Assembly: GCF_038725785.1 (NCBI RefSeq)
Contig: NZ_CP109796.1
Span: 4,154,001-4,218,000 of the forward strand
Direction: 5' to 3'
DNA from: Termitidicoccus mucosus
GTDB lineage: Bacteria > Verrucomicrobiota > Verrucomicrobiia > Opitutales > Opitutaceae
DNA length: 64,000 bases
Within the stretch, counting starts at the first letter, position 1; the number at the start of each line of letters is the position of its first letter. The notes below the pieces were generated by a model. It had not been told where the DNA came from. It was given only the letters and a program-made list of their open reading frames with translations, and searched no databases. Below, piece by piece: positions 1 to 64,000 of the stretch. Position numbers and translations under genes: made by a program.

Positions 1-51
1 TGTCGCTCATGAGGTTGCGGTGCCGGCGGGTGCTGCGGGTGTTTCCTTGTT

Positions 52-189
52 ATACCATTTACAGTCAAAATCACCCTTCAGGTAGGGCGAGGCGTCCCGC
101 CGAGCCGCGAGCGGTTCACACGGCTCGGCGGGACGCCTCGCCCTACCATTAACGGCTTCCATAGTGTGATTTTCATTCGCAAATGGTAT
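52..189. repeat. MITE-like palindromic element, core type B (copy B1)
   Basis: Inner arms GTAGGGCGAGGCGTCCCGCC and its complement (82-146) are enclosed by outer inverted repeats. The outer repeats start ATACCATTT at 52 and end AAATGGTAT at 189, each followed inward by a CAAAATCAC-like stretch. The element ends 6 bases beyond the lptA-like stop codon. The same outer ends occur on elements with a different core (13991-14131). Confidence 0.8.
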
Positions 190-195
190 TACTTG

Positions 196-951
196 TCACT
201 TGTCACTTGCCGGCGCCGCGGGCGCCGGCGGCGGCTGGTCCTTGTCGAAGCCGAGGTCGCGGATCGGGGGAAAGGTGATGCGGACGTTTTTGCCTTCGAC
301 GCGGCGTTCGCCCCGGCGGAGGATGACGGGGTCGCCGGTGGCGCGGGAGCCGTTGGCGTGGTCGATGACGACGGGATTTTCGGTGAGGATGACCTTGTCC
401 TCGCGCGGGAGCAGTTCGGCGCGGCCGCAGGTGGCCTCGCGTTCGCCCTGGACGATGTTGACGCTGCCGATGGCGAGGAGGCGCTGGAGTTTCTCGAAGT
501 TGCCGATGGTGGCGGTCTTGTCCCCGATGTTGGTGGCGGTGAGTTCGAGGCGGTCGCAGGTGAGGCGCATGTTCGTGGCGGCGGCCTTCACGCTGCCGGT
601 GAGGATGGCGTGGGTGATGCCTTCGGAGGTCGTCCACATCTCGAGGGTGTCGCTGGTGATGACGGTTTCCTCCCCGGACGCGGCAGGCGGGGCGGCGGGC
701 GGCGGGGTTTGCGCGGGGAGCGCGGGCGAAAGAAAAGGCGCAAGGAGGAGAGCGATGATGGCGGCGGCCAGGCGTGGAATCGTAGCGCAGGCATCCCTGC
801 CTGCCGTCGTTGTCTTATCGGGCGAAGCGCGGCATTCTCTTGGAAAAAGAATAAAGCCAGCGGCGCTTCGCGCCTTCTGTTTTGACGGCAGGCAGGATGC
901 CTGCGCTACGAAGGAACGGTGCCGCGCGGATGGAGAGAGGGACGGATTCAT
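196..951 (-). CDS. lptA: LptA-like OstA-domain protein (LPS transport)
   Basis: 251 residues. The C-terminal half (about 90-235) is an OstA/LptA-type beta-jellyroll sequence with the usual alternation (VITSDTLEM, ILTGSVKA, LTCDRLEL, VILTENPVV). In known systems LptA forms the periplasmic bridge that carries LPS from the inner to the outer membrane. The start at 951 is chosen because its ATG overlaps the lptC-like stop codon (ATGA), implying translational coupling. Oddly, the hydrophobic export segment (LAAAIIALLLAPFLSPALPA) begins only about 60 residues in: a palindromic repeat (781-910) lies in-frame between start codon and signal sequence and is translated as residues such as VAQASCLPS and GRDACATIP. 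The last codons (ASDK) come from a short GTCACTTGT-type repeat. Order kdsC-lptC-lptA is the standard LPS cluster order. Family assignment is fairly sure; the real start is less so. Confidence 0.72.
   Translation of the reverse strand: MNPSLSPSARHRSFVAQASCLPSKQKARSAAGFILFPRECRASPDKTTTAGRDACATIPRLAAAIIALLLAPFLSPALPAQTPPPAAPPAASGEETVITSDTLEMWTTSEGITHAILTGSVKAAATNMRLTCDRLELTATNIGDKTATIGNFEKLQRLLAIGSVNIVQGEREATCGRAELLPREDKVILTENPVVIDHANGSRATGDPVILRRGERRVEGKNVRITFPPIRDLGFDKDQPPPAPAAPASDK
781..910. repeat. Palindromic repeat family A, copy 1, inside the lptA-like gene
   Basis: The left arm CGTAGCGCAGGCATCCCTGC and the right arm GCAGGATGCCTGCGCTACG are inverted copies. The interior contains GCGAAGCGCGGCATT and GGCGCTTCGCGCC. 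A second copy in opposite orientation lies at 43836-45146, where an IS110 element interrupts one arm. Here the repeat is in-frame in a coding region. Confidence 0.85.
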
Positions 952-1529
952 TTCAAGATGTCCTGCAATGGGGCCGGGAAGACTAGGCGGACGTTTTTGT
1001 TTATCCAAAGCTTTTTCTGGCCGTGGTCGTAAGCCCAATCCTCGCCGGAGGCGTCGATTTCGTTTTCGTGCACGAGGCGCACGCTTTCCTTGCCGCTGGC
1101 GCGCGGGGCGGCGGTGTTTTTTAGGAAGAAGCTGGCAGTGGGCGCGGTGAGCCGGGTTTCGACGCGCATGGTGCCGTCGCCGGGATAAATCGCGAGATCG
1201 AGGTTGGTGACATCGATTTGCTCGGGGCCGATGTAGCGGCCTTCGCTGCCGGTGAGGAGGCTGGTGCGGTAGCCCTGCTCATTGAAGGCGGGGAGGCGGA
1301 AGTTTTTCACCGGAGCGCTGGTGGAGATGGAGGGTTTGGCGGCGGGGTCCGCGGCAGGGGAGGAGGGAATGAAAAATGAACAATGAATAATGAATAATGA
1401 AAAGGCGATGGGCGCGATGCGGCGGGCAGCGGCGCGGGGGCAATCGCGGCCTGACGCGAGGTCAGGCCCTACGGCGGCGGTGGGCGGGTTGTCCGGGAGA
1501 TTATTCATTTTCCATTGTTCATTTTCCAT
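948..1529 (-). CDS. lptC: LptC-like LPS export protein
   Basis: 193 residues, located exactly between kdsC and the lptA-like gene, where lptC normally sits. It overlaps kdsC by 11 bases upstream and the next start by ATGA downstream. A hydrophobic stretch (IAPIAFSLFIIHCSFFIPSS, about residues 38-57) could be the membrane anchor. The remainder is beta-rich (YRTSLLTGSEGRYIGPEQID, MRVETRLTAPTASFFLKN), consistent with the LptC/LptA jellyroll. Both the first codons (MENEQWKMNN) and the hydrophobic core are encoded by arms of an inverted word-repeat (AATGAACAATG type). The annotated N-terminus and membrane segment may therefore be repeat-derived rather than ancestral. Assignment rests mainly on context and moderate similarity of pattern. 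Confidence 0.6.
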   Translation of the reverse strand: MENEQWKMNNLPDNPPTAAVGPDLASGRDCPRAAARRIAPIAFSLFIIHCSFFIPSSPAADPAAKPSISTSAPVKNFRLPAFNEQGYRTSLLTGSEGRYIGPEQIDVTNLDLAIYPGDGTMRVETRLTAPTASFFLKNTAAPRASGKESVRLVHENEIDASGEDWAYDHGQKKLWINKNVRLVFPAPLQDILK

Positions 1530-1532
1530 TCC
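1367..1532. repeat. Inverted word-repeat (AATGAACAATGAATAATGA type)
   Basis: The left arm (1367-1400) is built of AATGAACAATG/AATAATG words. The right arm (1500-1532) is its approximate complement (ATTCATTTTCCATTGTTCAT). The repeat spans the kdsC/lptC junction and supplies the end of kdsC plus the start and hydrophobic segment of the lptC-like gene. Confidence 0.65.
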
Positions 1533-2130
1533 CCGTGTCGTGACGCGAAGCGAGGATGAGATCACATATTTCGCGGACGGCGCCGAGACCGGCGGGCCGG
1601 GCGGTGACATAGCCGGCGGCGGCGAGCGCAGAGGGCATCGCGGTGGGGACGCTGACGCCGATGCCGGCCCACGCGATGGCGGGGGCGTCGATGTCGTCGT
1701 CGCCCATGTAGGCGATTTGCGAGGCGTCGAGCCGGTGCTGCGCGGCGAGTTCGCAAAGGACGGAGAGTTTGTCGTTTTTGCCTTGGACAAGGTGCGGGAT
1801 TTTGAGTTCGGCGCCGCGCACGGTGGTCGCGCCGGAGTGGCGGCCGGAGATCCAGGCGGTGACCACGCCGGCGGCGGCGAGGCGGACGAGCCCGAGGCCG
1901 TCGAGCACGCTGAAGGTCTTGGTCTCGGTGCCGTCGGCGGAGACATGGATGGTGCCGTCGGTGAGGATGCCATCGACATCCATCGCAAAGAGGGCGATGC
2001 GTGACCAGGCGGCGGGTGGAATTGGTGTTTTGGGAGCCACGATTGAGAGCAAGCGGCGATAGGGAGTATGGCGCAACAGTATCGTGAGGAATTCCATCCA
2101 TTCAGTGTCAGGCACCCGGGCTCGGAGCAA
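1519..2130 (-). CDS. kdsC: 3-deoxy-D-manno-octulosonate 8-phosphate phosphatase
   Basis: 203 residues. This HAD-superfamily phosphatase releases phosphate from Kdo-8-phosphate in the cytoplasm, a step in making Kdo for lipid A/LPS. HAD motif I is DVDGILTDG (about residues 51-59, nucleophile Asp51 and Asp53), motif II is the Ser of WISGRHS, and motif III/IV is the C-terminal MGDDDIDAPA. The N-terminus is about 45 residues longer than typical KdsC; an internal Met at residue 12 is an alternative start. It lies 15 bases after the E1 fusion gene and overlaps the lptC-like gene, so it is probably co-transcribed with both. The Kdo pathway partner kdsD is about 20 kb away (22104-23093). Confidence 0.9.
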   Translation of the reverse strand: MLRARVPDTEWMEFLTILLRHTPYRRLLSIVAPKTPIPPAAWSRIALFAMDVDGILTDGTIHVSADGTETKTFSVLDGLGLVRLAAAGVVTAWISGRHSGATTVRGAELKIPHLVQGKNDKLSVLCELAAQHRLDASQIAYMGDDDIDAPAIAWAGIGVSVPTAMPSALAAAGYVTARPAGLGAVREICDLILASRHDTGNGK

Positions 2131-2145
2131 ACAGGAAGATCGCGC

Positions 2146-4248
2146 TCAGCCCATCCACTCCACGATTTGCGCGATGATTTTTTCCGTCGTCGGGCGGAAG
2201 GCCTGTTCGAGCTCGGGGGCGAAGGGGACCGGGATGTCGAGCGAGGCGATGCGAAGCGGGGGGGCTTCGAAGTCGAAGAAGTTTTGCTCGGCGAGGCGGC
2301 TGACAAGCTCGGCGCCGAAGCCGTGGGTGCGGCGGCCTTCGTGCAGGACAATCAGCCGGTGCGTGCGCGCCAGGGAGGCGTGGATGGCGTCGAGCTTGAG
2401 CGGGGCGAGGCAGCGGAGGTCGAAGAGGTCGATGGCGCGCTCGTATTCGGTTTCCAGATACGCGCAGGCCTCGGCGGCGTGGAGGGTCATCTCGCCGTAG
2501 GTGACGAGGGTGGCGTAGTCGCCGGCGCGGAGGCGCGCGGGCTGCCAGATGTCGCGGTAGCCCGGGTCCCACGCGACCGGGTGTTTGCCGCGGCGGTAGA
2601 GGGCTTTGTGCTCGAAGACGAGGACGGGGTTGTCGTCCTCGTAGGCCGCGAGGATGGCGTTGAACGCGTCCTGCGGGGTGCTCGGGTAAAGGGCCTTGAG
2701 GCCGGGCATGGAGAGGAAGAGCGATTCGAGTTCCTGCGAGTGGAAGGAGCCGAAGGTGAGGCCGCCGCCGCAGGGCAGGCGAAGGACGAGGGGAACCGCG
2801 GCGCCGGAGCGGAAGCGGTAGGTGGCGGCGTTGAGGGCGATCTGGGTGGCGGCTTCGGTGGAGAAGTCGGCGAATTGAAACTCCTCGACCGGCCGGTGCG
2901 CGCCGAGGGCGAGGCCGATGGCGTAGCCGGTGCAGGCGGACTCGGCGAGGGGGACGTTCATGACGCGGGCGCGTCCGAAGTCGCGGTAGAGGTGCTCGGT
3001 GACCTTGAACGCGCCGCCGTAGGCGGCGATGTCCTGGCCGAGGAGGAGCGACTCGGGGCGCTCGGCGAGGATTTTGCGGAGGGCTGCGTTGATGGCCTGG
3101 GCCATCGTCAGTGAATGCGGATTGCGGATGGTGGAATGCGGATTGGGCGCTGCCGCGCCGGTGCCGCCGCCATCAGCAGCGGCGATGTCAGGGCGCCAGG
3201 GAAACGGCGCCGCTGGCGGGGCGTAGAGGTCGGCCTCCAGCTTGCCGGGAGCGGGCGCGGCGGGACGGGGGACGTTGAGGCAATGCTGGATGCAGGCTTC
3301 GAGGTAGGCGGCCAGTTCGGCGTCGATGGCGGCGAGCCGCGCCGTGTGGCCTTCGGCGGCGAGCCGGGCGCGGAATTTCGGCAACGGATCGGCGGCCTGG
3401 ATGGCGGCGTTTTCCCCGGGGGTGATGTAATCGCAGGTGTCGTAGGCGGCGTGTCCACGGAGCCGCACGGTCTCGGCCTCGATGAGCATGGGGCGCGAGG
3501 TGGCGCGCACCTTGGCGATGGCGGCGGCGAGCTGGCGGGTGGTTTCGGCGGGGTCGCCGAGGGTGTCGATGTTGAGGCTTTCGATGCCGTAGGCGGCGGC
3601 GCGCTGGCTGAGGCGGATGTTGGCGGGGTATTGCTCGGCGGCGGGAGTGGAGTAGGCGTAGCGATTGTTTTCGATGATGAAAAGGACGGGGAGATCGAGG
3701 AGGGCGGCCAGGTTGAGGGTTTCGTGGACGTCGCCGGTCGAGGACGCGCCCTCGCCGAAGAGACCGAGCCCGATGGCGGGGATGCCGGAGCGGCGCTGGG
3801 AGTCGGTGCGCCCGGCGACATGGGAGAGCATGGCGCCGAGGTGGCTGATCATGGGGAGCGCGCGGTTGGCCGGGTCGCCGTAGTGGACGTTGCCCTCGCG
3901 GGCGCGGGTGGGGCTGGCGGAGTTGGCGAAGTATTGGTTGAGATGGTCGCAGAGTTGTCCGCTCCAAATGAGATGGCCGCCGAGGTGGCGGTGGGTGAAG
4001 GATATGACGTCGATGTTTTTGTCGGCGAGGAGGGCGAGGGGAACGATGAGCCCTTCATGGCCCTGGCCGCCGGTGACGGTTCCCTTGATGAGGCCTTGGC
4101 GGAAGAGATCGAGGATGCGGTTGTCGGTGAGGCGGGAATATTGCATCCAGGTGTAGATACGCAGGAGCGCCTCGGCGGGCCGGGCGGCGAGTTCGGCGAC
4201 GCTCAGGTCGCGCTGCTGGAGAATCGCGGGAGTGGTGGGAAAGGCCAT
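2146..4248 (-). CDS. 2-oxoacid dehydrogenase E1, alpha and beta subunits fused
   Basis: 700 residues. The first part (1-about 345) is an E1 alpha subunit with thiamine diphosphate motif GEGASSTGD (165 on) ending in the paired Asn of IIENN (194-195). The second part (about 382-700) is an E1 beta subunit (LLLGQDIAAYGGAFKVT, PLAESACTGYAIGLALG, LRLPCGGG, TYGEMTLHAAEA). It likely decarboxylates a branched-chain 2-oxoacid or pyruvate and passes the acyl group to an E2, which is not in this window. Alpha and beta are more often separate genes; fused E1 proteins of this type exist in several phyla. The joint (residues about 360-380) contains NPHSTIRNPHS, encoded by a short repeat. The aminotransferase gene just upstream fits branched-chain amino acid or related 2-oxoacid metabolism, but substrate is inferred. 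Confidence 0.85.
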   Translation of the reverse strand: MAFPTTPAILQQRDLSVAELAARPAEALLRIYTWMQYSRLTDNRILDLFRQGLIKGTVTGGQGHEGLIVPLALLADKNIDVISFTHRHLGGHLIWSGQLCDHLNQYFANSASPTRAREGNVHYGDPANRALPMISHLGAMLSHVAGRTDSQRRSGIPAIGLGLFGEGASSTGDVHETLNLAALLDLPVLFIIENNRYAYSTPAAEQYPANIRLSQRAAAYGIESLNIDTLGDPAETTRQLAAAIAKVRATSRPMLIEAETVRLRGHAAYDTCDYITPGENAAIQAADPLPKFRARLAAEGHTARLAAIDAELAAYLEACIQHCLNVPRPAAPAPGKLEADLYAPPAAPFPWRPDIAAADGGGTGAAAPNPHSTIRNPHSLTMAQAINAALRKILAERPESLLLGQDIAAYGGAFKVTEHLYRDFGRARVMNVPLAESACTGYAIGLALGAHRPVEEFQFADFSTEAATQIALNAATYRFRSGAAVPLVLRLPCGGGLTFGSFHSQELESLFLSMPGLKALYPSTPQDAFNAILAAYEDDNPVLVFEHKALYRRGKHPVAWDPGYRDIWQPARLRAGDYATLVTYGEMTLHAAEACAYLETEYERAIDLFDLRCLAPLKLDAIHASLARTHRLIVLHEGRRTHGFGAELVSRLAEQNFFDFEAPPLRIASLDIPVPFAPELEQAFRPTTEKIIAQIVEWMG
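3112..3147. repeat. Short GAATGCGGATTG repeat in the E1 fusion linker
   Basis: Words GAATGCGGATTGCGGATG and GGAATGCGGATTG are repeated within 36 bases. Translated on the minus strand they give the linker NPHSTIRNPHS between the alpha and beta halves. Confidence 0.55.
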
Positions 4249-4456
4249 GTTTTGGGGAATGACCCTGAGGGCGGAGGCGCGGAAGGGAAAGACTGAAAAG
4301 CCGCGCGCACACGGGATGCGGGAGCAGGCCGGAGAGGGGGCAGGCAGGCCCGGCCACCCGTCCGTGCGTCCGTTTTCCTCTTCGCGCGTTCTCCGTTTTC
4401 CAATCCGAAGAATGAAGAAGGAGAAAGAATAAAGAGGAATGGGATCGAAGCGGGAA

Positions 4457-5374
4457 TCAATACACGCCCAGTTCCGGATGCGCGGCGGCGTGAGCCCGCG
4501 CGTAGTCGGCGAAGCCCTGCTTTAGTTTCAGCGTGACGGAGCGCGCATCATCGAGCTTGTAGCGATGATCGTCGATGGACGAGACAGGCGTGAGATCCTT
4601 CGTGCTGGATAACAAGAAGCATTCGTCCATGCGCGCGATGTCCTCCGGCATGATCCGCTCCTCGCGCGCCGGGATGCCGAGCGCGGGCGCGACTTTTTCG
4701 AGAAGGATGCCGCGCGTGATCCCGGCAAGGATGCCGGCCCCGACCGGCGGCGTGAGGACCGCGCCGTCGCGCACGAATGCGATGTTGCACACGGCGGCCT
4801 CGGTGATCTCGCCGGCGAGATTCAGGATGACGACCTCGTCGGCGCCGCGCAGGCGCGCCTCGCGCAGGCAGAGTATATTATTGAGATAATTGCCGGTTTT
4901 CCACGCGGGGTTGAGCGCCTCGCGGGCGTTGCGCCGGTAGTCGCGGGCCAGTGACAGGCTCAGCCCGGCGCGGAATTTCTCCCCGGAGTAGAGCGTGTTT
5001 TCCTGGATGAGTATTATGAAGTCGGGATTCGCCGCGAGCGCGGTGTCGAGGCCGATGGCGCCGCCGCCGCGCGTGACTTGCAGGCGTATATAAACATCGC
5101 CCGTTCCCGGGATGTGCCGGCGAAACTCCGTCACCGCCCGCTTGATCTCGCCGAGTATTTGCGCCCGCGAAAAAGGCAGCGGCATGTGCAGCGCGGCGGC
5201 GGAGCGCTCCAGCCGCGCCCAATGCTCCTCCCAGCCGAATATGACGCCATGATACGTGCGCCATACCTCATAAATTGCATCACCGTATAAAAAACCGCGG
5301 TTCAGGGGGGAGATGGACGGCTCGGACGCCGGGTGCAGCCTGCCGTTGGTGTTTGCCTGGATATATTTGCTCAT
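4457..5374 (-). CDS. Class IV PLP aminotransferase (branched-chain or D-amino acid type)
   Basis: About 305 residues from the Met of MSKYIQANTNG; an upstream Met at 5395 would add seven residues. Fold-type IV features are the N-terminal RGFLYGDAIYEVWRTY block, the PLP lysine in NPAWKTGNYLNNIL, and the cofactor-site segment GEITEAAVCNIAFVRDG followed by GAGILAGITRGILLE. Members include branched-chain aminotransferases, D-alanine transaminases and aminodeoxychorismate lyases, and the sequence alone does not decide between them. It lies about 210 bases upstream of the E1 fusion on the same strand. A branched-chain aminotransferase would make the 2-oxoacids that such an E1 uses, so that reading is preferred. 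Confidence 0.8.
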   Translation of the reverse strand: MSKYIQANTNGRLHPASEPSISPLNRGFLYGDAIYEVWRTYHGVIFGWEEHWARLERSAAALHMPLPFSRAQILGEIKRAVTEFRRHIPGTGDVYIRLQVTRGGGAIGLDTALAANPDFIILIQENTLYSGEKFRAGLSLSLARDYRRNAREALNPAWKTGNYLNNILCLREARLRGADEVVILNLAGEITEAAVCNIAFVRDGAVLTPPVGAGILAGITRGILLEKVAPALGIPAREERIMPEDIARMDECFLLSSTKDLTPVSSIDDHRYKLDDARSVTLKLKQGFADYARAHAAAHPELGVY

Positions 5375-5429
5375 TGGAAAAACGTGCAGCGGCAACCAAT
5401 CCTCTCATCATCCCGGCGTCGCAAGTGCG

Positions 5430-5463
5430 AAAAAAAAAGCTCCCGGAATTCCGGGAGCCTTGA
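5430..5463 (-). terminator. Rho-independent terminator after the small DNA-binding protein
   Basis: Read on the minus strand, GGCTCCCGGAATTCCGGGAGC is a near-perfect stem followed directly by a run of at least eight T. It lies about 30 bases after the stop codon at 5492. Confidence 0.9.
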
Positions 5464-5491
5464 TGGAATAGTTTCAATCGCGACCGATTGC

Positions 5492-5938
5492 TCAACCGCG
5501 CTTTTTGACCAGACCGAATTCCTTCTTGATGTTCTGGACGCTCGGAAGCGAGATGCCCAGCTCCTTGGCAATCACGGCGCCGGTTTTGCCCGCCTCGACC
5601 AAGGTTTTCACCTGGGCCTTGAGCTCGGGCGTGATGCGCGCGCGCTTGCCGCGCTTTTTGCCGGCGGCCTTGGGGGCTTTTTCAGCCTTGGGGGCGACGG
5701 CGGGAGCCTTCTCCACCTTGGCGGCCTTCGCTGCCTTGGCAGGACGGCCGGGTTTGCGGCCGGGGCGGGGAGCGCCGGCGGCATACTTGAGAGCCTTGAT
5801 GAAGGACTCGAGATCCGAGAAGCCAAATTCCGTGTGGAGGCGCGAAAGCTTCTGCTTGATTTCTTTCTCAAGCGAGTTTTCGAGCTCGGCCACCTTGGCT
5901 TTGGCTGCTTCCAATTGTTTGATTACGTCAATAGCCAT
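5492..5938 (-). CDS. Small nucleoid-associated-type DNA-binding protein (coiled coil, AT-hook, HTH)
   Basis: 148 residues from the Met of MAIDVIKQLEAAKAK. An earlier Met at 5968 only adds the low-quality stretch MVNVISFRFC. Residues 1-45 form a heptad-like charged helix (AAKAKVAELENSLEKEIKQKL), probably an oligomerisation coiled coil. Residues 63-75 contain an AT-hook-like GRKPGRP, then a long Ala/Lys/Pro linker. The last 40 residues are a helix-turn-helix (AGKTGAVIAKELGISLPSVQN). The layout recalls H-NS/MvaT-like or histone-like silencers with an added HTH, but no single named family is certain. It is monocistronic: its own terminator lies 30 bases downstream and an AT-rich region lies upstream. 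A DNA-organising or regulatory role is inferred. Confidence 0.75.
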   Translation of the reverse strand: MAIDVIKQLEAAKAKVAELENSLEKEIKQKLSRLHTEFGFSDLESFIKALKYAAGAPRPGRKPGRPAKAAKAAKVEKAPAVAPKAEKAPKAAGKKRGKRARITPELKAQVKTLVEAGKTGAVIAKELGISLPSVQNIKKEFGLVKKRG

Positions 5939-6612
5939 ACAGAACCTAAAAGATATTACATTCACCAATATGCAAGCACTATATTCTAATAAATATCGAT
6001 TTTTATGGTCATTACTCCATGACTAAATCCTTTGCCATATCGTAAGTTTTTAACATTTTTATAGTTATGATTTATTTGTAAGACACTGATAGTTAATATA
6101 TAATGGAATAGAATGCGCGCCGGAACACCTGGCGGAATTTATGAAGGGTTGAATGAGAATCAGTCGGATTTGATGAATGGAGAGATGATTTCAAACGAAT
6201 TGTCTAAATTCGCAACTGCATATGTAACAGTTGATTATGATACAATCAGATTCATCCAAAGGAAGGTTTTGCGCGTAATAAAGCCCCGCCACTGATAAAC
6301 AGACAGCGGGCGGACCGGCCTTCGGCTTCAGCGGGCTTTGTCGGACATGCCTCTATTTAATCTTCGTGCTCCGACGACCCATATCGGACCTCCGGGTTTT
6401 TGCCGGGTTCCAATGGTGTTTTGATTTGTGCCACGAGCCGCCAGGCGGGCAAGAAAACGGGCATGGGGTTCGAGCGGGCGCGGTCTGTCATGGGCGATGC
6501 AACGATTTCAGGAGTTCCGGCGCCAATTCCCGCCACATTTCCTGGCGCGGGCCGCCTGCATTTTCGCCGTGCCAAGCCGCGCCGGCCGTCTTTATCATGC
6601 GGGGCATCCATC
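5939..6612. other. AT-rich intergenic region between divergent genes
   Basis: About 670 bases between the minus-strand DNA-binding protein and hldD. Bases 5940-6110 and 6160-6300 are strikingly A+T-rich compared with the surroundings, so promoters for both genes probably lie here. A 60-codon open frame at 6113-6295 has no recognisable features. No tRNA or clear riboswitch is seen. Confidence 0.5.
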
Positions 6613-7611
6613 ATGAATAATCTCAACGGACGCATCCTTGTCACCGGCGGGGCCGGATTTATCGGCAGCGCGCTCGTGTGGGCGCTCAACCGGCGCGGCA
6701 TCGACGACATTATAGTCACCGATTGCCTCGGGCAGGACGAGAAATGGCGCAACCTGGTGCCGCTGCGCTTCGCCGACTACGTGGAGGCGGATGTATTCAG
6801 GAACAAAATACGCGAGCAGGCCGGCGCCTTTGGCAAATTCACCGCCATCTTCCATCTCGGCGCGTGCTCGGCCACGACCGAAAAAAACGCCGCCTACCTG
6901 GCGGACAACAATTATGGTTTCACCAAGGAGCTCGCCTTCTGGACGCTCGCGCAGCAGGCGCGTTTTGTTTATGCCTCCTCGGCGGCCACCTATGGCGACG
7001 GCGCGCGGGGAATGGACGACCGCGCGCCGGATCTGCACGCGCTCAGGCCGCTCAACATGTATGGATATTCGAAGCACCTCTTTGACCTTCATGCGCAGCG
7101 CCTCGGCCTGCTCGACCGCATCGTGGGCGTGAAATACTTCAATGTTTTCGGACCGAACGAAGACCACAAGGGCGACATGCGCAGCCTGGTGAGCAAGGCC
7201 TACCAGCAGATTCTCGAGACCGGCAGGGTGCGCCTCTTCAAAAGCCATCATCCCGATTACAGGGATGGCGAGCAGATGCGTGATTTTCTCTATGTGAAGG
7301 ACGCGGTGGAGATGACACTACACTTTGCCGAGACCGCCACCGCGGCCGGGGGGCTCTACAATCTCGGCTCGGGGGAGGCGAACACGTGGCTCGCGCTGGC
7401 CCGGGCAATATTCGCCGCGCTCGGGCGCGAGCCGGAAATCGAGTTTGTGGACATGCCGGAAGCGCTGCGGGGCAAGTATCAATACTACACGAAAGCCGAC
7501 ATATCCAAACTGCGCGAAAGCGGATATGCCGCGCAGGTCACGCCGCTCGCCGAAGCGGTGCACGACTACGTGCAGAACCATCTCGTGCCGGGGAAGAAAC
7601 TCGGCGAATAA
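6613..7611 (+). CDS. hldD: ADP-L-glycero-D-manno-heptose 6-epimerase
   Basis: 332 residues from the ATG at 6613. This short-chain dehydrogenase/epimerase converts ADP-D-glycero-D-manno-heptose to the L-glycero form for the LPS inner core. Evidence: NAD(P)-binding ILVTGGAGFIGSALVWAL at the N-terminus, the family-typical FHLGACSATTE, the catalytic YASSAATYGDG and Tyr/Lys pair in NMYGYSKHLFD, and KYFNVFGPNEDHKGDMRS with the C-terminal KYQYYTKAD block characteristic of HldD/RfaD. The open frame extends upstream to 6400, but that extension has no family similarity and the Met at 6613 starts directly before the Rossmann fold. It belongs functionally with kdsC and kdsD. A small GC hairpin (7632-7652) follows the stop. 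Confidence 0.93.
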   Translation: MNNLNGRILVTGGAGFIGSALVWALNRRGIDDIIVTDCLGQDEKWRNLVPLRFADYVEADVFRNKIREQAGAFGKFTAIFHLGACSATTEKNAAYLADNNYGFTKELAFWTLAQQARFVYASSAATYGDGARGMDDRAPDLHALRPLNMYGYSKHLFDLHAQRLGLLDRIVGVKYFNVFGPNEDHKGDMRSLVSKAYQQILETGRVRLFKSHHPDYRDGEQMRDFLYVKDAVEMTLHFAETATAAGGLYNLGSGEANTWLALARAIFAALGREPEIEFVDMPEALRGKYQYYTKADISKLRESGYAAQVTPLAEAVHDYVQNHLVPGKKLGE

Positions 7612-7713
7612 TGCCGGTGTGGTTTTCGGAGGAGCCGGCATCTTGCCGGCTCTTCGCGGCGCGCCGTGAAGCCGGGACTGCGGGGTGCCTGACAAAATTC
7701 AGGAGCACTCATG

Positions 7714-7832
7714 ATACCATTTTCGAACCATCTTCACACTTTGGGTAGGGCGAGGCGTCCCCGCCGAGCCGGAGGCCAGCAACGGCTCGGCGGGGACGCC
7801 TCGCCCTACCCTACATTGGGAATTGGATGATA
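7714..7832. repeat. MITE-like palindromic element, core type B (copy B2)
   Basis: The core arms (7745-7809) read GTAGGGCGAGGCGTCCCCGC and complement. The outer ends are ATACCATTTTCGAACCA on the left and the complement of ATCCAATTCCCAATG on the right. It lies about 100 bases after hldD. Confidence 0.75.
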
Positions 7833-7871
7833 CAGAAGGGCGCGGAGAACTGGCGTAAAACGCACCAGACC

Positions 7872-7899
7872 GTAAGGGCTTCGCTTGCGAAGCCCTTAC
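7872..7899. terminator. Perfect 28-base palindrome, possible bidirectional terminator
   Basis: GTAAGGGCTTCGC and its complement form a perfect stem with almost no loop, between hldD and the convergent lyase gene. No T-run follows, so this could be a repeat rather than an intrinsic terminator. The rest of 7612-8004 holds only element B2, this palindrome and a weaker hairpin (AGCCCGTC/AGCGGGCT, 7907-7929). Confidence 0.4.
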
Positions 7900-8004
7900 T
7901 ACACTACAGCCCGTCAGCGGAGCGGGCTTCGTTCCTTTTGTGTCATTACAATCAGGCAAATCCATTCTGCTGGCTGCACTGAACCCGACAAGAAGCGTGT
8001 TGTG

Positions 8005-11000
8005 TCATTCGCGCCGGCGGGTGGACAACATGCGCAGGACAAGGGCCGCCGCGGCGAGGGCGAGAAACCACCCGGACGTAGCGCCGCCGCCGCCGTTTTC
8101 CTTTTCATGGAAGGAGAGGACGGCCTCGTAGCTGGTGACCGAACCGGCGTCATTGGTGACGACGACACGGTAGGAGCCGGCGTCGCCGGGTTTGGCATAG
8201 ACGATGAAAAGCGCGTCCGTGTTGGCGCCTGCGATGTCCGCGCCGTCTTTCTGCCATTGATAGCGCAGTTCGTCGCCGGAGGCCTTGACGGTGAAGCTCG
8301 CGGTGTCGCCGGGGCGGATGGCTTGCGCGACGGGATGGCGGGTAATTCTAGGCGGGGCGAGTTCGCCGACGGTCACCGTGTAGGCGCCGCTGACCACGGT
8401 CTCGCCGGAGGTAAGCGTCAAAGCGACGGAATAGGGCCCGGCGTGGAGGGCGGACTTGGCGTCGGCGACGGAGTAGTTGATGGCGGTGGCATCCGGGATG
8501 GGGAAGTTGTCGAGGTGCCATTGATACGAGACCGGGGAGAGTCCCTGGGCATGGGCCACGAGCATGAAGCTGCCGCCATTGGGCACGGCGTTGTCGGGGC
8601 CGATGACGGAGGCGGAGCCGGACACCTGCGGCGGTGTGAGCGAGGCCGCGCCGGCGGTGTTGCCGGCGTGGACGGGGACGAGCGTGCCGACGGTTTCCGC
8701 GGTATCGAGGACATGGGAGTATGAGGGGACAAACACAATGTCCTCGCCGGGGTCGGTGGTGCCGGTGGTGTTGACATAGGTGTTGCCGATCATGCGGATC
8801 GAGCCGGCCGGCAGCTTGGCGAGAGGGTCGAGCATGTCCTGATAGAGGTTGTGCGCGGAGAGGAGTTGGGACTGGTCGCCGGCGACGGTGGCGGAGGTGT
8901 TGTTTTCGGAGAGGAGGTAGTTGGCGAACATGTGGACGTATCCGAAGCTGGATACCGGCATGCCCGCGACGCAGCCCTCGGACCAGTGGTTGTGGTGCAG
9001 GGTGACGCGGTTGAGTTTGCTTTCGTCGCCCGGCGCGCCGATGCGCATGGCGGTGCGCTGCCCGGCGAAGCCGCCGGTGTAATAGAACTCGCTCCAGGAA
9101 ACGGTGATGTTGTCCGAACCGTTGCCGATGGAGACGAGGGCGCCGTCGCAGTCGAAGAAGGTGCAATGCGTGACCAGCACGCCGGTCGCGCCGGAGAGGG
9201 CGAGGCCGTTGCCGGCGGCATTGGTGAAGTTGAGGCCGCGGAGGATGACGTTGCCGGTGCCGGCGGGGAGGGTGAGCAGGCCGGAAATCGTGGAGTCCGA
9301 GTTTTGCCCGAGAAGGGTTTTGTTGGAGGCAACGGTCACCGGACCGCCGACAGAGGAGAGGTCGAGCAGACCGGAAACAATCACGACGGCGGGCTCGGGG
9401 GACTCGACCAGCGCCTTGAAATCAGCCGCGGTGGACACCAGCACGGCCGGAGTGTCGCCGCCGCCGGTGATGCCGCTGGCGGAGCCGTTGGGAGCAGGCA
9501 GGGCAATGACGGCCAGTTCCAGACGGTCGGAGGAGAGCTCGGGCGAGAGGAGCACGCCGTCGCCGGGCATGGGGACGAGGTCGGCGCCGGTGAGATCGGT
9601 CGAGCCGAAGGTGGCGACGGTGACGCGCGAGCCGGGGGCGAGGGACAGGCCATCGCCGATGCGCAGGGCAACCGGCCCGGCTCCCTGTTTGTTCAGGGCG
9701 GCAACGGTCAGCGGCGCGGCGCCGACGACCAAACCGCCGCCATTGAGCACGACGGGGCGGTTGATGGTGCCTGAACCGCCGAGGAACGCGCCGGCGTTGA
9801 CCGTGAGCGGGTTGGTATCGGCGGCGAGGCTGCCGTTGACCGCGAGCGTGCCGTCGTTGACCGCGATGGCGCCGGTGTGGGTGTTGGCGGCGGAGAGGGT
9901 GAGGGTGCCGCCGCCGGTCTTCGTCATGGTGCCGGAGCCGCTGAGCACGCCGGCGAGAGTGATGTCGTGCGGGACGCCGGCGGCGCTGGCGGCCTTGATG
10001 GTGATGTTGCCGCTGCCGCTGGTGACGACCATCGGGACGGTGGTGGACCAAGTGGAGTCCGCGCCGAGGGTGCCGCGGGTGAGGTTGATGTTGGTGGTGA
10101 AGGCGCCGTTTTTCACGAGGCCTTGTTCGCCGAGGTAAAGGGCGGCGCTGGCGGCGTTGAGGTTGATGGTGGCGGAGCCGGCGGTGACCGTGGAGTCGTA
10201 ACCGAGGGCGATGCGGGCGGCGGTGACGGTGCCGCCGGTGATGTGAAGCTCGGCAATATTGTTGGCGTTGGAGCCGTTTTTGCGGGACATGACGATGCCG
10301 TTGACGGTGTCGGTCGAGACAAGTTCGCCGCTGGTGACGCGGATTTGGCCGCCGCGCCCGCTGCTGGCCTGCCAGCCGTTCCAAAGCGGGCCGGTGACGA
10401 TGAGCTTGCCGCCTTCGACGGAGACCGCGCCCCAAGAGTTGTTGGTGGCAACGCCAAGGGTGCCGATGGTCGCGGTGCCGCCTTTGACAATGAGGCCGTT
10501 GCCATAGCCGCCGGAACCGTCGGCGCTGCGCTGGAGCATGATTTCATCGGCTGTCATGATGCCGCCGGTGACTTGGATGCGGCCGTTGCGGTTGTTGCCG
10601 GAGGTGATGGCCTTGAAGTCGGCCCTGCCGTCGCTCACGAGAATCATGTTTTCCGAGGTGAACACCATGTTCACGCCGGCGGTTGTCGAGAACGTGCCGC
10701 CCGCAACGATGAGGCCGGAGCCGGCGGCGGGAAGGTTGAGCGGCTGGGTCATGTTGAGCGCCGCGCCGGGGCCGAGCCTGAGATAGCCTTGCTGGACACC
10801 GATCGAGCCGGAGAAGACGCCGATGTTGTTGAGTTGAAGCGTGCCCCATCCGGTTTTGAGCAGGCCGGAGCTTGAGCTGAATGGCGTGTCGATGATCACC
10901 GGGTAATTCCGGCCATTGGCGGCCTTGTGGTAGTCCTGGGTGCCGCCATCGCCCATGTTCTCGTAGGTGACTTTGACCTCGGGCGTGGCTCCGCCGAGGT

Positions 11001-12015
11001 TGGCGAGGGTAATGGAGGCGTTGGTCGAAGTGCCGGCCACGCGCCATGCGCCGGGGGAATCTTCATCGGCGTCGGCAAAGATGAGCCGGCCAAGGGTGAG
11101 CGGGGAGTCGAGGGTGACGGTGGCGGTCTCCTCGATGTCGATGCCGCTGAAATCCGCCGTCGCGCCAAGGCCGCCGGCAACGGCGCCTTGATACCACAGG
11201 CTGGCGGCGTTCCATGCACCCGCGCCGTCCTCGCCTCCCTCCCACCAGCCGCTGCCGGGGTGGCGCATGGTGAAGGTCTGGCCTCCCGTGTAGGCGGCGG
11301 TGCCGGAGTTGCCCGCGAGGTCGGTGATGCCGGTCTGGTTGGTTTTGAGATCGAGGCGGAGGGTGTTGTCGCCGCCCGCGCCGGTCACGGAAACATCGTA
11401 GGTGCTGGCGTCAACCTGCGAGAGGTTTGAGATGTCGCCGGTCACGGTGGAGTCGCCTTTCGTGAGCGTGAAGTTGTCTGTCTGCACGCCGTTTACAGGC
11501 TCGGAGAAGGTGACGCGGTAAACGAGATTCTGCTCGGCGGTGCCCGTCCTGTCGGCGGGAGAGAGGCGGCGGATGCCCGCGACGGTGGGCCGGGTCTTGT
11601 CAATCGTCACGACGAAGGGCGCGGACATGGCGCTGGGCGTGCCGCCGGTGTCGGCGGTGGCGAGGAAGGTCGGTGCCGCTGGCGGCGAGGAGGCGATAAA
11701 CCTGGACGATGTCGCCGGCACGCGCGGTCCCGGAAAACGACAGCGTCCCCGAATTGGTGATCTGGTCCGAGTCAGATGAGCCGGTGTCAGGTGTGACCAG
11801 GGTAAAGACCGGCGGCGGGATGCCCATGTCAACGCTGAGCGGAGTCGAGGCGGCGCTGGTGTTGTCCACCAAGTCGGTCGCGGTGGCGGTGAAGGTGTAT
11901 GCTGCGTCAGCAAAGGTGACGCCCGCATCGCAGACCGCATCCCAGTTGCCGTAGCCATCGGCGGTGCCGGTGGCGACGATGCCGAGGACCGCCTCCGACA
12001 CGGTGATGGTGGCAT
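8005..12015 (-). CDS. Secreted pectate lyase, 3' part (second lyase domain, autotransporter repeats, C-terminal tail); frameshifted
   Basis: This open frame becomes coding-like only below about 11690. From 12015 down to there it is an out-of-frame shadow of the upstream ORF. From about 11690 it runs: end of an Ig-like domain (SAPFVVTIDKTRPTV), bacterial Ig-like domain (VTFSEPVNGVQTDNF), autotransporter-associated beta-strand repeats (LLKTGWGTLQLNN, MTKTGGGTLTLSAANTHTG), a pectate-lyase-like right-handed beta-helix (LLGQNSDSTISG, VTHCTFFDCDGALV, VTLHHNHWSEG), two Ig-like domains (SYQWHLDN, YQWQKDGADIAG), then GGGGATSGWFLAL-hydrophobic-STRRRE. It continues the 11600-13693 gene after a frameshift. 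With the 5' part it would make a protein of about 1900 residues. As it stands the second half would not be translated in frame. Confidence 0.7.
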   Translation of the reverse strand: MPPSPCRRRSSASSPPAPPMATATGMRSAMRASPLLTQHTPSPPPRPTWWTTPAPPRLRSALTWASRRRSLPWSHLTPAHLTRTRSPIRGRCRFPGPRVPATSSRFIASSPPAAPTFLATADTGGTPSAMSAPFVVTIDKTRPTVAGIRRLSPADRTGTAEQNLVYRVTFSEPVNGVQTDNFTLTKGDSTVTGDISNLSQVDASTYDVSVTGAGGDNTLRLDLKTNQTGITDLAGNSGTAAYTGGQTFTMRHPGSGWWEGGEDGAGAWNAASLWYQGAVAGGLGATADFSGIDIEETATVTLDSPLTLGRLIFADADEDSPGAWRVAGTSTNASITLANLGGATPEVKVTYENMGDGGTQDYHKAANGRNYPVIIDTPFSSSSGLLKTGWGTLQLNNIGVFSGSIGVQQGYLRLGPGAALNMTQPLNLPAAGSGLIVAGGTFSTTAGVNMVFTSENMILVSDGRADFKAITSGNNRNGRIQVTGGIMTADEIMLQRSADGSGGYGNGLIVKGGTATIGTLGVATNNSWGAVSVEGGKLIVTGPLWNGWQASSGRGGQIRVTSGELVSTDTVNGIVMSRKNGSNANNIAELHITGGTVTAARIALGYDSTVTAGSATINLNAASAALYLGEQGLVKNGAFTTNINLTRGTLGADSTWSTTVPMVVTSGSGNITIKAASAAGVPHDITLAGVLSGSGTMTKTGGGTLTLSAANTHTGAIAVNDGTLAVNGSLAADTNPLTVNAGAFLGGSGTINRPVVLNGGGLVVGAAPLTVAALNKQGAGPVALRIGDGLSLAPGSRVTVATFGSTDLTGADLVPMPGDGVLLSPELSSDRLELAVIALPAPNGSASGITGGGDTPAVLVSTAADFKALVESPEPAVVIVSGLLDLSSVGGPVTVASNKTLLGQNSDSTISGLLTLPAGTGNVILRGLNFTNAAGNGLALSGATGVLVTHCTFFDCDGALVSIGNGSDNITVSWSEFYYTGGFAGQRTAMRIGAPGDESKLNRVTLHHNHWSEGCVAGMPVSSFGYVHMFANYLLSENNTSATVAGDQSQLLSAHNLYQDMLDPLAKLPAGSIRMIGNTYVNTTGTTDPGEDIVFVPSYSHVLDTAETVGTLVPVHAGNTAGAASLTPPQVSGSASVIGPDNAVPNGGSFMLVAHAQGLSPVSYQWHLDNFPIPDATAINYSVADAKSALHAGPYSVALTLTSGETVVSGAYTVTVGELAPPRITRHPVAQAIRPGDTASFTVKASGDELRYQWQKDGADIAGANTDALFIVYAKPGDAGSYRVVVTNDAGSVTSYEAVLSFHEKENGGGGATSGWFLALAAAALVLRMLSTRRRE

Positions 12016-13693
12016 AGGGCGCGGCGGTGCCGCTAAAGGTTTTTTCGGTGGCGGAGACGACGAAGCGGTCGATCACGGGCGCGGCATCGGCGGTGTTTTT
12101 CACGTGCACGGCGTGGGCGGCGGAGGGGAGCGAGAGGGTGTCGTCGGCGCGCCGCACGCGGGCTGTGAAGGCGTATTGGCGCTCCGTCACGCCGCTGGGC
12201 GCCAGGCTCCAGTTGCCGCCGGCGTCCGCGGTCGTCGTGCCGACGAGATCGCCGGTATCGACCCGGGACACCTCCACGGTCGCGCCCGCCGGGGCGGTGC
12301 CATGGATGGAGAGGGCGGCGCTGTTGGTGATGCTGCCGCCGGTGAGCGGGTCGGAGGCGGACACTCCCGAGGCCGGCGTGATGCCGGTGATGACGGCCTC
12401 GGGCACGCCGGAGGTGACAATGGAGTTGAGGTAGAATTCGAGGTTGGTGTAGCCGTCGGCGCGCACGGTGTTCGCGTAGGCGGTGTCCGCCGGGGAGGGG
12501 CGGCCCATCGCGCCGGCCCACCAGTCGGGGATGCCGGTGGCGTTGGTATCGGCGGGCGGGATGCCGCCGGTCATGGCGGGCTGGCCGCCGACATCGCCCT
12601 CGCGCGCGACGAGGGCGCCGAGCATGCCGTAGGAGGAGAGCTGGGCGATCATGCGGGCGTCCACGGGGTCGCGACGGTCGGAGGCGCCGGCCTTGGCCAT
12701 GACTTTTTGGAGGGCGGTCGCGGCATCGTCCGTGGTGACGGCCACGGGGGAGAGGTTGCTGCGCGAGGTCGCGAGCGCGGCGCCGGCCCTGGTGAAATCG
12801 GTGTCCGTGACAAGACGCCCGTTGAGCGAGCCGTTTTTGTCGGTGTCCGCGTAATTGCCGCTGTGATAAACGTGGTCGGTGGAGCCAAACCCGGAGATGA
12901 AGCTGCTCGATGAGCTCGGGCCGCCGATAAAATAATTGTTGATAAGGTCCTGATAGAAATGGCCCGAGGAATGCCCGCCCACGAAGCCAGAGCCGCCCCA
13001 GTTATAGACGACGTTGTTGATGTATTCGATGTCGGCCTTGGCCTTGGGGTTGCGGCTGTGGTTGTTGGCCCAAAAGGTGTGGTGGACGGTGATTTTTTTC
13101 GCCCCCTCGAAAAGCGCGCCGAGATATTGCGGGAGGATGGCCTCGCCGACGAGGCAGTATTGGAAGGTGATGTCGGTGGAGTTGCTATCGAGTTTTATAT
13201 TGTCCCAACGGCCCCAGGTCACGGAGACGTGATCGAAGATGACATTGGCCGCGCCGCCGGCGGAGAGGGCGTAGTTGCTGCTGGGCATGTCGATGGAGCC
13301 GTGGATGCGCAGGTAGCGGCAGATGACGTTATTCTTGAAGGCGACCGTGTTGCCGTAAACGGTGATGCCGTCGCCCGGCGCGGTCTGGCCGGCGATGGTG
13401 ATGTTCCCCCGTACGGTGACGGTGCTGTTGATATTGATGACGCCGCCCACGGCAAAGACGACGGTGCGGGGAGTTGACCCGGTGGTGACGGCGTCGCGGA
13501 AGGAGCCCGCGCCGGAGTCGTTCAGGTTGGTGACGATATAGATCTCGCCTCCACGCCCGCCCGTCGCGGCGGCGCCGAAACCTTCCGCGCCGGGAAACGC
13601 CGGCACGGCGCCGAGGCAGGCGAGGCTGAGTGTGCTTGATACAAGCGCGGCGGCGAGCGCACGCGTCAGTTTGTGGAAGACATGCGGGTTCAT
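11600..13693 (-). CDS. Secreted pectate lyase, 5' part (PL1-type), reading frame broken near 11680
   Basis: 697 codons. Signal peptide at 1-29 (LAAALVSSTLSLACLGAVPA). Residues 30-390 form a PL1-type pectate lyase beta-helix: FPGAEGFGAAATGGRGG at the mature start, FRDAVTTGSTPRTVVF, ITIAGQTAPGDGITV, VIFDHVSVTWGRWDN, ITVHHTFWANNHSRNP. It would cleave de-esterified homogalacturonan outside the cell or at the surface. Residues 430-665 are Ig-like modules (ITGITPASGVSASDPLTGG, APVIDRFVVSATEKTFSG). The last about 25 residues (LPRHRRHRRHAQRHV) are out-of-frame sequence: the homologous continuation (TFLATADTGG) is in another frame at about 11680. Alignment to the sister Ig modules suggests some 25 residues are also missing at the joint, so a deletion rather than a single miscalled base is likely. 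Confidence 0.8.
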   Translation of the reverse strand: MNPHVFHKLTRALAAALVSSTLSLACLGAVPAFPGAEGFGAAATGGRGGEIYIVTNLNDSGAGSFRDAVTTGSTPRTVVFAVGGVININSTVTVRGNITIAGQTAPGDGITVYGNTVAFKNNVICRYLRIHGSIDMPSSNYALSAGGAANVIFDHVSVTWGRWDNIKLDSNSTDITFQYCLVGEAILPQYLGALFEGAKKITVHHTFWANNHSRNPKAKADIEYINNVVYNWGGSGFVGGHSSGHFYQDLINNYFIGGPSSSSSFISGFGSTDHVYHSGNYADTDKNGSLNGRLVTDTDFTRAGAALATSRSNLSPVAVTTDDAATALQKVMAKAGASDRRDPVDARMIAQLSSYGMLGALVAREGDVGGQPAMTGGIPPADTNATGIPDWWAGAMGRPSPADTAYANTVRADGYTNLEFYLNSIVTSGVPEAVITGITPASGVSASDPLTGGSITNSAALSIHGTAPAGATVEVSRVDTGDLVGTTTADAGGNWSLAPSGVTERQYAFTARVRRADDTLSLPSAAHAVHVKNTADAAPVIDRFVVSATEKTFSGTAAPYATITVSEAVLGIVATGTADGYGNWDAVCDAGVTFADAAYTFTATATDLVDNTSAASTPLSVDMGIPPPVFTLVTPDTGSSDSDQITNSGTLSFSGTARAGDIVQVYRLLAASGTDLPRHRRHRRHAQRHVRALRRDD

Positions 13694-13844
13694 ATAAAAA
13701 CTTTTATTATTCGGGCATGCCTCCTGTTCAGAACGCGGGGCGAAAAACAGGGCGGCAGGGGAATGGTGTGGCTGGAAAATAGAGATAAAGGGCGACGGGT
13801 GCCGGGGAGGTTTCCACTACAATTCGACTCACACCGACAAACAA

Positions 13845-13860
13845 CCGGTATATATACCGG
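13845..13860. promoter_or_regulatory. Perfect palindrome upstream of the pectate lyase gene, candidate operator
   Basis: CCGGTATATATACCGG is a perfect 16-base palindrome about 150 bases upstream of the lyase start, in an AT-richer stretch. A regulator binding site is inferred from symmetry and position only. Confidence 0.4.
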
Positions 13861-13922
13861 ACAGTCCGTGTGCGAACACGGCGACGGTGATTTCGAAAAC
13901 CGGCGGCATGTGATGCGCCGGT

Positions 13923-13960
13923 ATGACAAAGCCGGGGTCATGCGGCCCCGGCTTTGTCAT
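13923..13960. terminator. Long perfect hairpin between two lyase genes
   Basis: ATGACAAAGCCGGGG and its complement enclose a short loop. The stem is long and GC-rich but lacks a T-run. It lies downstream of the rhamnogalacturonan lyase and upstream of the pectate lyase promoter region, so termination or mRNA protection is plausible. Confidence 0.45.
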
Positions 13961-13990
13961 ATATCATGATTGCGCGGCGTGCCGCGAATC

Positions 13991-14131
13991 ATGCCAATTC
14001 CGAACGAATTCACTCTTTTGGAGGGCCGAGCTCCTGCGAGGCCGTCGCGGAAAAACGTCACGTATAACCGCGACGGCCTCGCAGGAGCTCGGCCCTCCAG
14101 CAAAAAGGGTGATTTTTGGGGGAAATGGTAT
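13991..14131. repeat. MITE-like palindromic element, core type C (copy C1)
   Basis: The core arms GGAGGGCCGAGCTCCTGCGA (from about 14020) and complement (to about 14099) flank a short loop. The outer ends are ATGCCAATTCCGAACGAATT on the left and the complement of ATACCATTTCCCCCAAAAAT on the right. The right end matches the left end of element B1 although the core differs. It lies 9 bases beyond the stop of the rhamnogalacturonan lyase. Confidence 0.8.
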
Positions 14132-14140
14132 CAGGCGGCT

Positions 14141-17100
14141 CTATAAATGGCGGCGTCCGGCCAGGCCGCGCAGGGCGAGGAGCGCGGCGGAGAGGGCGAG
14201 GAGCCACCAAGTGGGGGCGCCGCCACCGCCGCCGCTTGGTTTTTCCTCAAGGGAGAGGCGGGCCTCGTAGCTGGTGGCCGCGCCGTGGTCGTTGCTCACG
14301 ATGACGCGGTAAACACCGGCATCGGACGATTTCGCATAGACGACGAAGAGCGCGTCGGAGGTGGCGCCGGCGATGTCCACGCCGTCCTTCTGCCATTGGT
14401 AGCGCAGGCCGTTGCCGGTCGCGTTGACGCTGAAGCTCGCGGTGCCGCCGGGCTGGATGGATTGCGCGACGGGGTGGCGCGTGATGCGCGGCGGGGAGAC
14501 ATCGGCCGCGGTGATTTTCGCGGATTCAAAGGCGTCCACGGCGTTTTGCAACATGCGCAGGGCGGTAGCCGTCTCGGTCTGCGTGACGCCGGTTTTGCCC
14601 GCCACGGCCTTGACGGTGCCGATGACCGCGTCAAGCGCGTCCACGGCGGCCTGCGGATACTGGCCCTCGGCAGTGCCGACAACGGCGTCGGCCAAGAGCG
14701 CGTCGGCGTCGGCGATCCCGGCGTTCAACGCCGAGAAGTCCACGACCAATGCCGCCGTCTCGAAGGCCTCCACGGCGGTTTGCAGCGTGTCGAGCGCGGC
14801 GGTGATGGCGGCTTGCGTGGGGGCGGGCGCGGCGGCGGCGTTGAGCGCGGCGTCGATGGCGTCGGCGAGCGCGTCAATGTCGGCCTGCGCGTGCTGGCCG
14901 TGGCCGGAACCGGCGGAGGCGCGGGCGTGGAGCGAGGCGGCGCCGGCGATGGCGGTTTGCAGCGCGGAGAAGTCCACGGTCACGCGCGCCGCCGCGAACG
15001 CGGCCCCGGCGTTTTGCAGCGCGCCAAGGGCGGTGTTGACCCCGACTGGCGTGATCCCGGCCTGGCCGGAAACGGCTTGCGCGGTGTCGCGAGCGTCGGC
15101 GAACACGTCGATGGCGGCCTGCGGATGCCCGCCCTGCCCGACTGGCAGCAGCGCGCGGCAGCGTCGCGTCCGCAGACAGCCGCCGTGAACGCCGTCATCA
15201 CAGCGGGCTATGGTGACGGCAAGCGTGACGACGACCGCTTCCGCATCGGCAATGGCGGTGGCGAGCGAGTCAATGTCGGTCTGCGAATGCTGCCCATGAC
15301 CCTCGCCGGCAAGGGCGCCGGAATGCAGCGCGCCGGCTTCGCCGATGGCGTCGAGCAGGGCGGTGAAATCGACGGAAATCACGGCGTCCTCGAACGCTTC
15401 CATCGCGTTTTGCAGCGCGGTGAGCGCCACGTCCAGTTCAGCCTGGGTGACGTGCTGTTTGGTGCGGACGGAGGTTACGGTGCTGATGGCCGTGTCCAGT
15501 GTGTCGAGGGCGCTTTGCGGGTATTGCCCGTCGCCGGGGCCGACGCTGGCGGCGGCGAGGAGGGCGTTTGCGTCGTCGAGCATCTCGTCGAGCGCGGTGA
15601 AGTCCACTGCGATTCGCGAATCGGCGGCGGTGTCGGTGGCGGCTTGCAGGGAGGCGAGCAGGGCGGGGGTGTCCCCGCCTTGCTGCGCGGTGACTATGGC
15701 GGCGGTGAGGGCGTCGATGACGGCTTGCGGATACTGGCCATCGCCGTTGCCGATGGAGATGTCGGCGAGAAACGTCTGGGCTGCAGCGATGGCGGCGGTG
15801 AGCGCGTCGGCGGGAGTGCGGACAACCAGCTCAAGCCTGGCTGAGACCACCTGCACGGCGGCGACGTCGGACAAGCGTGCGAAGTCGGCGTCTGCGAGGG
15901 TGGTGGCGCCGATGGTGGCCAGCGTGTAGGTGCCGGCGGTGGCGGGGAGGCCACCCGCGACGGTTACGTTGATGCGGCCGGCGCCAGTCTTGGCGAGCGT
16001 TTGCCCGATGGCGAGGGCGGGGGGCGCGGACGTATCGAGGACGAGGGTGGCGCCAGCATGGAGGATGACGGGGCGGTTGATGGTGCCGCTGCCGGAAAGG
16101 GTCGCGCCACTGGCGACGGTAACGGCGGCGGTGGCGGCGGCGAGGGAGCCGTTCACGTTGAGCGCGCCCTCGCTGACGGCGACCGGGCCGGTGAAGGTGT
16201 TCGCGGCGGCGAGCGCGAGCGTGCCGGAGCCGGCCTTGGTGAAGCCGCCGGCGCCGGAGAGGACGCCGTTGAGGGTGATGTTACGGGCGGCGCCGGCCTC
16301 GTCGTCGGCGCGCAGTTCGATGTCGCCGGACAGCGTCATGGGCACGCTGGAGCTCCAAGTGGCTTTCGCGCCGAGCACGCCGCTGGTGAAATTGACGGAC
16401 GTGACAAGGGCCGCGCCCCCGTTTTTCACGATGCCGCCGGAGCCGAGGAAGAGCGTGCCGCCGTCGATGTTCACGAACGTGGTGCCCGAGGTGACGCTGG
16501 CCGAGGCGCCGAGGGTGATTTTCTCGACCTGGCTCACGCCGCCGAGGAAGTTGAGGTAGGAGGTGTTGCCGGCGGAGGCGCCCGGCCTCGCGTTCATCAC
16601 GATGCCGGAGGCGGTGTTGGTGGAGACGAATCTGCCGCCGGTCACGCGGAGGGCGCCGCCGCGGTTGGAGTTGGTGTTGAGATTGGCGATGGTGAGCACG
16701 CCGCTCACGGTGAGCTGTCCGCCCTCGACGGACATCAGGGCGTTGGAGGCCCCGGTGCCCAAGCTTACCGCGCCGCTCACCGTCGTGGTGCCGCCGGTGA
16801 TCACGATGCCCCGGTCGAAGTTGGTGATATTGCCGTCAGTGCTGCGCTGTATGGTGATGGATGACAGCGACACGAGGCCGCCTTCAAAGCGGACGGCGAG
16901 GCCGTTGCCGTTGTTGTCCGACGTGAACGCGCCGCTGCTGAGGGTGCCGGACTTGACCGTGAATCTTGGCGTCGCGCCAGTGATGCTTACCGAGGAGGGT
17001 CTGGCATAGCCGCCATCAAGGACGAACGCCTTTTCGGTTTGCACGGTGAGGGTGCCGAGCGAGCCGTAGTAGCCGCCGGTGGTGACGGCGAGGGTGCCGG

Positions 17101-20100
17101 CATTCACGCTGATGGCTCCGGAGAGCGGGCTGCTGCCGGAGAGGGTGAGCGCGGCCGTGCCGGACTTGTTGAAGCCGACCGTGCCGGCGAGAGGCGCGGC
17201 GATGACGGTGTCGGCATCCACCGTGACGACGGGTGCGGCCAAGCCGGTGACGAGCGTGAGCGCGACGGGCACGCCGGACTTCGGAGCGATGCGCCAGCTG
17301 CCGGCGGTGCCGGCATCGGCGTCGGCGAAATTGAGGTTCGTGATCGTCCGCGCGGCATCGAGGGTCACGACGGTTTCGCCGGTGATGTCGAGCGTGTCGA
17401 ACTTGGCGGTCTTGGAGGGGCCCTCGGCCATGACGGTGTTTTCCCAGTTGTCGAAATCGCCCCAGTTTCCACCGGCGGGGTTGGTCCAGGTGCCGTCGCC
17501 CCGGAGCGAGCGGGTGTAGGTTTCACTGGCGGTGAAGTCCGCAGCCATGGCGTTGCCAGCGATGTCGGTCAGCCCGGCCTTGTTGATGTTCAGGGCGAGC
17601 CTGCCCTCGCCGGTCACGTTGGTGGAGACAAGGACAATGCTCGCGTCATCGGGCGTCACTTGGTGGGTGAATGACGTGACGGCGAGGTCGCCTGCGGAAG
17701 GCACGGGCGAGAAGCTGGAGGCTTGCAGGCCGGAGACGGGTTCGGAAAACGCGACCTTAAAGACGAGCGCGCCGGCCTGAACGGTTTCGGAGAGGGGGTT
17801 GTGGCGGGTGACGGCGAGCACCGTCGGAGGCGCGGTGTCGATTTTCACCGCGACGGGAAGGGACGAGGGGCTTTTGGCCGGACCGCTGGCAGTCACGGCG
17901 GCGAACACATACTCGCCGTCGGCCAGCGTGCCGGCGGCGGGATATGGCAGGCTCCATGCGCCGGCGGCATCCGCCATGACCGTGCCGATGTCGCCGGTGC
18001 CGGCGAGCGAGATCGTGACGGAGGCGCTGGCGCCGGCGGTGCCTTGCAGCGTGATGACGCCGGCGCTGGTGATGAAGTCGCCAGCGGTCGCGGTGTCGGG
18101 CGTGATGCCGGTGATGGCCGGGGTGGTGATGGCAGTGTCAACGGTCTCGGTGGCCGAAGCTCCGGCGCCGGGGTTGCCGGCGATGTCCTCCACGGTGGCC
18201 GTGAAGTTGTGCGAGGCTGGCGTGACGGTGGCTGCGTAAGGGAACGACCAGACTCCCGCCGCGTCCACGAGGGCGGCGCCAAGCACGGCACCGTCCATGC
18301 TGACCGTGACGCGGCCAAGCGGGATGGCGGTGCCGGTGATGAGGAGGCCGGAGGCGCCGCTGGACACACGCTCGACGACGGGGGCAGGCGGGGGCGCGGT
18401 GAAGATGACGACGGAGAAGACAGCGGATTGCAGGCCGGTGCGACCCTGGCCGTCGGTCGCGGTGGCGGCGAAGGGATACTCGCCCTCGGGGAGCGTGGTG
18501 GCGGTATAGTCGAATGTCCATGCGCCGGTCACGCCGTCCGCCACGGCGGCACCGAGCTGACCGTCGCCGGGGAGGTCGAGGCGGAAGATTTTAACCGTGG
18601 CGCCGGGCTGTGCTGTGCCGTGGAGGGTGATTTGCGGTGTCTTGGTGATGGCGTCGGAGGCGGACAGGCCGCTGTCGGGCGTGATGCCGGTGATGACCGG
18701 CGCCGCCGGGCCGAGCAACTGGGGAAGCGAGGTGGCGAAGACGGGGCGGGGCGGGGCCTCCATCTGCGCGCCGATGTAGTAGCTGGGGTGCGGGGGCTGG
18801 TTGTAGGCGACGTTTTGCCAGGCGATGGCGAGGCGATACTGGCGGTCGTGCATGAGCGTGGTGAAGCGATGGTTTGTCGCGGCGGTGGTGGTGTAGATGC
18901 GCAGGGCGGTGTCGCCGCTCTCGGCAACGATCAACTCCTCACGCCAGTCGCCGAGGATGTCGCCGCTGAGGGCGGGGTTGGCCTTGGTGCCGTTGCCGGA
19001 GTGCACGCCGGAGGGGGCGAACAGGGAGGAGGCGCTGCTGCCGTTCCATTTGGTGATGGTGGTGCCGTCGAGGAGCTCGCGCTGGAGGTCGCCGTCCCAC
19101 CAGATCATGAAGTTCATGGCGGGGCGGTTGGCGCTGATTTGCGTGAGCGTGGAGGCGTCGATGACATTGGCGGCGGCGCCCCAGACTTGGTAGCCGGGGT
19201 AGCGCGCGTCGATGTGGCCCGCGCCGGCGCGTCCGGTGTCGCCGGTGGCAGTGAGGCGGAGGAGGATTTCGCCGGTGCGGACGTCACGGAGGGAGTGGCC
19301 GTAGGGAGATTCCTCGTGGCAGACCCAGACTTGCTGGCCGGGGCGGCTGGGAATCATTTTCGAGACGTGCATGGCGTCGCCGTGGCCGAGGCCGGTGGAG
19401 TAGAGGCCGGTGCCGTCGTTGTTGACGGTCATGGAGCCGTAGATGATTTCGTCGCAGCCGTCGCCGTCCACGTCGGCGACGGTGAGGTTGTGATTGCCCT
19501 GGCCGGCGTAGGCGCTGTTGGGCTTGCCGTCGGCGCCGTTGCCGGGGGCGGCGCTGTCGAAGAGCCAGCGTTGCGTGAGCTGGCCGTCGCGCCAATCCCA
19601 CGCGACGAGGAAGGTGCGCGTGTAATAGCCGCGGCACATGATGATGCTGGGACGCCTGCCGTCGAGGTAGGCGACGGCGGCGAGGTAGCGGTTCATGCGA
19701 TTGCCGTAATTGTCGCCCCAGAGCGCGTTTTGGCGGGTGGCGTCGGGGTTGTCGGCGTGGTTGTCGGGGTCGCGCTGGGGCAGGTATTGGGTGGTGGCGA
19801 GCGCCGCGCCGGTGAGTCCGTCGAAGACGGTGAGGAACTCAGGGCCGCTGAGGACGTAGCCGTCGGTGGTGCGGTAGTCGGCGGCGGCGTTGCCGATTAC
19901 GGTGCCGTCGCCGTCGATGGTGCCGTCGGCGGTCTTGCAGGCGAGCTCGGCTTTGCCGTCGCCGTCGAAGTCATAAACGAGATACTGCGTGTAGTGCGCG
20001 CCGGAGCGGATGTTTCTGCCGAGATCAATGCGCCAGAGGCGGGTGCCGTCGAGCTTGTAGGCGTCGAGGTAGGTGTTGCCGGTGTAGCCGGCCTGGGAGT

Positions 20101-20641
20101 TGTCCTTGGCGTTGGAGGGATACCACTTGACGATGATCTCGTATTCGCCGTCGCCGTCGAGGTCGCCCACGGAGCAGTCGTTTATCTCGTAGGTGCAGGT
20201 GGAGTTGTCGGGCATCGTCATGCTTCCGGGGCGCTGGAGCGCGATGCGCAGGTAAGGCTGGCTGGTGTTGATGCCCGCGGCCATGGCGAACGAGCCGTCC
20301 GCCGTCCTTTCCACGCCGTAGGTGACCGGGCGGACAGTGTAGGTGTTTTGTTTGGCGAAGTCCACCGGCGTGTCCTCGAAGCTGGTGGCGGCGGTGAGCG
20401 GCTGGGCGTTGAGTTTCACGGGCGCGCCGCCGTCGGTGCTGCGGTAGAGGTTGAAGGCGGTGCCCTCGGGGTCGGTGCCGAGGAGGCGCCAGCTTACGAA
20501 GGCCTTGGATGACGAGGCGGGCACGGCGACGACGCCGCGCCCGAGGTTTTCCATCAGGAATGGAGCCGTCTGGGCGGAGATGGCCGCAATAATTCCGGAT
20601 GCGGCGAGCAGGAGGCATGACAAGAATTTCGTATTGTTCAT
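14141..20641 (-). CDS. Giant secreted rhamnogalacturonan lyase (PL11-type) with Ig, autotransporter and FIVAR repeats
   Basis: 2166 residues from the Met of MNNTKFLSCLLLAASGI; upstream codons to 20710 are not signal-like. Residues 1-24 are a signal peptide. About 25-620 is a PL11 rhamnogalacturonan lyase (MENLGRGVVAV, WRLLGTDPEGTAFNLYRS, SVGDLDGDGEYEIIVKW, VYDFDGDGKAELACKTADG, VADVDGDGCDEIIYG; Ca-binding DxDGDG motifs). This enzyme class cleaves the Rha-GalA backbone of pectin RG-I. About 640-1050 holds Ig-like modules (VITGITPDSGLSASD). About 1050-1610 holds autotransporter-associated strand repeats. About 1610-2035 holds FIVAR-type helical repeats (GQYPQAVIDALTAAI). Next come an Ig-like domain (YQWQKDGVDIAG) and the tail GGGGGAPTWWLLAL-hydrophobic-GRRHL. 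One FIVAR repeat (bases about 15130-15240) is damaged. The modules imply surface display and carbohydrate binding. Confidence 0.88.
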   Translation of the reverse strand: MNNTKFLSCLLLAASGIIAAISAQTAPFLMENLGRGVVAVPASSSKAFVSWRLLGTDPEGTAFNLYRSTDGGAPVKLNAQPLTAATSFEDTPVDFAKQNTYTVRPVTYGVERTADGSFAMAAGINTSQPYLRIALQRPGSMTMPDNSTCTYEINDCSVGDLDGDGEYEIIVKWYPSNAKDNSQAGYTGNTYLDAYKLDGTRLWRIDLGRNIRSGAHYTQYLVYDFDGDGKAELACKTADGTIDGDGTVIGNAAADYRTTDGYVLSGPEFLTVFDGLTGAALATTQYLPQRDPDNHADNPDATRQNALWGDNYGNRMNRYLAAVAYLDGRRPSIIMCRGYYTRTFLVAWDWRDGQLTQRWLFDSAAPGNGADGKPNSAYAGQGNHNLTVADVDGDGCDEIIYGSMTVNNDGTGLYSTGLGHGDAMHVSKMIPSRPGQQVWVCHEESPYGHSLRDVRTGEILLRLTATGDTGRAGAGHIDARYPGYQVWGAAANVIDASTLTQISANRPAMNFMIWWDGDLQRELLDGTTITKWNGSSASSLFAPSGVHSGNGTKANPALSGDILGDWREELIVAESGDTALRIYTTTAATNHRFTTLMHDRQYRLAIAWQNVAYNQPPHPSYYIGAQMEAPPRPVFATSLPQLLGPAAPVITGITPDSGLSASDAITKTPQITLHGTAQPGATVKIFRLDLPGDGQLGAAVADGVTGAWTFDYTATTLPEGEYPFAATATDGQGRTGLQSAVFSVVIFTAPPPAPVVERVSSGASGLLITGTAIPLGRVTVSMDGAVLGAALVDAAGVWSFPYAATVTPASHNFTATVEDIAGNPGAGASATETVDTAITTPAITGITPDTATAGDFITSAGVITLQGTAGASASVTISLAGTGDIGTVMADAAGAWSLPYPAAGTLADGEYVFAAVTASGPAKSPSSLPVAVKIDTAPPTVLAVTRHNPLSETVQAGALVFKVAFSEPVSGLQASSFSPVPSAGDLAVTSFTHQVTPDDASIVLVSTNVTGEGRLALNINKAGLTDIAGNAMAADFTASETYTRSLRGDGTWTNPAGGNWGDFDNWENTVMAEGPSKTAKFDTLDITGETVVTLDAARTITNLNFADADAGTAGSWRIAPKSGVPVALTLVTGLAAPVVTVDADTVIAAPLAGTVGFNKSGTAALTLSGSSPLSGAISVNAGTLAVTTGGYYGSLGTLTVQTEKAFVLDGGYARPSSVSITGATPRFTVKSGTLSSGAFTSDNNGNGLAVRFEGGLVSLSSITIQRSTDGNITNFDRGIVITGGTTTVSGAVSLGTGASNALMSVEGGQLTVSGVLTIANLNTNSNRGGALRVTGGRFVSTNTASGIVMNARPGASAGNTSYLNFLGGVSQVEKITLGASASVTSGTTFVNIDGGTLFLGSGGIVKNGGAALVTSVNFTSGVLGAKATWSSSVPMTLSGDIELRADDEAGAARNITLNGVLSGAGGFTKAGSGTLALAAANTFTGPVAVSEGALNVNGSLAAATAAVTVASGATLSGSGTINRPVILHAGATLVLDTSAPPALAIGQTLAKTGAGRINVTVAGGLPATAGTYTLATIGATTLADADFARLSDVAAVQVVSARLELVVRTPADALTAAIAAAQTFLADISIGNGDGQYPQAVIDALTAAIVTAQQGGDTPALLASLQAATDTAADSRIAVDFTALDEMLDDANALLAAASVGPGDGQYPQSALDTLDTAISTVTSVRTKQHVTQAELDVALTALQNAMEAFEDAVISVDFTALLDAIGEAGALHSGALAGEGHGQHSQTDIDSLATAIADAEAVVVTLAVTIARCDDGVHGGCLRTRRCRALLPVGQGGHPQAAIDVFADARDTAQAVSGQAGITPVGVNTALGALQNAGAAFAAARVTVDFSALQTAIAGAASLHARASAGSGHGQHAQADIDALADAIDAALNAAAAPAPTQAAITAALDTLQTAVEAFETAALVVDFSALNAGIADADALLADAVVGTAEGQYPQAAVDALDAVIGTVKAVAGKTGVTQTETATALRMLQNAVDAFESAKITAADVSPPRITRHPVAQSIQPGGTASFSVNATGNGLRYQWQKDGVDIAGATSDALFVVYAKSSDAGVYRVIVSNDHGAATSYEARLSLEEKPSGGGGGAPTWWLLALSAALLALRGLAGRRHL

Positions 20642-20809
20642 GGGAGAAGGGCAGGGAATTGAAAAAACATCCGGGTTTATCGGACGGGATTCAGGGAATG
20701 GCAGGGTCAACTATTGTCGTGCCGCGGGCGGCACTTTATGAATGTAAAATAAAACTAAAGCAGCCGGACTTTCATTTCGCCCCTCCCCTGCCGGCAAAAT
20801 CATCTACTG

Positions 20810-20842
20810 TCGTACAGTATGAATAAAAATCATACAGTATGA
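20810..20842. promoter_or_regulatory. Paired palindromic operator-like sites upstream of the rhamnogalacturonan lyase
   Basis: TCATACAGTATGA (20830-20842) is an odd-length perfect palindrome. TCGTACAGTATGA (20810-20822) is the same site with one change. Their centres are 20 bases apart, about two helical turns, and about 180 bases upstream of the lyase start. Dimeric regulator binding is inferred. Confidence 0.55.
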
Positions 20843-20880
20843 GTATAAGCGTGGGCTCCTTTATCCCGAAATCCGCGATA

Positions 20881-20975
20881 GGATCGAGTGGCATGGGCGA
20901 CTCGCCCATGCGCTGACGGTGCGCCTTGGTTTGTGCGTCAAGCCACACGGGCGAGTCGCCCGCGCCACCCGATCC
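20881..20975. repeat. Palindromic repeat family E
   Basis: The arms GGATCGAGTGGCATGGGCGA and, inverted, GGATCGGGTGGCGCGGGCGA enclose about 35 bases. It lies between the LysM lipoprotein gene and the rhamnogalacturonan lyase promoter. Only one copy is in this window. The remaining stretch 20976-21150 shows nothing recognisable. Confidence 0.65.
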
Positions 20976-21150
20976 TTTTTGCGAGGCTTTCGCCTCGCCC
21001 GGCGACGGGGGCGCCGCCGCTCCGATACACGGCTATCGCGGCATCCGGCGTCAATACCGGCGCCCCGAAGCAATCAGGTTTTGCAAAGCAGCAGCGGTCT
21101 CCGCGCCGTCCTCATTCGCTCCGCGAGCGCGGGATTTTCCGGCGGCCCCG

Positions 21151-22023
21151 TCACGGAATGCGCAGTTGCATGCCGACGCGCAGGTCGGTCTTGCTGCGCA
21201 GCACGTCGCGGTTGGCGTTAAAGATCGCCTCGACCCGCGCGTTGGAGGCGGTGCCGTAATACTGGCGGGCGATGTTATACAGGCTGTCCCCGGCGCGCAC
21301 GGTGTGGGTGCGCGCGGCCGCTTGGGGCGGCGGCGGTTGCGCGGGTTGTTGCTGCTGTTGCTGGGACTGGGAGGAGGACGCGCCGGACGGACGCGCGGGC
21401 GTGGAGACGCTTGCGTTCGGGTTTGGGTTGGGCGTGGGATCAAACGTCGCCACCGGGTAAACCTCGTTCGCGGCGGCCGGGGCGGCCTGCACGACCGTGC
21501 CTCCGTTGTTCGGCGCGGCCAGGCCGGCGGCGGCCCGGGTGGAGGTGAGCGCGGCCTGAAGTTGCTCGTTTTCGCGCTGGAGCCGCTGGAGCGCGTCGGC
21601 GTAGTCGGCGGGCGCGAGCGGGCTGGCGTCGAGCGGCCGGCCCGGCAGCGTGCGCGCGTATTCGCGCATCGACGCCTCGAGGCGCTGGCGCACGAGGTCG
21701 GACTGGGGCGAGTTGGGCTTCAACTCGCGGTATTTGCGGAAGTGGTAGATGGCGGCGATGGGGTCGTTGATGTGCTGCTGGTAGAGCAGGCCGATTTCGA
21801 GGTGCGATTCGGCGGCGTTGTTGAGGCCGCGTTTTTCCAGGACCTTGTTGAACTCCGCCAGCGCCTCCTGGTTGCGGCCCTGGCGCAGCAGCTCCTTGCC
21901 GCGGCGGTAGGCGGGCTCGTCCACCTCGGCGGTGGCCGGCGGCGAATCCCCGCGCTCGCATCCCGCCGCGAAGAGCAGCGCCGCAAGGGCCAGCAGGGCG
22001 AGGGTGAAAAAACGGTTTCGCAT
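21151..22023 (-). CDS. LysM-domain lipoprotein with tetratricopeptide-like repeats
   Basis: 290 residues. Lipoprotein signal peptide with lipobox LFAAGC (Cys21). Residues about 35-120 are TPR-like (YRRGKELLRQGRNQEALAEF, AAESHLEIGLLYQQHINDP, AAIYHFRKYRELKPN). About 140-160 is a short coiled coil (ADALQRLQRENEQLQAAL). A low-complexity Pro/Gln/Ser linker (SQSQQQQQQPAQPPPP) leads to a C-terminal LysM domain (HTVRAGDSLYNIARQYYG ... GMQLRIP) that would bind peptidoglycan. It is probably anchored in the outer membrane facing the periplasm, with a scaffold role in cell-wall assembly. It is divergent from kdsD, with starts 80 bases apart. The product is a general family description; no specific gene name is recognised. 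Confidence 0.88.
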   Translation of the reverse strand: MRNRFFTLALLALAALLFAAGCERGDSPPATAEVDEPAYRRGKELLRQGRNQEALAEFNKVLEKRGLNNAAESHLEIGLLYQQHINDPIAAIYHFRKYRELKPNSPQSDLVRQRLEASMREYARTLPGRPLDASPLAPADYADALQRLQRENEQLQAALTSTRAAAGLAAPNNGGTVVQAAPAAANEVYPVATFDPTPNPNPNASVSTPARPSGASSSQSQQQQQQPAQPPPPQAAARTHTVRAGDSLYNIARQYYGTASNARVEAIFNANRDVLRSKTDLRVGMQLRIP

Positions 22024-22103
22024 CGGTTCGGGAAAGGATTTGAACGAAAAAAACTTCCGCTTACTTTCGCAAGCCTGTCATCGACTGACGACCTTATTTT
22101 CAA

Positions 22104-23093
22104 ATGTCCCTCGCCACCAAAACCGCCCTGGCCCGCGCGCGCGCCTGCATCCAGATCGAGATCGACGCGCTCGCCGAGACCGCCCGCACCCTCGACAAGT
22201 CCTTCGCCGACACCGCCCGCGCGGTCGAGGCGTCCGCCGCCGCCGGCGCCAAGCTCATTTTTTCCGGCATCGGCAAATCCGCCCACATCGCGCAAAAACT
22301 CGCGGGCACCTTCAACAGCACCGGCATCCCCTCCTGTTTCCTCGACGCCGTCCACGCGCTCCACGGCGACCTCGGGCTTTGCGCCGAGGGCGACCACGCC
22401 ATCCTCGCGAGCAACAGCGGCCAGTCCGAGGAGGTGCTCCGGCTCGTGCCCGTGCTCAAGCGTTTCGGCGTGAAAATCACCGCGCTCACGAGCGCGCCGG
22501 ATTCCGACCTCGCGCGCCACGCCGACCACCTGCTGCTCTACCGCGTGCCGCGCGAGGCGTGCCCGCTTGCGCTCGCGCCGACCGCCAGCACGACCGCCGC
22601 GCTCGCGCTCGGGGACGCGCTGGCGATGGTGCTGCTCCAGAGCCGCGGCGTCACGCGCGAGGATTTTGCGCGCTACCATCCGGCCGGCAACCTCGGGCGC
22701 CTGCTGCTGCTGAAGGTGCGCGACATCATGCGCACCGGCGACCGTCTGCCGGTGATGCGCGACACCGGTTCGCTCCAGAACGCGATTCTGGCCATGACCG
22801 CCGCGAAGTCCGGAAGCATCGCGCTCACGCATCCGGGGACGGGCAAGCTCACCGGCATCCTCACCGACGGCGATTTCCGCCGCAGCGCGCTCACCGGGCC
22901 GGGATTTTTGGAAAAACCGGTGTCCGCGTTCATGACCCGCGCGCCGAAGGTCATCGGCGAGGATGCGCTCGGCGTGGAAGCGGTGCGCATGTTCGAGGCC
23001 CACAAGATCGACGACCTCATCGTGGTGGACCGCGCCGGCCGCCCGGTCGGCCTCGTGGACGGCCAGGATTTGCCGAAGCTGAAGGTGGTGTAA
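22104..23093 (+). CDS. kdsD: Arabinose-5-phosphate isomerase (KpsF/GutQ family)
   Basis: 329 residues, the usual length. It isomerises ribulose-5-phosphate to arabinose-5-phosphate, the first step of Kdo synthesis, in the cytoplasm. Residues about 20-190 form the SIS sugar-isomerase domain (IFSGIGKSAHIAQKLAGTF, STGIPSCFLDAVHALHGDLG, ASNSGQSEEVLRLVPVLK, ALALGDALAMVLLQ, FARYHPAGNLGRLLLLKVRD). About 205-329 contains two CBS domains (IMRTGDRLPVMRD, FMTRAPKVIGEDALGVEAV, DDLIVVDRAGRPVGLVDGQDL). It functions with kdsC elsewhere in the window. A palindromic element begins directly at its TAA stop codon. Confidence 0.93.
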   Translation: MSLATKTALARARACIQIEIDALAETARTLDKSFADTARAVEASAAAGAKLIFSGIGKSAHIAQKLAGTFNSTGIPSCFLDAVHALHGDLGLCAEGDHAILASNSGQSEEVLRLVPVLKRFGVKITALTSAPDSDLARHADHLLLYRVPREACPLALAPTASTTAALALGDALAMVLLQSRGVTREDFARYHPAGNLGRLLLLKVRDIMRTGDRLPVMRDTGSLQNAILAMTAAKSGSIALTHPGTGKLTGILTDGDFRRSALTGPGFLEKPVSAFMTRAPKVIGEDALGVEAVRMFEAHKIDDLIVVDRAGRPVGLVDGQDLPKLKVV

Positions 23094-23205
23094 GACCAAT
23101 TCCGAACCAATTTCAGACTTATCAAGCTAGGGCGAGGCGTCCCGCCGAGCCGTTGCAGGCCCACGGCTCGGCGGGACGCCTCGCCCTACCCAAAAGAGGG
23201 TCTCC
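23093..23205. repeat. MITE-like palindromic element, core type B (copy B3)
   Basis: The left end AGACCAATTCCGAACCAATT begins at the last base of the kdsD stop codon. The core arms (23129-23190) are AGGGCGAGGCGTCCCGCCGA and complement. The right end is degenerate (AAGAGGGTCT). The following stretch to 23504 holds no convincing gene. Confidence 0.7.
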
Positions 23206-23504
23206 AAGCACTCACCAGTCCTGGGCTTTCGCGATGGCCTCCCAGGAGGCGCGCACCTCGGGCGGGAGCGGCTGAGCGGCGAGCCAAGTGACGGCGAGGG
23301 AGTTGCATGACGCCGCCGACGCTGCCAACCCGCCGCCATCGCAGTCAACGCACGCAAACCGGCGCTCCCCGGAAATTTGCGCGTCTCTTGGCCAAAGGTG
23401 CGGGCAAAGAACCATGCCCGTGTGGTTGTTTTCCACGGTCGTCCTGCAAAAAGTGGGCAAAACCTTCCCCCTCCGTCCCCCGTCCCGGTCGTTGCCCGCT
23501 TGAT

Positions 23505-25118
23505 ATGATTATTTCCAGCCGCCTTTTACAATCCTGCCGTACCCTTGCCGGCGCGGGCATTTTTGTGTTCGCTTTTGTCGCCGCACCGGCGGATGCGGCC
23601 GAGCTTTTCTGGTCGGGACGCGAGTCCGCCGACTGGTCGAACCCGCGAAACTGGAACTCGCATGTTCCGGCCACGCCGGACGCAGCCCCGCAGCACCTGA
23701 ATTTTGACCGGCATTCCGCCAAGCCCTCCGCCTTCAGTCCGAATCTCGACACCGACCTCACCGCCGCCTCGCTGCGCTTTCACGGCGGCGATTTCACGCT
23801 CGGGTCGTCCGCGAACAAAAAACTTTCGCTGCTCCTCAACAGCACCATCGATGCAGACGCCACCATCGTGAACATCGTCGGCGGCAACACGATCAACCAC
23901 GACGTGGCGTTCACCGGCGGCGTCAACAACGCCCGCGCCGTTTACGTGGACAGCGGCACGCTGCGGTTTGGCGCGGGCGCGACGCTCGACTTCAGCGGCA
24001 TGCTGAAGGAGGGCGTCGGCCTTGCCCTCACGCATGTTTACGTGGCCGGCGGCGCGCGGCTGGTTTCCGACGGCGCCGTGAAGGCCGCAGGCACGCGGGG
24101 CGCGGGCACCAGCGTCGCGCTGCTCAAGACCGGCGGCGGCACCTGGACGATCAACAGCGACAACAACGACCTCTCGCTCCTGACCAATTTCCGCATCCAG
24201 GAAGGAGCCCTCGACATCACCCGGCCCGGCGGCCTCGGCGCCACGAGCATCGGCTGCTCGGGCGACGGGCACCGCGCCATCTACATCAACACCCCCGGCG
24301 GCACGCTCGCCGCGTCGTTCAACTTCATCGCGGGCGGCTCCAATTCCAGCCTCACCATCGGCACCCAGCTCGCCTCCGGCACCGTGAGCTTCACCGGAGC
24401 CATGGCGCTTTCCTCCGCCGGCATCGCCGACACGGACAGCCGCGCCACCCGGTTCGCCGCGCCCGAAGGCGCGACCGTGGTGGTGGGCGGAGTCATCGGC
24501 GACTCGCACGCCACCAACGCCAACCGGCAGGGCGGCATCGACAAGACCGGCGGCGGCGCGCTCATCCTCACCGGCAACAACACCTACACCCAAGGCACCA
24601 CCGTCAGCTCGGGCACGGTGTTTTTCAACAACGCCGCCTCATCCTCCGGCAACGGCGCCGTCATCGTGAAGGAGGGCGCGTCCATCGCGGGCTGGAGCGA
24701 CGTCAACGCCGGCGGCAGAATCGTCGGCACCGTCGTCACCGGCGGCACCACCGCCACCATCATCCCCGGCAACGGCGACCATGCGGCCGCGACGCCGCTC
24801 GGCGCGACCCGCCTCACCATCGGCGGCAATCTCGATGTCACCGCCGGCGCGCGCATCCATGTCAACAGTTCAACCAGCCTCCAAGTCATGGCCACCGGGA
24901 CACTGATCGGCGCCGCCTCCTCCCGCGTGATTGTTGACTTCACCGGGTCGGCCTTCGCCGGGGGCGCCCTGCCGGCGGACGTGTTGCTGGTGAGCTTTGC
25001 GTCCGCCTCGGGGATCGACGCCTCGGCATTCAGCGCCGCCGGTCTCCCGGCCGGACGGACGGCGACCTTTTCCATCGCGAACGGCAACAGGCTCAGGGTG
25101 TCCTTCGCCGACCCATAG
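23505..25118 (+). CDS. Secreted autotransporter-associated beta-strand repeat protein
   Basis: 537 residues from the ATG at 23505; the frame is open to 23307, but only from here is there a signal peptide (GAGIFVFAFVAAPADA). The mature protein starts AELFWSGRESADWSNPRNWN, a common opening of verrucomicrobial repeat proteins. It continues as beta-helix-like strands with PATR-type motifs (LLKTGGGTWTINSDNNDL, IDKTGGGALILTGNNTYTQG, TTVSSGTVFFNNAASS). No beta-barrel and no Gly-rich C-terminal tail is seen; it ends NRLRVSFADP. It lies 50 bases upstream of the sialidase fusion on the same strand and is probably co-transcribed, perhaps as a surface adhesin or glycan-binding partner. Function unknown. 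Confidence 0.75.
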   Translation: MIISSRLLQSCRTLAGAGIFVFAFVAAPADAAELFWSGRESADWSNPRNWNSHVPATPDAAPQHLNFDRHSAKPSAFSPNLDTDLTAASLRFHGGDFTLGSSANKKLSLLLNSTIDADATIVNIVGGNTINHDVAFTGGVNNARAVYVDSGTLRFGAGATLDFSGMLKEGVGLALTHVYVAGGARLVSDGAVKAAGTRGAGTSVALLKTGGGTWTINSDNNDLSLLTNFRIQEGALDITRPGGLGATSIGCSGDGHRAIYINTPGGTLAASFNFIAGGSNSSLTIGTQLASGTVSFTGAMALSSAGIADTDSRATRFAAPEGATVVVGGVIGDSHATNANRQGGIDKTGGGALILTGNNTYTQGTTVSSGTVFFNNAASSSGNGAVIVKEGASIAGWSDVNAGGRIVGTVVTGGTTATIIPGNGDHAAATPLGATRLTIGGNLDVTAGARIHVNSSTSLQVMATGTLIGAASSRVIVDFTGSAFAGGALPADVLLVSFASASGIDASAFSAAGLPAGRTATFSIANGNRLRVSFADP

Positions 25119-25168
25119 GCCGTTTCCCCTCCGTCCGCAAAACGCCCGATTTCAACCCATCCCGTTTT

Positions 25169-28100
25169 ATGAAAACCCGTCCCTCTTCCGCCCTGCTTCC
25201 GCGCCGCGTCCCCCTTTCTCTGTTCCTGCTGCTTTCCGTCCTCGGCCTTCAACTCCCCGGGCTTCTCTCCGCCGCGCCGCTCTTCGAGAGCATGCTGCTT
25301 TTTCCCGGCAGCGAAAACGACCGGCCCAACTACCGCATCCCCTCGCTCGCCCGCGCGAAAAACGGCGACCTCCTCGCCATCGTGGAGAAGCGCAACAGCG
25401 GCATCGGCGACGTGGGCGACACCGACATCGTCATGCGCCGCAGCACCGACAACGGCCGGACCTGGGGCGAAATCGAAACCATCTTCGACGACGGCATCAG
25501 CACCTGCACCGACATCACCACCGTCGTCACCGATGCCGGCCCGAGTTCCAGCCGCATTTTTCTCTTCTTCCTCAAAAACAAAAAGAAGTTCGCCTATGTC
25601 TACAGCGACAACCACGGCGCGACGTGGGCGAACGCCGGCGTGAATCCAAATCCTGGATACGAAGGCCTCCCCATGCCCTTCGTCATCCACGACCAGGTCA
25701 CGGTCAACGACCACGGCGCGAAAGCCGGCTGGGATTACCTCGACGGCGCCGCCTCCAACAACGCCGCCGACCAGCCCGCCGCGCCCGGCTCTCAATCCGC
25801 CGAGTGGGAGCGTGACTGGACGCAGCGCTACGGCATCGGCCCGGGCAACGCCGCCATCCAGCTCAGGCACGGCGCGCACGCCGGCCGCATCCTCGTCTCC
25901 GCCCGCCACCGCGAGCGCATCGGCGGCGGCATCCAGACTTGGGCGCACGTCTTCCACAGCGACGACGGCGGCGCCACTTGGCAGCTCGCCCCCGCCGCTA
26001 CCCGCATTCTCCAGAACGGCAGCGAGTCCCAGCTCGTCGAGCTGCCCGACGGCACCGTTTACTTGAATCTCCGCAACGAAACCACCGCCGACCGCGCCGC
26101 CGACGCCTCTTTCCGCTACGTCGCCGTTTCGACCGACGGCGGCTCCACGTGGGGCGCGCCCGCCAACGCGCCCGGCCACAAGGACACCCAGCTCGTCTCC
26201 ACCGTCTGCCACGCCGCCGTCGAACTCTACGAGAATCCCGCCAACGCCTCCGATCCCGACAACGGCACCGTGCTCTTCGCCAATCCGTTCAGCAGCCATC
26301 GCGAGGAGGACCACCCCTACGGACGCTACCGCATGAGCATGCGCCGCAGCACCGCCGTCGCGCCCGGCGGAGCCGTCACTTGGAGCGACCCAAAAGTCAT
26401 CTATCCGCATCCCGCTTCCTACGCCGACATCGCCGTGCTGGCGGACGGCGACATCGGCCTCATCTACGAACGCGGCGACCCCGGCACCAACAGCTATTGG
26501 AGCGAGCTCCACTTCGCCCGCTTCAACCTGGAGTGGCTCAAAACTCCCGCCGCCCGCCCCGCCACTGTGCCCGTGCGGCTCGCAAATCTCTTCTCGGAAG
26601 GCATGGTGCTCCAGCGCGGCAAGGACGTTCCCGTCTGGGGTTACGCCTCCGCCGGCGACACCGTCACCGTCGCCTTCGCCGGGCAGACCCGCACCGCCAC
26701 CGCCGACGCCGACGGGCGCTGGGTGGCCGTGCTCGACCCGATGGACGCCAGCGCCACGCCGCGCGACATGACCGTCACCGGCCCCGGCGCGGACAACGTC
26801 ATCCACATCGGCAACATCCTCCTCGGCGACGTGTGGATCGCCTCCGGCCAGTCCAACATGAATTGGGACTTGAACATGGTCGCCCGCGAATACCCGGACG
26901 GAGCCGCCGCGATCCAGGCCGACATCGCGGCCGCCACCCACCTCGTCCGCCAGTTCGAGGCCGTCGGCACCACCGGCTCCGGCGCGGACACCTTCGGGCG
27001 CAACGAGCCCGACGACAACGTCACCGGCGTCTGGACCTGGAGCAGCCCCAGCACGCTCACCACCGGCAATTTTTCCGCCACGGCCTGGTATTTCGCCCGC
27101 GAAATCTGCGAAAGGACGGGCGTGCCCGTCGGCATCATCAACGCCTCCGTCGGCGGCACCGTGATCGAGGCGTGGGCCGACCCGCAGACCCTGGACGACC
27201 CCGCGCTCGCCTTCGCCCGGGAGCCCTGGCCGGGCAAGGGCAAACGCGACACCGCCTCCAACCTCTACAACGCGCTCGTGGCCCCGCTCACGCCGGTGGC
27301 GCTGAAAGGCTTCATCTGGTATCAAGGCGAGCACAACGCCGCCCGTGCCGGCAGCTACGCCGCCGTCTTCACCCCCTTCATCAACGGCTGGCGCGCCCGC
27401 TTCGACGCGTCCTCCGCGCCTTTTTATTTCGTCCAGCTTCCCAACTTTTCCACCTCTGACGACTGGGTCGGGCTCCGCGCCGCGCAGGCCACCGCGCTCG
27501 CCCTGCCCGCCACCGGCATGGCCGTGGCCATCGACATCGGCAACGACGGCAACATCCATCCGGGCAACAAACGCGATGTCGGCCTGCGCCTCGCCCGCCT
27601 CGCGCGCCATCACGACTACGGAGAGACCGCGCTCGAATACTCCGGCCCGGTGCCCGGCAACGTCGCCGCCGCCGGCAGCCAGCTCGTCATCGCTTTTGAC
27701 CACGCCGACGGCCTGCATCTGGACACCGCGAAAAACCGCCCCGGCCTCCCCGCCTTTGAAATCGCCGCCGCCACCGGCGCTTTTTTCCCCGCCACCCCCG
27801 CGCTCGAAGGCCGGACCCTCCGCCTCTTCGCGCCCGAGGTGCCCGCGCCGCGTCGCGCCCGCTACGCCTGGCACAACACGCCGTCCACGCCACTCTACAA
27901 TGCCGCCGGTCTCCCCGCCGCGCCCTTTTCCGTCGAAGCCGGCCTTTCGCCTTCCGATTTAATGCCGCCCGGCGACCAGACCGCCGCTCCCGGCCAGCAG
28001 ATCACCCTCCGCGCCGACATCGCCGGGGATTCCACCGCGGCCTTCATCCGCTGGCAGGTCTCCGCCGACGGCGTCAACTGGCGCGACATCGGCGCCGACC

Positions 28101-29416
28101 CCGCCGACGCCGGTGTTTATTCCGGAGAAACCACCGCCGCGCTCGTCATCAAGGCCGCGACCGCCGGCATGGACGGGCTCCGCTTCCGTTACCTCGCCGG
28201 CACGACGGCGGACAACGGCGTGCCCAGCCCGGTCTCGACGCTCGCCGTGGCCGGCGCGCCGGCTTGGTCCGCCCCGGTGGCGCTCGCCACCGTTCCTGAC
28301 GGCGGTTACTATGTCGCCACCGGCCCCGGCACCTACATCGCCCAAGGCGACGGCATCTGGCGCGTCCTGCCCGACGGCAAAGCCTGGTTTTTTGCCGGTG
28401 ATAACCAGGGGACCGTTGTCGCCGGTTCCATCGGTTTTAATGGCTGGAATCCGTATTCATCCTTCCACTTCGCCCCGCAGGCTCTCGCCCTCCGTTCGGG
28501 CACGCTCTACGCGGCAGACATCTACAACGATGTTATCAACGCCATTTCCACGTCCGCCACCGCCCCGGGCTCCATCGCCATTTTTGCCGGTAATTCCGGC
28601 ACGGGCGGCTTCGCCGACGGCACCGGCACCGGCGCGTATTTCAAAGACCCCTCCGGCCTCGCCTTCACCCCCGACGGCACGCTTTACGTCGCCGACACCG
28701 CCAACCGCGCCATCCGCAAAATCACCCCCGGCGGCGTTGTAACCACCCTCGTCACCACCGCCAGCCTCGCCGCGCCCGCCGGCCTCGACATCTCGGCCGA
28801 CGGCGGCACCCTCTTCGTGGCCGACGCAGGCGCCCACATCATCCGCGCCATTGCGCTGCCCGGCGGCGCGGCCACCCTCGTCGCCGGTGTGACCGGCTCC
28901 GCCGGTTGCTCCGAGGGCTCCGCCGGGCAAACCCGCCTCGACTCCCCCGCCGATCTGGTCGTGGCCGATTCGGGAAACCTCTACGTGGCCGACACGGGCA
29001 ACTCCCGCATTCTCGAAATCACTCCCGCCGGCGTCACGCGCACCCTCGCCGGCAGCCCTGCCGGCGAACCCGGTTTCATTGATGCCAACGGCACCGCCGC
29101 GCGTTTCGACCGACCCCACGGCCTGATCCTCGACGCTTCCGGCACGCTCCATGTGGCCGACACCGGCAACAGCGTCCTCCGTCGCATTTCACCTGCCGAC
29201 GAAGTCACGACCCTGCTCCTCTCCCAGACCACGCCTCCCGGCGGCGAGAACAACAACGGCGGAAACGACAATGGCGGCGAAACCAATAATGGAGGAAGCG
29301 GCGGCGGTGGCGGCAGTGGTGGCGGCGCGCCCGGCGCATGGTTCTTTTTCGCCTGTGCCGCCATCACGACCGTGCGCCTCTGCAAACAATTCCGCGGCGC
29401 ATCCCACAGCGGATGA
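25169..29416 (+). CDS. Sialidase - sialate O-acetylesterase - NHL-repeat fusion, secreted
   Basis: 1415 residues. Signal peptide 1-36 (SLFLLLSVLGLQLPGLLSAA). About 40-460 is a GH33-type exo-sialidase: the RIP motif YRIPSLA and Asp-boxes STDNGRTWGE, SDNHGATWAN, SDDGGATWQL, STDGGSTWGA. About 465-935 is a sialate O-acetylesterase of the SASA/SGNH type: LFSEGMVLQRGKDVPVWG, the catalytic Ser in IASGQSNMNWD (about 560) and FIWYQGEHNA. About 940-1030 is Ig-like. About 1040-1350 contains NHL beta-propeller repeats (GTLYVADTANRAIRKITPGG, GNLYVADTGNSRILEITPAG). An Asn/Gly-rich linker leads to GGGAPGAWFFF-hydrophobic-basic. De-O-acetylation removes acetyl groups that block sialidases, so the fusion makes biochemical sense. 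Domain calls are solid; the exact substrate is inferred. Confidence 0.9.
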   Translation: MKTRPSSALLPRRVPLSLFLLLSVLGLQLPGLLSAAPLFESMLLFPGSENDRPNYRIPSLARAKNGDLLAIVEKRNSGIGDVGDTDIVMRRSTDNGRTWGEIETIFDDGISTCTDITTVVTDAGPSSSRIFLFFLKNKKKFAYVYSDNHGATWANAGVNPNPGYEGLPMPFVIHDQVTVNDHGAKAGWDYLDGAASNNAADQPAAPGSQSAEWERDWTQRYGIGPGNAAIQLRHGAHAGRILVSARHRERIGGGIQTWAHVFHSDDGGATWQLAPAATRILQNGSESQLVELPDGTVYLNLRNETTADRAADASFRYVAVSTDGGSTWGAPANAPGHKDTQLVSTVCHAAVELYENPANASDPDNGTVLFANPFSSHREEDHPYGRYRMSMRRSTAVAPGGAVTWSDPKVIYPHPASYADIAVLADGDIGLIYERGDPGTNSYWSELHFARFNLEWLKTPAARPATVPVRLANLFSEGMVLQRGKDVPVWGYASAGDTVTVAFAGQTRTATADADGRWVAVLDPMDASATPRDMTVTGPGADNVIHIGNILLGDVWIASGQSNMNWDLNMVAREYPDGAAAIQADIAAATHLVRQFEAVGTTGSGADTFGRNEPDDNVTGVWTWSSPSTLTTGNFSATAWYFAREICERTGVPVGIINASVGGTVIEAWADPQTLDDPALAFAREPWPGKGKRDTASNLYNALVAPLTPVALKGFIWYQGEHNAARAGSYAAVFTPFINGWRARFDASSAPFYFVQLPNFSTSDDWVGLRAAQATALALPATGMAVAIDIGNDGNIHPGNKRDVGLRLARLARHHDYGETALEYSGPVPGNVAAAGSQLVIAFDHADGLHLDTAKNRPGLPAFEIAAATGAFFPATPALEGRTLRLFAPEVPAPRRARYAWHNTPSTPLYNAAGLPAAPFSVEAGLSPSDLMPPGDQTAAPGQQITLRADIAGDSTAAFIRWQVSADGVNWRDIGADPADAGVYSGETTAALVIKAATAGMDGLRFRYLAGTTADNGVPSPVSTLAVAGAPAWSAPVALATVPDGGYYVATGPGTYIAQGDGIWRVLPDGKAWFFAGDNQGTVVAGSIGFNGWNPYSSFHFAPQALALRSGTLYAADIYNDVINAISTSATAPGSIAIFAGNSGTGGFADGTGTGAYFKDPSGLAFTPDGTLYVADTANRAIRKITPGGVVTTLVTTASLAAPAGLDISADGGTLFVADAGAHIIRAIALPGGAATLVAGVTGSAGCSEGSAGQTRLDSPADLVVADSGNLYVADTGNSRILEITPAGVTRTLAGSPAGEPGFIDANGTAARFDRPHGLILDASGTLHVADTGNSVLRRISPADEVTTLLLSQTTPPGGENNNGGNDNGGETNNGGSGGGGGSGGGAPGAWFFFACAAITTVRLCKQFRGASHSG

Positions 29417-29520
29417 TATAGTATGTTCTCTCAACCTTGGCCCAAATGGTAGGGCGAGGCGTCCCCGCCGAGCCTCGGCTCAGCCGGAGGCTTCGCCCTA
29501 CCGGCGCTGCCGCGCCAATA
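29413..29520. repeat. Palindromic element with hybrid B core (copy B4)
   Basis: It starts ATGATATAGTATGTTCTCTC, overlapping the sialidase TGA stop, and ends GGCGCTGCCGCGCCAAT. The core has one normal B arm (GTAGGGCGAGGCGTCCCCGC) and one altered arm (CAGCCGGAGGCTTCGCCCTA). The whole unit recurs inverted at 62086-62194. Confidence 0.75.
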
Positions 29521-29542
29521 TTAAATGAAAAACATTATAAAT

Positions 29543-29622
29543 GGAGGGACGGCCTCCATGCCGTCCTTATATAATATAATCACAAGCATCGCGGCGACGG
29601 ACGGCACGAAGGCCGTCCCTCC
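29543..29622. repeat. Palindromic repeat family D
   Basis: The arms GGAGGGACGGCCTCCATGCC and, inverted, GGAGGGACGGCCTTCGTGCC enclose an AT-rich centre. A decayed relative may lie at 47356-47396. It sits between the convergent sialidase and oxidoreductase genes. Confidence 0.65.
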
Positions 29623-29669
29623 AAAAATCAATCAGCCCGACTCAACCGCGCCGGTCACACCAACGCCCA

Positions 29670-30989
29670 TCACACCAGCGGCGTTTCACCGGGGACGGGG
29701 ATTTTCACGGGCGGGGCGTCGCCGAAGGCGTAGGCGGGCGGCGTGAGGTCGAGCTTGGAGGCCTTGAGCATCCATTCGTAGTTGATCTCGCGTCCGGTGT
29801 AGGCCGACTCGCGTCCGAGGATGGCGGTGAGCGTGCTCTCGGCGATGCGCCTGGCGTCGTTGATCGGCTTGCCGGCGCGGACGCTGGCGATGAGGTCAAC
29901 GTGCTCCTGCACCATGCCCTGGTTGCGCTCGCCCTCGAAGGTCCAGGCGTTTTTGCCGGTGATGCTGCCGCGTTTTGGCTCGGCGTTGCCGAGCGTGCCG
30001 GTGAGGCGCTCGCCCTCGCGGCTGGCGGCGCCCTTGGTGTGGCGGCAGTAACTGGCCACGCGCGCGCCGTTGGCGTATTCAAACTCGACGGAGAAATGGT
30101 CCCAGATTTCGCCGTATTTCGGGTCGGTGCGCCACTGGCGCCCGCCCATGCCGAGCGCCTTCACCGGCGGGCCGCCGAAGGCCCAGTTGATGACGTCGAT
30201 GTTGTGAATGTGCTGCTCGACGATGTGGTCGCCGCACAGCCAGTTGAAGTAATACCAGTTGCGAATTTGGTATTCCATCTCGGTCCATTCGGGCTGGCGT
30301 CCGCGGTGCCAGAGGCCGCCGCCGAGCCAGTAGCACTGGCCGCCGGTGATCTCGCCGATGGCGCCGTCCTGCACGCGTTGCATGATGGCCTGGAAGCTGT
30401 TCGTGTGGCGGCGCTGGGTGCCGGTGCCGATGGCGAGTTTCTTCTGTTTGGCGAGTTCGCCGACGGCGATGACGCGGCGGACGCCGGCGGGATCAACGGC
30501 GACGGGCTTCTCGGCGAAGACGTGGATGCCGGCGTTGATGGCGGCCTCCATGTGCGGCGGGCGGAAGCCGGGCGGCGTGGCGAGGATGACGAGGTCGATG
30601 CCGGAATTGATCACGCCCTTGTAGGCGTCGAAGCCGGAGAAGCAGCGTTCGTCGGTGACGGCGTTGCGGTCCGCGTCGAGCGGCGGGCGCGGGCGGTTGC
30701 CGGGCTGGCCCTTGGTGAAGAGGTCGCGCGCGGCCTCGACGCGGTCGGCAAAGATGTCGCCGAGCGCCCAGAGTTGCACGGCGGGGTCGGCGGCGATGCA
30801 GTCGCGGACCGCGCCGATGCCGCGTCCGCCGCAGCCGACGAGGCCGATTTTCAGGCGGTCGGAGCCGGCGGCAAAGACGCTCGCGGGCAGGCCGGCGAGC
30901 AGCGGGATGGCGGAGAGCGCGGCGCAGTCGCCCAAAAAGGCGCGGCGGGAAAGCGGACGGGGGGCGGAGGGGATGGCGGGTTTGATCAT
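29670..30989 (-). CDS. Gfo/Idh/MocA-family oxidoreductase with Tat signal
   Basis: 439 residues. The N-terminus has a twin-arginine signal (PLSRRAFLGDCAAL, then hydrophobic), so the folded enzyme is exported with its cofactor. Residues about 45-170 are the NAD(P)-binding Rossmann fold (IGLVGCGGRGIGAVRD, LVILATPPGFRPPHMEAAI, HVFAEKPVAVDPAG, including the EKP motif). The remainder is the typical C-terminal substrate domain with WLCGDHIVEQHIHNIDVINW and HVDLIASVRAGKPIND. Such proteins oxidise sugar hydroxyls. In PVC bacteria they often accompany DUF1080 proteins, as here at 31292-32047, which fits a 3-keto-glycoside pathway. Substrate is unknown. Confidence 0.9.
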   Translation of the reverse strand: MIKPAIPSAPRPLSRRAFLGDCAALSAIPLLAGLPASVFAAGSDRLKIGLVGCGGRGIGAVRDCIAADPAVQLWALGDIFADRVEAARDLFTKGQPGNRPRPPLDADRNAVTDERCFSGFDAYKGVINSGIDLVILATPPGFRPPHMEAAINAGIHVFAEKPVAVDPAGVRRVIAVGELAKQKKLAIGTGTQRRHTNSFQAIMQRVQDGAIGEITGGQCYWLGGGLWHRGRQPEWTEMEYQIRNWYYFNWLCGDHIVEQHIHNIDVINWAFGGPPVKALGMGGRQWRTDPKYGEIWDHFSVEFEYANGARVASYCRHTKGAASREGERLTGTLGNAEPKRGSITGKNAWTFEGERNQGMVQEHVDLIASVRAGKPINDARRIAESTLTAILGRESAYTGREINYEWMLKASKLDLTPPAYAFGDAPPVKIPVPGETPLV

Positions 30990-31013
30990 GGCGGGTATTT
31001 ATTGTCCACGGAT

Positions 31014-31082
31014 TACACAGATTCACACGGATTTTTTGGCGGGATTGTTTTTAATCCGTGATAACCTGTGCAAGCTGTGGAC
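31014..31082. repeat. Inverted word-repeat (GTCCACGGATTACACAG type)
   Basis: The left arm GTCCACGGATTACACAGATT is inverted imperfectly as AATCCGTGATAACCTGTGCA and GTGGAC. It is one of three consecutive inverted word-repeats between the oxidoreductase start and the DUF1080 stop codon. Confidence 0.6.
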
Positions 31083-31103
31083 TATATTATTGGTTCGGTT
31101 TTT

Positions 31104-31196
31104 TAATCTCACACAAAGGCACGAAGGCACAAAGGAATGAATCATAACGGCACACTTGCCGGCACTTTGTGCCTTCGTGCCTTTGTGTGAGATTAA
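31104..31196. repeat. Inverted word-repeat (CACAAAGGCACGAAGGCAC type)
   Basis: The arm TAATCTCACACAAAGGCACG is matched by an inverted copy ending GTGCCTTTGTGTGAGATTAA. A single arm of the same type appears at the window end (63935-63960). Confidence 0.7.
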
Positions 31197-31207
31197 TGGT
31201 TCTTTAT

Positions 31208-31272
31208 TTTTAGACAGAATGAACGGAATTTATTCATTCTGTTAGTTTTTATTTAGTCCATTCTGTCTAAAT
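31208..31272. repeat. Inverted word-repeat (TTAGACAGAATGAAC type), copy 1
   Basis: The left arm TTTTTAGACAGAATGAACGG and the right arm TCCATTCTGTCTAAATAAA are inverted. Two further copies lie at 49645-49742 and 51665-51833, each immediately after or at the end of a gene. Confidence 0.7.
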
Positions 31273-31291
31273 AAAAGATTTGTTTCCGGGG

Positions 31292-32047
31292 TTACAACGG
31301 CTCCAGGCGCACGTTGCGGAACTCGATGGCGGCGCCTTCGGTTTGCAGGCAGATGCGGCCCTCGGTCACGTTCAGGCCGGTGGCGCGGTTTTGTTCGACG
31401 CCGTTGACCTTGAGCACGACGGTGTCGGCGCGGCAGGTGATTTCGTAGCGGTTCCACTCGCCGACGGGTTTTTCGGAGGAGTCGCGGGCTTTCTGGATGC
31501 GGCGGTTGCTGAGCGCGCTTTTGCGGGCTTTTTCGTCGTTGCCGGCGGCGGCGAGGGCTTTGTCGCGCAGGGCGCGGAGTTCGGCGGTCTCGACACCGGC
31601 GATGACGAAGAAGTCGCCGGCGTTGTTTTCCTGGAGCTGCGCCTCGAGGCTCCTCGGCCAGACGCCGAGGCGCGTGTCGTCGTCGTTCTGCATGTGGAGG
31701 AGCACGCCGTTGTTGCGCAGGCCGGGCTTGCCGTCCCGGCCGGCGGGCGCGGGGCCGCTCCAGCGCCACTCGACGATGAGCTTGTAGTCGCGGTAGCTTT
31801 TCGCGGTGTAAAGGTAGCCGTTGGGCCGGCCGGTGACGCTGATGACGCCGTCGGCGACGCTCCAGGTGGCGGCGGTTTCACTGCCCTTGGGCGCGATGAC
31901 GGCGAGCCAGCCGTCGAGGTTTTTGCCGTTGAAGAGCTCGATGGGGGTGTCGGGTTTGATGGCGGTGCCACCGGCGGCGTTTGCGCTGGCGGCGGCGAGG
32001 GCCGCGAGAAATGCGGCGGCAACGAGGGCAATGATGCGGGAGTGCAT
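31292..32047 (-). CDS. DUF1080 (3-keto-disaccharide hydrolase-type) secreted protein
   Basis: 251 residues from the Met of MHSRIIALVAAAFLAAL; the frame is open to 32164, but only this start gives a signal peptide (ending about ASANAA). The body is a DUF1080 concanavalin-like fold: IELFNGKNLDGWLAV at the start, ATWSVADGVISVTGRPNGYL, YRDYKLIVEWRW, NNGVLLHMQ, EWNRYEITCRADTVVLKVNG, GRICLQTEGAAIEFRNVRLEPL at the end. Members act on 3-keto glycosides made by Gfo/Idh/MocA-type or GMC oxidoreductases. The neighbouring Tat-exported oxidoreductase on the same strand supports that pairing. About 300 bases of repeats separate the two, so they may be transcribed separately. Confidence 0.88.
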   Translation of the reverse strand: MHSRIIALVAAAFLAALAAASANAAGGTAIKPDTPIELFNGKNLDGWLAVIAPKGSETAATWSVADGVISVTGRPNGYLYTAKSYRDYKLIVEWRWSGPAPAGRDGKPGLRNNGVLLHMQNDDDTRLGVWPRSLEAQLQENNAGDFFVIAGVETAELRALRDKALAAAGNDEKARKSALSNRRIQKARDSSEKPVGEWNRYEITCRADTVVLKVNGVEQNRATGLNVTEGRICLQTEGAAIEFRNVRLEPL

Positions 32048-32192
32048 GAGGGTGTGTGGGTTGTTTTTGGGAATGAGGGGAGAGCGAGGCCTAAAAGAAC
32101 AGTCTCGACGGCTGATGCTGGCAACCAGCGATGGAATCAAACAGTCAAGTCGCGTCATGTCCATGCCGCGAATGAGATTTGTCGATTAATAT

Positions 32193-32918
32193 TTATGCTC
32201 CGGACCTCTCTTCAGGCGGGAGATGGTTTTGCGCGAGGCGGAGGGCGGCGAGCGCGAGAAGCCAGGAAATGACCGTGCCGGTGGCGAGGTCCCACGGCCA
32301 GTGCATGCCGAGCGTCATGCGGGAGCAGGCGGTCAGCGCGCCCCAGAGCACGACGGCGGCGCAGGCCGCGCGGTGGCGGCGCGTCCGGAAGAGGCCGACG
32401 CACAGGAGCGTCCACGTGGCGGAGAAAAGCGTGTGGCCGGAGGGAAAGGAGTAGCCGGTTTCGCGCTGCCAGTGCTCGCGGAGCGGCGCGGGCACGGCGG
32501 GATCGGCGGCGGTTTGTCGTATCCAGGCGGCGCGCTCGCCGCGGGTCATCTCGTAAAACGCGTCGGATGACGTGCCTTGCCGCGCGGCGAGCCAGTCCAC
32601 GTAGGGGCGCGAGTCGCGGACGGTGTTTTTTATCGCGGCCTTGGCGCCTTGTCCGGCCAGCACGGCGGCGAGGCAGAGCGCGGCAAGGGCGCAGGCCTGC
32701 CGCGGGCGGGCGCGGTGCATCCACCAGATGGCGGCGGAAAACACGGCGCAGGTCGCGAGCGCCCAGGGGAAGCCCGCCGTGTCGGTGAGCGCGATTTGCG
32801 CGCGCAGCCACGCGCTGTCCGCCGGGGGCCGCCAGGCCCAGCCGGAGAACCAGACGGCAAGCGAGGGGAGCAGGAGGAGCACGGCGGCGGCGGTGACGGG
32901 TCTGGGGAACGGGCGCAT
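32193..32918 (-). CDS. PAP2-family membrane phosphatase
   Basis: 241 residues from the Met of MRPFPRPVTAAAVLLLLPSL; the longer frame to 33071 runs back through a repeat. Several hydrophobic helices are visible. The PAP2 phosphatase signature is complete: motif 1 KNTVRDSRP (about 113-121), motif 2 SFPSGHT, motif 3 SRMTLGMHWPWD, with the usual His and Arg residues. Relatives dephosphorylate phosphatidylglycerophosphate, undecaprenyl pyrophosphate or lipid A on the outer face of the inner membrane. The KTV/long-spacer arrangement is PgpB-like, but the specific substrate cannot be told. It is divergent from the regulator at 33083, with a repeat between. Confidence 0.87.
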   Translation of the reverse strand: MRPFPRPVTAAAVLLLLPSLAVWFSGWAWRPPADSAWLRAQIALTDTAGFPWALATCAVFSAAIWWMHRARPRQACALAALCLAAVLAGQGAKAAIKNTVRDSRPYVDWLAARQGTSSDAFYEMTRGERAAWIRQTAADPAVPAPLREHWQRETGYSFPSGHTLFSATWTLLCVGLFRTRRHRAACAAVVLWGALTACSRMTLGMHWPWDLATGTVISWLLALAALRLAQNHLPPEERSGA

Positions 32919-32930
32919 GGCGGGAGAGGG

Positions 32931-33041
32931 AAGTAACAAGTGACAAGCATCAAGTGACAAGAAAACAGATTTTGGGAACAGGCGGACTTCGGGAGCCGTC
33001 CCGCGGCTTCCGTTTCCTGCCACTTGATACTTGTTACTTGA
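32931..33041. repeat. Inverted word-repeat (AAGTAACAAGTGACAAG type)
   Basis: The left arm AAGTAACAAGTGACAAGCAT-CAAGTGACAAG and the right arm CACTTGATACTTGTTACTTG lie between two divergent start codons. A related single arm ends the lptA-like gene (191-210). Confidence 0.6.
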
Positions 33042-33082
33042 TTCCTCCTTGGTTTCCATGGGCGGCATCATTCCCCGCCGCG

Positions 33083-34189
33083 ATGGAACAGATTCCCCAA
33101 AGACATTTTTTGATCACGCAGGTCGTCGGCATTCTGCAGGATGGCATCGCGGGCGGAAAATGGCAGGACTGGCTGCCGAGCGAGCGGGCGCTCGCGGAGC
33201 AGTTGCACGTGAGCCGCAACACCTTGCGCGCCGCCATCGCGCAGCTTTGCGAGCAGGGCGTGCTGGAGGCGCGCCGGCCCATCGGCACGCGCATCATGCG
33301 GGGAGGCAAACCGCAGGAACCGCGCGCCCGGACGCACACCATCGGGCTGCTTTCGCCGGAGCCGATCGACCTCTTCCGGCCCAACGTGGCGCTCATCATC
33401 GACGAGCTGCGCGCCCAGCTCGCGGAGATCGGCTACCGGCTGCGCGTGCACCACGGCGACAAATACTACGCGCCGCAGGGCCTGCCGCGGGCGCTGTCGG
33501 GACTCGTGGAGGGTAACCCGCACGATTGCTGGGTGCTCGTGATGGCGACGGAGGAGGTGAAGCGCTGGTTTTATGAAACGGGCGTGAAGTGCGTCGTGTC
33601 CGGTTCGTGCGGACCGGAGGCCGATCTGCCTTTTGTGGATCTGGATTATCGCGCGCTTTGCCGCCACGCCGCCGGGCAGATGATTGCGAAAGGCCACAAG
33701 CGACTCGCTTATCTGGCGGAAAAAACCAACCGCACCGGCGTCGTGGACGGGTTGCGCGGCTTCCTGGAGGGCGTCGAGCCCGCCGCCGCGCGCGGCGTGA
33801 CGGGCGAGGCGGTCTGGCACCAGGCCACCGCGGCGAGCATCACGCGCGCGCTGGAGCGTTTGCTCGCCCGCAAGGAGTGGCCGACGGCCCTGCTCGTGGT
33901 GAACCCGAACCACTACCTGCTCGCGCTCACCTGGCTGCAGCGCCGGGGGCTGCGCGTGCCGGAGGACATCTCGCTGGTGAGCCCGGACCACGATCCGTTC
34001 CTGTCGTTCACGCATCCGCCGCCGACGCACTACGCGTTCAACGCGCACGCGTTTGCCAAGCGGCTTTTCAAGCTGATCATGCTCGTGGTCGCCGACGAGG
34101 TGATCACGAAGAAGGACATCCGCATCATGCCGGATTACGTGAAGGGCGCGACCCTCGGCGAGGCGGCGGAGGGGCCGCCGCCGGTTTAA
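33083..34189 (+). CDS. GntR-headed, LacI-type substrate-binding transcriptional regulator
   Basis: 368 residues from the ATG at 33083, directly before the DNA-binding domain; the open frame to 32954 is repeat-derived. Residues about 5-75 are a GntR-type winged helix-turn-helix (WLPSERALAEQLHVSRNTLRAAIAQLCEQGVLEARRPIGTRI). About 85-350 is a periplasmic-binding-protein-like effector domain of LacI/GalR type (HTIGLLSPEPIDLF, VDLDYRALCRHAAGQMIAKGHKRLAYL, ISLVSPDHDPFLSF). It is likely a sugar-responsive repressor. It is divergent from the PAP2 gene, but its regulon could include the sugar genes nearby. It is a paralogue in layout of the protein at 48549-49634. Confidence 0.87.
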   Translation: MEQIPQRHFLITQVVGILQDGIAGGKWQDWLPSERALAEQLHVSRNTLRAAIAQLCEQGVLEARRPIGTRIMRGGKPQEPRARTHTIGLLSPEPIDLFRPNVALIIDELRAQLAEIGYRLRVHHGDKYYAPQGLPRALSGLVEGNPHDCWVLVMATEEVKRWFYETGVKCVVSGSCGPEADLPFVDLDYRALCRHAAGQMIAKGHKRLAYLAEKTNRTGVVDGLRGFLEGVEPAAARGVTGEAVWHQATAASITRALERLLARKEWPTALLVVNPNHYLLALTWLQRRGLRVPEDISLVSPDHDPFLSFTHPPPTHYAFNAHAFAKRLFKLIMLVVADEVITKKDIRIMPDYVKGATLGEAAEGPPPV

Positions 34190-34284
34190 GCGGGAAGTTG
34201 GAGTTTAAGTCGAGGTTGAGATTGAAAAAGCGCGGGCGCCTCGCACCGCCGGCCGAGCTTCAGCTTTCAACTCTCAACTTTGTA

Positions 34285-34426
34285 ATACCAATTCCCGATG
34301 AAAAATATCCTTTCGATGGAGGGCCGAGCTCCTGCGAGGCCGTCGCCGGAAAACGTTGCGTCCGACCGCGACGGCCTCGCAGGAGCTCGGCCCTCCATTT
34401 GTCCAATTATCATTGGGAATGGGTAT
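34285..34426. repeat. MITE-like palindromic element, core type C (copy C2), overlapping a gene end
   Basis: The outer ends are ATACCAATTCCCGATGAAAA on the left and the complement of ATACCCATTCCCAATGATAA on the right. The core arms GGAGGGCCGAGCTCCTGCGA and complement match copy C1. The right outer repeat supplies the last codons and the TGA stop of the epimerase gene. Confidence 0.82.
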
Positions 34427-35414
34427 AATACGCCTTGAACCACTCCACGAAGCGGGCGAGGCCGTCTTCGAGCGGAGTCTTCGGCTCGAAGCCGACGGCG
34501 GCATGGATGCGTGCGAGGCTGGCGCAGGTCTCGGGCATGTCGCCGGGTTGCGGCGGGAGAAGCTCGATGCGGGCCTTTTTGCCGAGCAGCGTTTCCAGCA
34601 TTTGCACGAAGAGGCGGACCTCCACCGGGCGGTTATGCCCGATGTTGAAGATGCGGCTGGGCGCGGCGGCGGGTTCGCCGGGCGCGGCATCCGTGTTTTG
34701 GGCAAACGGGTAGAGGAGCACTTTCAACACGCCGTCCACGATGTCGTCGATGTAGGTGAAATCGCGCAGCGAGCGGCCTTCGTTGAAAAGGCGCAGCGGT
34801 TTTTCCTCGGTGATGGCCTTGGAGAAAATGACCGGGGCCATGTCGGGCCGGCCCCACGGGCCGTAAACGGTGAAGAAGCGCAGGCCGGTGAGCGCGAGGC
34901 CGTGGATGTGCGCGTAGCTGTGCGCGATGAGCTCGTCGGCGCGCTTGGTCGCCCCGTAAAAGGACAGCGGCCGGTCGGCCGCCTGGTCCTCGGAAAAGGG
35001 GATGCGCGCGCCGGCGCCATACACGCTGCTCGACGAGGCATAGACCAGGTGCCTCGGCGGATGGGCGCGGGCCGCTTCGAGGACGTTGAGAAACCCGGTG
35101 ATGTTGCTCTGCACGTAGGCGGCGGGATTCTCGATGCTGTAGCGCACGCCGGCCTGCGCGCCGAGGTGCACGACGTAATCGGGCTGGAAATTCGCGTGGA
35201 TGCCTCCGTAGGCGGCGGCATCGCTGAAATCGGCCTGGATAAAGCGGAAATTCTTGTGCGCCTCGAGTTGCGCGAGGCGGGCGCGCTTGAGCGCGGCGGG
35301 GTAGTAGTCGTTGAGATTGTCGATGCCGAGCACGTCGGCGTTTCCGCTGGCGGCGAGTTTGCGGCTGACGTGATAACCTATGAATCCGGCCGCGCCGGTC
35401 ACGAGGACTTTCAT
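34410..35414 (-). CDS. NAD-dependent nucleotide-sugar epimerase (UDP-glucuronate 4-epimerase type)
   Basis: 334 residues. Extended short-chain dehydrogenase: MKVLVTGAAGFIGYHVSRKL at the N-terminus, HLGAQAGVRYSIENPAAYVQ with SNITGFLNVLEA typical of UDP-glucuronate 4-epimerases, a catalytic Ser in VYASSSSVYG and Tyr/Lys in SFYGATKRADE, then RFFTVYGPWGRPDMA. It would convert UDP-GlcA to UDP-GalA for surface polysaccharides. The last residues (YTHSQ) and the stop codon come from the inverted end of palindromic element C2. The C-terminus has therefore been reset by the insertion, apparently without loss of the catalytic part. Assignment to the subgroup is by motif and moderately sure. Confidence 0.87.
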   Translation of the reverse strand: MKVLVTGAAGFIGYHVSRKLAASGNADVLGIDNLNDYYPAALKRARLAQLEAHKNFRFIQADFSDAAAYGGIHANFQPDYVVHLGAQAGVRYSIENPAAYVQSNITGFLNVLEAARAHPPRHLVYASSSSVYGAGARIPFSEDQAADRPLSFYGATKRADELIAHSYAHIHGLALTGLRFFTVYGPWGRPDMAPVIFSKAITEEKPLRLFNEGRSLRDFTYIDDIVDGVLKVLLYPFAQNTDAAPGEPAAAPSRIFNIGHNRPVEVRLFVQMLETLLGKKARIELLPPQPGDMPETCASLARIHAAVGFEPKTPLEDGLARFVEWFKAYYTHSQ

Positions 35415-35677
35415 GCGGCGGTTGATACGGCAGGTCCCGGGCCGCGGCTAGGCAAAATTTCCCGGCGCGGCGCGCGCGTCCATTTTGACCGGCGTTTCAC
35501 CACGCGCGGCGGCGGGAAAATTAGCCGCGCGCCTGGAGAGCGGCGCGGGCCGTTAGCCGAACTGCTATCCGCGGGGTTTTTACGGTTTCAGTTGTGCGCG
35601 GGGAAAAACGTTTTATATTTCACGGGAATCCAAATGTCCGCGCGGCCTTCGCGCCGCGGACAAACGAAGACTGCATC

Positions 35678-36025
35678 ATGAACATCAAAGCATACCTGAA
35701 GCCTTGGTGCGGCTGGTCAAACGGCGTGCGCGCCGTCATGCGCAAATACGACCTGCCGTTCGAGGACATCGACATCATCAACAACCGCGACAACTACGCC
35801 GAGATGGTCGCGAAATCCGGCCAGCCGCTTTCGCCGTGCGTCGAGATCGACGGCGTGATGCTCGCGGATGTATCAGGCGAGGAGGTCGAAAATTACCTTC
35901 TGGCCAACAATCTGGTCAAACCCACCGCCATCACGGCCGACGCCCCGACCAACTCGGGTTGTTCCGACGAGGAGCACGCCCGGCAGTCCGAGACGGCGAC
36001 GACCCGAACCATCAGGTTCTTTTAG
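35678..36025 (+). CDS. Glutaredoxin-like protein
   Basis: 115 residues from the ATG at 35678; the frame is open to 35594, but the fold starts here. Thioredoxin-fold glutaredoxin domain at 1-78: MNIKAYLKPWCGWSNGVRAV with a CGWS active site (single cysteine, monothiol-like), the mixed segment YDLPFEDIDIINNRDNYAEMV, and the cis-Pro loop QPLSPCVEIDGVMLADVSGEEVENYL. The last about 30 residues (ITADAPTNSGCSDEEHARQ) are a polar tail with an extra Cys that is unusual for the family. A role in glutathione- or iron-sulfur-linked redox chemistry is inferred. A terminator follows about 40 bases after the stop. Confidence 0.83.
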   Translation: MNIKAYLKPWCGWSNGVRAVMRKYDLPFEDIDIINNRDNYAEMVAKSGQPLSPCVEIDGVMLADVSGEEVENYLLANNLVKPTAITADAPTNSGCSDEEHARQSETATTRTIRFF

Positions 36026-36066
36026 ACCACCGGCGCCGGATTGACTCACCCGAAAGCACTTCGACA

Positions 36067-36098
36067 AGCCGGCTCCGCACCAGCGAGGCCGGCTTTTT
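36067..36098 (+). terminator. Rho-independent terminator after the glutaredoxin-like gene
   Basis: AAGCCGGC and GCCGGCTTTTT flank about 16 bases. The GC stem is followed by five T and lies about 40 bases after the stop codon. Confidence 0.75.
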
Positions 36099-36253
36099 GG
36101 TCCCGGCGCCTTTCAGCCATGCATGCCGGCCCTAAAAAAACATGATCGACCGCCGTTAAAACGCTTCCCATGCGGCGTGGTTATGCCTCATTGTGTCCAG
36201 TTGCCTAGCTTGAGACATCATCTACTTCTACCGCCTCCAGCATCACTTTTCCC

Positions 36254-39200
36254 GTGAAGACCGCGTTGACCGACCAAACCGCCACTGACCACACGAGCCC
36301 GCACGCTCCCGCCGCACGCTCCGCCGCCGACGGTTCCTCCGTCGCGCGTCCCCAAACCACCTCCCTGCGTCCCGGCAAACAGGGCCTCTACGATCCCTGG
36401 TTCGAACACGATGCGTGCGGCGTCGGCTTCGTCGTGGACATGAAGGGCCGCGCCTCCCACCGCATCGTCGAGCAGGGCCTCGAAGTCCTCGAAAAACTCG
36501 ACCACCGCGGCGCCACCGGCGCCGAGACCAACACCGGCGACGGCGCCGGCATCCTCCTGCAAATCCCGCACGAATTTCTCGTCCGCGTCTGCAAATCCGT
36601 CAGCATCACGCTCCCGGAGCGCGGCCATTACGGCACCGGCCTCGTCTTCCTCCCGCGCAATCCCGCCCAGCGCCGCAAGCTCGAAAACCACTTCGCCCAG
36701 ATCATCCGCAGCGAAGGCCAGACTTTCCTCGGCTGGCGCACCGTGCCCACCAACAACAGCATGCTGGGCGACACCGCCAAGGGCTGCGAGCCCTTCATCC
36801 GCCAGATCTTCATCGGACGCTCGCCCAAGGTCGCCGACGAACTTGCCTTCGAGCGCAAGCTCTACGTCATCCGCAAGCGCGCCTCCCACGAGGTCGTCAG
36901 CGAGGGCCTCGGCGGCGCCGACATGTGGTATCAGCCCAGCCTCTCCTCGCGCACCATCGTTTACAAGGGGATGCTGCTCACCACGCAGCTCAAGGAATAC
37001 TTCCTCGACCTCCGCGAGCCCGACCTGAAAACCGCCATCGCGCTCGTCCACTCGCGTTTCTCCACCAACACCTTCCCGAGCTGGGACCGTGCCCACCCGT
37101 ATCGCTACATCGCGCACAACGGCGAGATCAACACCCTGCGCGGCAACGTCAACTGGATGCACGCCCGCCAGGCGCTCTTCGACTCCGACCTCTTCGGCGA
37201 CGACATCAAGAAAATCCTCCCCGTCATCAACCCCAACGGCAGCGACTCGGCCATGTTCGACAACACCCTCGAACTCCTCCACCTCGCCGGCCGTTCCCTG
37301 CCGCACGCCGCCATGATGATGATCCCCGAGCCCTGGTCGAACCACAAGACCATGGACCCGGCCCGCCGCGCCTTCTACCAATACCACGCCTGCCTCATGG
37401 AGCCTTGGGACGGCCCCGCCGCCATCGCCTTCACCGACGGCAAGCTCATCGGCACCATCCTCGATCGCAACGGCCTCCGCCCCGCCCGCTACTACATCAC
37501 CAAGGACGACCTCGTCATCCTCGCCTCCGAGGCCGGCGTCCTCGACGGCATCCCCTCCTCCGAAATCGCCACCAAGGGTCGCCTCCAGCCCGGCCGCATG
37601 TTTCTGGTGGATACGGTCAAAGGCTGCATTCTCGACGACGAGGAAGTGAAAAACCAGCTCGCCGCCGAGTATCCTTACCAGCAATGGCTCGACGAATACC
37701 TCGTCTACCTCAAGGACCTCCCTGCCGCGCCCGACCTGCCCGCGCCCGACCCCGACACGCTCAAGCAGCGCCAGCTCGCCTTCGGCTACACCTATGAGGA
37801 CGAACGCGTCGTCCTCTCGCCCATGGCGCGCGACGGCGTCGAGGGCGTCGGCTCGATGGGCAACGACACGCCCCTCGCCGTCCTCTCCAACCAGCCGCGC
37901 CTGCTCTACGATTATTTCAAGCAGCTCTTCGCGCAGGTCACCAACCCGCCCATCGACTGCATCCGCGAGGAAATCATCACCTCCGCCGAGACCCGCCTCG
38001 GCACCGAGGGCAACCTCCTCAACCCGCAGCCCTCGGCCTGCCGCCGCGTCGAGCTCGACTGGCCCGTCCTCACCAACGACGAGCTGGCGAAAATCCGCCG
38101 CATGCAGCTCCCCGGCCTCAAGGTCGCCACGCTCCCGATCCTCTTCCGCGTTTCCCGCGGCGAAAAGGGCCTGAGCAAGGCCATGGACGAGCTTTTCCGC
38201 GAAGCCCGCCGCCTCATCACCGAGGAGGAGGCCAGCGTCCTCATTCTCAGCGATCGCGGCGTCAACAAGGACAACGCCCCCATCCCCGCGCTCCTCGCCG
38301 TCGCCGGCCTCCACCACTATCTCATCCGCGAGGGACTCCGCACCCAGGCCAGCCTTGTCATCGAGACCGGCGAGGCCCGCCAGGTGCACCACTTTGCGCT
38401 GCTCATCGGCTACGGCATCAGCGCCGTGAATCCCTATCTCGCCTTCGAGACCATCGACGACCTCATCCACCAGGACCTGCTCCCCGGCCTCGACCACAAG
38501 ACCGCCTGCAAGAACTTCGTGAAGGCCGCCGCCAAGGGCGTGGTCAAGGTCATGTCCAAGATGGGCATTTCCTCCATCCAGAGCTACCGCGGCGCGCAGG
38601 TCTTCGAAGCCGTCGGCCTCGACCAGAACGTCGTGGACCTCTACTTCACCTGGACGCCCTCGCGCATCGGCGGCATCGGCCTCGACACCGTGGCCGAGGA
38701 AGTGCTCATCCGCCACCGCGCCGCCTTCGACCCGCGCGGCCCCGTCGCCACCCACGACCCCGCGCTGCCCGCCGGCGGCCAGTTCAAGTGGCGCGATTCC
38801 GGCGAGTTCCACCTCTTCAACCCGGAATCCATCCACACGCTGCAAAAAGCCGTCCGCACCGGCTCCTACGACGTCTTCAAGACCTACACGCGCCTCATCG
38901 ACGAGCAGGGCAAAAACCTCTGCACCCTGCGCGGCCTGCTCGATTTCAAGCCCTCCGACGCCATTCCCATCGAGGAGGTCGAGTCCGTCGAGTCCATCGT
39001 CAAGCGCTTCAAGACCGGCGCCATGTCCTACGGCTCCATCTCGCAGGAGGCGCACGAGACGCTCGCCATCGCCATGAACCGCCTCGGCGGCAAGTCCAAC
39101 ACCGGCGAAGGCGGCGAGGACCCCGCCCGCTTCACGCCCCTGCCCAACGGCGATTCCAAAAACTCCGCCATCAAGCAGGTCGCCTCCGGCCGCTTCGGCG

Positions 39201-40963
39201 TCACCAGCGAATACCTCGTCAGCGCCCGCGAAATCCAGATCAAGATGGCCCAGGGCGCCAAGCCCGGCGAAGGCGGCCAGCTCCCCGGCCCCAAGGTTTA
39301 TCCCTGGGTCGCGCGCACCCGCCACACTACCGCCGGCGTCGGCCTCATCTCGCCCCCGCCGCACCACGACATCTACTCGATCGAGGACCTCGCCGAGCTC
39401 ATCCACGACCTCAAGAACGCCAACCGCGGCGCCCGCATCAGCGTGAAACTCGTGGCCGAGGTCGGCGTCGGCACCATCGCCGCCGGCGTCTCGAAAGCCC
39501 ACGCCGATGTCGTGCTCATTTCCGGGCACGACGGCGGCACCGGCGCCTCCCCGCTCAACTCCATCTGGCACGCCGGCCTGCCTTGGGAACTCGGCCTCGC
39601 CGAGACGCACCAGACCCTCGTCCTCAACAACCTCCGCAGCCGCATCGCCGTCGAGACCGACGGCCAGCTCAAGACCGGCCGCGACGTCATCATCGCCGCC
39701 CTCCTCGGCGCCGAGGAGTTCGGCTTCGCCACCACCGCGCTCGTCTCCACCGGCTGCATCATGATGCGCGCCTGCCAGCTCAACACCTGCCCGGCCGGCG
39801 TCGCCACTCAGGACCCGCGCCTGCGCAAGCAGTTCACCGGCAAGCCCGAGCACGTCATCAACTTCATGACCTTCATCGCGCAGGAAGTCCGCGAGCTCAT
39901 GGCCCGGCTCGGCTTCCGCACCCTCGCCGAAATGGTCGGGCGCGTTGACCGCCTCGAAGCCCGCCAGGCCGTCGAGCACTGGAAGGCGAAAGGGCTCGAC
40001 TTCTCCAACATCCTCTACGTGCCCGATTCCGGCCCCGAAGTCGGCCGCTATTGCCAGATCCCGCAGGACCACGGCCTCGAAAAGTCGCTCGACGTGGCCA
40101 CCCTCCTCGACATCTGCAAACCCGCCATCGAGAAAGGCGAGAAAGTCGTCGCCGAGGTTCCCGTGCGCAACATCAACCGCGTCGTCGGCACCATCACCGG
40201 CAGCGAAGTCACCCGCAAGTGGGGCGCGAAGGGGCTGCCCGACGATACCATCGACATCCGCTTCAACGGCAGCGCCGGCCAGAGCTTCGGCGCGTTCATC
40301 CCGCGCGGCATGACCTTCCGCCTTTACGGCGACGCCAACGACTACGTCGGCAAAGGCCTTTCCGGCGGACGCATCATCATCCGCCCGCCCGAAGGCAGCA
40401 CCTTCGACCCGTCGAAAAACATCATCGCCGGCAACGTCGCCCTCTACGGCGCGACCTCGGGCGAGCTCTTTGTCGGCGGCATGGCCGGCGAACGCTTCTG
40501 CGTGCGCAACTCCGGCGCCACCGCCGTGGTCGAGGCCGTCGGCGACCACGGCCTCGAATACATGACCGGAGGCCGTGTCGTAATCCTCGGCCCCACCGGC
40601 CGCAACCTCGCCGCCGGCATGTCGGGCGGCGTCGCCTACGTCCTCGACGAGCGCGGCGTCCTTGCCGCCAACATCAACGCCGGCATGGTGAATATCGAAA
40701 AAGTGGATACCGAAGCCGAGGCGGCCGAACTCCGCGGCCTCATCGAACGCCATGCCGCCTGCACCGGCAGCACCCTGGCCCGCCGCGTGCTCGACATCTG
40801 GGACGCCTTGCTCCCCAAGTTCGTCAAGATCATGCCCAAGGACTACAAGCGCATGCTGGAGCGCATCGCGGAGGCGAAGTCCGAGGGGCTTGCCGGCGAC
40901 GACGCGATCATGGCCGCCTTCGAGGCCAACGCCCGCGACCTGAGCCGCGTGGGCGGCAACTGA
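36254..40963 (+). CDS. gltB: Glutamate synthase, large subunit
   Basis: 1569 residues with a GTG start. It forms glutamate from glutamine and 2-oxoglutarate with GltD as the NADPH-side partner. The N-terminal amidotransferase nucleophile is Cys55 in [16 protein letters not shown], preceded by a longer than usual leader (about 54 residues) that would be removed to expose the Cys. Further marks are [28 protein letters not shown], the central domain ([11 protein letters not shown]), the FMN/synthase domain ([61 protein letters not shown]), the Cys cluster of the 3Fe-4S centre ([19 protein letters not shown]) and the C-terminal GXGXG beta-helix ([29 protein letters not shown]). gltD follows 41 bases later, so they form an operon. 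Confidence 0.97.
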
Positions 40964-41004
40964 AGCACACCACCACTTAATATTCACATCGACTTCCGAC
41001 TACC

Positions 41005-42495
41005 ATGGGCAAACCAACCGGCTTCCTCGAATATATGCGGGAAATCCCCGTCGATCGCTCCCCCCTCGACCGCCTCAAAGACTGGTCCGAGTTTCATCTC
41101 CACATGGACGAGAAGAAACTCCGCAACCAAGGCGCGCGGTGCATGGATTGCGGCGTCCCCTTCTGCCACACCGGCCGCCTCGTCAGCGGCATGGCGGCGG
41201 GCTGTCCCATCCACAACCTCATCCCCGAGTTCAACGACCTCGTCTTCCGCGGGCTCTGGCAGCAGGCCTACGAGCGCCTGAGCAAGACCAACAACTTCCC
41301 CGAGTTCACCGGCCGCGTCTGCCCCGCGCCCTGCGAAGGCTCCTGCGTGCTCGGCATCCACAACCCGCCCGTCGCGATCAAGAACAACGAATACTCCATC
41401 ATCGAGCGCGCCTTCGAGGAAGGCTGGGTGCTGCCCCGCGCGCCCCGGACCCGCACCGGCAAAACGGTCGCCGTCATCGGCTCCGGCCCCTCCGGCCTCG
41501 CCGCCGCCGCGCAGCTCAACGCCGCCGGGCACGCCGTGACCGTTTACGAGCGCGCCGACCGCCCCGGCGGTCTCCTCATGTATGGCATCCCCAACATGAA
41601 ACTCGACAAGCGCGACGTCGTCCTCCGCCGCGTCGAGCTCATGAAGCAGGAAGGCATCACCTTCATCTGCAACGCCAGCATCGGCGGCAACGGCCCCGCC
41701 GACATCGACCCCCGCGAAATCCTCGACAAGCACGACGCGCTCGTCCTCTGCACGGGCGCCACGCACCCGCGCAACCTCGCGATCGAAGGCCGCCAGTTCG
41801 CCGGCGTGCACTTCGCCATGGAATTTCTCACGTCCAGCACCAAGGCGCTGCTGGACCAGGCGCAGCCCGCCATCACCGCCGCCGGCAAGCACGTCGTCGT
41901 CATCGGCGGCGGCGACACCGGCACCGACTGCGTGGGCACCTCGCTCCGGCAGGGCTGCCGTTCCGTCACGCAAATCGAGATCATGGCCAAGCCCCCGCTC
42001 GAGCGCCAGCCCAACAATCCCTGGCCCGAATGGCCCAAGGTCCTCAAGACCGACTACGGCCAGGAGGAGGCCATCGCAAAACAAGGCGCCGACCCCCGGC
42101 TCTTCCTGACCACCGTGAAAAAGTTCCTCGGCGACAAAAACGGCCGCCTTGAAAAACTCGTCACCGTGCAAATCAAGTGGGACAAGAACGACAAGGGCCA
42201 GTTTGTTCCCGTCGAGCAGCCCGGCACCGAAAAGGAACTCCCCGCGCAGCTCGCCCTCATCGCGATGGGCTTCCTCGGCCCCGAGCAGCAGCTCCTCAAG
42301 GAACTCGGGCTGGAAACCGACGCCCGCAGCAACATCAAGGCGGAGCACGAAAAGCACCGGACGAACCACCCGAAAATCTTCGCCGCCGGCGACTGCCGCC
42401 GCGGCCAGAGCCTCGTCGTCTGGGCCATCAACGAAGGCCGCGCCGCCGCCCGCGAATGCGATCGCTTCCTCATGGGCGCGACGCAGCTGCCGTGA
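41005..42495 (+). CDS. gltD: Glutamate synthase, small subunit
   Basis: 496 residues. It passes electrons from NADPH to GltB. The N-terminal Cys clusters for Fe-S centres are [24 protein letters not shown] and [13 protein letters not shown]. The FAD-binding motif is [17 protein letters not shown] (about 153-169), followed by [17 protein letters not shown]. The second nucleotide-binding motif is [21 protein letters not shown] (about 296-316). The C-terminal FAD contact is [22 protein letters not shown]. Length and order match the GltBD operon. lysA starts 63 bases later on the same strand and may be read with it. Confidence 0.96.
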
Positions 42496-42558
42496 GGCCC
42501 GTCCGTTTATTCATATTGCAAAGCCGTATCCGCATTTTCCATACATTGCAGGCGTCAC

Positions 42559-43821
42559 ATGCCGAAAAAAACCTTCCCGCTCAGCGCCGCGCAGCTTGAG
42601 GAACTCGCCCGGAAACACGCCACGCCGTTCCATCTGTATGACGAGGCGGCCATCCGCGCCAACGCCCGCGCCCTCAAGGCCGCGTTCGCCTGGAATCCGG
42701 GCTTCCGCGAATATTACGCCGTCAAGGCCGCGCCGAATCCGTTCCTGTTGAAAATCCTGAAGTCGGAAGGCTTCGGCATGGATTGCTCGTCGCTCCCGGA
42801 GCTGGTGCTCTCGGAGACGGTCGGCGTGCGCGGCGAGGAGGTCATTTTCACCTCGAACGACACGCCGGCGGAGGAATTCGTCGCGGCGGTGAAACTCGGC
42901 GCGATCGTCAACCTCGACGACATCACGCACATCCCGTTCCTGGAAAAGCACGCCGGCCTGCCGGAGCTGGTCTGCTGCCGCTACAACCCCGGCAAGCTCA
43001 AGGAAGGCAACGCCATCATCGGCCACCCCGAGGAGGCGAAATACGGCTTCACGCGCGCCCAGCTTTTCGAGGGCTACCGCATCCTGCGCGACAAGGGCGT
43101 GAAGCGCTTCGGCCTTCACACCATGGTCGCCTCGAACGAACTGGACGCCGCCTACTTCATCGAGACCGCGCAGCTCCTCTTCGACCTCGTGGCCGAGATC
43201 TCCGCGCAACTCGGCATCCGTTTCGAGTTCGTGAACATCGGCGGCGGCATCGGCATCCCCTACAAGCCGGAACAGGAGCCGGTTGACCTGAACCGTGTCG
43301 GCGAGGGCATCCGCAGCCTTTACGCCGAGAAAATCGAAAAGACCGGCCTCGCGCCGCTCGACATCCGCATGGAATGCGGCCGCATGGTCACCGGTCCCTA
43401 CGGCTGGCTGGTGAGCCGCGTCCTGCACCGGAAAAGCACCTACAAGGACTACGTCGGGCTCGACGCGTGCATGGCCAACCTGATGCGCCCCGCGCTTTAC
43501 GGCGCGTATCATCACATTTCCGTGCCGGCCAAAGAACACCTGCCGCACGATTTTGTCTGCGACGTGACCGGTTCGCTTTGCGAAAACAACGACAAGTTCG
43601 CCATCGACCGCGCCCTGCCGCGCGTGGAGCCGGGCGACCTGGTCATCATTCACGACGCCGGGGCGCACGGCCACGCCATGGGTTTCAATTACAACGCAAA
43701 ACTGCGCTCGGCGGAACTGCTGCTGCGCGAAAACGGCGAAGTGGTGCAAATCCGCCGCGCCGAAACCATCGCCGACTACTTCGCCACGCTCGATTTCGAA
43801 TCGTTGAAAACCTTCGCGTGA
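42559..43821 (+). CDS. lysA: Diaminopimelate decarboxylase
   Basis: 420 residues. PLP enzyme (fold type III) that decarboxylates meso-diaminopimelate to lysine. The PLP lysine is in YYAVKAAPNPFLLKIL (about residue 56). Further marks are GMDCSSLPEL, the His of GLHTMVASN, the phosphate loop FVNIGGGIGIPY, MECGRMVTGPYGWLVSRVL, and the C-terminal CDVTGSLCENNDKFAIDR with HDAGAHGHAMGFNYN. The adjacent Cys and the substrate-binding Tyr in GFNYN match LysA rather than the arginine or ornithine decarboxylases. It sits after gltBD, which makes the glutamate used for transamination in this pathway. The IS110-interrupted repeat starts 14 bases after its stop. Confidence 0.93.
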   Translation: MPKKTFPLSAAQLEELARKHATPFHLYDEAAIRANARALKAAFAWNPGFREYYAVKAAPNPFLLKILKSEGFGMDCSSLPELVLSETVGVRGEEVIFTSNDTPAEEFVAAVKLGAIVNLDDITHIPFLEKHAGLPELVCCRYNPGKLKEGNAIIGHPEEAKYGFTRAQLFEGYRILRDKGVKRFGLHTMVASNELDAAYFIETAQLLFDLVAEISAQLGIRFEFVNIGGGIGIPYKPEQEPVDLNRVGEGIRSLYAEKIEKTGLAPLDIRMECGRMVTGPYGWLVSRVLHRKSTYKDYVGLDACMANLMRPALYGAYHHISVPAKEHLPHDFVCDVTGSLCENNDKFAIDRALPRVEPGDLVIIHDAGAHGHAMGFNYNAKLRSAELLLRENGEVVQIRRAETIADYFATLDFESLKTFA

Positions 43822-43854
43822 CAAACGGGGGCATTCGTAGCGCAGCAACGGTGA

Positions 43855-44787
<933 letters not shown>

Positions 44788-44788
<1 letters not shown>

Positions 44789-44956
44789 GGCAGGACTCCT
44801 TCTTATCGAGACGCGCTCAAGGGCGCAGACAACGGTTCGAGTTGCTGCCAGCGGTGCCCGCCGGGTCTGTCGCTGCGCTGCGAGCTCAAGGGCTCATGGC
44901 ATCCAATCAGACTTTCGGCGGACAGGGGAGGGGCGTCCTGCAGGACGCCCCTCCCC
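44788..44956 (-). ncRNA. Predicted IS621-type bridge RNA of the IS110 element
   Basis: Read on the minus strand, a perfect GC hairpin (44956-44927) is followed by two stem-loops. Target loop: stem CCGCCG/CGGCGG plus GTCTG/CAGAC (44921-44858), with an internal GAGC-CCTTGA-GCTC hairpin separating GGATGCC (44904-44898) and CGCAGCGCAG (44882-44873). Donor loop: stem TGGCAG/CTGCCA (44850-44788), with an internal GCGC-CCTTGA-GCGC hairpin separating ACCGTTG (44836-44830) and ATAAG (44806-44802). GGATGCC equals the left target flank. CGCAGCGCAG is complementary at 9 of 10 positions to the right flank CTGCGCTACG. ACCGTTG equals the element's right end before CT. ATAAG complements CTTAT at its left end. 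Position just upstream of the transposase matches the known IS110 arrangement. Confidence 0.8.
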
Positions 44957-45304
44957 CAACCACTGGCCAAGACCGGCTTCGTTATAGGACTGCGCCCGTC
45001 TTGGCCAGTGTCCTATAAGGCATCCCTGCCTGCCGTCGAAAAAGAAAGGCGCGAAACGCCGCTGACTTTTTCTTCCCAAACGAAACCAGTAAATGCCGCG
45101 CTTCGCGCGATCACCCGGTGACGGCAGGCAGGATGCCTGCGCTACGAATGCCCCTCGCGGGCCTGCAATCCTGCCAGACGGATACAAGTCGCTTTGCACT
45201 CTTTTCCCCCGTGTTCCAAAAACCGGCCGAGCAGACCTGTCTCGTGAACAAGGCAGGCTAAATGCATTGCCACGTGCGGCGCCGGCGCGTGTGCTGGGCG
45301 CCGC

Positions 45305-45799
45305 ATGGATCTGGCCCTCGAAGTTCTTGCGTGGACGGTGCTCGTCGTCTGCTGCCTGGGCGGCGTGATCGGCGTGATTCTGCCGGTTGTGCCGGGGGCG
45401 TTTCTTATCCTTGCGGGGGCCGTCGTGCACAAGCTGATGCTGCCGGGATGGCTTTCGTGGTGGACGATCGGTGTGCTTGCGGTCGTGGCGGTCCTGGACC
45501 GCGCGGTGGATATCCTCGGCACGGTGCTTGGCGCGCGGTGGGCGGGGGCGACGCGCTGGGGGCTGGCGGGCGCGGCTGCGGGCGGAGTGGTGGGATTGTT
45601 TTTCGGGCTGCCCGGCCTGTTGCTCGGACCGGTGATCGGCGCGTTTTGCGCCGAGGTGGTGTTTGCGCGGCGCGGCATGGAGGCTTCGGTAAAATCCGGC
45701 GTGGGCGCAGGCATCGGTTTCGGCGTGTCCACCGCGCTCAAGGTCGCGCTGGCCCTGTTCATGGTGGCGCTGGTGGCGTTTGACGTGATGATGGGCTGA
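45305..45799 (+). CDS. DUF456-family small membrane protein
   Basis: 164 residues with four to five hydrophobic helices and glycine-rich turns (GGVIGVILPVVPGAFLILAGAVVH, AAAGGVVGLFFGLPGLLLGPVIGAF, GVGAGIGFGVSTALKVALAL). This matches the DUF456 pattern of inner-membrane proteins with a duplicated GxxGxxLPxxPG-like segment. Function is unknown. The start at 45305 is the first Met before the first helix. No close neighbour on the same strand suggests a partner. A palindromic element begins at the second base of its TGA stop codon. Confidence 0.78.
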   Translation: MDLALEVLAWTVLVVCCLGGVIGVILPVVPGAFLILAGAVVHKLMLPGWLSWWTIGVLAVVAVLDRAVDILGTVLGARWAGATRWGLAGAAAGGVVGLFFGLPGLLLGPVIGAFCAEVVFARRGMEASVKSGVGAGIGFGVSTALKVALALFMVALVAFDVMMG

Positions 45800-45922
45800 T
45801 GGCCCGGACGAACAGGATTTGCCCCAGGTAGGGCGAGGCGTCCCGCCGAGCCGCGGGCGGCAAACGGCTCGGCGGGACGCCTCGCCCTACCTATGGTGCT
45901 ATTTTTCAATCACTAATGGCAT
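45798..45922. repeat. MITE-like palindromic element, core type B (copy B5)
   Basis: The left end GATGGCCCGGACGAACAGGA overlaps the DUF456 stop codon. The core arms at 45828-45890 are GTAGGGCGAGGCGTCCCGCC and complement. The right end is CACTAATGGCATC. The same left end type occurs at 53939. Confidence 0.75.
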
Positions 45923-45949
45923 CACAATGCGATCTTGGAGCGTCAGCAT

Positions 45950-45984
45950 AAAAAAACCCGGCAACCTTTCGGCTGCCGGGTTTT
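45950..45984. terminator. Bidirectional rho-independent terminator
   Basis: AAAACCCGGCA and TGCCGGGTTTT form a stem with loop ACCTTTCGGC, flanked by A- and T-runs on both sides. It lies 50 bases after the porin stop and can also end transcription from the DUF456 side. Confidence 0.9.
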
Positions 45985-46033
45985 AAACTAGGAACGTAAG
46001 ACTGATCTTTTGATTCGTGTGACCGGAGTCACA

Positions 46034-47074
46034 TTAGAATTTGAAGACCGCCTGCACGCCGACGAAGAATCCATCGTCATACGGAGTCTTGTCGAAAGTC
46101 GTATAGCTCACTTCACCGCGGACTTCGAGGTTTTCGGTAAGCGTCAGGCTGGGCGCCACGGTGGCTTTGACGAAGGAGGCTTTGTCAGGGATGTTATCCG
46201 CATCAAGCTGACCGCCAGAAAGGCGGCCTGTGATCGCCCACTTTTCAGTGATCGCCTGCTTGACGGAGACTTGGGCGGTGTAGATGTCGGAGTCGATGAG
46301 AGCGGGAACGCTGAAAGGAGAGGTCCACGCATCGGCCTGCTGGTAGTTAACCTCAATGCCGAGGGTGGTCTTGCTGCTGTCGATGTAGTATTGACCCCAG
46401 ATATTCACATAGAAGGTATCATCAGAGGAAATATGCTCATCAAGGAGACCGTGCACGTGATCATGCTGATAGCCGATGGTGGCAGCGGCGCTGAAGGTCT
46501 GGTCGTTGTAGCCAAAGTAGAGCTCGGCACCAAGGCTGCCCTTGTTGATGTCGCCATCACCACGGTAGGCGGTGGGACCATACACAGAGTCAAGAACGGC
46601 TCCGCCAACAGTAAAGTTGTCGAAGGTATAGGTGACTTTCACGCCGTCGTGATGGCTGGGGATGATGCCCGTCCACTCATCAGCGTAGGTGATCGCGTTG
46701 AGTGCCGGGATGTCAAAGGACTCGTAGCCAGCCCAGGTCAGGAAGCGACCGGCGGTGGCGACGATGCCATTGCCGAAGTCGTAGGAGACATAAGCCTCGG
46801 GCACCACGACGTCGTCCCCGGCGGGGGAATAGAGACTGATCTTGGCGCTGGTCTTGTCGTATTTGAAGTTGGCGTTCAAACGAACGGCATCCAAATCCAT
46901 GGTGGAGTCGTCGGTATTTCCACCGGCCTCGTATTTATACCGGGAATACTGCGCGGAACCTGCGGCGTAGCCATCGACGCTGAGGTTGGGATTGAGGGAG
47001 ATTTCGGCGAGGGCCGAGCCCGCAAACAGCGCGGAGGCAAAAGCTGCACCCGCGATTTTGAGTTTGTTGTTCAT
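46034..47074 (-). CDS. Outer-membrane beta-barrel porin-like protein
   Basis: 346 residues. Signal peptide 1-23 (LKIAGAAFASALFAGSALA). The mature protein is made of alternating beta strands with aromatic girdles (LSVDGYAAGSAQYSRYKYE, AYVSYDFGNGIVATAGRFLTW, ELYFGYNDQTFSAAATIGYQ, VNIWGQYYIDSSKTTLGIEVNYQ) and ends in FFVGVQAVFKF, whose terminal Phe is the outer-membrane insertion signal. It resembles the OmpL-like beta-barrel porin-2 group often found in Verrucomicrobiota, but the exact family is not certain. Base composition is lower in GC than its neighbours. A strong terminator follows and an AT-rich leader precedes it, as expected for an abundant monocistronic porin. Confidence 0.83.
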   Translation of the reverse strand: MNNKLKIAGAAFASALFAGSALAEISLNPNLSVDGYAAGSAQYSRYKYEAGGNTDDSTMDLDAVRLNANFKYDKTSAKISLYSPAGDDVVVPEAYVSYDFGNGIVATAGRFLTWAGYESFDIPALNAITYADEWTGIIPSHHDGVKVTYTFDNFTVGGAVLDSVYGPTAYRGDGDINKGSLGAELYFGYNDQTFSAAATIGYQHDHVHGLLDEHISSDDTFYVNIWGQYYIDSSKTTLGIEVNYQQADAWTSPFSVPALIDSDIYTAQVSVKQAITEKWAITGRLSGGQLDADNIPDKASFVKATVAPSLTLTENLEVRGEVSYTTFDKTPYDDGFFVGVQAVFKF

Positions 47075-47420
47075 AGTGAGGTTGTCGTTAGGTTTGCCTT
47101 CAGGCTGGCGATTTGAGAGGCGAACATGGTTCTATCTCTCGTGTCTCCAACCAGAAAAGTTGTAATGGAGGAAGCCAAGAACGACACGAACTGTCGAGAA
47201 AATGTTGCAGCGTTTTATCGAAGATATTCGATCGTTTTTATTAACCCATTGATAACAAACAAGATGAATTATATGTTTTTTTGAACGTTTCTGATCGGGC
47301 TGCGATTATTCATCATTTTTACAGTAATTGACGTATCCAATCCTGCCTTGATTTGAGAGAGGGAAGGACGATACGGAAGTCGTCTCTCCATAACTTACGG
47401 CCATGGTTATGCTTAAATCC
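47075..47420. other. AT-rich leader and promoter region of the porin gene
   Basis: About 345 bases between the aldolase stop and the porin start. Bases 47150-47330 are A+T-rich (TTTTTATTAACCCATTGATA, GATGAATTATATG) and probably hold the porin promoter with a long untranslated leader. An imperfect hairpin (GGAAGGACGATACGG and GTCGTCTCTCC, 47356-47396) resembles a decayed family D repeat. No gene is seen. Confidence 0.5.
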
Positions 47421-48287
47421 TTAATACGCCGTGGAGCCCGCCTTCGCGCCGGCAGGCTCTGGCACGCGTTGAGGCGCACCGGCGAGGGACTTGGCGAGTT
47501 CGCGCAGGCCGAGGGTCATGACCTTGAGGTCGCCGCCGGGGCAGAGGAACTGGGCGCCCATTTCAATGGCCCTGCCATACATCTCGGGGCCGACGGCGAC
47601 GGTGCCCCAGAACTTGCCCGCGGCGCGGGCGGCGGCGGCCACCTTCGCCATGGCCTTGCGCACCTCCTCGTGCCCGATCTGCCCGGGCAGCCCGATGCTC
47701 GCCGAGTAGTCGCCGGGACCGAAGAACAGGCCGCTGACACCGGGCACCGCCGCGATCTGGGCGGCGTTTTCCACCGCCTGCGTGTGCTCGATCTGGCAGA
47801 GGATCATCGTCTCGGTGTTCTGGTGGCGCATGTATTCGATGGCCGGATGCGCCGCGTAGCCGCTGTCGATGTTGCCCCCGTTCCAGCCCCGCTGGCCGGT
47901 GACCTCGCCGGGCGCGGGCTGGGGGTTGTTGAACTTGGCCCACGAGACGATGCGCCGCGCCTCCTCGGCGTCGGCCACCATCGAGCACATCAGCCCGCCC
48001 GCGCCCGTCTCCAGCGTGCGCATCACCACCTGGTAGTCGGTGGCCTTCAGCCGCGCGATGGTCGTCACCGGGCTGGCCTTGGCCACCAGGCACAGCGTCG
48101 CAAGTTCCTGCGTGGGTATGTCGAAATGCTCCAGGTCGAACCAGATCGCGTCGAAATAGCCCGAACGCGCCACGAAATCCACATGCCGCGGACTCGCAAA
48201 GTTGCCCGTCACATACACGCTGACCACCCCGCCTTCGCGGATCTTGGCCAACGCGCGGTTGGGAGGAAGATGATTGTTACTGCTCAT
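47421..48287 (-). CDS. HpcH/HpaI-family aldolase
   Basis: 288 residues. Class II pyruvate aldolase fold: FDAIWFDLEHFDIPTQEL with metal/acid residues, TIARLKATDYQVVMRTLETGAGGLMCSMV, CQIEHTQAVENAAQIAAVPGVSGLFFGPGDYSASIG (metal-binding Glu and Asp) and AIEMGAQFLCPGGDLKVM. Family members cleave 4-hydroxy-2-oxoheptanedioate, 2-keto-3-deoxy-L-rhamnonate or 2-keto-3-deoxyglucarate. Rhamnose from RG-I or a uronic acid is a plausible source here, given the pectin enzymes in the window. It is divergent from the GntR/LacI-type regulator at 48549, which is likely its controller. Exact substrate not determined. Confidence 0.88.
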   Translation of the reverse strand: MSSNNHLPPNRALAKIREGGVVSVYVTGNFASPRHVDFVARSGYFDAIWFDLEHFDIPTQELATLCLVAKASPVTTIARLKATDYQVVMRTLETGAGGLMCSMVADAEEARRIVSWAKFNNPQPAPGEVTGQRGWNGGNIDSGYAAHPAIEYMRHQNTETMILCQIEHTQAVENAAQIAAVPGVSGLFFGPGDYSASIGLPGQIGHEEVRKAMAKVAAAARAAGKFWGTVAVGPEMYGRAIEMGAQFLCPGGDLKVMTLGLRELAKSLAGAPQRVPEPAGAKAGSTAY

Positions 48288-48445
48288 GAAAAGAGGATTG
48301 AGGGATGCGATTTCAACGAGGGAAGCGGCGGGCGGGCCGTCACAAAGACATCGTCGTTTTTACATGAAATTGGGAAGGGGTGTTTTGATCTCCCGCGCGG
48401 AAGCGTGAGAATATCGCTGACGGGGACCAGCCAACAGCACCGGCG

Positions 48446-48464
48446 GCGGGAGAACAATTCCCGC
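48446..48464. promoter_or_regulatory. Imperfect palindrome between aldolase and regulator, candidate operator
   Basis: GCGGGAGAACAATTCCCGC has perfect outer arms of six bases and sits in the 260-base divergent region between the two start codons. It is a candidate binding site for the adjacent regulator, by symmetry and location only. Confidence 0.35.
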
Positions 48465-48548
48465 ATTGTGGTTCCCCAAGGAAACCGATTAAAACGACTT
48501 CCACCAACGGCAATACTTCCCCGATATGGTTGACACGCTCCCCAGACA

Positions 48549-49634
48549 ATGCCCCCGACCTATCAGTCCATCAGCGCCCAAGTCGCGAACATCATCCGCG
48601 ACGAACTCAATGCCGGCACATGGAAGGATGCGCTTCCCGGAGAGCGGCAGCTTTCCGAGCGCCTGAGTGTCAGCCGGAAAACCATCCGCAAGGCCCTCGC
48701 CATGCTGCGCGCGGAAGGCGTCATCCGCACGGAGCGCAGCCGTGCCAGCGCGCCCATTCAGCGCGCCAGCAAGACGCGCCGCAAGTCCGGCCCGGTCACC
48801 CGCGCCGCGTTGCTGCTGCCCGAGCCGATCGAGGGCGCGCGCCCCTTCACCGTGCTCTGGGTCAACCATCTCATGACGCTGCTGCACCATGCCGGCATGG
48901 AGCTGGAGGTCATGGCGGGCTGGAAATATTTTGGCCAGAACGCCGCGCAATCGCTGCAAAAGCTCGTGGGCACGCACCCCGGGCGCTGCTGGATACTCGC
49001 GCGCTCGCATCGCCCGCTTCAGGAATGGTTCGCCGCCAGCGGCCTGCCGGCGCTCGTCGCGGGCTCGACTCACGAGGGCGTGGAGCTGCCCTGCGTGGAC
49101 ATCGACCATCACGCGCTCTGCCGCCATGCCGCGCTGGCCTTCATGCGGGAGGGCCACCGGCGGCTGGTGCTGTTTCTGGAAAAGACCGAGCACGGCGGCG
49201 ACCTGGCCAGCGAGCAGGGTTTTCGCGACGGCATCGTCGAGTTTGAAAACGCGGAGGCGCCGCTCATCTGCCGCCCCGCCAAGGGAGCCGCCTCGATCGT
49301 GCGCGAGCTACGCCGCATCCTCGCCATGCGGCCCGCGCCGACCGGGTTTTTGCTGAGCAATTCCTTCTCCTATCTGACGGTGCTCAGCTATCTCGCCTCG
49401 CAAGGTCTGCGCGTGCCGCAGGACGTGTCGCTCATCTCGCGCGACGAGGAGCCCTTCCTGCCCTATCTGCATCCCACGCCGACGCGCTACGCCGCGCCCC
49501 CGGCCAAATTCGCCACGGCGCTGTATCAAGCCATCAAGCGCGTGATCGAGCAAGGCGCGCCGCGCCGCTTCGACGTGCGCATCATGCCCGATTTCATCAA
49601 AGGCGGCACCGTGGCGCCGCACACGGGCGACTGA
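48549..49634 (+). CDS. GntR-headed, LacI-type substrate-binding transcriptional regulator
   Basis: 361 residues. N-terminal GntR-type winged helix (ISAQVANIIRDELNAGTWKDALPGERQLSERLSVSRKTIRKALAMLRAEGVIR, about 7-60) followed by a LacI/GalR-like effector domain (VTRAALLLPEPIEGARPF, ALVAGSTHEGVELPCVDIDHHALCRHAALAFMREGHRRLVLFLE, VSLISRDEEPFLPYLHPTPTRY). The layout and several motifs match the regulator at 33083-34189, so the two are paralogues. The divergent aldolase, and possibly the glycosidase cluster downstream, are likely targets. It is followed 11 bases later by an inverted word-repeat. Confidence 0.87.
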   Translation: MPPTYQSISAQVANIIRDELNAGTWKDALPGERQLSERLSVSRKTIRKALAMLRAEGVIRTERSRASAPIQRASKTRRKSGPVTRAALLLPEPIEGARPFTVLWVNHLMTLLHHAGMELEVMAGWKYFGQNAAQSLQKLVGTHPGRCWILARSHRPLQEWFAASGLPALVAGSTHEGVELPCVDIDHHALCRHAALAFMREGHRRLVLFLEKTEHGGDLASEQGFRDGIVEFENAEAPLICRPAKGAASIVRELRRILAMRPAPTGFLLSNSFSYLTVLSYLASQGLRVPQDVSLISRDEEPFLPYLHPTPTRYAAPPAKFATALYQAIKRVIEQGAPRRFDVRIMPDFIKGGTVAPHTGD

Positions 49635-49644
49635 AGAGGCGTTT

Positions 49645-49742
49645 TTTAGACAGAATGAACAGAATGGGGGAGAATAAACAGAATTGGTAATTTATGAATC
49701 CCATTCTGTTAATTTTTATCGATTCTGTTCATTCTGTCTAAG
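49645..49742. repeat. Inverted word-repeat (TTAGACAGAATGAAC type), copy 2
   Basis: The left arm TTTTAGACAGAATGAACAGA and the right arm TCTGTTCATTCTGTCTAA are inverted. It lies between two convergent genes and supplies the last codons (DRMNRIDKN) and stop of the glycosidase at 49709. Confidence 0.72.
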
Positions 49743-51634
49743 AACAATGACGGCAGCGGGACGGTTTTGTTTTCGAACAGCTCCATCAACACCAGCAGCC
49801 CCGTCCAGGGGCACATCGGGTCGCACAACTCCACGTCGCCGCCGCGCCCGGTGACCGCCGAGAAATTCTCGAACAGTCCGCCGCTTTCGCGCCAGTTGCG
49901 CTCGTATAATTCCGTCGAGCGCCGCGCGAGCTCCGCTGCCGCCTCGTGGCGGCCGGCGCGCTTCAGCCCGAGATACACCAGGAAATTCAACGGCGCCCAG
50001 ATGCGGCCGCGCCAGTAGTGCTGTTCCGGATACGCGGGGTCGGAGCGCGGCACCGACGGGATGACCCACTCGCCCCAATACTCCGCCTCGTTTAATAAAT
50101 GCCGCTCCAGCATCGCATCCGCCTGGCGCCCGGTCACCGCGCCCGTGAGCAAGGGGTAAAAACAGGTCGGCGAGGTGCGCGGGGTGAATTCGCCGGTGTC
50201 GGTGCGCACGTTTTGGAAGATGCCCGCGTCCTCGTTCCAGAGCCGCCCGAGCGCGTCGCGATAGGCGGCGCCGCGCGCATCCAGTTCGCGCGCCTCGGCC
50301 TCCAGCCCCAGCTCCCGCGCCAGCCGCGCGAGCGCCTCGCAATCCAGAATATAAAGCGCGTTCAGCCCGACATCGGCCAGCGCCATCAGGTGCGTCGCGG
50401 TGTCAAACGGAATATCGTCCCACATCGGCGCGTTGTCCGGCCCGCCCTCCAGCTTCGCGCCGCGCAGCGTGTTGGGTTGCAGAACTTCCGCCAGGTCGCC
50501 GACCCGCGGCTCAAACGGATGCGACCCGGGCGAAAGCAGGCCGAGCCGGTTTTTGCGCGCCTTGTCCCACCAGCGGTTCCACGCCAGCAGCGGCCTCCAG
50601 ACCTCGCGCAGGTATTTCCCGTTCGGGCGCAATTCGTGCAGCGCCAGCACGCCCAGCCCGCCGATGCACGGCTGGGAGCGGTCGAGCGAGCTGCGCCCGC
50701 TGCCGTTGACGACATTGGGCACGAATTCGCCGTCCACCATCTCCCGAAAAACCTCGCGCACGCAGCTCCATGCCAGCTCCGCATCGTCAAGCGCCAGCAG
50801 CCAGCCGAGGAAAAAGCTGTCCCAGCAAAAAATGCCGTAGCCGAGCCGGTCCACGTTCCACTGGCGCGACGGCGTGGTGATGACGCGTTTATATAAAGGC
50901 TCATATACGGTGTTCCACGCCAGGCATGCGCGCGCGCCGGCCTGCCGCTCCGCCGCGGCCCCGAAACGCGCGCGGCTCGCCGCCTCCTGTTCGCGGGCCG
51001 CGTTTACCAAGGCGGCGATTTCCGCCATGCCCCGGTCCCTCGACGTGGAAATGCCGACATCGCCCGCAAGACCCAGCACCCAGCTCGGGAAACGCCGGGC
51101 CAGAAACCCCTCCGTCGCCGGGATCTCCGTGCAATATATATCCATCTCAAAACCCGCCGCGCGCGCGCCGATCACGCGCGGCGCGGACATTATAAAATGC
51201 CCCGGCTTGTTCCACAAGAACGCCCCCTCGACCGCCATCGAGGGCGGCCTCGGCCCGGAGTGGCTTGTTTTTATCAACAACACCAAGTCCCGCTCCCCCA
51301 CCCTCGCGCTTTCCACGCTGATGCGCGCGTCGCCCATCTCCACGGTCAGCGCCGTATAGCCTCCGTCCAGCGCGTGAGGCCCCGGACGCACGCGCACGCG
51401 CCGCGCGGCGATTTCCGATTCCGCCAGCTTCACGCCGGCGGTCGCGCCCACCGATTTCGGCCCGAACGCCGTGTCCTCGATCATGGTGAGCATGCCGTGG
51501 TGGCAGAACGAAAGCCGCAGCGACAAACCCTCCGGCATGAGCACGTGGTTGAGCACGCTGCGCGTGTCCCAAGTATTCCATCCCTGCGCGCGTGTGGTCG
51601 TCAAGACGCGTCCGTTTCCCGATGGCTGACTCAT
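49709..51634 (-). CDS. MGH1/GH63-like glycoside hydrolase
   Basis: 641 residues. The C-terminal half is an (alpha/alpha)6 barrel of the GH63/mannosylglycerate-hydrolase-like type: RLGYGIFCWDSFFLGWLLAL, NVVNGSGRSSLDRSQPCIGGL, KLEGGPDNAPMWDD (corresponds to the conserved SGLDNSP block with a catalytic acid), SPTCFYPLLTGAVTGRQAD, HYWRGRIWAPLNFLVYLGL, and FENFSAVTGRGGD near the end. The N-terminal third is a beta-sandwich. No signal peptide is seen, so it may act in the cytoplasm on imported oligosaccharides. The last nine residues are encoded by a repeat arm. It is the last gene of the minus-strand glycan cluster. Substrate unknown. Confidence 0.83.
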   Translation of the reverse strand: MSQPSGNGRVLTTTRAQGWNTWDTRSVLNHVLMPEGLSLRLSFCHHGMLTMIEDTAFGPKSVGATAGVKLAESEIAARRVRVRPGPHALDGGYTALTVEMGDARISVESARVGERDLVLLIKTSHSGPRPPSMAVEGAFLWNKPGHFIMSAPRVIGARAAGFEMDIYCTEIPATEGFLARRFPSWVLGLAGDVGISTSRDRGMAEIAALVNAAREQEAASRARFGAAAERQAGARACLAWNTVYEPLYKRVITTPSRQWNVDRLGYGIFCWDSFFLGWLLALDDAELAWSCVREVFREMVDGEFVPNVVNGSGRSSLDRSQPCIGGLGVLALHELRPNGKYLREVWRPLLAWNRWWDKARKNRLGLLSPGSHPFEPRVGDLAEVLQPNTLRGAKLEGGPDNAPMWDDIPFDTATHLMALADVGLNALYILDCEALARLARELGLEAEARELDARGAAYRDALGRLWNEDAGIFQNVRTDTGEFTPRTSPTCFYPLLTGAVTGRQADAMLERHLLNEAEYWGEWVIPSVPRSDPAYPEQHYWRGRIWAPLNFLVYLGLKRAGRHEAAAELARRSTELYERNWRESGGLFENFSAVTGRGGDVELCDPMCPWTGLLVLMELFENKTVPLPSLFLDRMNRIDKN

Positions 51635-51664
51635 GGTTTATTGGAAAAGTGATAAGAATTTATT

Positions 51665-51833
51665 TCTGAACAGAAGAAAACGGAGGGAACGAAGAAGGCG
51701 TTTTTTTTAGACAGAATGAACAGAATGGGAAAAAATAAACAGAATTAGTAATTTGATGAATCTCATTATGTTAATTTTCATTCATTCTGTTCATTCTGTC
51801 CAAAAGCAATATCTTCGTTTCCTTCTGTTCAAA
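51665..51833. repeat. Nested inverted word-repeat (TTAGACAGAATGAAC type), copy 3
   Basis: The inner arms (51702-51806) carry TTTAGACAGAATGAACAGAA and its complement. The outer arms CTGAACAGAAGAAAACGGAG and TCTTCGTTTCCTTCTGTTCA extend the symmetry. It fills the gap between two glycosidase genes. Confidence 0.7.
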
Positions 51834-51844
51834 TCAAACCGCAA

Positions 51845-53914
51845 TTATTCGGCGGCCAGCGGGGGAAACGCCGAGATGCGCAGCCGCGCCGCGCCCATCG
51901 GAATGAGCGTGATGTCCTCAAGCCTCCCGTCGGTTTTAGCCGGATAAAGCGGCAGCACGGGGCAAAATCCCGTCGCGGTCGGCGTCCAGTCCGGAACGCG
52001 CGCCCCCTTCGCCCTGAGCTCGACCGGCGCGCTTTCGTGCGTCCACGGATAATTATCCTCCGGCCACGGCCTTTTGACGACCTGGAATGACGACTCCAGG
52101 TTTTTCATGTCGCATGCCAATGCGTAATTCCACGCGCTGCCGGGCTTCAGCTCCCACGCGGGCCACCGGCTCCAGTCAACCTGTTTCTGGATTCTGTTTT
52201 TCTCGCTTTTCGCAACCGACATCGAATCGATTTTGTTATAGTTCTCCGCAATCTTGAGCGAGAACGTGAGCGGGCCGTAATTTATGCTCAGGCTGCGCTG
52301 GTTCACATCCCACTGCCGCGCCTGAAGGCGCATCGGGAGCTTCAGCACCACCCTGTCACCGTCCGCCCATTCGCGCCGGATGCGCACATAGCCGCCCGCC
52401 GCCAGCCCCGTCTTTTCCCCGGCGCCGTTCACCGCGATGCTCGCGCCGTCGCACCACGCGGGGATTCTCACGTATAAAGGAAAATCCGTCTTTCGCGGCA
52501 CGCCGATCTCGAAGCTCACTTGCTCCTCAAACGGATAGGCCGTGCGCTCGGTGACGGTCACCTCGACGCCGTTCGCAACCTTGGCCCGCGCCGACGAGGC
52601 CCCGAACAAAACCGCCGCCAAGCCGTTGTCCGCCGTGGCCAGCCACAAATGCCCGGCATAATACGGCCAGCCCTGCGTGTGGTTGTGCTGGCAGCACCGG
52701 TGCGCCGTGGGATTATATAAAAAATATCCCGCGCGTTTCGCCTCGACCGAATGAATCGCGGGATGGTGCGTCGCATTGTCGCCGATGATCTGGTTCGGCG
52801 CGGTGAAATAGCGCAGCGCCTTGTAATCCGGCATGAACGCCGCCGGATAGGTGTTGAACGCGACATCCTCGCAGTTCTCCGCCCACATCGGGTCGCCCGT
52901 GATGCGCAGCAGCAGCTCGTCCGACGCCATCTGCTCGACCATGCCGCAGGTCTCGGCCGCCTGGCGCGGGTCGATGTGGCCGATGCGCGAGTGCTCGTCG
53001 CCGCCGAACATCCCGCCCGGCACCTGCCCGAACGCGCGCCGTATCAGCCAGAAATTATTATAGGCCGCGCGCAGGTCCGGCGCCTCCCCGCTCTGCATCC
53101 ACCAGATCGCAGGCTCGCGAAAGCCCTGCGCGATATCGACATTGTGCCAGATGGGCAGGTCGCTTTCCTGCCGCCAGTTTGCCGCGCTGCGGTGGATTTT
53201 TTCCGCGAGCTCCAGGAGCCATTTCTCGCCGGTAATATTATACAGCCAGTAAACGCTGTAGAGATTGTCCCCGGCGCGGAGCTTTTCCCACGGCCTCGAT
53301 GTTTTCAAAAATTTGTCCTCGGGCTGGCGGAGCTGCCATTGGAAATAGTTTTTCATCAATCCCAGGACACGCCCGTCGCCGGAATACTCGTAATACGACT
53401 GGAGGCACCACAGCATGATCATGTTGCCCCACAGGTCGGGCAGCCCGGCCCGGTCGAACCACGGCCCGAAATAGCCGTCCTCCCGCTGGCTGGCGAGCGC
53501 GCCCTCGATCCAGGTGCGCGCCTCCTTGATCACCGCGTCGTCGCCGAGAATGTAGCCCATGCTGGAGAATCCCTTCAGCCAGTAAGGGACTTCTTCGAAC
53601 TTGTTTTTGCCCTCGCCGTCGGGGCTCAGCCAGGCGTTGTTTTCCTTGTTCAGATAATTGCTGACTTCGTGGAGATGCCCGGCGAGGCCGTTGCGCTGCC
53701 GGACGAGCACCTCGCGAATCCAGCCCTCCGGCCGCACCGCGCCCGGCGGCAGCTTTATAAAGGACGACGGCTGAAGCGGCGCACGATTTCCGACATAATG
53801 ACTGTTCCCCGGGGCGGTTGGCGGGCGGGCCATCCACTCGATGTCCGATAATGCCGGCGTAACAAGAGCGGGGAAAAAGGCTCCGGCAAGTGCGAGCAGT
53901 ATTCTGGTGTTCAT
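51845..53914 (-). CDS. GH127-type beta-L-arabinofuranosidase (DUF1680 family), secreted
   Basis: 689 residues. Signal peptide 1-23 (ILLALAGAFFPALVTPALS). The (alpha/alpha)6 barrel of GH127/GH146 spans about 45-450: FIKLPPGAVRPEGWIREVL, EEVPYWLKGFSSMGYILGD, QREDGYFGPWFDRAGLPDLWGNMIMLWCLQSYYEY, GMFGGDEHSR, ETCGMVEQMASDELLLRITGD. The conserved Cys pair at about residue 405 (HRCCQHNHTQGWPYY) contains the catalytic Cys nucleophile. C-terminal beta-sandwich domains follow (LYVRIPAWCDGASIAVNG). It releases beta-L-arabinofuranose from plant glycans and fits the pectin/arabinan theme. It lies in the cluster with the esterase and TonB receptor. Confidence 0.9.
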   Translation of the reverse strand: MNTRILLALAGAFFPALVTPALSDIEWMARPPTAPGNSHYVGNRAPLQPSSFIKLPPGAVRPEGWIREVLVRQRNGLAGHLHEVSNYLNKENNAWLSPDGEGKNKFEEVPYWLKGFSSMGYILGDDAVIKEARTWIEGALASQREDGYFGPWFDRAGLPDLWGNMIMLWCLQSYYEYSGDGRVLGLMKNYFQWQLRQPEDKFLKTSRPWEKLRAGDNLYSVYWLYNITGEKWLLELAEKIHRSAANWRQESDLPIWHNVDIAQGFREPAIWWMQSGEAPDLRAAYNNFWLIRRAFGQVPGGMFGGDEHSRIGHIDPRQAAETCGMVEQMASDELLLRITGDPMWAENCEDVAFNTYPAAFMPDYKALRYFTAPNQIIGDNATHHPAIHSVEAKRAGYFLYNPTAHRCCQHNHTQGWPYYAGHLWLATADNGLAAVLFGASSARAKVANGVEVTVTERTAYPFEEQVSFEIGVPRKTDFPLYVRIPAWCDGASIAVNGAGEKTGLAAGGYVRIRREWADGDRVVLKLPMRLQARQWDVNQRSLSINYGPLTFSLKIAENYNKIDSMSVAKSEKNRIQKQVDWSRWPAWELKPGSAWNYALACDMKNLESSFQVVKRPWPEDNYPWTHESAPVELRAKGARVPDWTPTATGFCPVLPLYPAKTDGRLEDITLIPMGAARLRISAFPPLAAE

Positions 53915-53938
53915 GTTATTTTTGAGATTCCAAATATC

Positions 53939-54065
53939 ATGCCATCGACGAACAAGATTTGCCTCTTAGTCAGGGCGAGGTGTCCCCGCCGAGCCGCGGC
54001 TCAGCCGGAGGCTTCGCCCTACCACTAACGGCATCCATGGCGTTATTCTCATTCGGGAATGGTAT
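53939..54065. repeat. MITE-like palindromic element, hybrid B core (copy B6)
   Basis: The left end is ATGCCATCGACGAACAAGAT and the right end is the complement of ATACCATTCCCGAATGAGAA. The core is AGGGCGAGGTGTCCCCGCCG with the altered arm CAGCCGGAGGCTTCGCCCTA. It lies about 40 bases after the esterase stop codon. Confidence 0.75.
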
Positions 54066-54106
54066 CGGAAGCGGTGCGCAAAGCAGCATGGATATTCCTC
54101 TCCGGG

Positions 54107-55024
54107 CTACTTTGGCGGCGCGGCATCGGTGAGCGGCCAGGCCGCCAGCCAGTCGCGGAGCAATTCGCGCCAGCGCCACGTCACGTCGGCGGAATAGGCG
54201 AAAAGCCGTCCGTGGCCGCCGCGCGGGAACACATGCAGCTCCGCCGGCACGCCGGCGGCCCAGCACGCCTTGGCGAACACGATGCTGTTGTCCACTGAAA
54301 TCAAATCATCATCCGCCGCGTGAAATATGAACGCGGGCGGATTCTGCTTCGTCACGTGCAATTCCGGCGACACCGCTTTTTTTAATGCGTCCGACGGCGA
54401 ATCCCCGAGCAGGCGGGGAAATGTTTTGGAGTTTCCGGTTTGCCCCAGCACCGCCGAGATCACCGGATACGCGAGGATCAGCCTGTCCGGGCGGGCGGAG
54501 ACCGTCGCCGCCAGATCGTCATTGGCATCGCGATACACCGTCGGGCGCGTGGCCACCAGCGCGGCCAGATGGCCGCCCGCGCTTCCGCCCATGAGCGCGA
54601 GGTTGTGCGCCGGCACCTTCAATTCCCCGGCCTGGCTGCGCAGCAAACGGATGGCCCTCGCGGCATCGGCATAGGGCGCAGGGTGCCGTGTTTTCACGCG
54701 GTAATTCACCACGGCCGCCGTGTAGCCGAGCATGCGAAAATATTCGGCGAACAATTTTTCGTAGGGGCTCAGGCTGCCGTAGCCGCCGCCGGGGCAGATC
54801 ACGATCACCGCCGGGATGGCGTGCCCGGGCGAGATGGGATAAAAAATCTCCATCGTCGGGCGCGGCCCCTGCGCAGGATTATTCGGGCTGCCGTCCGGCC
54901 AGAGATTCACCACGCGGTGCAGCAAGGGCGCCGCATCCGCCGCCCGCGCGGCGATAATCCCCGCGCAGGCAATCGTGATCATGACGGCGACGAGACGCCA
55001 CCGGACTTGCAAAACGCCTTTCAT
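54107..55024 (-). CDS. Secreted alpha/beta-hydrolase esterase
   Basis: 305 residues. Signal peptide 1-28 (VAVMITIACAGIIAARA). Alpha/beta-hydrolase fold of the BD-FAE/acetyl-esterase type: oxyanion segment VICPGGGYGSLSPYEK, nucleophile elbow MGGSAGGHLAAL (Ser about 153), acid in FIFHAADDDLISVDNS and His in FPRGGHGRLFA. It probably removes acetyl or feruloyl groups from plant polysaccharide so that the neighbouring glycosidases can act. It is 24 bases downstream of the Pmp-like autotransporter, on the same strand, with the GH127 gene next. Confidence 0.88.
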   Translation of the reverse strand: MKGVLQVRWRLVAVMITIACAGIIAARAADAAPLLHRVVNLWPDGSPNNPAQGPRPTMEIFYPISPGHAIPAVIVICPGGGYGSLSPYEKLFAEYFRMLGYTAAVVNYRVKTRHPAPYADAARAIRLLRSQAGELKVPAHNLALMGGSAGGHLAALVATRPTVYRDANDDLAATVSARPDRLILAYPVISAVLGQTGNSKTFPRLLGDSPSDALKKAVSPELHVTKQNPPAFIFHAADDDLISVDNSIVFAKACWAAGVPAELHVFPRGGHGRLFAYSADVTWRWRELLRDWLAAWPLTDAAPPK

Positions 55025-55048
55025 GCGACTGATGGCCTGGTTTTTGCC

Positions 55049-58000
55049 TTACCAAAGCAGGCTCACGCCGAGGTCGAAGCCGAAGCCTTTGACGCGCTCG
55101 CCAAATCCATACGAACCCTTGGCGCTCACACCAAGCGAACGCCCGACTTGCAGGGTGACGCCGAGGTCCACGATGCCTTTGCTGCCGCCGAGGTCGCTTT
55201 CATAGACCCTGTCGGCGACCGCGATCGCGGTGTCGCCCATGAATTCATAAAGATAGCTCACCCGGAGCCAGGGCATGATCTTGCAACCCGGCTTCCACTC
55301 ATGCTCGAGCCACAGGCGGAGGCCGGCGCGCCCCTCCAGCGAATCGGCGCTGTCAATATCATACACGCGGCCGACGTAATCGGTGGGGTCGTCGATGCTG
55401 TGCGTTTGATAAACGAGCTGGACCTGCGGCTCCCAGTTCACGTAACCGCCCCGGTCCAGAAACGAACGGCCCACCTCGATCGAGCCGGCCCAACTGTCGC
55501 CCTTTGTGCTGAAGGTAGGGTTGCCCGGCACGTTGATGTCATAATCCTCCGTCGCGCCGCGCCCCAGCAGGTCTACATACCAGCGGCCCACCTTGTAGGT
55601 TCCATAAACGCCGTAGCCATTGGCCTCGGTGCTCGTGCTGGTGATCGAGACCACGCTGTGCTGGTGCATGTCGGACTTGGCATAATCATAAAACGCGCCA
55701 ACGGCGAGGCGGCCTCCGCCGAGATTCCAGCTCCAGTCGGCGCCGACTTGCACGCCCTGCGTGTCGATTTTGCTGCCGTCGTAGAAATTCAGCTTGATCT
55801 CGTCGTCCTGTTGCAGGCCGTTCACCCAGAGCTGCAATCCGCGCGACGCGTCGAGCGTCCGCGTCACCATCAGGCGCTGGCTGAGCGAGGCCAGGGAGGC
55901 CTTGCCGATCAGGATCGAGGCGGCGTCCACGCCGAGCATGAGCGGAAGGGTGGGCGAAATCGACTGCGTCCAGCCCCAGGTGCCGTCGGAATTGCGCACC
56001 AAGGTGCGGAGGAGGCCGTTGTCCAGCTCCAGCGGCGCGCAGACCACGTCGGCGGTGACGGACGCGGGATCGGTGGTGATGAGCGGGGCCACGTTGGTCC
56101 AGTCGGCATCGTAGCGGAGAATCGCGTCCTGCTCGAACCGGATGTTGACCGTGCCGCTGACGGCGCCGGTGACTTCGAGGACGTCGTTTAGCACGAGGTA
56201 GCCGGTTTGGTCGGGGCCGATGCCAAGCACGATGGCGCCCGTGTCATGCCCGACATAGTTGCCCGTGAGGGTGACTTTTCGATATGGATTGGGGTCGCCG
56301 GTAATGAGTCCGCCGGCCTTTCCGATACGAAGCTCGCCGGCATTGGTCAGTGTGAACGATGCTCCGCCCGTGGTCAGCGGCTGGGCGTTGGGCACGCGCA
56401 ACACGCCGTTTTCCCTGATGTTGATGGCTTGGCGGACATGCGTGGCTCCGTCCACGGAGAGGTGAAGAAGGCCGCCGCCGACTTCCAGCACGCCGACATC
56501 CACGGCACCCCGCAATATGAGGCCCGCAGGGCCGGTCTTAACCAGCGTGCCCGCGGTGCCGGTGATCGCCCCGTCCCAGATCACCATCGTCCCCGTGCCG
56601 GACTGCCCAGCCGTATAAAGGGCGGCCGTCACGCCGTCGGCGATATCGACGGCGTTCGCCAGCGTGAGGGAGTTGGTGTTGGCGCGCAGCGTGCCGCTGC
56701 CGGTGAAGGATATGGGCGTCTCCCCGTTCCCCAACTGCGCGGTGGTGTCGAACGCGACCGCGCCGCCGGCGATCTCGATGCCGCCCTTGAAGACATTCGT
56801 CCCGGTGTTGGCAAAAGTGAGCATGCCCGCGCCGGTTTTCACGAGTTTGCCCCCGGGCGCGGACACGCCCGTGGTGCCGCCGATTTCCACGACAAAATCG
56901 GGATCGGCCGTGATGCCGCCGGAGCCGGTGAAGGTGTAATCGGCGGCGCTGGAGACCAGCATGTCGGAGACACGGGCGCCGCCCGTGCCGAGCTCGATGG
57001 AGCGGGCGGCGGCGGGAAGCGCGGCGTCGAACACCACGCGGTCGCCGGCGGCAAACTGGGTGACGCCGCCGGAGCCGGTCCAGTTATGGCCGGCGATGTC
57101 CCACGAGGGCGCGCCGCCGGTGCCCGTCCACGTGACCACGCGCGAGTAATCGGAAACGGCGTGGAGGATGAGGTCGCCCCCGCTTTGCGAAAGCGAGGCC
57201 GACTGGCGGCCCACCTCGGGCAGCACCTCGCCGTTGAGGGTGAGCTGGATGTTTCCATACAGCGAGCCGATGTTGCCGAGATTGAAGATGCCGCTTTGCA
57301 CGGACTGGATGTCGAGGCGGTTGCCGCCCGCGAGGGTGATCGCGCCGGCGCCCGCGAGCATGACGCGGTCGCTCAGCCCGTAGCCGTCCGTGCCCGTGCC
57401 GGCGAAGAGATCCATCGCGATGATGCCGCCGCTGGCGAGCGTGACGCTGTCGGTCAGCGTCAGGATTTGCGCCCCGGTGACGCCGTCCGCGCCGGGGCGG
57501 ACCAGCGAGGCGTTCAGCGCGACGCCGGTGGACAGCGTGCCCGAGCCAGCGAGCCCGAGGCCGGTGCCGTAGCTGATCGGCGCGGCGGAGTCCAAGGCGA
57601 AAACGCCGCCGCCGAGCACTTCAAGCACCGCGCCGTTGTCAAAGGCGATGCTGCCCGCGCGGAGCAGGCCGTTGAGGGACAGCGTGGCGCCCGTCCCCAC
57701 CTCGAACGAGCCCGCGTTGTTCGCGGCCCCGTAGGTCGCGCCACCGTCCAGCCGGAACACTCCCGCCTCCACCGTGGTGTCGGCGACGATGTCCGACACG
57801 TGCTCGCGAAACACCACCGTGCCCGCGCCGGTCTTGGTCACGGTGAGCACGGTGGTGCCGGTGGCCGAAACGGGATCGTGGAAGCGGATCGTCCGCCCGG
57901 CCGCGGCATCCAGGGTCAGCGTGCCGGTGGCGCCGCCGAAATACACCGCGTTGGCCGCGCCCGCCGCGCTCACCGTCATGGTGCCGCCGGTGGCGAGCGT

Positions 58001-59431
58001 GTCGGTGCCGGTGAGGGTCGCGCCGCTGGTGTTGCCCTCGAACACGATGTCGCCGCTGGTGGCCGCAAGCGTGAGCGAGCGTCCGTCGCCGGCGTAAATG
58101 GCACCGCCGTTGCCGCCCGCGTGGTTGTCCAAAAACGAAACCGCGCCGGCGATGCGCATGTCGGCGGAGGCGCTCATGGTCGCGAGCGCGCCGCCGTTGC
58201 GGGCCGCGATGTTGCGCGCGAAGGTGCCGCTGTTGTTTATCTCCAGGGCGCCCATCGCGAGCGCGCCGCCGTCCACTCCGGCTTGGTTGTCAAGAAACTC
58301 AAACGCCCCGTTCAGGGTCATCCGCGTGGCGCCGCGAATGCCGCCGCCGTTGCTCACGGCGGTGTTGCCCGTCACGGACAGCATGGCGCTGTTGATGTCG
58401 ATGTCGCCCGCCATCATGCCGCCGCCGGCGCCGCCGGCGCGGTTGTTTTTAAAAACCGTCGTCGCGCCGTTGAAGGACAGGGTCGTGCTGTTGGCGGTGT
58501 AGATGCCGCCGCCGTTGCCGGTGGCGCCGGCGCTGTTGCCCTCAAAAAAGGCGTCGCCTTGGAAGGTCAGCACGCCGCCATTGAGAAAGATCGCCCCGCC
58601 GGAGGCGCCCAGGCTGGCGTTTTTCCAAAAGGTCGCGCTTTGCATGAAAAGCAGGGTGTTGCCCGTGTTGCCATAAATGGCCCCGCCGGAGCGCCCGGCA
58701 GTATTGCTGGTGAACAGGGCGGTTTGCTGGAAGGTAAACTCCGAGCTGGCGTTCGCGCCGCCGGAGTAAATCGCCCCGCCGTTTCTGGCGTTGACGGTGT
58801 CAAACGTGCCCGTCGAGACCGAGTAGCCGGCCTTGTTGCCGTCGAAAACCACGGCGCCGGCGAACGTGAGGGAACCGTTCTGCGTCGAGACGGCGCCGCC
58901 GGTCGCGGTGGAGACGTTGTCTTTGAAAATCACATCCCCGGCGAGGATCAGGAGATTGGTCGCGGTGTTGCCGGCGACATACAAGCCGCCGCCGGTCGCG
59001 TTCATGTTGGCGTTTGCGACGATCAGGCGGTCCAGCGTCACGGTCTTGGCCGTGACGGCGGTGGCGTTGGTGAACCGCAAGGGCCGCTTGTTGACGGCCC
59101 CGCTCGCGTCCCAAAGCGCCCACTGGCCGGCGACCTGATCCTCCTGCCTGATGGTGATGCCGGACGCCGCGATCTCGGCATTCGTGCCGGACACCACCCA
59201 CTCATTGACGCCCAGCACCGTGCCGTTTGACAAGGTGACATTGCCGGAGCTGCCGGAGAGTTTCAGGATGTCATTGTTGGCGAGGCCGGGCAAGGCGTCG
59301 CCCGTCGAAAATGTATATTCGGCCGCCGGAAGCCGCGGGCCCGGCAGGGAAAGCGCGCACACGCAGGCGGCCGGCAGCAAACGGCGGAGGAAGGCAATAC
59401 GGGGGGCAAATGTTTTCATGGGATTCATCAT
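55049..59431 (-). CDS. Pmp-like autotransporter (FxxN/GGA repeats and beta-barrel)
   Basis: 1460 residues; Met5 is an alternative start. A signal peptide runs to about 37 (LPAACVCALSLPGPRLPAA). About 140-480 carries repeats typical of chlamydial polymorphic membrane proteins: FKDN, FDGN, FTSN, FWKN, FEGN, FKNN, FLDN, FARN and FLDN alternating with GGAVS, GGAIY, GGAIF and GGALA. About 480-1150 is a beta-helix with PATR-like strands (VTKTGAGTVVFREH, LVKTGAGMLTFANTG). About 1170-1460 is the autotransporter beta-barrel (LQLWVNGLQQDDEIKLNFYDG, GVYGTYKVGRWYVDLLGRG, YVNWEPQVQLVYQTHS, RAGLRLWLEHEW), ending GFDLGVSLLW. It would be displayed on the surface. It lies between the TonB receptor and the esterase, 22-24 bases from each, so it is part of a glycan-use operon. 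Confidence 0.9.
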   Translation of the reverse strand: MMNPMKTFAPRIAFLRRLLPAACVCALSLPGPRLPAAEYTFSTGDALPGLANNDILKLSGSSGNVTLSNGTVLGVNEWVVSGTNAEIAASGITIRQEDQVAGQWALWDASGAVNKRPLRFTNATAVTAKTVTLDRLIVANANMNATGGGLYVAGNTATNLLILAGDVIFKDNVSTATGGAVSTQNGSLTFAGAVVFDGNKAGYSVSTGTFDTVNARNGGAIYSGGANASSEFTFQQTALFTSNTAGRSGGAIYGNTGNTLLFMQSATFWKNASLGASGGAIFLNGGVLTFQGDAFFEGNSAGATGNGGGIYTANSTTLSFNGATTVFKNNRAGGAGGGMMAGDIDINSAMLSVTGNTAVSNGGGIRGATRMTLNGAFEFLDNQAGVDGGALAMGALEINNSGTFARNIAARNGGALATMSASADMRIAGAVSFLDNHAGGNGGAIYAGDGRSLTLAATSGDIVFEGNTSGATLTGTDTLATGGTMTVSAAGAANAVYFGGATGTLTLDAAAGRTIRFHDPVSATGTTVLTVTKTGAGTVVFREHVSDIVADTTVEAGVFRLDGGATYGAANNAGSFEVGTGATLSLNGLLRAGSIAFDNGAVLEVLGGGVFALDSAAPISYGTGLGLAGSGTLSTGVALNASLVRPGADGVTGAQILTLTDSVTLASGGIIAMDLFAGTGTDGYGLSDRVMLAGAGAITLAGGNRLDIQSVQSGIFNLGNIGSLYGNIQLTLNGEVLPEVGRQSASLSQSGGDLILHAVSDYSRVVTWTGTGGAPSWDIAGHNWTGSGGVTQFAAGDRVVFDAALPAAARSIELGTGGARVSDMLVSSAADYTFTGSGGITADPDFVVEIGGTTGVSAPGGKLVKTGAGMLTFANTGTNVFKGGIEIAGGAVAFDTTAQLGNGETPISFTGSGTLRANTNSLTLANAVDIADGVTAALYTAGQSGTGTMVIWDGAITGTAGTLVKTGPAGLILRGAVDVGVLEVGGGLLHLSVDGATHVRQAINIRENGVLRVPNAQPLTTGGASFTLTNAGELRIGKAGGLITGDPNPYRKVTLTGNYVGHDTGAIVLGIGPDQTGYLVLNDVLEVTGAVSGTVNIRFEQDAILRYDADWTNVAPLITTDPASVTADVVCAPLELDNGLLRTLVRNSDGTWGWTQSISPTLPLMLGVDAASILIGKASLASLSQRLMVTRTLDASRGLQLWVNGLQQDDEIKLNFYDGSKIDTQGVQVGADWSWNLGGGRLAVGAFYDYAKSDMHQHSVVSITSTSTEANGYGVYGTYKVGRWYVDLLGRGATEDYDINVPGNPTFSTKGDSWAGSIEVGRSFLDRGGYVNWEPQVQLVYQTHSIDDPTDYVGRVYDIDSADSLEGRAGLRLWLEHEWKPGCKIMPWLRVSYLYEFMGDTAIAVADRVYESDLGGSKGIVDLGVTLQVGRSLGVSAKGSYGFGERVKGFGFDLGVSLLW

Positions 59432-59453
59432 TTGTTATATTGGTTGCGCCCGG

Positions 59454-61805
59454 TCAGAGCTTGATGGTGTAGGCCAGCGAGAGGTTGAACTCCGGCATCA
59501 CCTGGCGGTTGCGCTGGATGACGTCTTGGTTGAGCAGGTTGGCCGCCGTCGCGCTGACCTCATGCTGCCATTTCCCGACGCGCCACTTGTAGGCAATGCT
59601 GGCGCGGGTGGAAAAATAATCGCCGATTTTAATATCCCGGAAACCCGAATGGGAGAGGACATACGTTTTCCCGTTGGGCAGCGTGGTGCTGATGCCGCCG
59701 CGGTCGGACCAGGGATAGGATTCGCCGGTGTAGGTGACGCCCAGGGTGGTGCGGAAGCCCCGCAGGAAGCCGCGCTTCCATACCTGGGTCCAGGCGAGGT
59801 AGGCGTTGTGCTGGGGGATGCCGGCCATGGGGCGGTTGAGCGCGTCGTAGTCGTTGCCCTTGTCGGTGTATTTGGCGTTGGTGTAGCCGTAGCCGAAGCG
59901 GAGGTTGGTAGTGAAGCGCGGGTTGTCCAGGCGGTAGGTCGCGTCGAACTCCAGCCCGCGCGAAAAGATTTCGCCGATGCGGCGGGTGTCGCCGTTGTCA
60001 TCGGTGGCCTGCACGCCGCGGCGGACGATATAAAAACCGCCAAACGTGAACCTGAGCCGGTTGTCGAAAACATCCACCTTCACGCCGTAATCGAGCCCGA
60101 AGCCGGTTTCGTTCTCGATGCTGGTGATGTCGCGGTCGGGGACGTAGCTGTTGGTTTGCGAGTTAACAAAAAAGGACCTGGCGTAGTTGGCGTAGCCGCG
60201 CACGCCCTCGACCACGTCGAAGTTGATGCCGATGTTGGGAGTGAAATTATCGACATCGAGCTTCCACGAACGGACGCCGTAGAAATCGTTTGTGGGGTCC
60301 TCGTCGCGGACCTCCTTTTCACGCCGCAGGTCCTGCTTCATGTAATCATAACGGATGCCGCCCGCGATGATAAAGCGTCCGCCCCAAGCCGCCGTCTGGT
60401 GCCGCAAGAACATGCCGTAAACCTCGGTGGTGCAGTCGTCCCAGCGGTAGAGGGAATAAAGATATTCATCCGGCGAGGGCCAGAAATAGTTGGGATTTTC
60501 CGGATCGAGCACCCGGCCGAAACCACTCGCGTTGGCGTCGGCGGCGGCCATCCGCCACTGGGGGTTGGTGCGGTTGTAACTTGAATAATCAATCGTGAAC
60601 AGGGTGCGGTTTTCGAGCGCGCCACGGGCCAGCCAGTAATGGGCGAGCAGGTCGGCCTGCGCGCCGTAGCCGGACTCGTCGCCGGAGCTGATGCCGGGAA
60701 GGCGGTTGGTGATCATGCCCGGGTTGGGCGTGGTCTCCACGCCGGAGCCATTCAGGGACGACTCATCATAAAAGGGGTTCACGCCGCCGGAGACGTTGTT
60801 CGACTGGCCATTCACATTGCGCTTGAACCAGTTGCCCGCGACGCGCAGGGACAGCACCCGGTTGAAGCGGTGCTCGAAGGTGGCGTTGTAGGTGACGAGG
60901 CTGCGCCAGCTCAGCTCGTTCGGCCCATACCAGTTGAAGCCCGCCACCTCGGTGGCGAGGCGCGGGTAAGTGGCCGCGCCGAGGCCGGTCCTGCCGCCAT
61001 GACGCACCGCCGGCACCGGCGCCGTGAGGTGTGCCAGGCGATCGGTGAACTCCGCCTCGATGAGCAGGCTGGTGTTTTGGGAAAATTTGTGCTGCACCGC
61101 GGCGGAGAGAAGCCGCGAGCGGAGGTCGGCGTAAGGCTGGTCGTAATCGGTCCTGAAATACGAGGCGTCGATGATGAACGAGGTCTTGCCGGACGGATGC
61201 ATGGTCAGCGGCCCCGTGACCTCGGCGTCGAAGCCGAAAAGATTGTTCGAGCCCACACGGGTGGCCAGCTTCGCGGTCTTTTTCAGCTTCGGTTTTTTGG
61301 TGACAATGTTGACCAGGCCGGCGGGCAGGCACTCGCCATAAACGGCCGCCGACGGGCCCTTGATGATTTCGATGCGCTCGATGTTGGCGCGATTGACCAC
61401 GCCGATGCGGAGGAAGCCGTTGCGCAATTGTTTCCCGACGCCGGTGCCGCGCATGTTGATATTGCCGCTGCCGGAATCAAACCCCCCGAACGAACTGGCG
61501 TAGGCAAAATCCTCTTCGAGGTCCGTGAAACCCAGATCCTCGATGAATTCCATCGTGATCACCTCGATCGCGTAGGGCAGGTTCTGGATTTTCTCGGCCA
61601 CGCGCGAGCCGGTGGCGGCCATCGAGGCGCCGTAGCCGTCGTCCGGCCGCGAGGTGACGGTGAATTCGGACATCTCGATGACATCCTCATCGGCAGGCCC
61701 GGCCGGGCGCTCTTGGGCCAGGCACAAGCCCGCGGCAAAGGTGCATGCGGTCAGGAGGAATCGCCACTTGGGACGGGGAAACGCCGGGGATGGGGATGTT
61801 TTCAT
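59454..61805 (-). CDS. TonB-dependent outer-membrane receptor
   Basis: 783 residues from the Met of MKTSPSPAFPRPKWRFLL; the open frame to 62069 lacks features. Signal peptide to about 30 (LLTACTFAAGLCLAQ). A TonB-box-like segment and plug follow: EDVIEMSEFTVTSRPDDGYG (a usual opening in Opitutaceae receptors), NLPYAIEVITMEFIEDLG, MRGTGVGKQLRNG, RIEIIKGPSAAVYGECLPAGLVNIVTKKP. The remaining 600 residues are a 22-stranded barrel pattern (AWGGRFIIAGGIRYDYMKQ, TLGVTYTGESYPW) ending in FNLSLAYTIKL. The plug resembles siderophore-type (FhuA-like) receptors. The setting among glycosidases and the absence of a SusD gene suggest oligosaccharide uptake, though iron or cobalamin uptake cannot be excluded. 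Confidence 0.9.
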   Translation of the reverse strand: MKTSPSPAFPRPKWRFLLTACTFAAGLCLAQERPAGPADEDVIEMSEFTVTSRPDDGYGASMAATGSRVAEKIQNLPYAIEVITMEFIEDLGFTDLEEDFAYASSFGGFDSGSGNINMRGTGVGKQLRNGFLRIGVVNRANIERIEIIKGPSAAVYGECLPAGLVNIVTKKPKLKKTAKLATRVGSNNLFGFDAEVTGPLTMHPSGKTSFIIDASYFRTDYDQPYADLRSRLLSAAVQHKFSQNTSLLIEAEFTDRLAHLTAPVPAVRHGGRTGLGAATYPRLATEVAGFNWYGPNELSWRSLVTYNATFEHRFNRVLSLRVAGNWFKRNVNGQSNNVSGGVNPFYDESSLNGSGVETTPNPGMITNRLPGISSGDESGYGAQADLLAHYWLARGALENRTLFTIDYSSYNRTNPQWRMAAADANASGFGRVLDPENPNYFWPSPDEYLYSLYRWDDCTTEVYGMFLRHQTAAWGGRFIIAGGIRYDYMKQDLRREKEVRDEDPTNDFYGVRSWKLDVDNFTPNIGINFDVVEGVRGYANYARSFFVNSQTNSYVPDRDITSIENETGFGLDYGVKVDVFDNRLRFTFGGFYIVRRGVQATDDNGDTRRIGEIFSRGLEFDATYRLDNPRFTTNLRFGYGYTNAKYTDKGNDYDALNRPMAGIPQHNAYLAWTQVWKRGFLRGFRTTLGVTYTGESYPWSDRGGISTTLPNGKTYVLSHSGFRDIKIGDYFSTRASIAYKWRVGKWQHEVSATAANLLNQDVIQRNRQVMPEFNLSLAYTIKL

Positions 61806-62085
61806 TGGGAGGATGCTGGTGCGGTTAGTGGATTCAACAAACGAAACGACGGGGAGCGGGGAGGAGGGAATGCAACATGAATGAACCCCGCCGGGGGATT
61901 CGTTCAACCGTGATGAATTGGTCTCCGCCAGAGACCGGCACCCGGCAACGACACCACGGTTGCGGGGACCAGTTCCGTGCCGGGCCGCGCGTGCCGCGGC
62001 GGGGGCTTCGTTTGCGAAACCCATGGCGAACCAGGCGCGCGGGCGGCGGCCTGGCACAAGGCCCTGCATATCGTGTTTTCAGTAC
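61806..62085. other. Intergenic region upstream of the TonB receptor
   Basis: About 280 bases before element B7. It presumably contains the receptor promoter. Sequence such as TTAGTGGATTCAACAAACGA is less GC-rich than its surroundings, but no clear promoter or operator could be assigned. No gene is seen. Confidence 0.4.
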
Positions 62086-62194
62086 ATTGGCGCGGCAGCG
62101 CCTGTAAGGCGAAGCCTCCGGCTGAGCCGCGGCTCGGCGGGGACGCCTCGCCCTGCCACCATTTGGGCCAATGGTGAGAGAAAATACTATATCA
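62086..62194. repeat. Palindromic element with hybrid B core (copy B7)
   Basis: Inverted copy of the 29413-29520 element. It begins ATTGGCGCGGCAGCGCC and ends GAGAAAATACTATATCA, two bases from the stop codon of the glycosidase at 62197. The core contains GGCTCGGCGGGGACGCCTCG and the altered arm GGCGAAGCCTCCGGCTGAGC. Confidence 0.75.
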
Positions 62195-62196
62195 GA

Positions 62197-63912
62197 CTAC
62201 AAATCCACTTGGAGCGGTGTGCCGATTCGGGCGGCGGCACCGGCTTGCGCACCGTTTATATACACGCGCAGGCCCGCGCCGCGGTGGAATTTTTCGCCGG
62301 TCTTGTCATAAATGATGGTGAGGTCGCGGCCGTGGTAGCGCACGTTTTCGAGGCAGAACCAATCCCAGTCTTCGGGGATGATCGGGTTGACGGTGAGCAT
62401 GTCGCCCTCGGCTGGGCGGAGACCGGCGAGCATGGTGATGACGAGATCGCAAAAGGTGGAGTGGTTGTAGTCCTTGCTGTGCTGCTCGGGCTGGCGCCAC
62501 TGGCCTTTGTTATATACTTTGAAACGCGCGCGGGAGAGCCAGTCACCGTTGAGGGGGTTGAGGTTTTCGTCTATCCAAGGGACGAGCGTGCCGTCGTCGA
62601 GGCGGAGTTTGTGCGAGCGGGCGTAGGTAAGGAAGGTGTCGAGCCAGATTGTTTTCAGCTCTGCGAAGTCGGCGGCAGCGGCGGAAACAGGAGCGCGGAC
62701 ATTCCTGTCCGCGGAATCGCGGGCTGAAAAGCCCGCGCTCCTTCGCGGATCGTTGATCACGTTGGCGAGCGCGGTGAGGGTTTGCGCGGTGGCAAAGGGC
62801 CAGGAGGGACCGTTCCACTGGCAGAAGCGGCGGCCGGAATAGGCGAGGAGGAAATATTTTCCGCGCTGCTCGCAGGTGGTCGGACCGAAGGGGGCGCGAA
62901 ATCCGTCCCAATCGGCAAGCTGGAGCCAGGCGTCATCGCGCGCCGGCTCCGGCATGGCGTTGTCGAAATACCAGGGCGTGTAGCCGTGGAGCTCGCGGTC
63001 GGTGTTGAGACGGAGGGCGGAGGAGGAAGACGGCGGGGTTTTCCCGCGAAAGGCGACTTTGTAGAAGCGGGTATTTTCGTCCCAGAGTTTTTCGTCGCGC
63101 AGCGCAAGGATTTCGGCGGCGGTCTTTTCAAATTCGGCGGCGGTGGCGGCGTCGCCGGCGCGTTTGGCGAGGGAGGCGATGGCCAGGGCGTCGGCCGCCA
63201 TGTAGGAGTTGATGGTGGCGCGGTAGTGATTGTCGGAGTCGTGGTCCTTCCCGCCAAACTCGGCGAAGGCGGACGATTCCTCCATGCCGTCGAAGAGGTC
63301 GCGCTGCCAGAAAAGACCGTTGGGATCGCGGCGGATTTTTTCCCACTCGCGGAAGTTGTGGACGAGCTTGGGGAGGAGTTCGCGGACGAGGGCGTCGGAG
63401 CCGGTGGCGCGCGCCTGCTGGAGGAGCGAGTCGGCGAGCCAGACGGAGTAGCGGCGGAGGAATTTTTCCTCGGCGACGCCGGCGAGCCAGAAGCGCGCGT
63501 AGTCGTCGAGGTAGCGCGGGTCGCGCAGCCAGCGGCCTTCGCGGAACTGGTGGCCGACGGGGCAGCTGATGATGTTTTCCGGCCCGGCGTGCGGCACGGG
63601 CGCGAGGAACTCGGTGATGACGTGGCCGCCGGCGGCGGTTTTGCGGATGTGTTTTCTGAACGTCCACCAGCGGAAATAATACGTGCGCTCGACATCGGGG
63701 TCGGGGCAGAGGAAGCGCGGGCAGTTTTCGAGGAGGAAGGCGGCGGCGGCGGAGTTTGTAATGGATTGTGGATACAGCTCGGTGTCGCGCGCGTTGAAGG
63801 TTTCCACATAATTGGAAACAACGGAATCGGGGATGATGGCGCCGGCGCCAGCGGTGTTAATATGCAACGGGAATTGCACCATGAGCATGGCGATCAGGAG
63901 GCGGTGTTTCAT
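62197..63912 (-). CDS. Secreted MGH1-like (GH63-related) glycoside hydrolase
   Basis: 571 residues from the Met of MKHRLLIAMLMVQFPLHI. A signal peptide ends around residue 22. The (alpha/alpha)6 barrel has the family pattern YYFRWWTFRKHIR, ISCPVGHQFREGRWLRDPRYLDDYARFWLAG, LFWQRDLFDGMEESSAFAEFG, NHYRATINSYMAADALAIASLA, GYTPWYFDNAMPEP, KYFLLAYSGRRFCQWNGPSWPFATAQTLTALAN, QPEQHSKDYNHSTFCDLVI. These match MGH1-like/trehalase-like glycosidases in Verrucomicrobiota glycan clusters. A palindromic repeat (62689-62742) is translated in-frame as part of an insert (RRSAGFSARDSADRNVRAP) in a surface loop. It lies upstream of the TonB receptor on the same strand. Confidence 0.83.
   Translation of the reverse strand: MKHRLLIAMLMVQFPLHINTAGAGAIIPDSVVSNYVETFNARDTELYPQSITNSAAAAFLLENCPRFLCPDPDVERTYYFRWWTFRKHIRKTAAGGHVITEFLAPVPHAGPENIISCPVGHQFREGRWLRDPRYLDDYARFWLAGVAEEKFLRRYSVWLADSLLQQARATGSDALVRELLPKLVHNFREWEKIRRDPNGLFWQRDLFDGMEESSAFAEFGGKDHDSDNHYRATINSYMAADALAIASLAKRAGDAATAAEFEKTAAEILALRDEKLWDENTRFYKVAFRGKTPPSSSSALRLNTDRELHGYTPWYFDNAMPEPARDDAWLQLADWDGFRAPFGPTTCEQRGKYFLLAYSGRRFCQWNGPSWPFATAQTLTALANVINDPRRSAGFSARDSADRNVRAPVSAAAADFAELKTIWLDTFLTYARSHKLRLDDGTLVPWIDENLNPLNGDWLSRARFKVYNKGQWRQPEQHSKDYNHSTFCDLVITMLAGLRPAEGDMLTVNPIIPEDWDWFCLENVRYHGRDLTIIYDKTGEKFHRGAGLRVYINGAQAGAAARIGTPLQVDL
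62689..62742. repeat. Palindromic repeat inside the MGH1-like gene
   Basis: Two nested hairpins, CGCGGACATTCCTGTCCGCG and GCGGGCTGAAAAGCCCGC, are flanked by AGGAGCGC and GCGCTCCT. The reading frame stays open through it. Confidence 0.65.
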
Positions 63913-63929
63913 GGGTTGGGGAATTATTT

Positions 63930-64000
63930 TTTCTCTCACAAAGGCGCAAAGGCACAAAGAAAGTCAAAAACGGAAAGAGGAAAACAAGCCGCCGACACCA
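63930..64000. repeat. Partial inverted word-repeat (CACAAAGGCGCAAAGGCAC type) at the window edge
   Basis: TCTCACAAAGGCGCAAAGGC is one arm of the repeat seen at 31104-31196. The other arm would lie beyond the window. It sits just upstream of the MGH1-like start codon. Confidence 0.45.

Follow-up and report, generated by a model that had tools for sequence, protein, structure and literature searches.

Three proteins encoded in a 64,000-nucleotide stretch of the Termitidicoccus mucosus genome (the window, in whose numbering features are placed below) end in a shared tail that is very probably a rhombosortase-type sorting signal of the Opitutaceae, related or analogous to GlyGly-CTERM but with a separate motif, GGGAP[S/G]xW, and a separate rhombosortase subfamily, here called clade B.

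What do these tails terminate? Protein A is read from a 1336-residue open reading frame on the minus strand (8005..12015) with Big_12, PATR, Pectate_lyase_4 and Ig domains, and closes with the tail NGGGGATSGWFLALAAAALVLRMLSTRRRE (8008..8097, minus strand; profile match G000:C1:4162011-4162097). It is overlapped upstream by an open reading frame in another frame of the same strand (11600..13693, minus strand), which has a PelZ-like pectate lyase match, a Big_13 domain and, by eye, a signal-peptide-like start; judging from the open reading frames and domains, a frame shift near 11.6-11.7 kb seems to have divided one gene, of which protein A would be the 3' portion and the upstream frame probably the 5' portion. 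Protein B, a rhamnogalacturonan lyase of the RGL11 type (14141..20710, minus strand) with Big_13, PATR, FIVAR and Ig domains, ends in GGGGGAPTWWLLALSAALLALRGLAGRRHL (14144..14233, minus strand; profile match G000:C1:4168147-4168233). Protein C (25169..29416, plus strand), for which the reading frame and domain search give a BNR sialidase-like part, a SASA acetylesterase and NHL repeats, ends in GSGGGAPGAWFFFACAAITTVRLCKQFRGASHSG (29312..29413, plus strand; profile match G000:C1:4183312-4183398). The preliminary description of this DNA had placed a tail at the end of each of these frames and had regarded the passengers as unrelated, and the domain search bears this out. It had also proposed a shared GAP feature, which is found in B, C and other members, where the motif continues as APS, APG or APT, but not in the tail of A, which reads ATS.

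All three tails are members of a single family, which has 49 matches in the 7.9 Mb genome (profile A2, E<=0.01), a count for which A2 is circular, having been built from 30 tails of this same genome. A profile of the window's three tails alone finds 45 places at E<=10, those three included, so that either search yields dozens of further tail proteins. Relatives left out of A2 have tail E-values down to 8e-13. The 30 aligned tails, which require no internal gaps, follow the layout GGGAP[S/G]xW[F/L/Y], then some 11 residues that are mostly hydrophobic, an Arg whose position does not vary, and a basic end. Among the 45 tails read in 44 frames of this genome, 40 lie at most 38 residues from the stop codon and five are internal. 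Beyond this genome, 181 of 252 genomes of the family have no tail match at E<=0.01; the per-genome counts in this survey are lower bounds (at least 32 there for our own genome, against 49), because only 32 candidates were scored per genome. The proposal that the GAPxxW variant is specific to these bacteria holds in our samples, as A2 matches 0 of 122 genomes of the order sample outside the family, and the corresponding enzyme is likewise family-bound: of 387 genomes sampled from the phylum, those with clade B all belong to the family. We infer that the host family of both is the Opitutaceae.

A candidate processing protease, the other element anticipated by the preliminary description, is present twice: two rhombosortases exceed the TIGR03902 cut-off of 84, with 103.8 and 100.4 bits (103.3 and 100 in a repeat search). 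One belongs to clade B, which forms one side of a single branch of our tree (51 rows, support 100/99), the other to clade A, whose branch in the same tree has a support of 99/98. A clade B profile scores at least 227 bits in 64 of the 252 family genomes, with the next protein at 131.5. The catalytic Ser and His of rhomboids are invariant in all 51 clade B rows as well as in all 32 others, and 44 of the 51 clade B sequences read GLSA. A fold model of the clade B rhomboid L219 (pLDDT 74.9, pTM 0.73) is rhomboid-like, and its PDB matches at E<=0.001 are GlpG entries (TM 0.55-0.65). The target of the clade A enzyme in this genome is a VIT/VWA protein; this second rhombosortase might share in processing here.

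Across the family, clade B tracks the tail: 58 of the 252 genomes have both, 6 clade B only, 13 the tail only and 175 neither (Fisher 4e-37, a statistic that ignores kinship). Counted by genus (n=49), both are found in 16, clade B only in one and the tail only in three (p=4.5e-9). Three of the 13 tail-only genomes have more than one tail, namely G344 with 14 (68% complete), G274 with 5 (85%) and G157 with 2 (94%); the other ten have one weak match each. The two are also frequently neighbors, a tail gene being located within 600 bp upstream and on the same strand at 28 of 45 named clade B loci, against 0 of 9 other loci. No tail gene is present in the 14 kb read around the clade B locus of this genome.

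Could the tail be explained without a dedicated rhombosortase? A plain C-terminal membrane anchor, made of one helix between a Gly linker and positive-inside residues and never cleaved, agrees with the hydrophobic segment and its basic flanks, which resemble those of any stop-transfer helix. However, such an anchor has no need of a fixed motif ahead of the helix, and yet GGG is invariant and Ala and Pro are nearly so across the 30 aligned tails; nor would it track and adjoin one rhomboid subfamily, and we consider it unlikely. The tails could in principle also be a convergent outcome of low complexity in GC-rich DNA, with Gly runs and a helix arising without a common function, given that the genome is GC-rich, as are Gly-rich and Ala/Leu-rich codons. 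The position-specific motif and its placement near the stop codon in most tails, the many genomes of the same family without a match and the co-occurrence with clade B all argue against this reading, which is barely credible.

Likewise, a different sorting enzyme, be it an exosortase, a CPBP protease of the myxosortase type or the clade A rhombosortase, might process the tail, as the genome encodes three exosortases and two CPBP proteins besides clade A. Exosortases are present in 66 of 71 tail genomes and in 163 of 181 others (p=0.63), and were rejected as the processing enzyme for this lack of association. CPBP proteins are uninformative as candidates, because they occur in all 40 genomes tested, 20 tail-positive and 20 tail-negative. 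MYXO-CTERM models do match the tails weakly: at E<=10, 21 of 30 isolated tails match them vs 19 of 30 for GlyGly-CTERM, the best tail reaches 19.8 with TIGR03901 (cut-off 20, exceeded by 0 of 10), and one of 10 exceeds the TIGR03382 cut-off of 15.85, with 16.7. However, the invariant Cys described for the MYXO-CTERM signature (PMC11980579) is missing from the motif ahead of the helix in at least 29 of the 30 A2 tails; one internal tail reads APC. Clade A, for its part, adjoins a different tail, GGGGGGAl..xD, in five family genomes. Processing by one of these other enzymes is very improbable, and we favor a rhombosortase-type signal served by clade B.

The tails show the tripartite form of GlyGly-CTERM, with a Gly-rich motif, a hydrophobic helix and a basic end. 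No window protein matches the TIGR03501 model at E<=1; as isolated tails, A scores 13.4 bits against a cut-off of 15.5, and B and C give no match. Of 10 isolated tails, three exceed the cut-off (16.9, 18.4 and 16.0), all from outside the window. The GlyGly-CTERM/rhombosortase reading originally put forward is thus upheld in the tripartite form, the rhombosortases and the co-occurrence, but not at the level of the family model; since the window tails miss its cut-off, a tag that works like GlyGly-CTERM is better supported than one that is a member. As most tails fall below that cut-off, we call them a distinct, expanded rhombosortase-type tag outside the TIGR03501 model.

In the mechanism we propose, the precursor would be exported by Sec and its hydrophobic segment would halt in the inner membrane, leaving the Arg-rich end on the cytoplasmic side. 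Cleavage within the Gly run or directly behind it would then fall to the clade B rhomboid (Ser106, His169), the freed C terminus may become lipid-linked, and a type II system would carry the protein to the cell surface. Cleavage and anchoring are modeled here on Vibrio cholerae VesB, described as cleaved after a Gly pair and lipid-linked (PMC6219818). The genome has T2SS-like genes D, E and F in a row, for each of which T2SS is the best match, with all scores below the NCBI cut-offs (GspD 302, cut-off 351; GspE 546, cut-off 630; part of GspF 149, cut-off 424).

New here is the occurrence of the tail inside some very long proteins, between a surface protein and a TonB receptor in one frame. In eight open frames from six genomes, a surface protein with domains of the propeller, Ig, lectin or pectate lyase type runs into the tail, after which come a second signal-like segment and then a TonB receptor. 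Two further cases are not among the eight: the 4057-residue frame L159/L218 has two tails and is not counted as a receptor fusion, as the stretch after its first tail resembles translated spacer, and in L200 the receptor following the tail lies in another frame. Tentatively, the tail may serve in these fusions as the internal cutting module of natural polyproteins, uncoupling the surface protein from the receptor, a reading to which we give slightly less than even chances. On this reading, the tail of a large exported surface protein would lead through a short basic loop in the cytoplasm into a second signal peptide and from there into a complete TonB receptor. With rhombosortase acting ahead of the first helix and signal peptidase behind the second, a single translation product would release surface-anchored proteins and outer membrane receptors in equal numbers. 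In our searches of the open-licence PMC literature we found no prior account of the GGGAP[S/G]xW tail or of rhombosortase tags ahead of TonB receptors.

What would such a system mean for its hosts? For the Opitutaceae, degraders of polysaccharides in the environment and in guts, it is a predicted means of retaining dozens of enzymes on the cell surface. If they are processed in the proposed manner, the receptor fusions would be an unusual route from a single reading frame to a surface protein and a transporter and, should the polyprotein reading be true, a bacterial strategy that ties a binding or degrading protein to the matching transporter. The presence in one genome of two rhombosortase clades whose neighboring tails differ makes the substrate specificity of intramembrane proteases directly testable. 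Haft and Varghese (PMC3237569) recognized no target for a verrucomicrobial rhombosortase and suggested that its target might be of a divergent form; the GGGAP[S/G]xW tail is a candidate for a form of that kind, theirs being another genome.

How, then, does the tail compare with known sorting systems? With PEP-CTERM/VPDSG-CTERM it shares the tripartite form and a genome with exosortases, but it lacks a PEP-like motif and exosortase does not track it. In MYXO-CTERM with the myxosortase MrtX, a CPBP protease, the tail is again tripartite and targets number dozens per genome, and one internal motif, in MXAN_5598, is reported to precede a beta-barrel of the outer membrane (PMC11980579); this system differs in the signature Cys and the enzyme family, and CPBP presence does not separate tail genomes. 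The clade A/GGGGGGAl..xD pair, found partly in the same genomes, uses the same enzyme family and also has its target gene beside the enzyme, but with another tail motif and another rhomboid clade; a pair of this type is listed for Opitutus terrae (PMC3237569), and its rhombosortase would be of clade A. GlyGly-CTERM with RssP (TIGR03501/TIGR03902) has in common with it a tripartite tail, many targets per rhomboid, an enzyme above the curated cut-off, targets with unrelated domains, metalloproteases included, and a target adjoining the enzyme in many genomes (cf. Haft and Varghese, 2011, PMC3237569). Unlike GlyGly-CTERM, for which that paper reports 1 to 13 targets per genome, the Opitutaceae tag has 49 matches in this genome, a GGGAP[S/G]xW motif with fixed Trp and Arg, an enzyme subfamily of its own in clade B with its GLSA, and internal tails ahead of TonB receptors.

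How general is the C-terminal tail of the three window proteins, GGGAP[S/G]xW[F/L/Y] followed by about 11 mostly hydrophobic residues, a fixed arginine and a basic end? All three tails of the preliminary description were found in the sequence, and their passengers are indeed unrelated, as Pfam assigns a Pectate_lyase_4 domain to protein A (8005-12015, minus strand), RGL11 rhamnogalacturonan lyase to B (14141-20710, minus) and a BNR sialidase-like part, a SASA domain and NHL repeats to C (25169-29416, plus). At E<=10, a profile of these three tails matched 45 sites across the genome (7.92 Mb), themselves included; a 30-tail profile gave 49 matches at E<=0.01, a circular figure, the profile stemming from the same genome. 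Trimmed at the glycine run, the 30 tails align without internal gaps, with GGG invariant and with Ala, Pro and another Ala further on almost invariant; of the 29 tabulated, 19 have Trp at the expected place and 25 Arg at the helix end. We read 45 tails in 44 frames of this genome, 40 of them at most 38 residues from the stop codon and five internal, and a crude test for signal sequences was positive in 33 of 40 tail proteins. Pfam, applied to at most 1150 residues per protein of this set plus the three from the window (43 in all), shows NHL in 16, Ig_3 in 10, BNR_2 in 7, PATR in 6 and RGL11 in 3, a variety that makes the tail common to many protein kinds.

The window itself holds further details. 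At 8005-13693 (minus), two ORFs overlap in different frames; they look like the two parts of a single large pectate lyase gene that a frame shift around 11.6-11.7 kb, natural or due to an assembly error, has split. In protein B, the lyase and Ig parts are separated by FIVAR and PATR repeats. Another protein with PATR repeats, encoded at 23307-25118 (plus) between the genes with tails, has no such tail itself.

Known tag models match the tail weakly: among 30 isolated tails at E<=10, MYXO-CTERM matches 21 and GlyGly-CTERM 19, and of ten scanned singly, three exceed the GlyGly-CTERM cut-off, none that of the MYXO-CTERM model TIGR03901 and one that of the other MYXO-CTERM model, TIGR03382, so that sequence alone cannot separate GlyGly from MYXO. 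NF050189 (PGAP-CTERM, NCBIfam) also weakly matches 7 of the 30, with a best E of 0.025. The enzyme evidence does tell the two apart where the tail cannot. Two proteins of the genome exceed the TIGR03902 rhombosortase cut-off, at C1:3593896-3594372 (minus, 103.8 bits) and C1:151185-151655 (plus, 100.4 bits); across the order, 18 of the 132 genomes have a match above it. By identity, 14 family rhombosortases form three groups, one of which, clade B (G000a, G091b, G114b, G066b, G080b and G035), is present in exactly the six tail-bearing genomes of the order sample; the four other family genomes in that sample have neither clade B nor tail. In a tree of 83 rows, a branch supported at 100/99 separates clade B (51 rows) from the rest; a second group, clade A (5 rows), has 99/98, and clade C is poorly supported. 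Ser106 and His169 occur in 51/51 clade B rows, and a structure model of the member L219, 93% identical to our genome's own, has a pTM of 0.73 and GlpG as its best PDB matches. Across the phylum sample, clade B (>=250 bits) occurs in 17/387 genomes, all of the Opitutaceae.

Of the 252 family genomes, 71 match the tail profile at E<=0.01, and clade B scores are two-humped, 64 genomes reaching at least 227 bits and the next protein 131.5. Both are found in 58 genomes, clade B only in 6, the tail only in 13 and neither in 175 (Fisher 4e-37), and by genus (n=49) 16 have both, one clade B only and three the tail only (p=4.5e-9), both tests leaving shared ancestry, within genera or at higher levels, uncorrected. 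Ten of the 13 tail-only genomes have a single weak match (E 2.4e-4 to 0.0098); the others are G344 (at least 14 tails, 68% complete), G274 (at least five, 85%) and G157 (at least two, 94%, with a 131-bit protein). Two enzyme families of other tag systems served as controls: exosortase, present in 229/252 family genomes (66/71 with and 163/181 without the tail), shows no association with it (p=0.63), and CPBP occurs in 40/40 genomes scanned, 20 with and 20 without. In genus g106, six genomes (G348, G349, G353, G356, G357, G358) have one weak tail match each and lack clade B; at E<=1e-12, nothing in G353 matches rhombosortase, and the other five have a different rhomboid of about 90 bits, perhaps a third pairing of tail and enzyme.

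A second tag accompanies clade A. In five family genomes (G000, G050, G091, G114, G126), the clade A rhombosortase adjoins a protein ending in GGGGGGA[L/I]xxxD/G, a helix and basic residues; in our genome (L090:7807-10871, that is G000:C1:3593806-3596870, minus) this is a VIT/VWA protein encoded upstream, whose end consists of GGGGGGALESTD, a helix and basic residues. These neighbourhoods suggest separate pairings, with two rhomboid clades and two tails in one cell.

The most unusual part of the finding is the receptor fusions. Eight uninterrupted frames in six genomes (L091, L199 and L201 of our own; L206, G215; L207, G344; L208, G213; L209, G214; L210, G091) run from a tail through a short basic loop and a second hydrophobic, signal-like segment into a TonB receptor, L207 and L209 having 5' ends beyond the DNA read. 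Pfam finds plug and barrel in L091, L199, L201 and L206; in L207-L210 the receptor is probable from similarity to these fusions (L208-L201, 67% over 858 residues; L209-L199, 49% over 1128; L207-L091, 48% over 1086; L210-L091, 31% over 1084). The pre-tail part, with an NHL, Ig, He_PIG, LamG or pectate lyase match, is also conserved (L201-L208, 65% over 2826 columns). Two further frames (L202, G035; L203, G214) comprise tail, signal-like segment, second protein and second tail. Recurrence across genera argues against assembly errors, and codon-position bias is continuous through the junctions. Between the tail and the second helix, three of these ten junctions (L201, L206, L207) have no ATG, GTG or TTG; in the other seven, such codons make a separate start possible. 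The fusions would presumably be processed. An atypical case recorded in PMC11980579 is MXAN_5598, with an internal MYXO-CTERM ahead of an outer membrane barrel. L200 (G000:C1:1588992, minus) is a frame-shifted relative, with a tail, then a TonB receptor in another frame, and no clear second signal segment. L218/L159 (G000:C1:102260-112456) is a 4057-residue frame with two tails and a spacer resembling translated non-coding DNA.

Tail family, enzyme, co-occurrence and adjacency support the earlier proposal of a sorting signal with a rhombosortase-type protease. Within the rhombosortase kind, the tag is a variant of its own, expanded and specific to this family; its cut, lipid and location, like the role of clade B rather than clade A, are predicted. 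The window's three proteins miss the TIGR03501 cut-off and therefore should not be filed as its members. GspD-, GspE- and GspF-like genes stand in a row in the genome, with T2SS as the best-matching models at scores under NCBI cut-offs. As to adjacency, a scan of named genome contigs yielded 54 loci, 45 of them clade B (L219-L263) on contigs titled Opitutaceae, Opitutia or Verrucomicrobia. In 28/45, clade B is preceded on its own strand by a tail gene whose end lies 21-213 bp away, an arrangement seen in 0/9 of the other loci; by eye, a tail-like end adjoins clade B in three more (L224, L253, L254). The neighbours scanned, in G292, G080 and G268, are all matrixin-type metalloproteases (Peptidase_M10). 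G066 and G080 have the pair in the same order, and in G114 the two genes converge; the DNA read around clade B in our genome and in L219-L222, loci of Ereboglobus type, holds no adjacent tail gene. According to PMC3237569, genomes with a single target tend to keep rhombosortase and target together and those with many scatter them, a pattern with which the placement of clade B and tail genes agrees.
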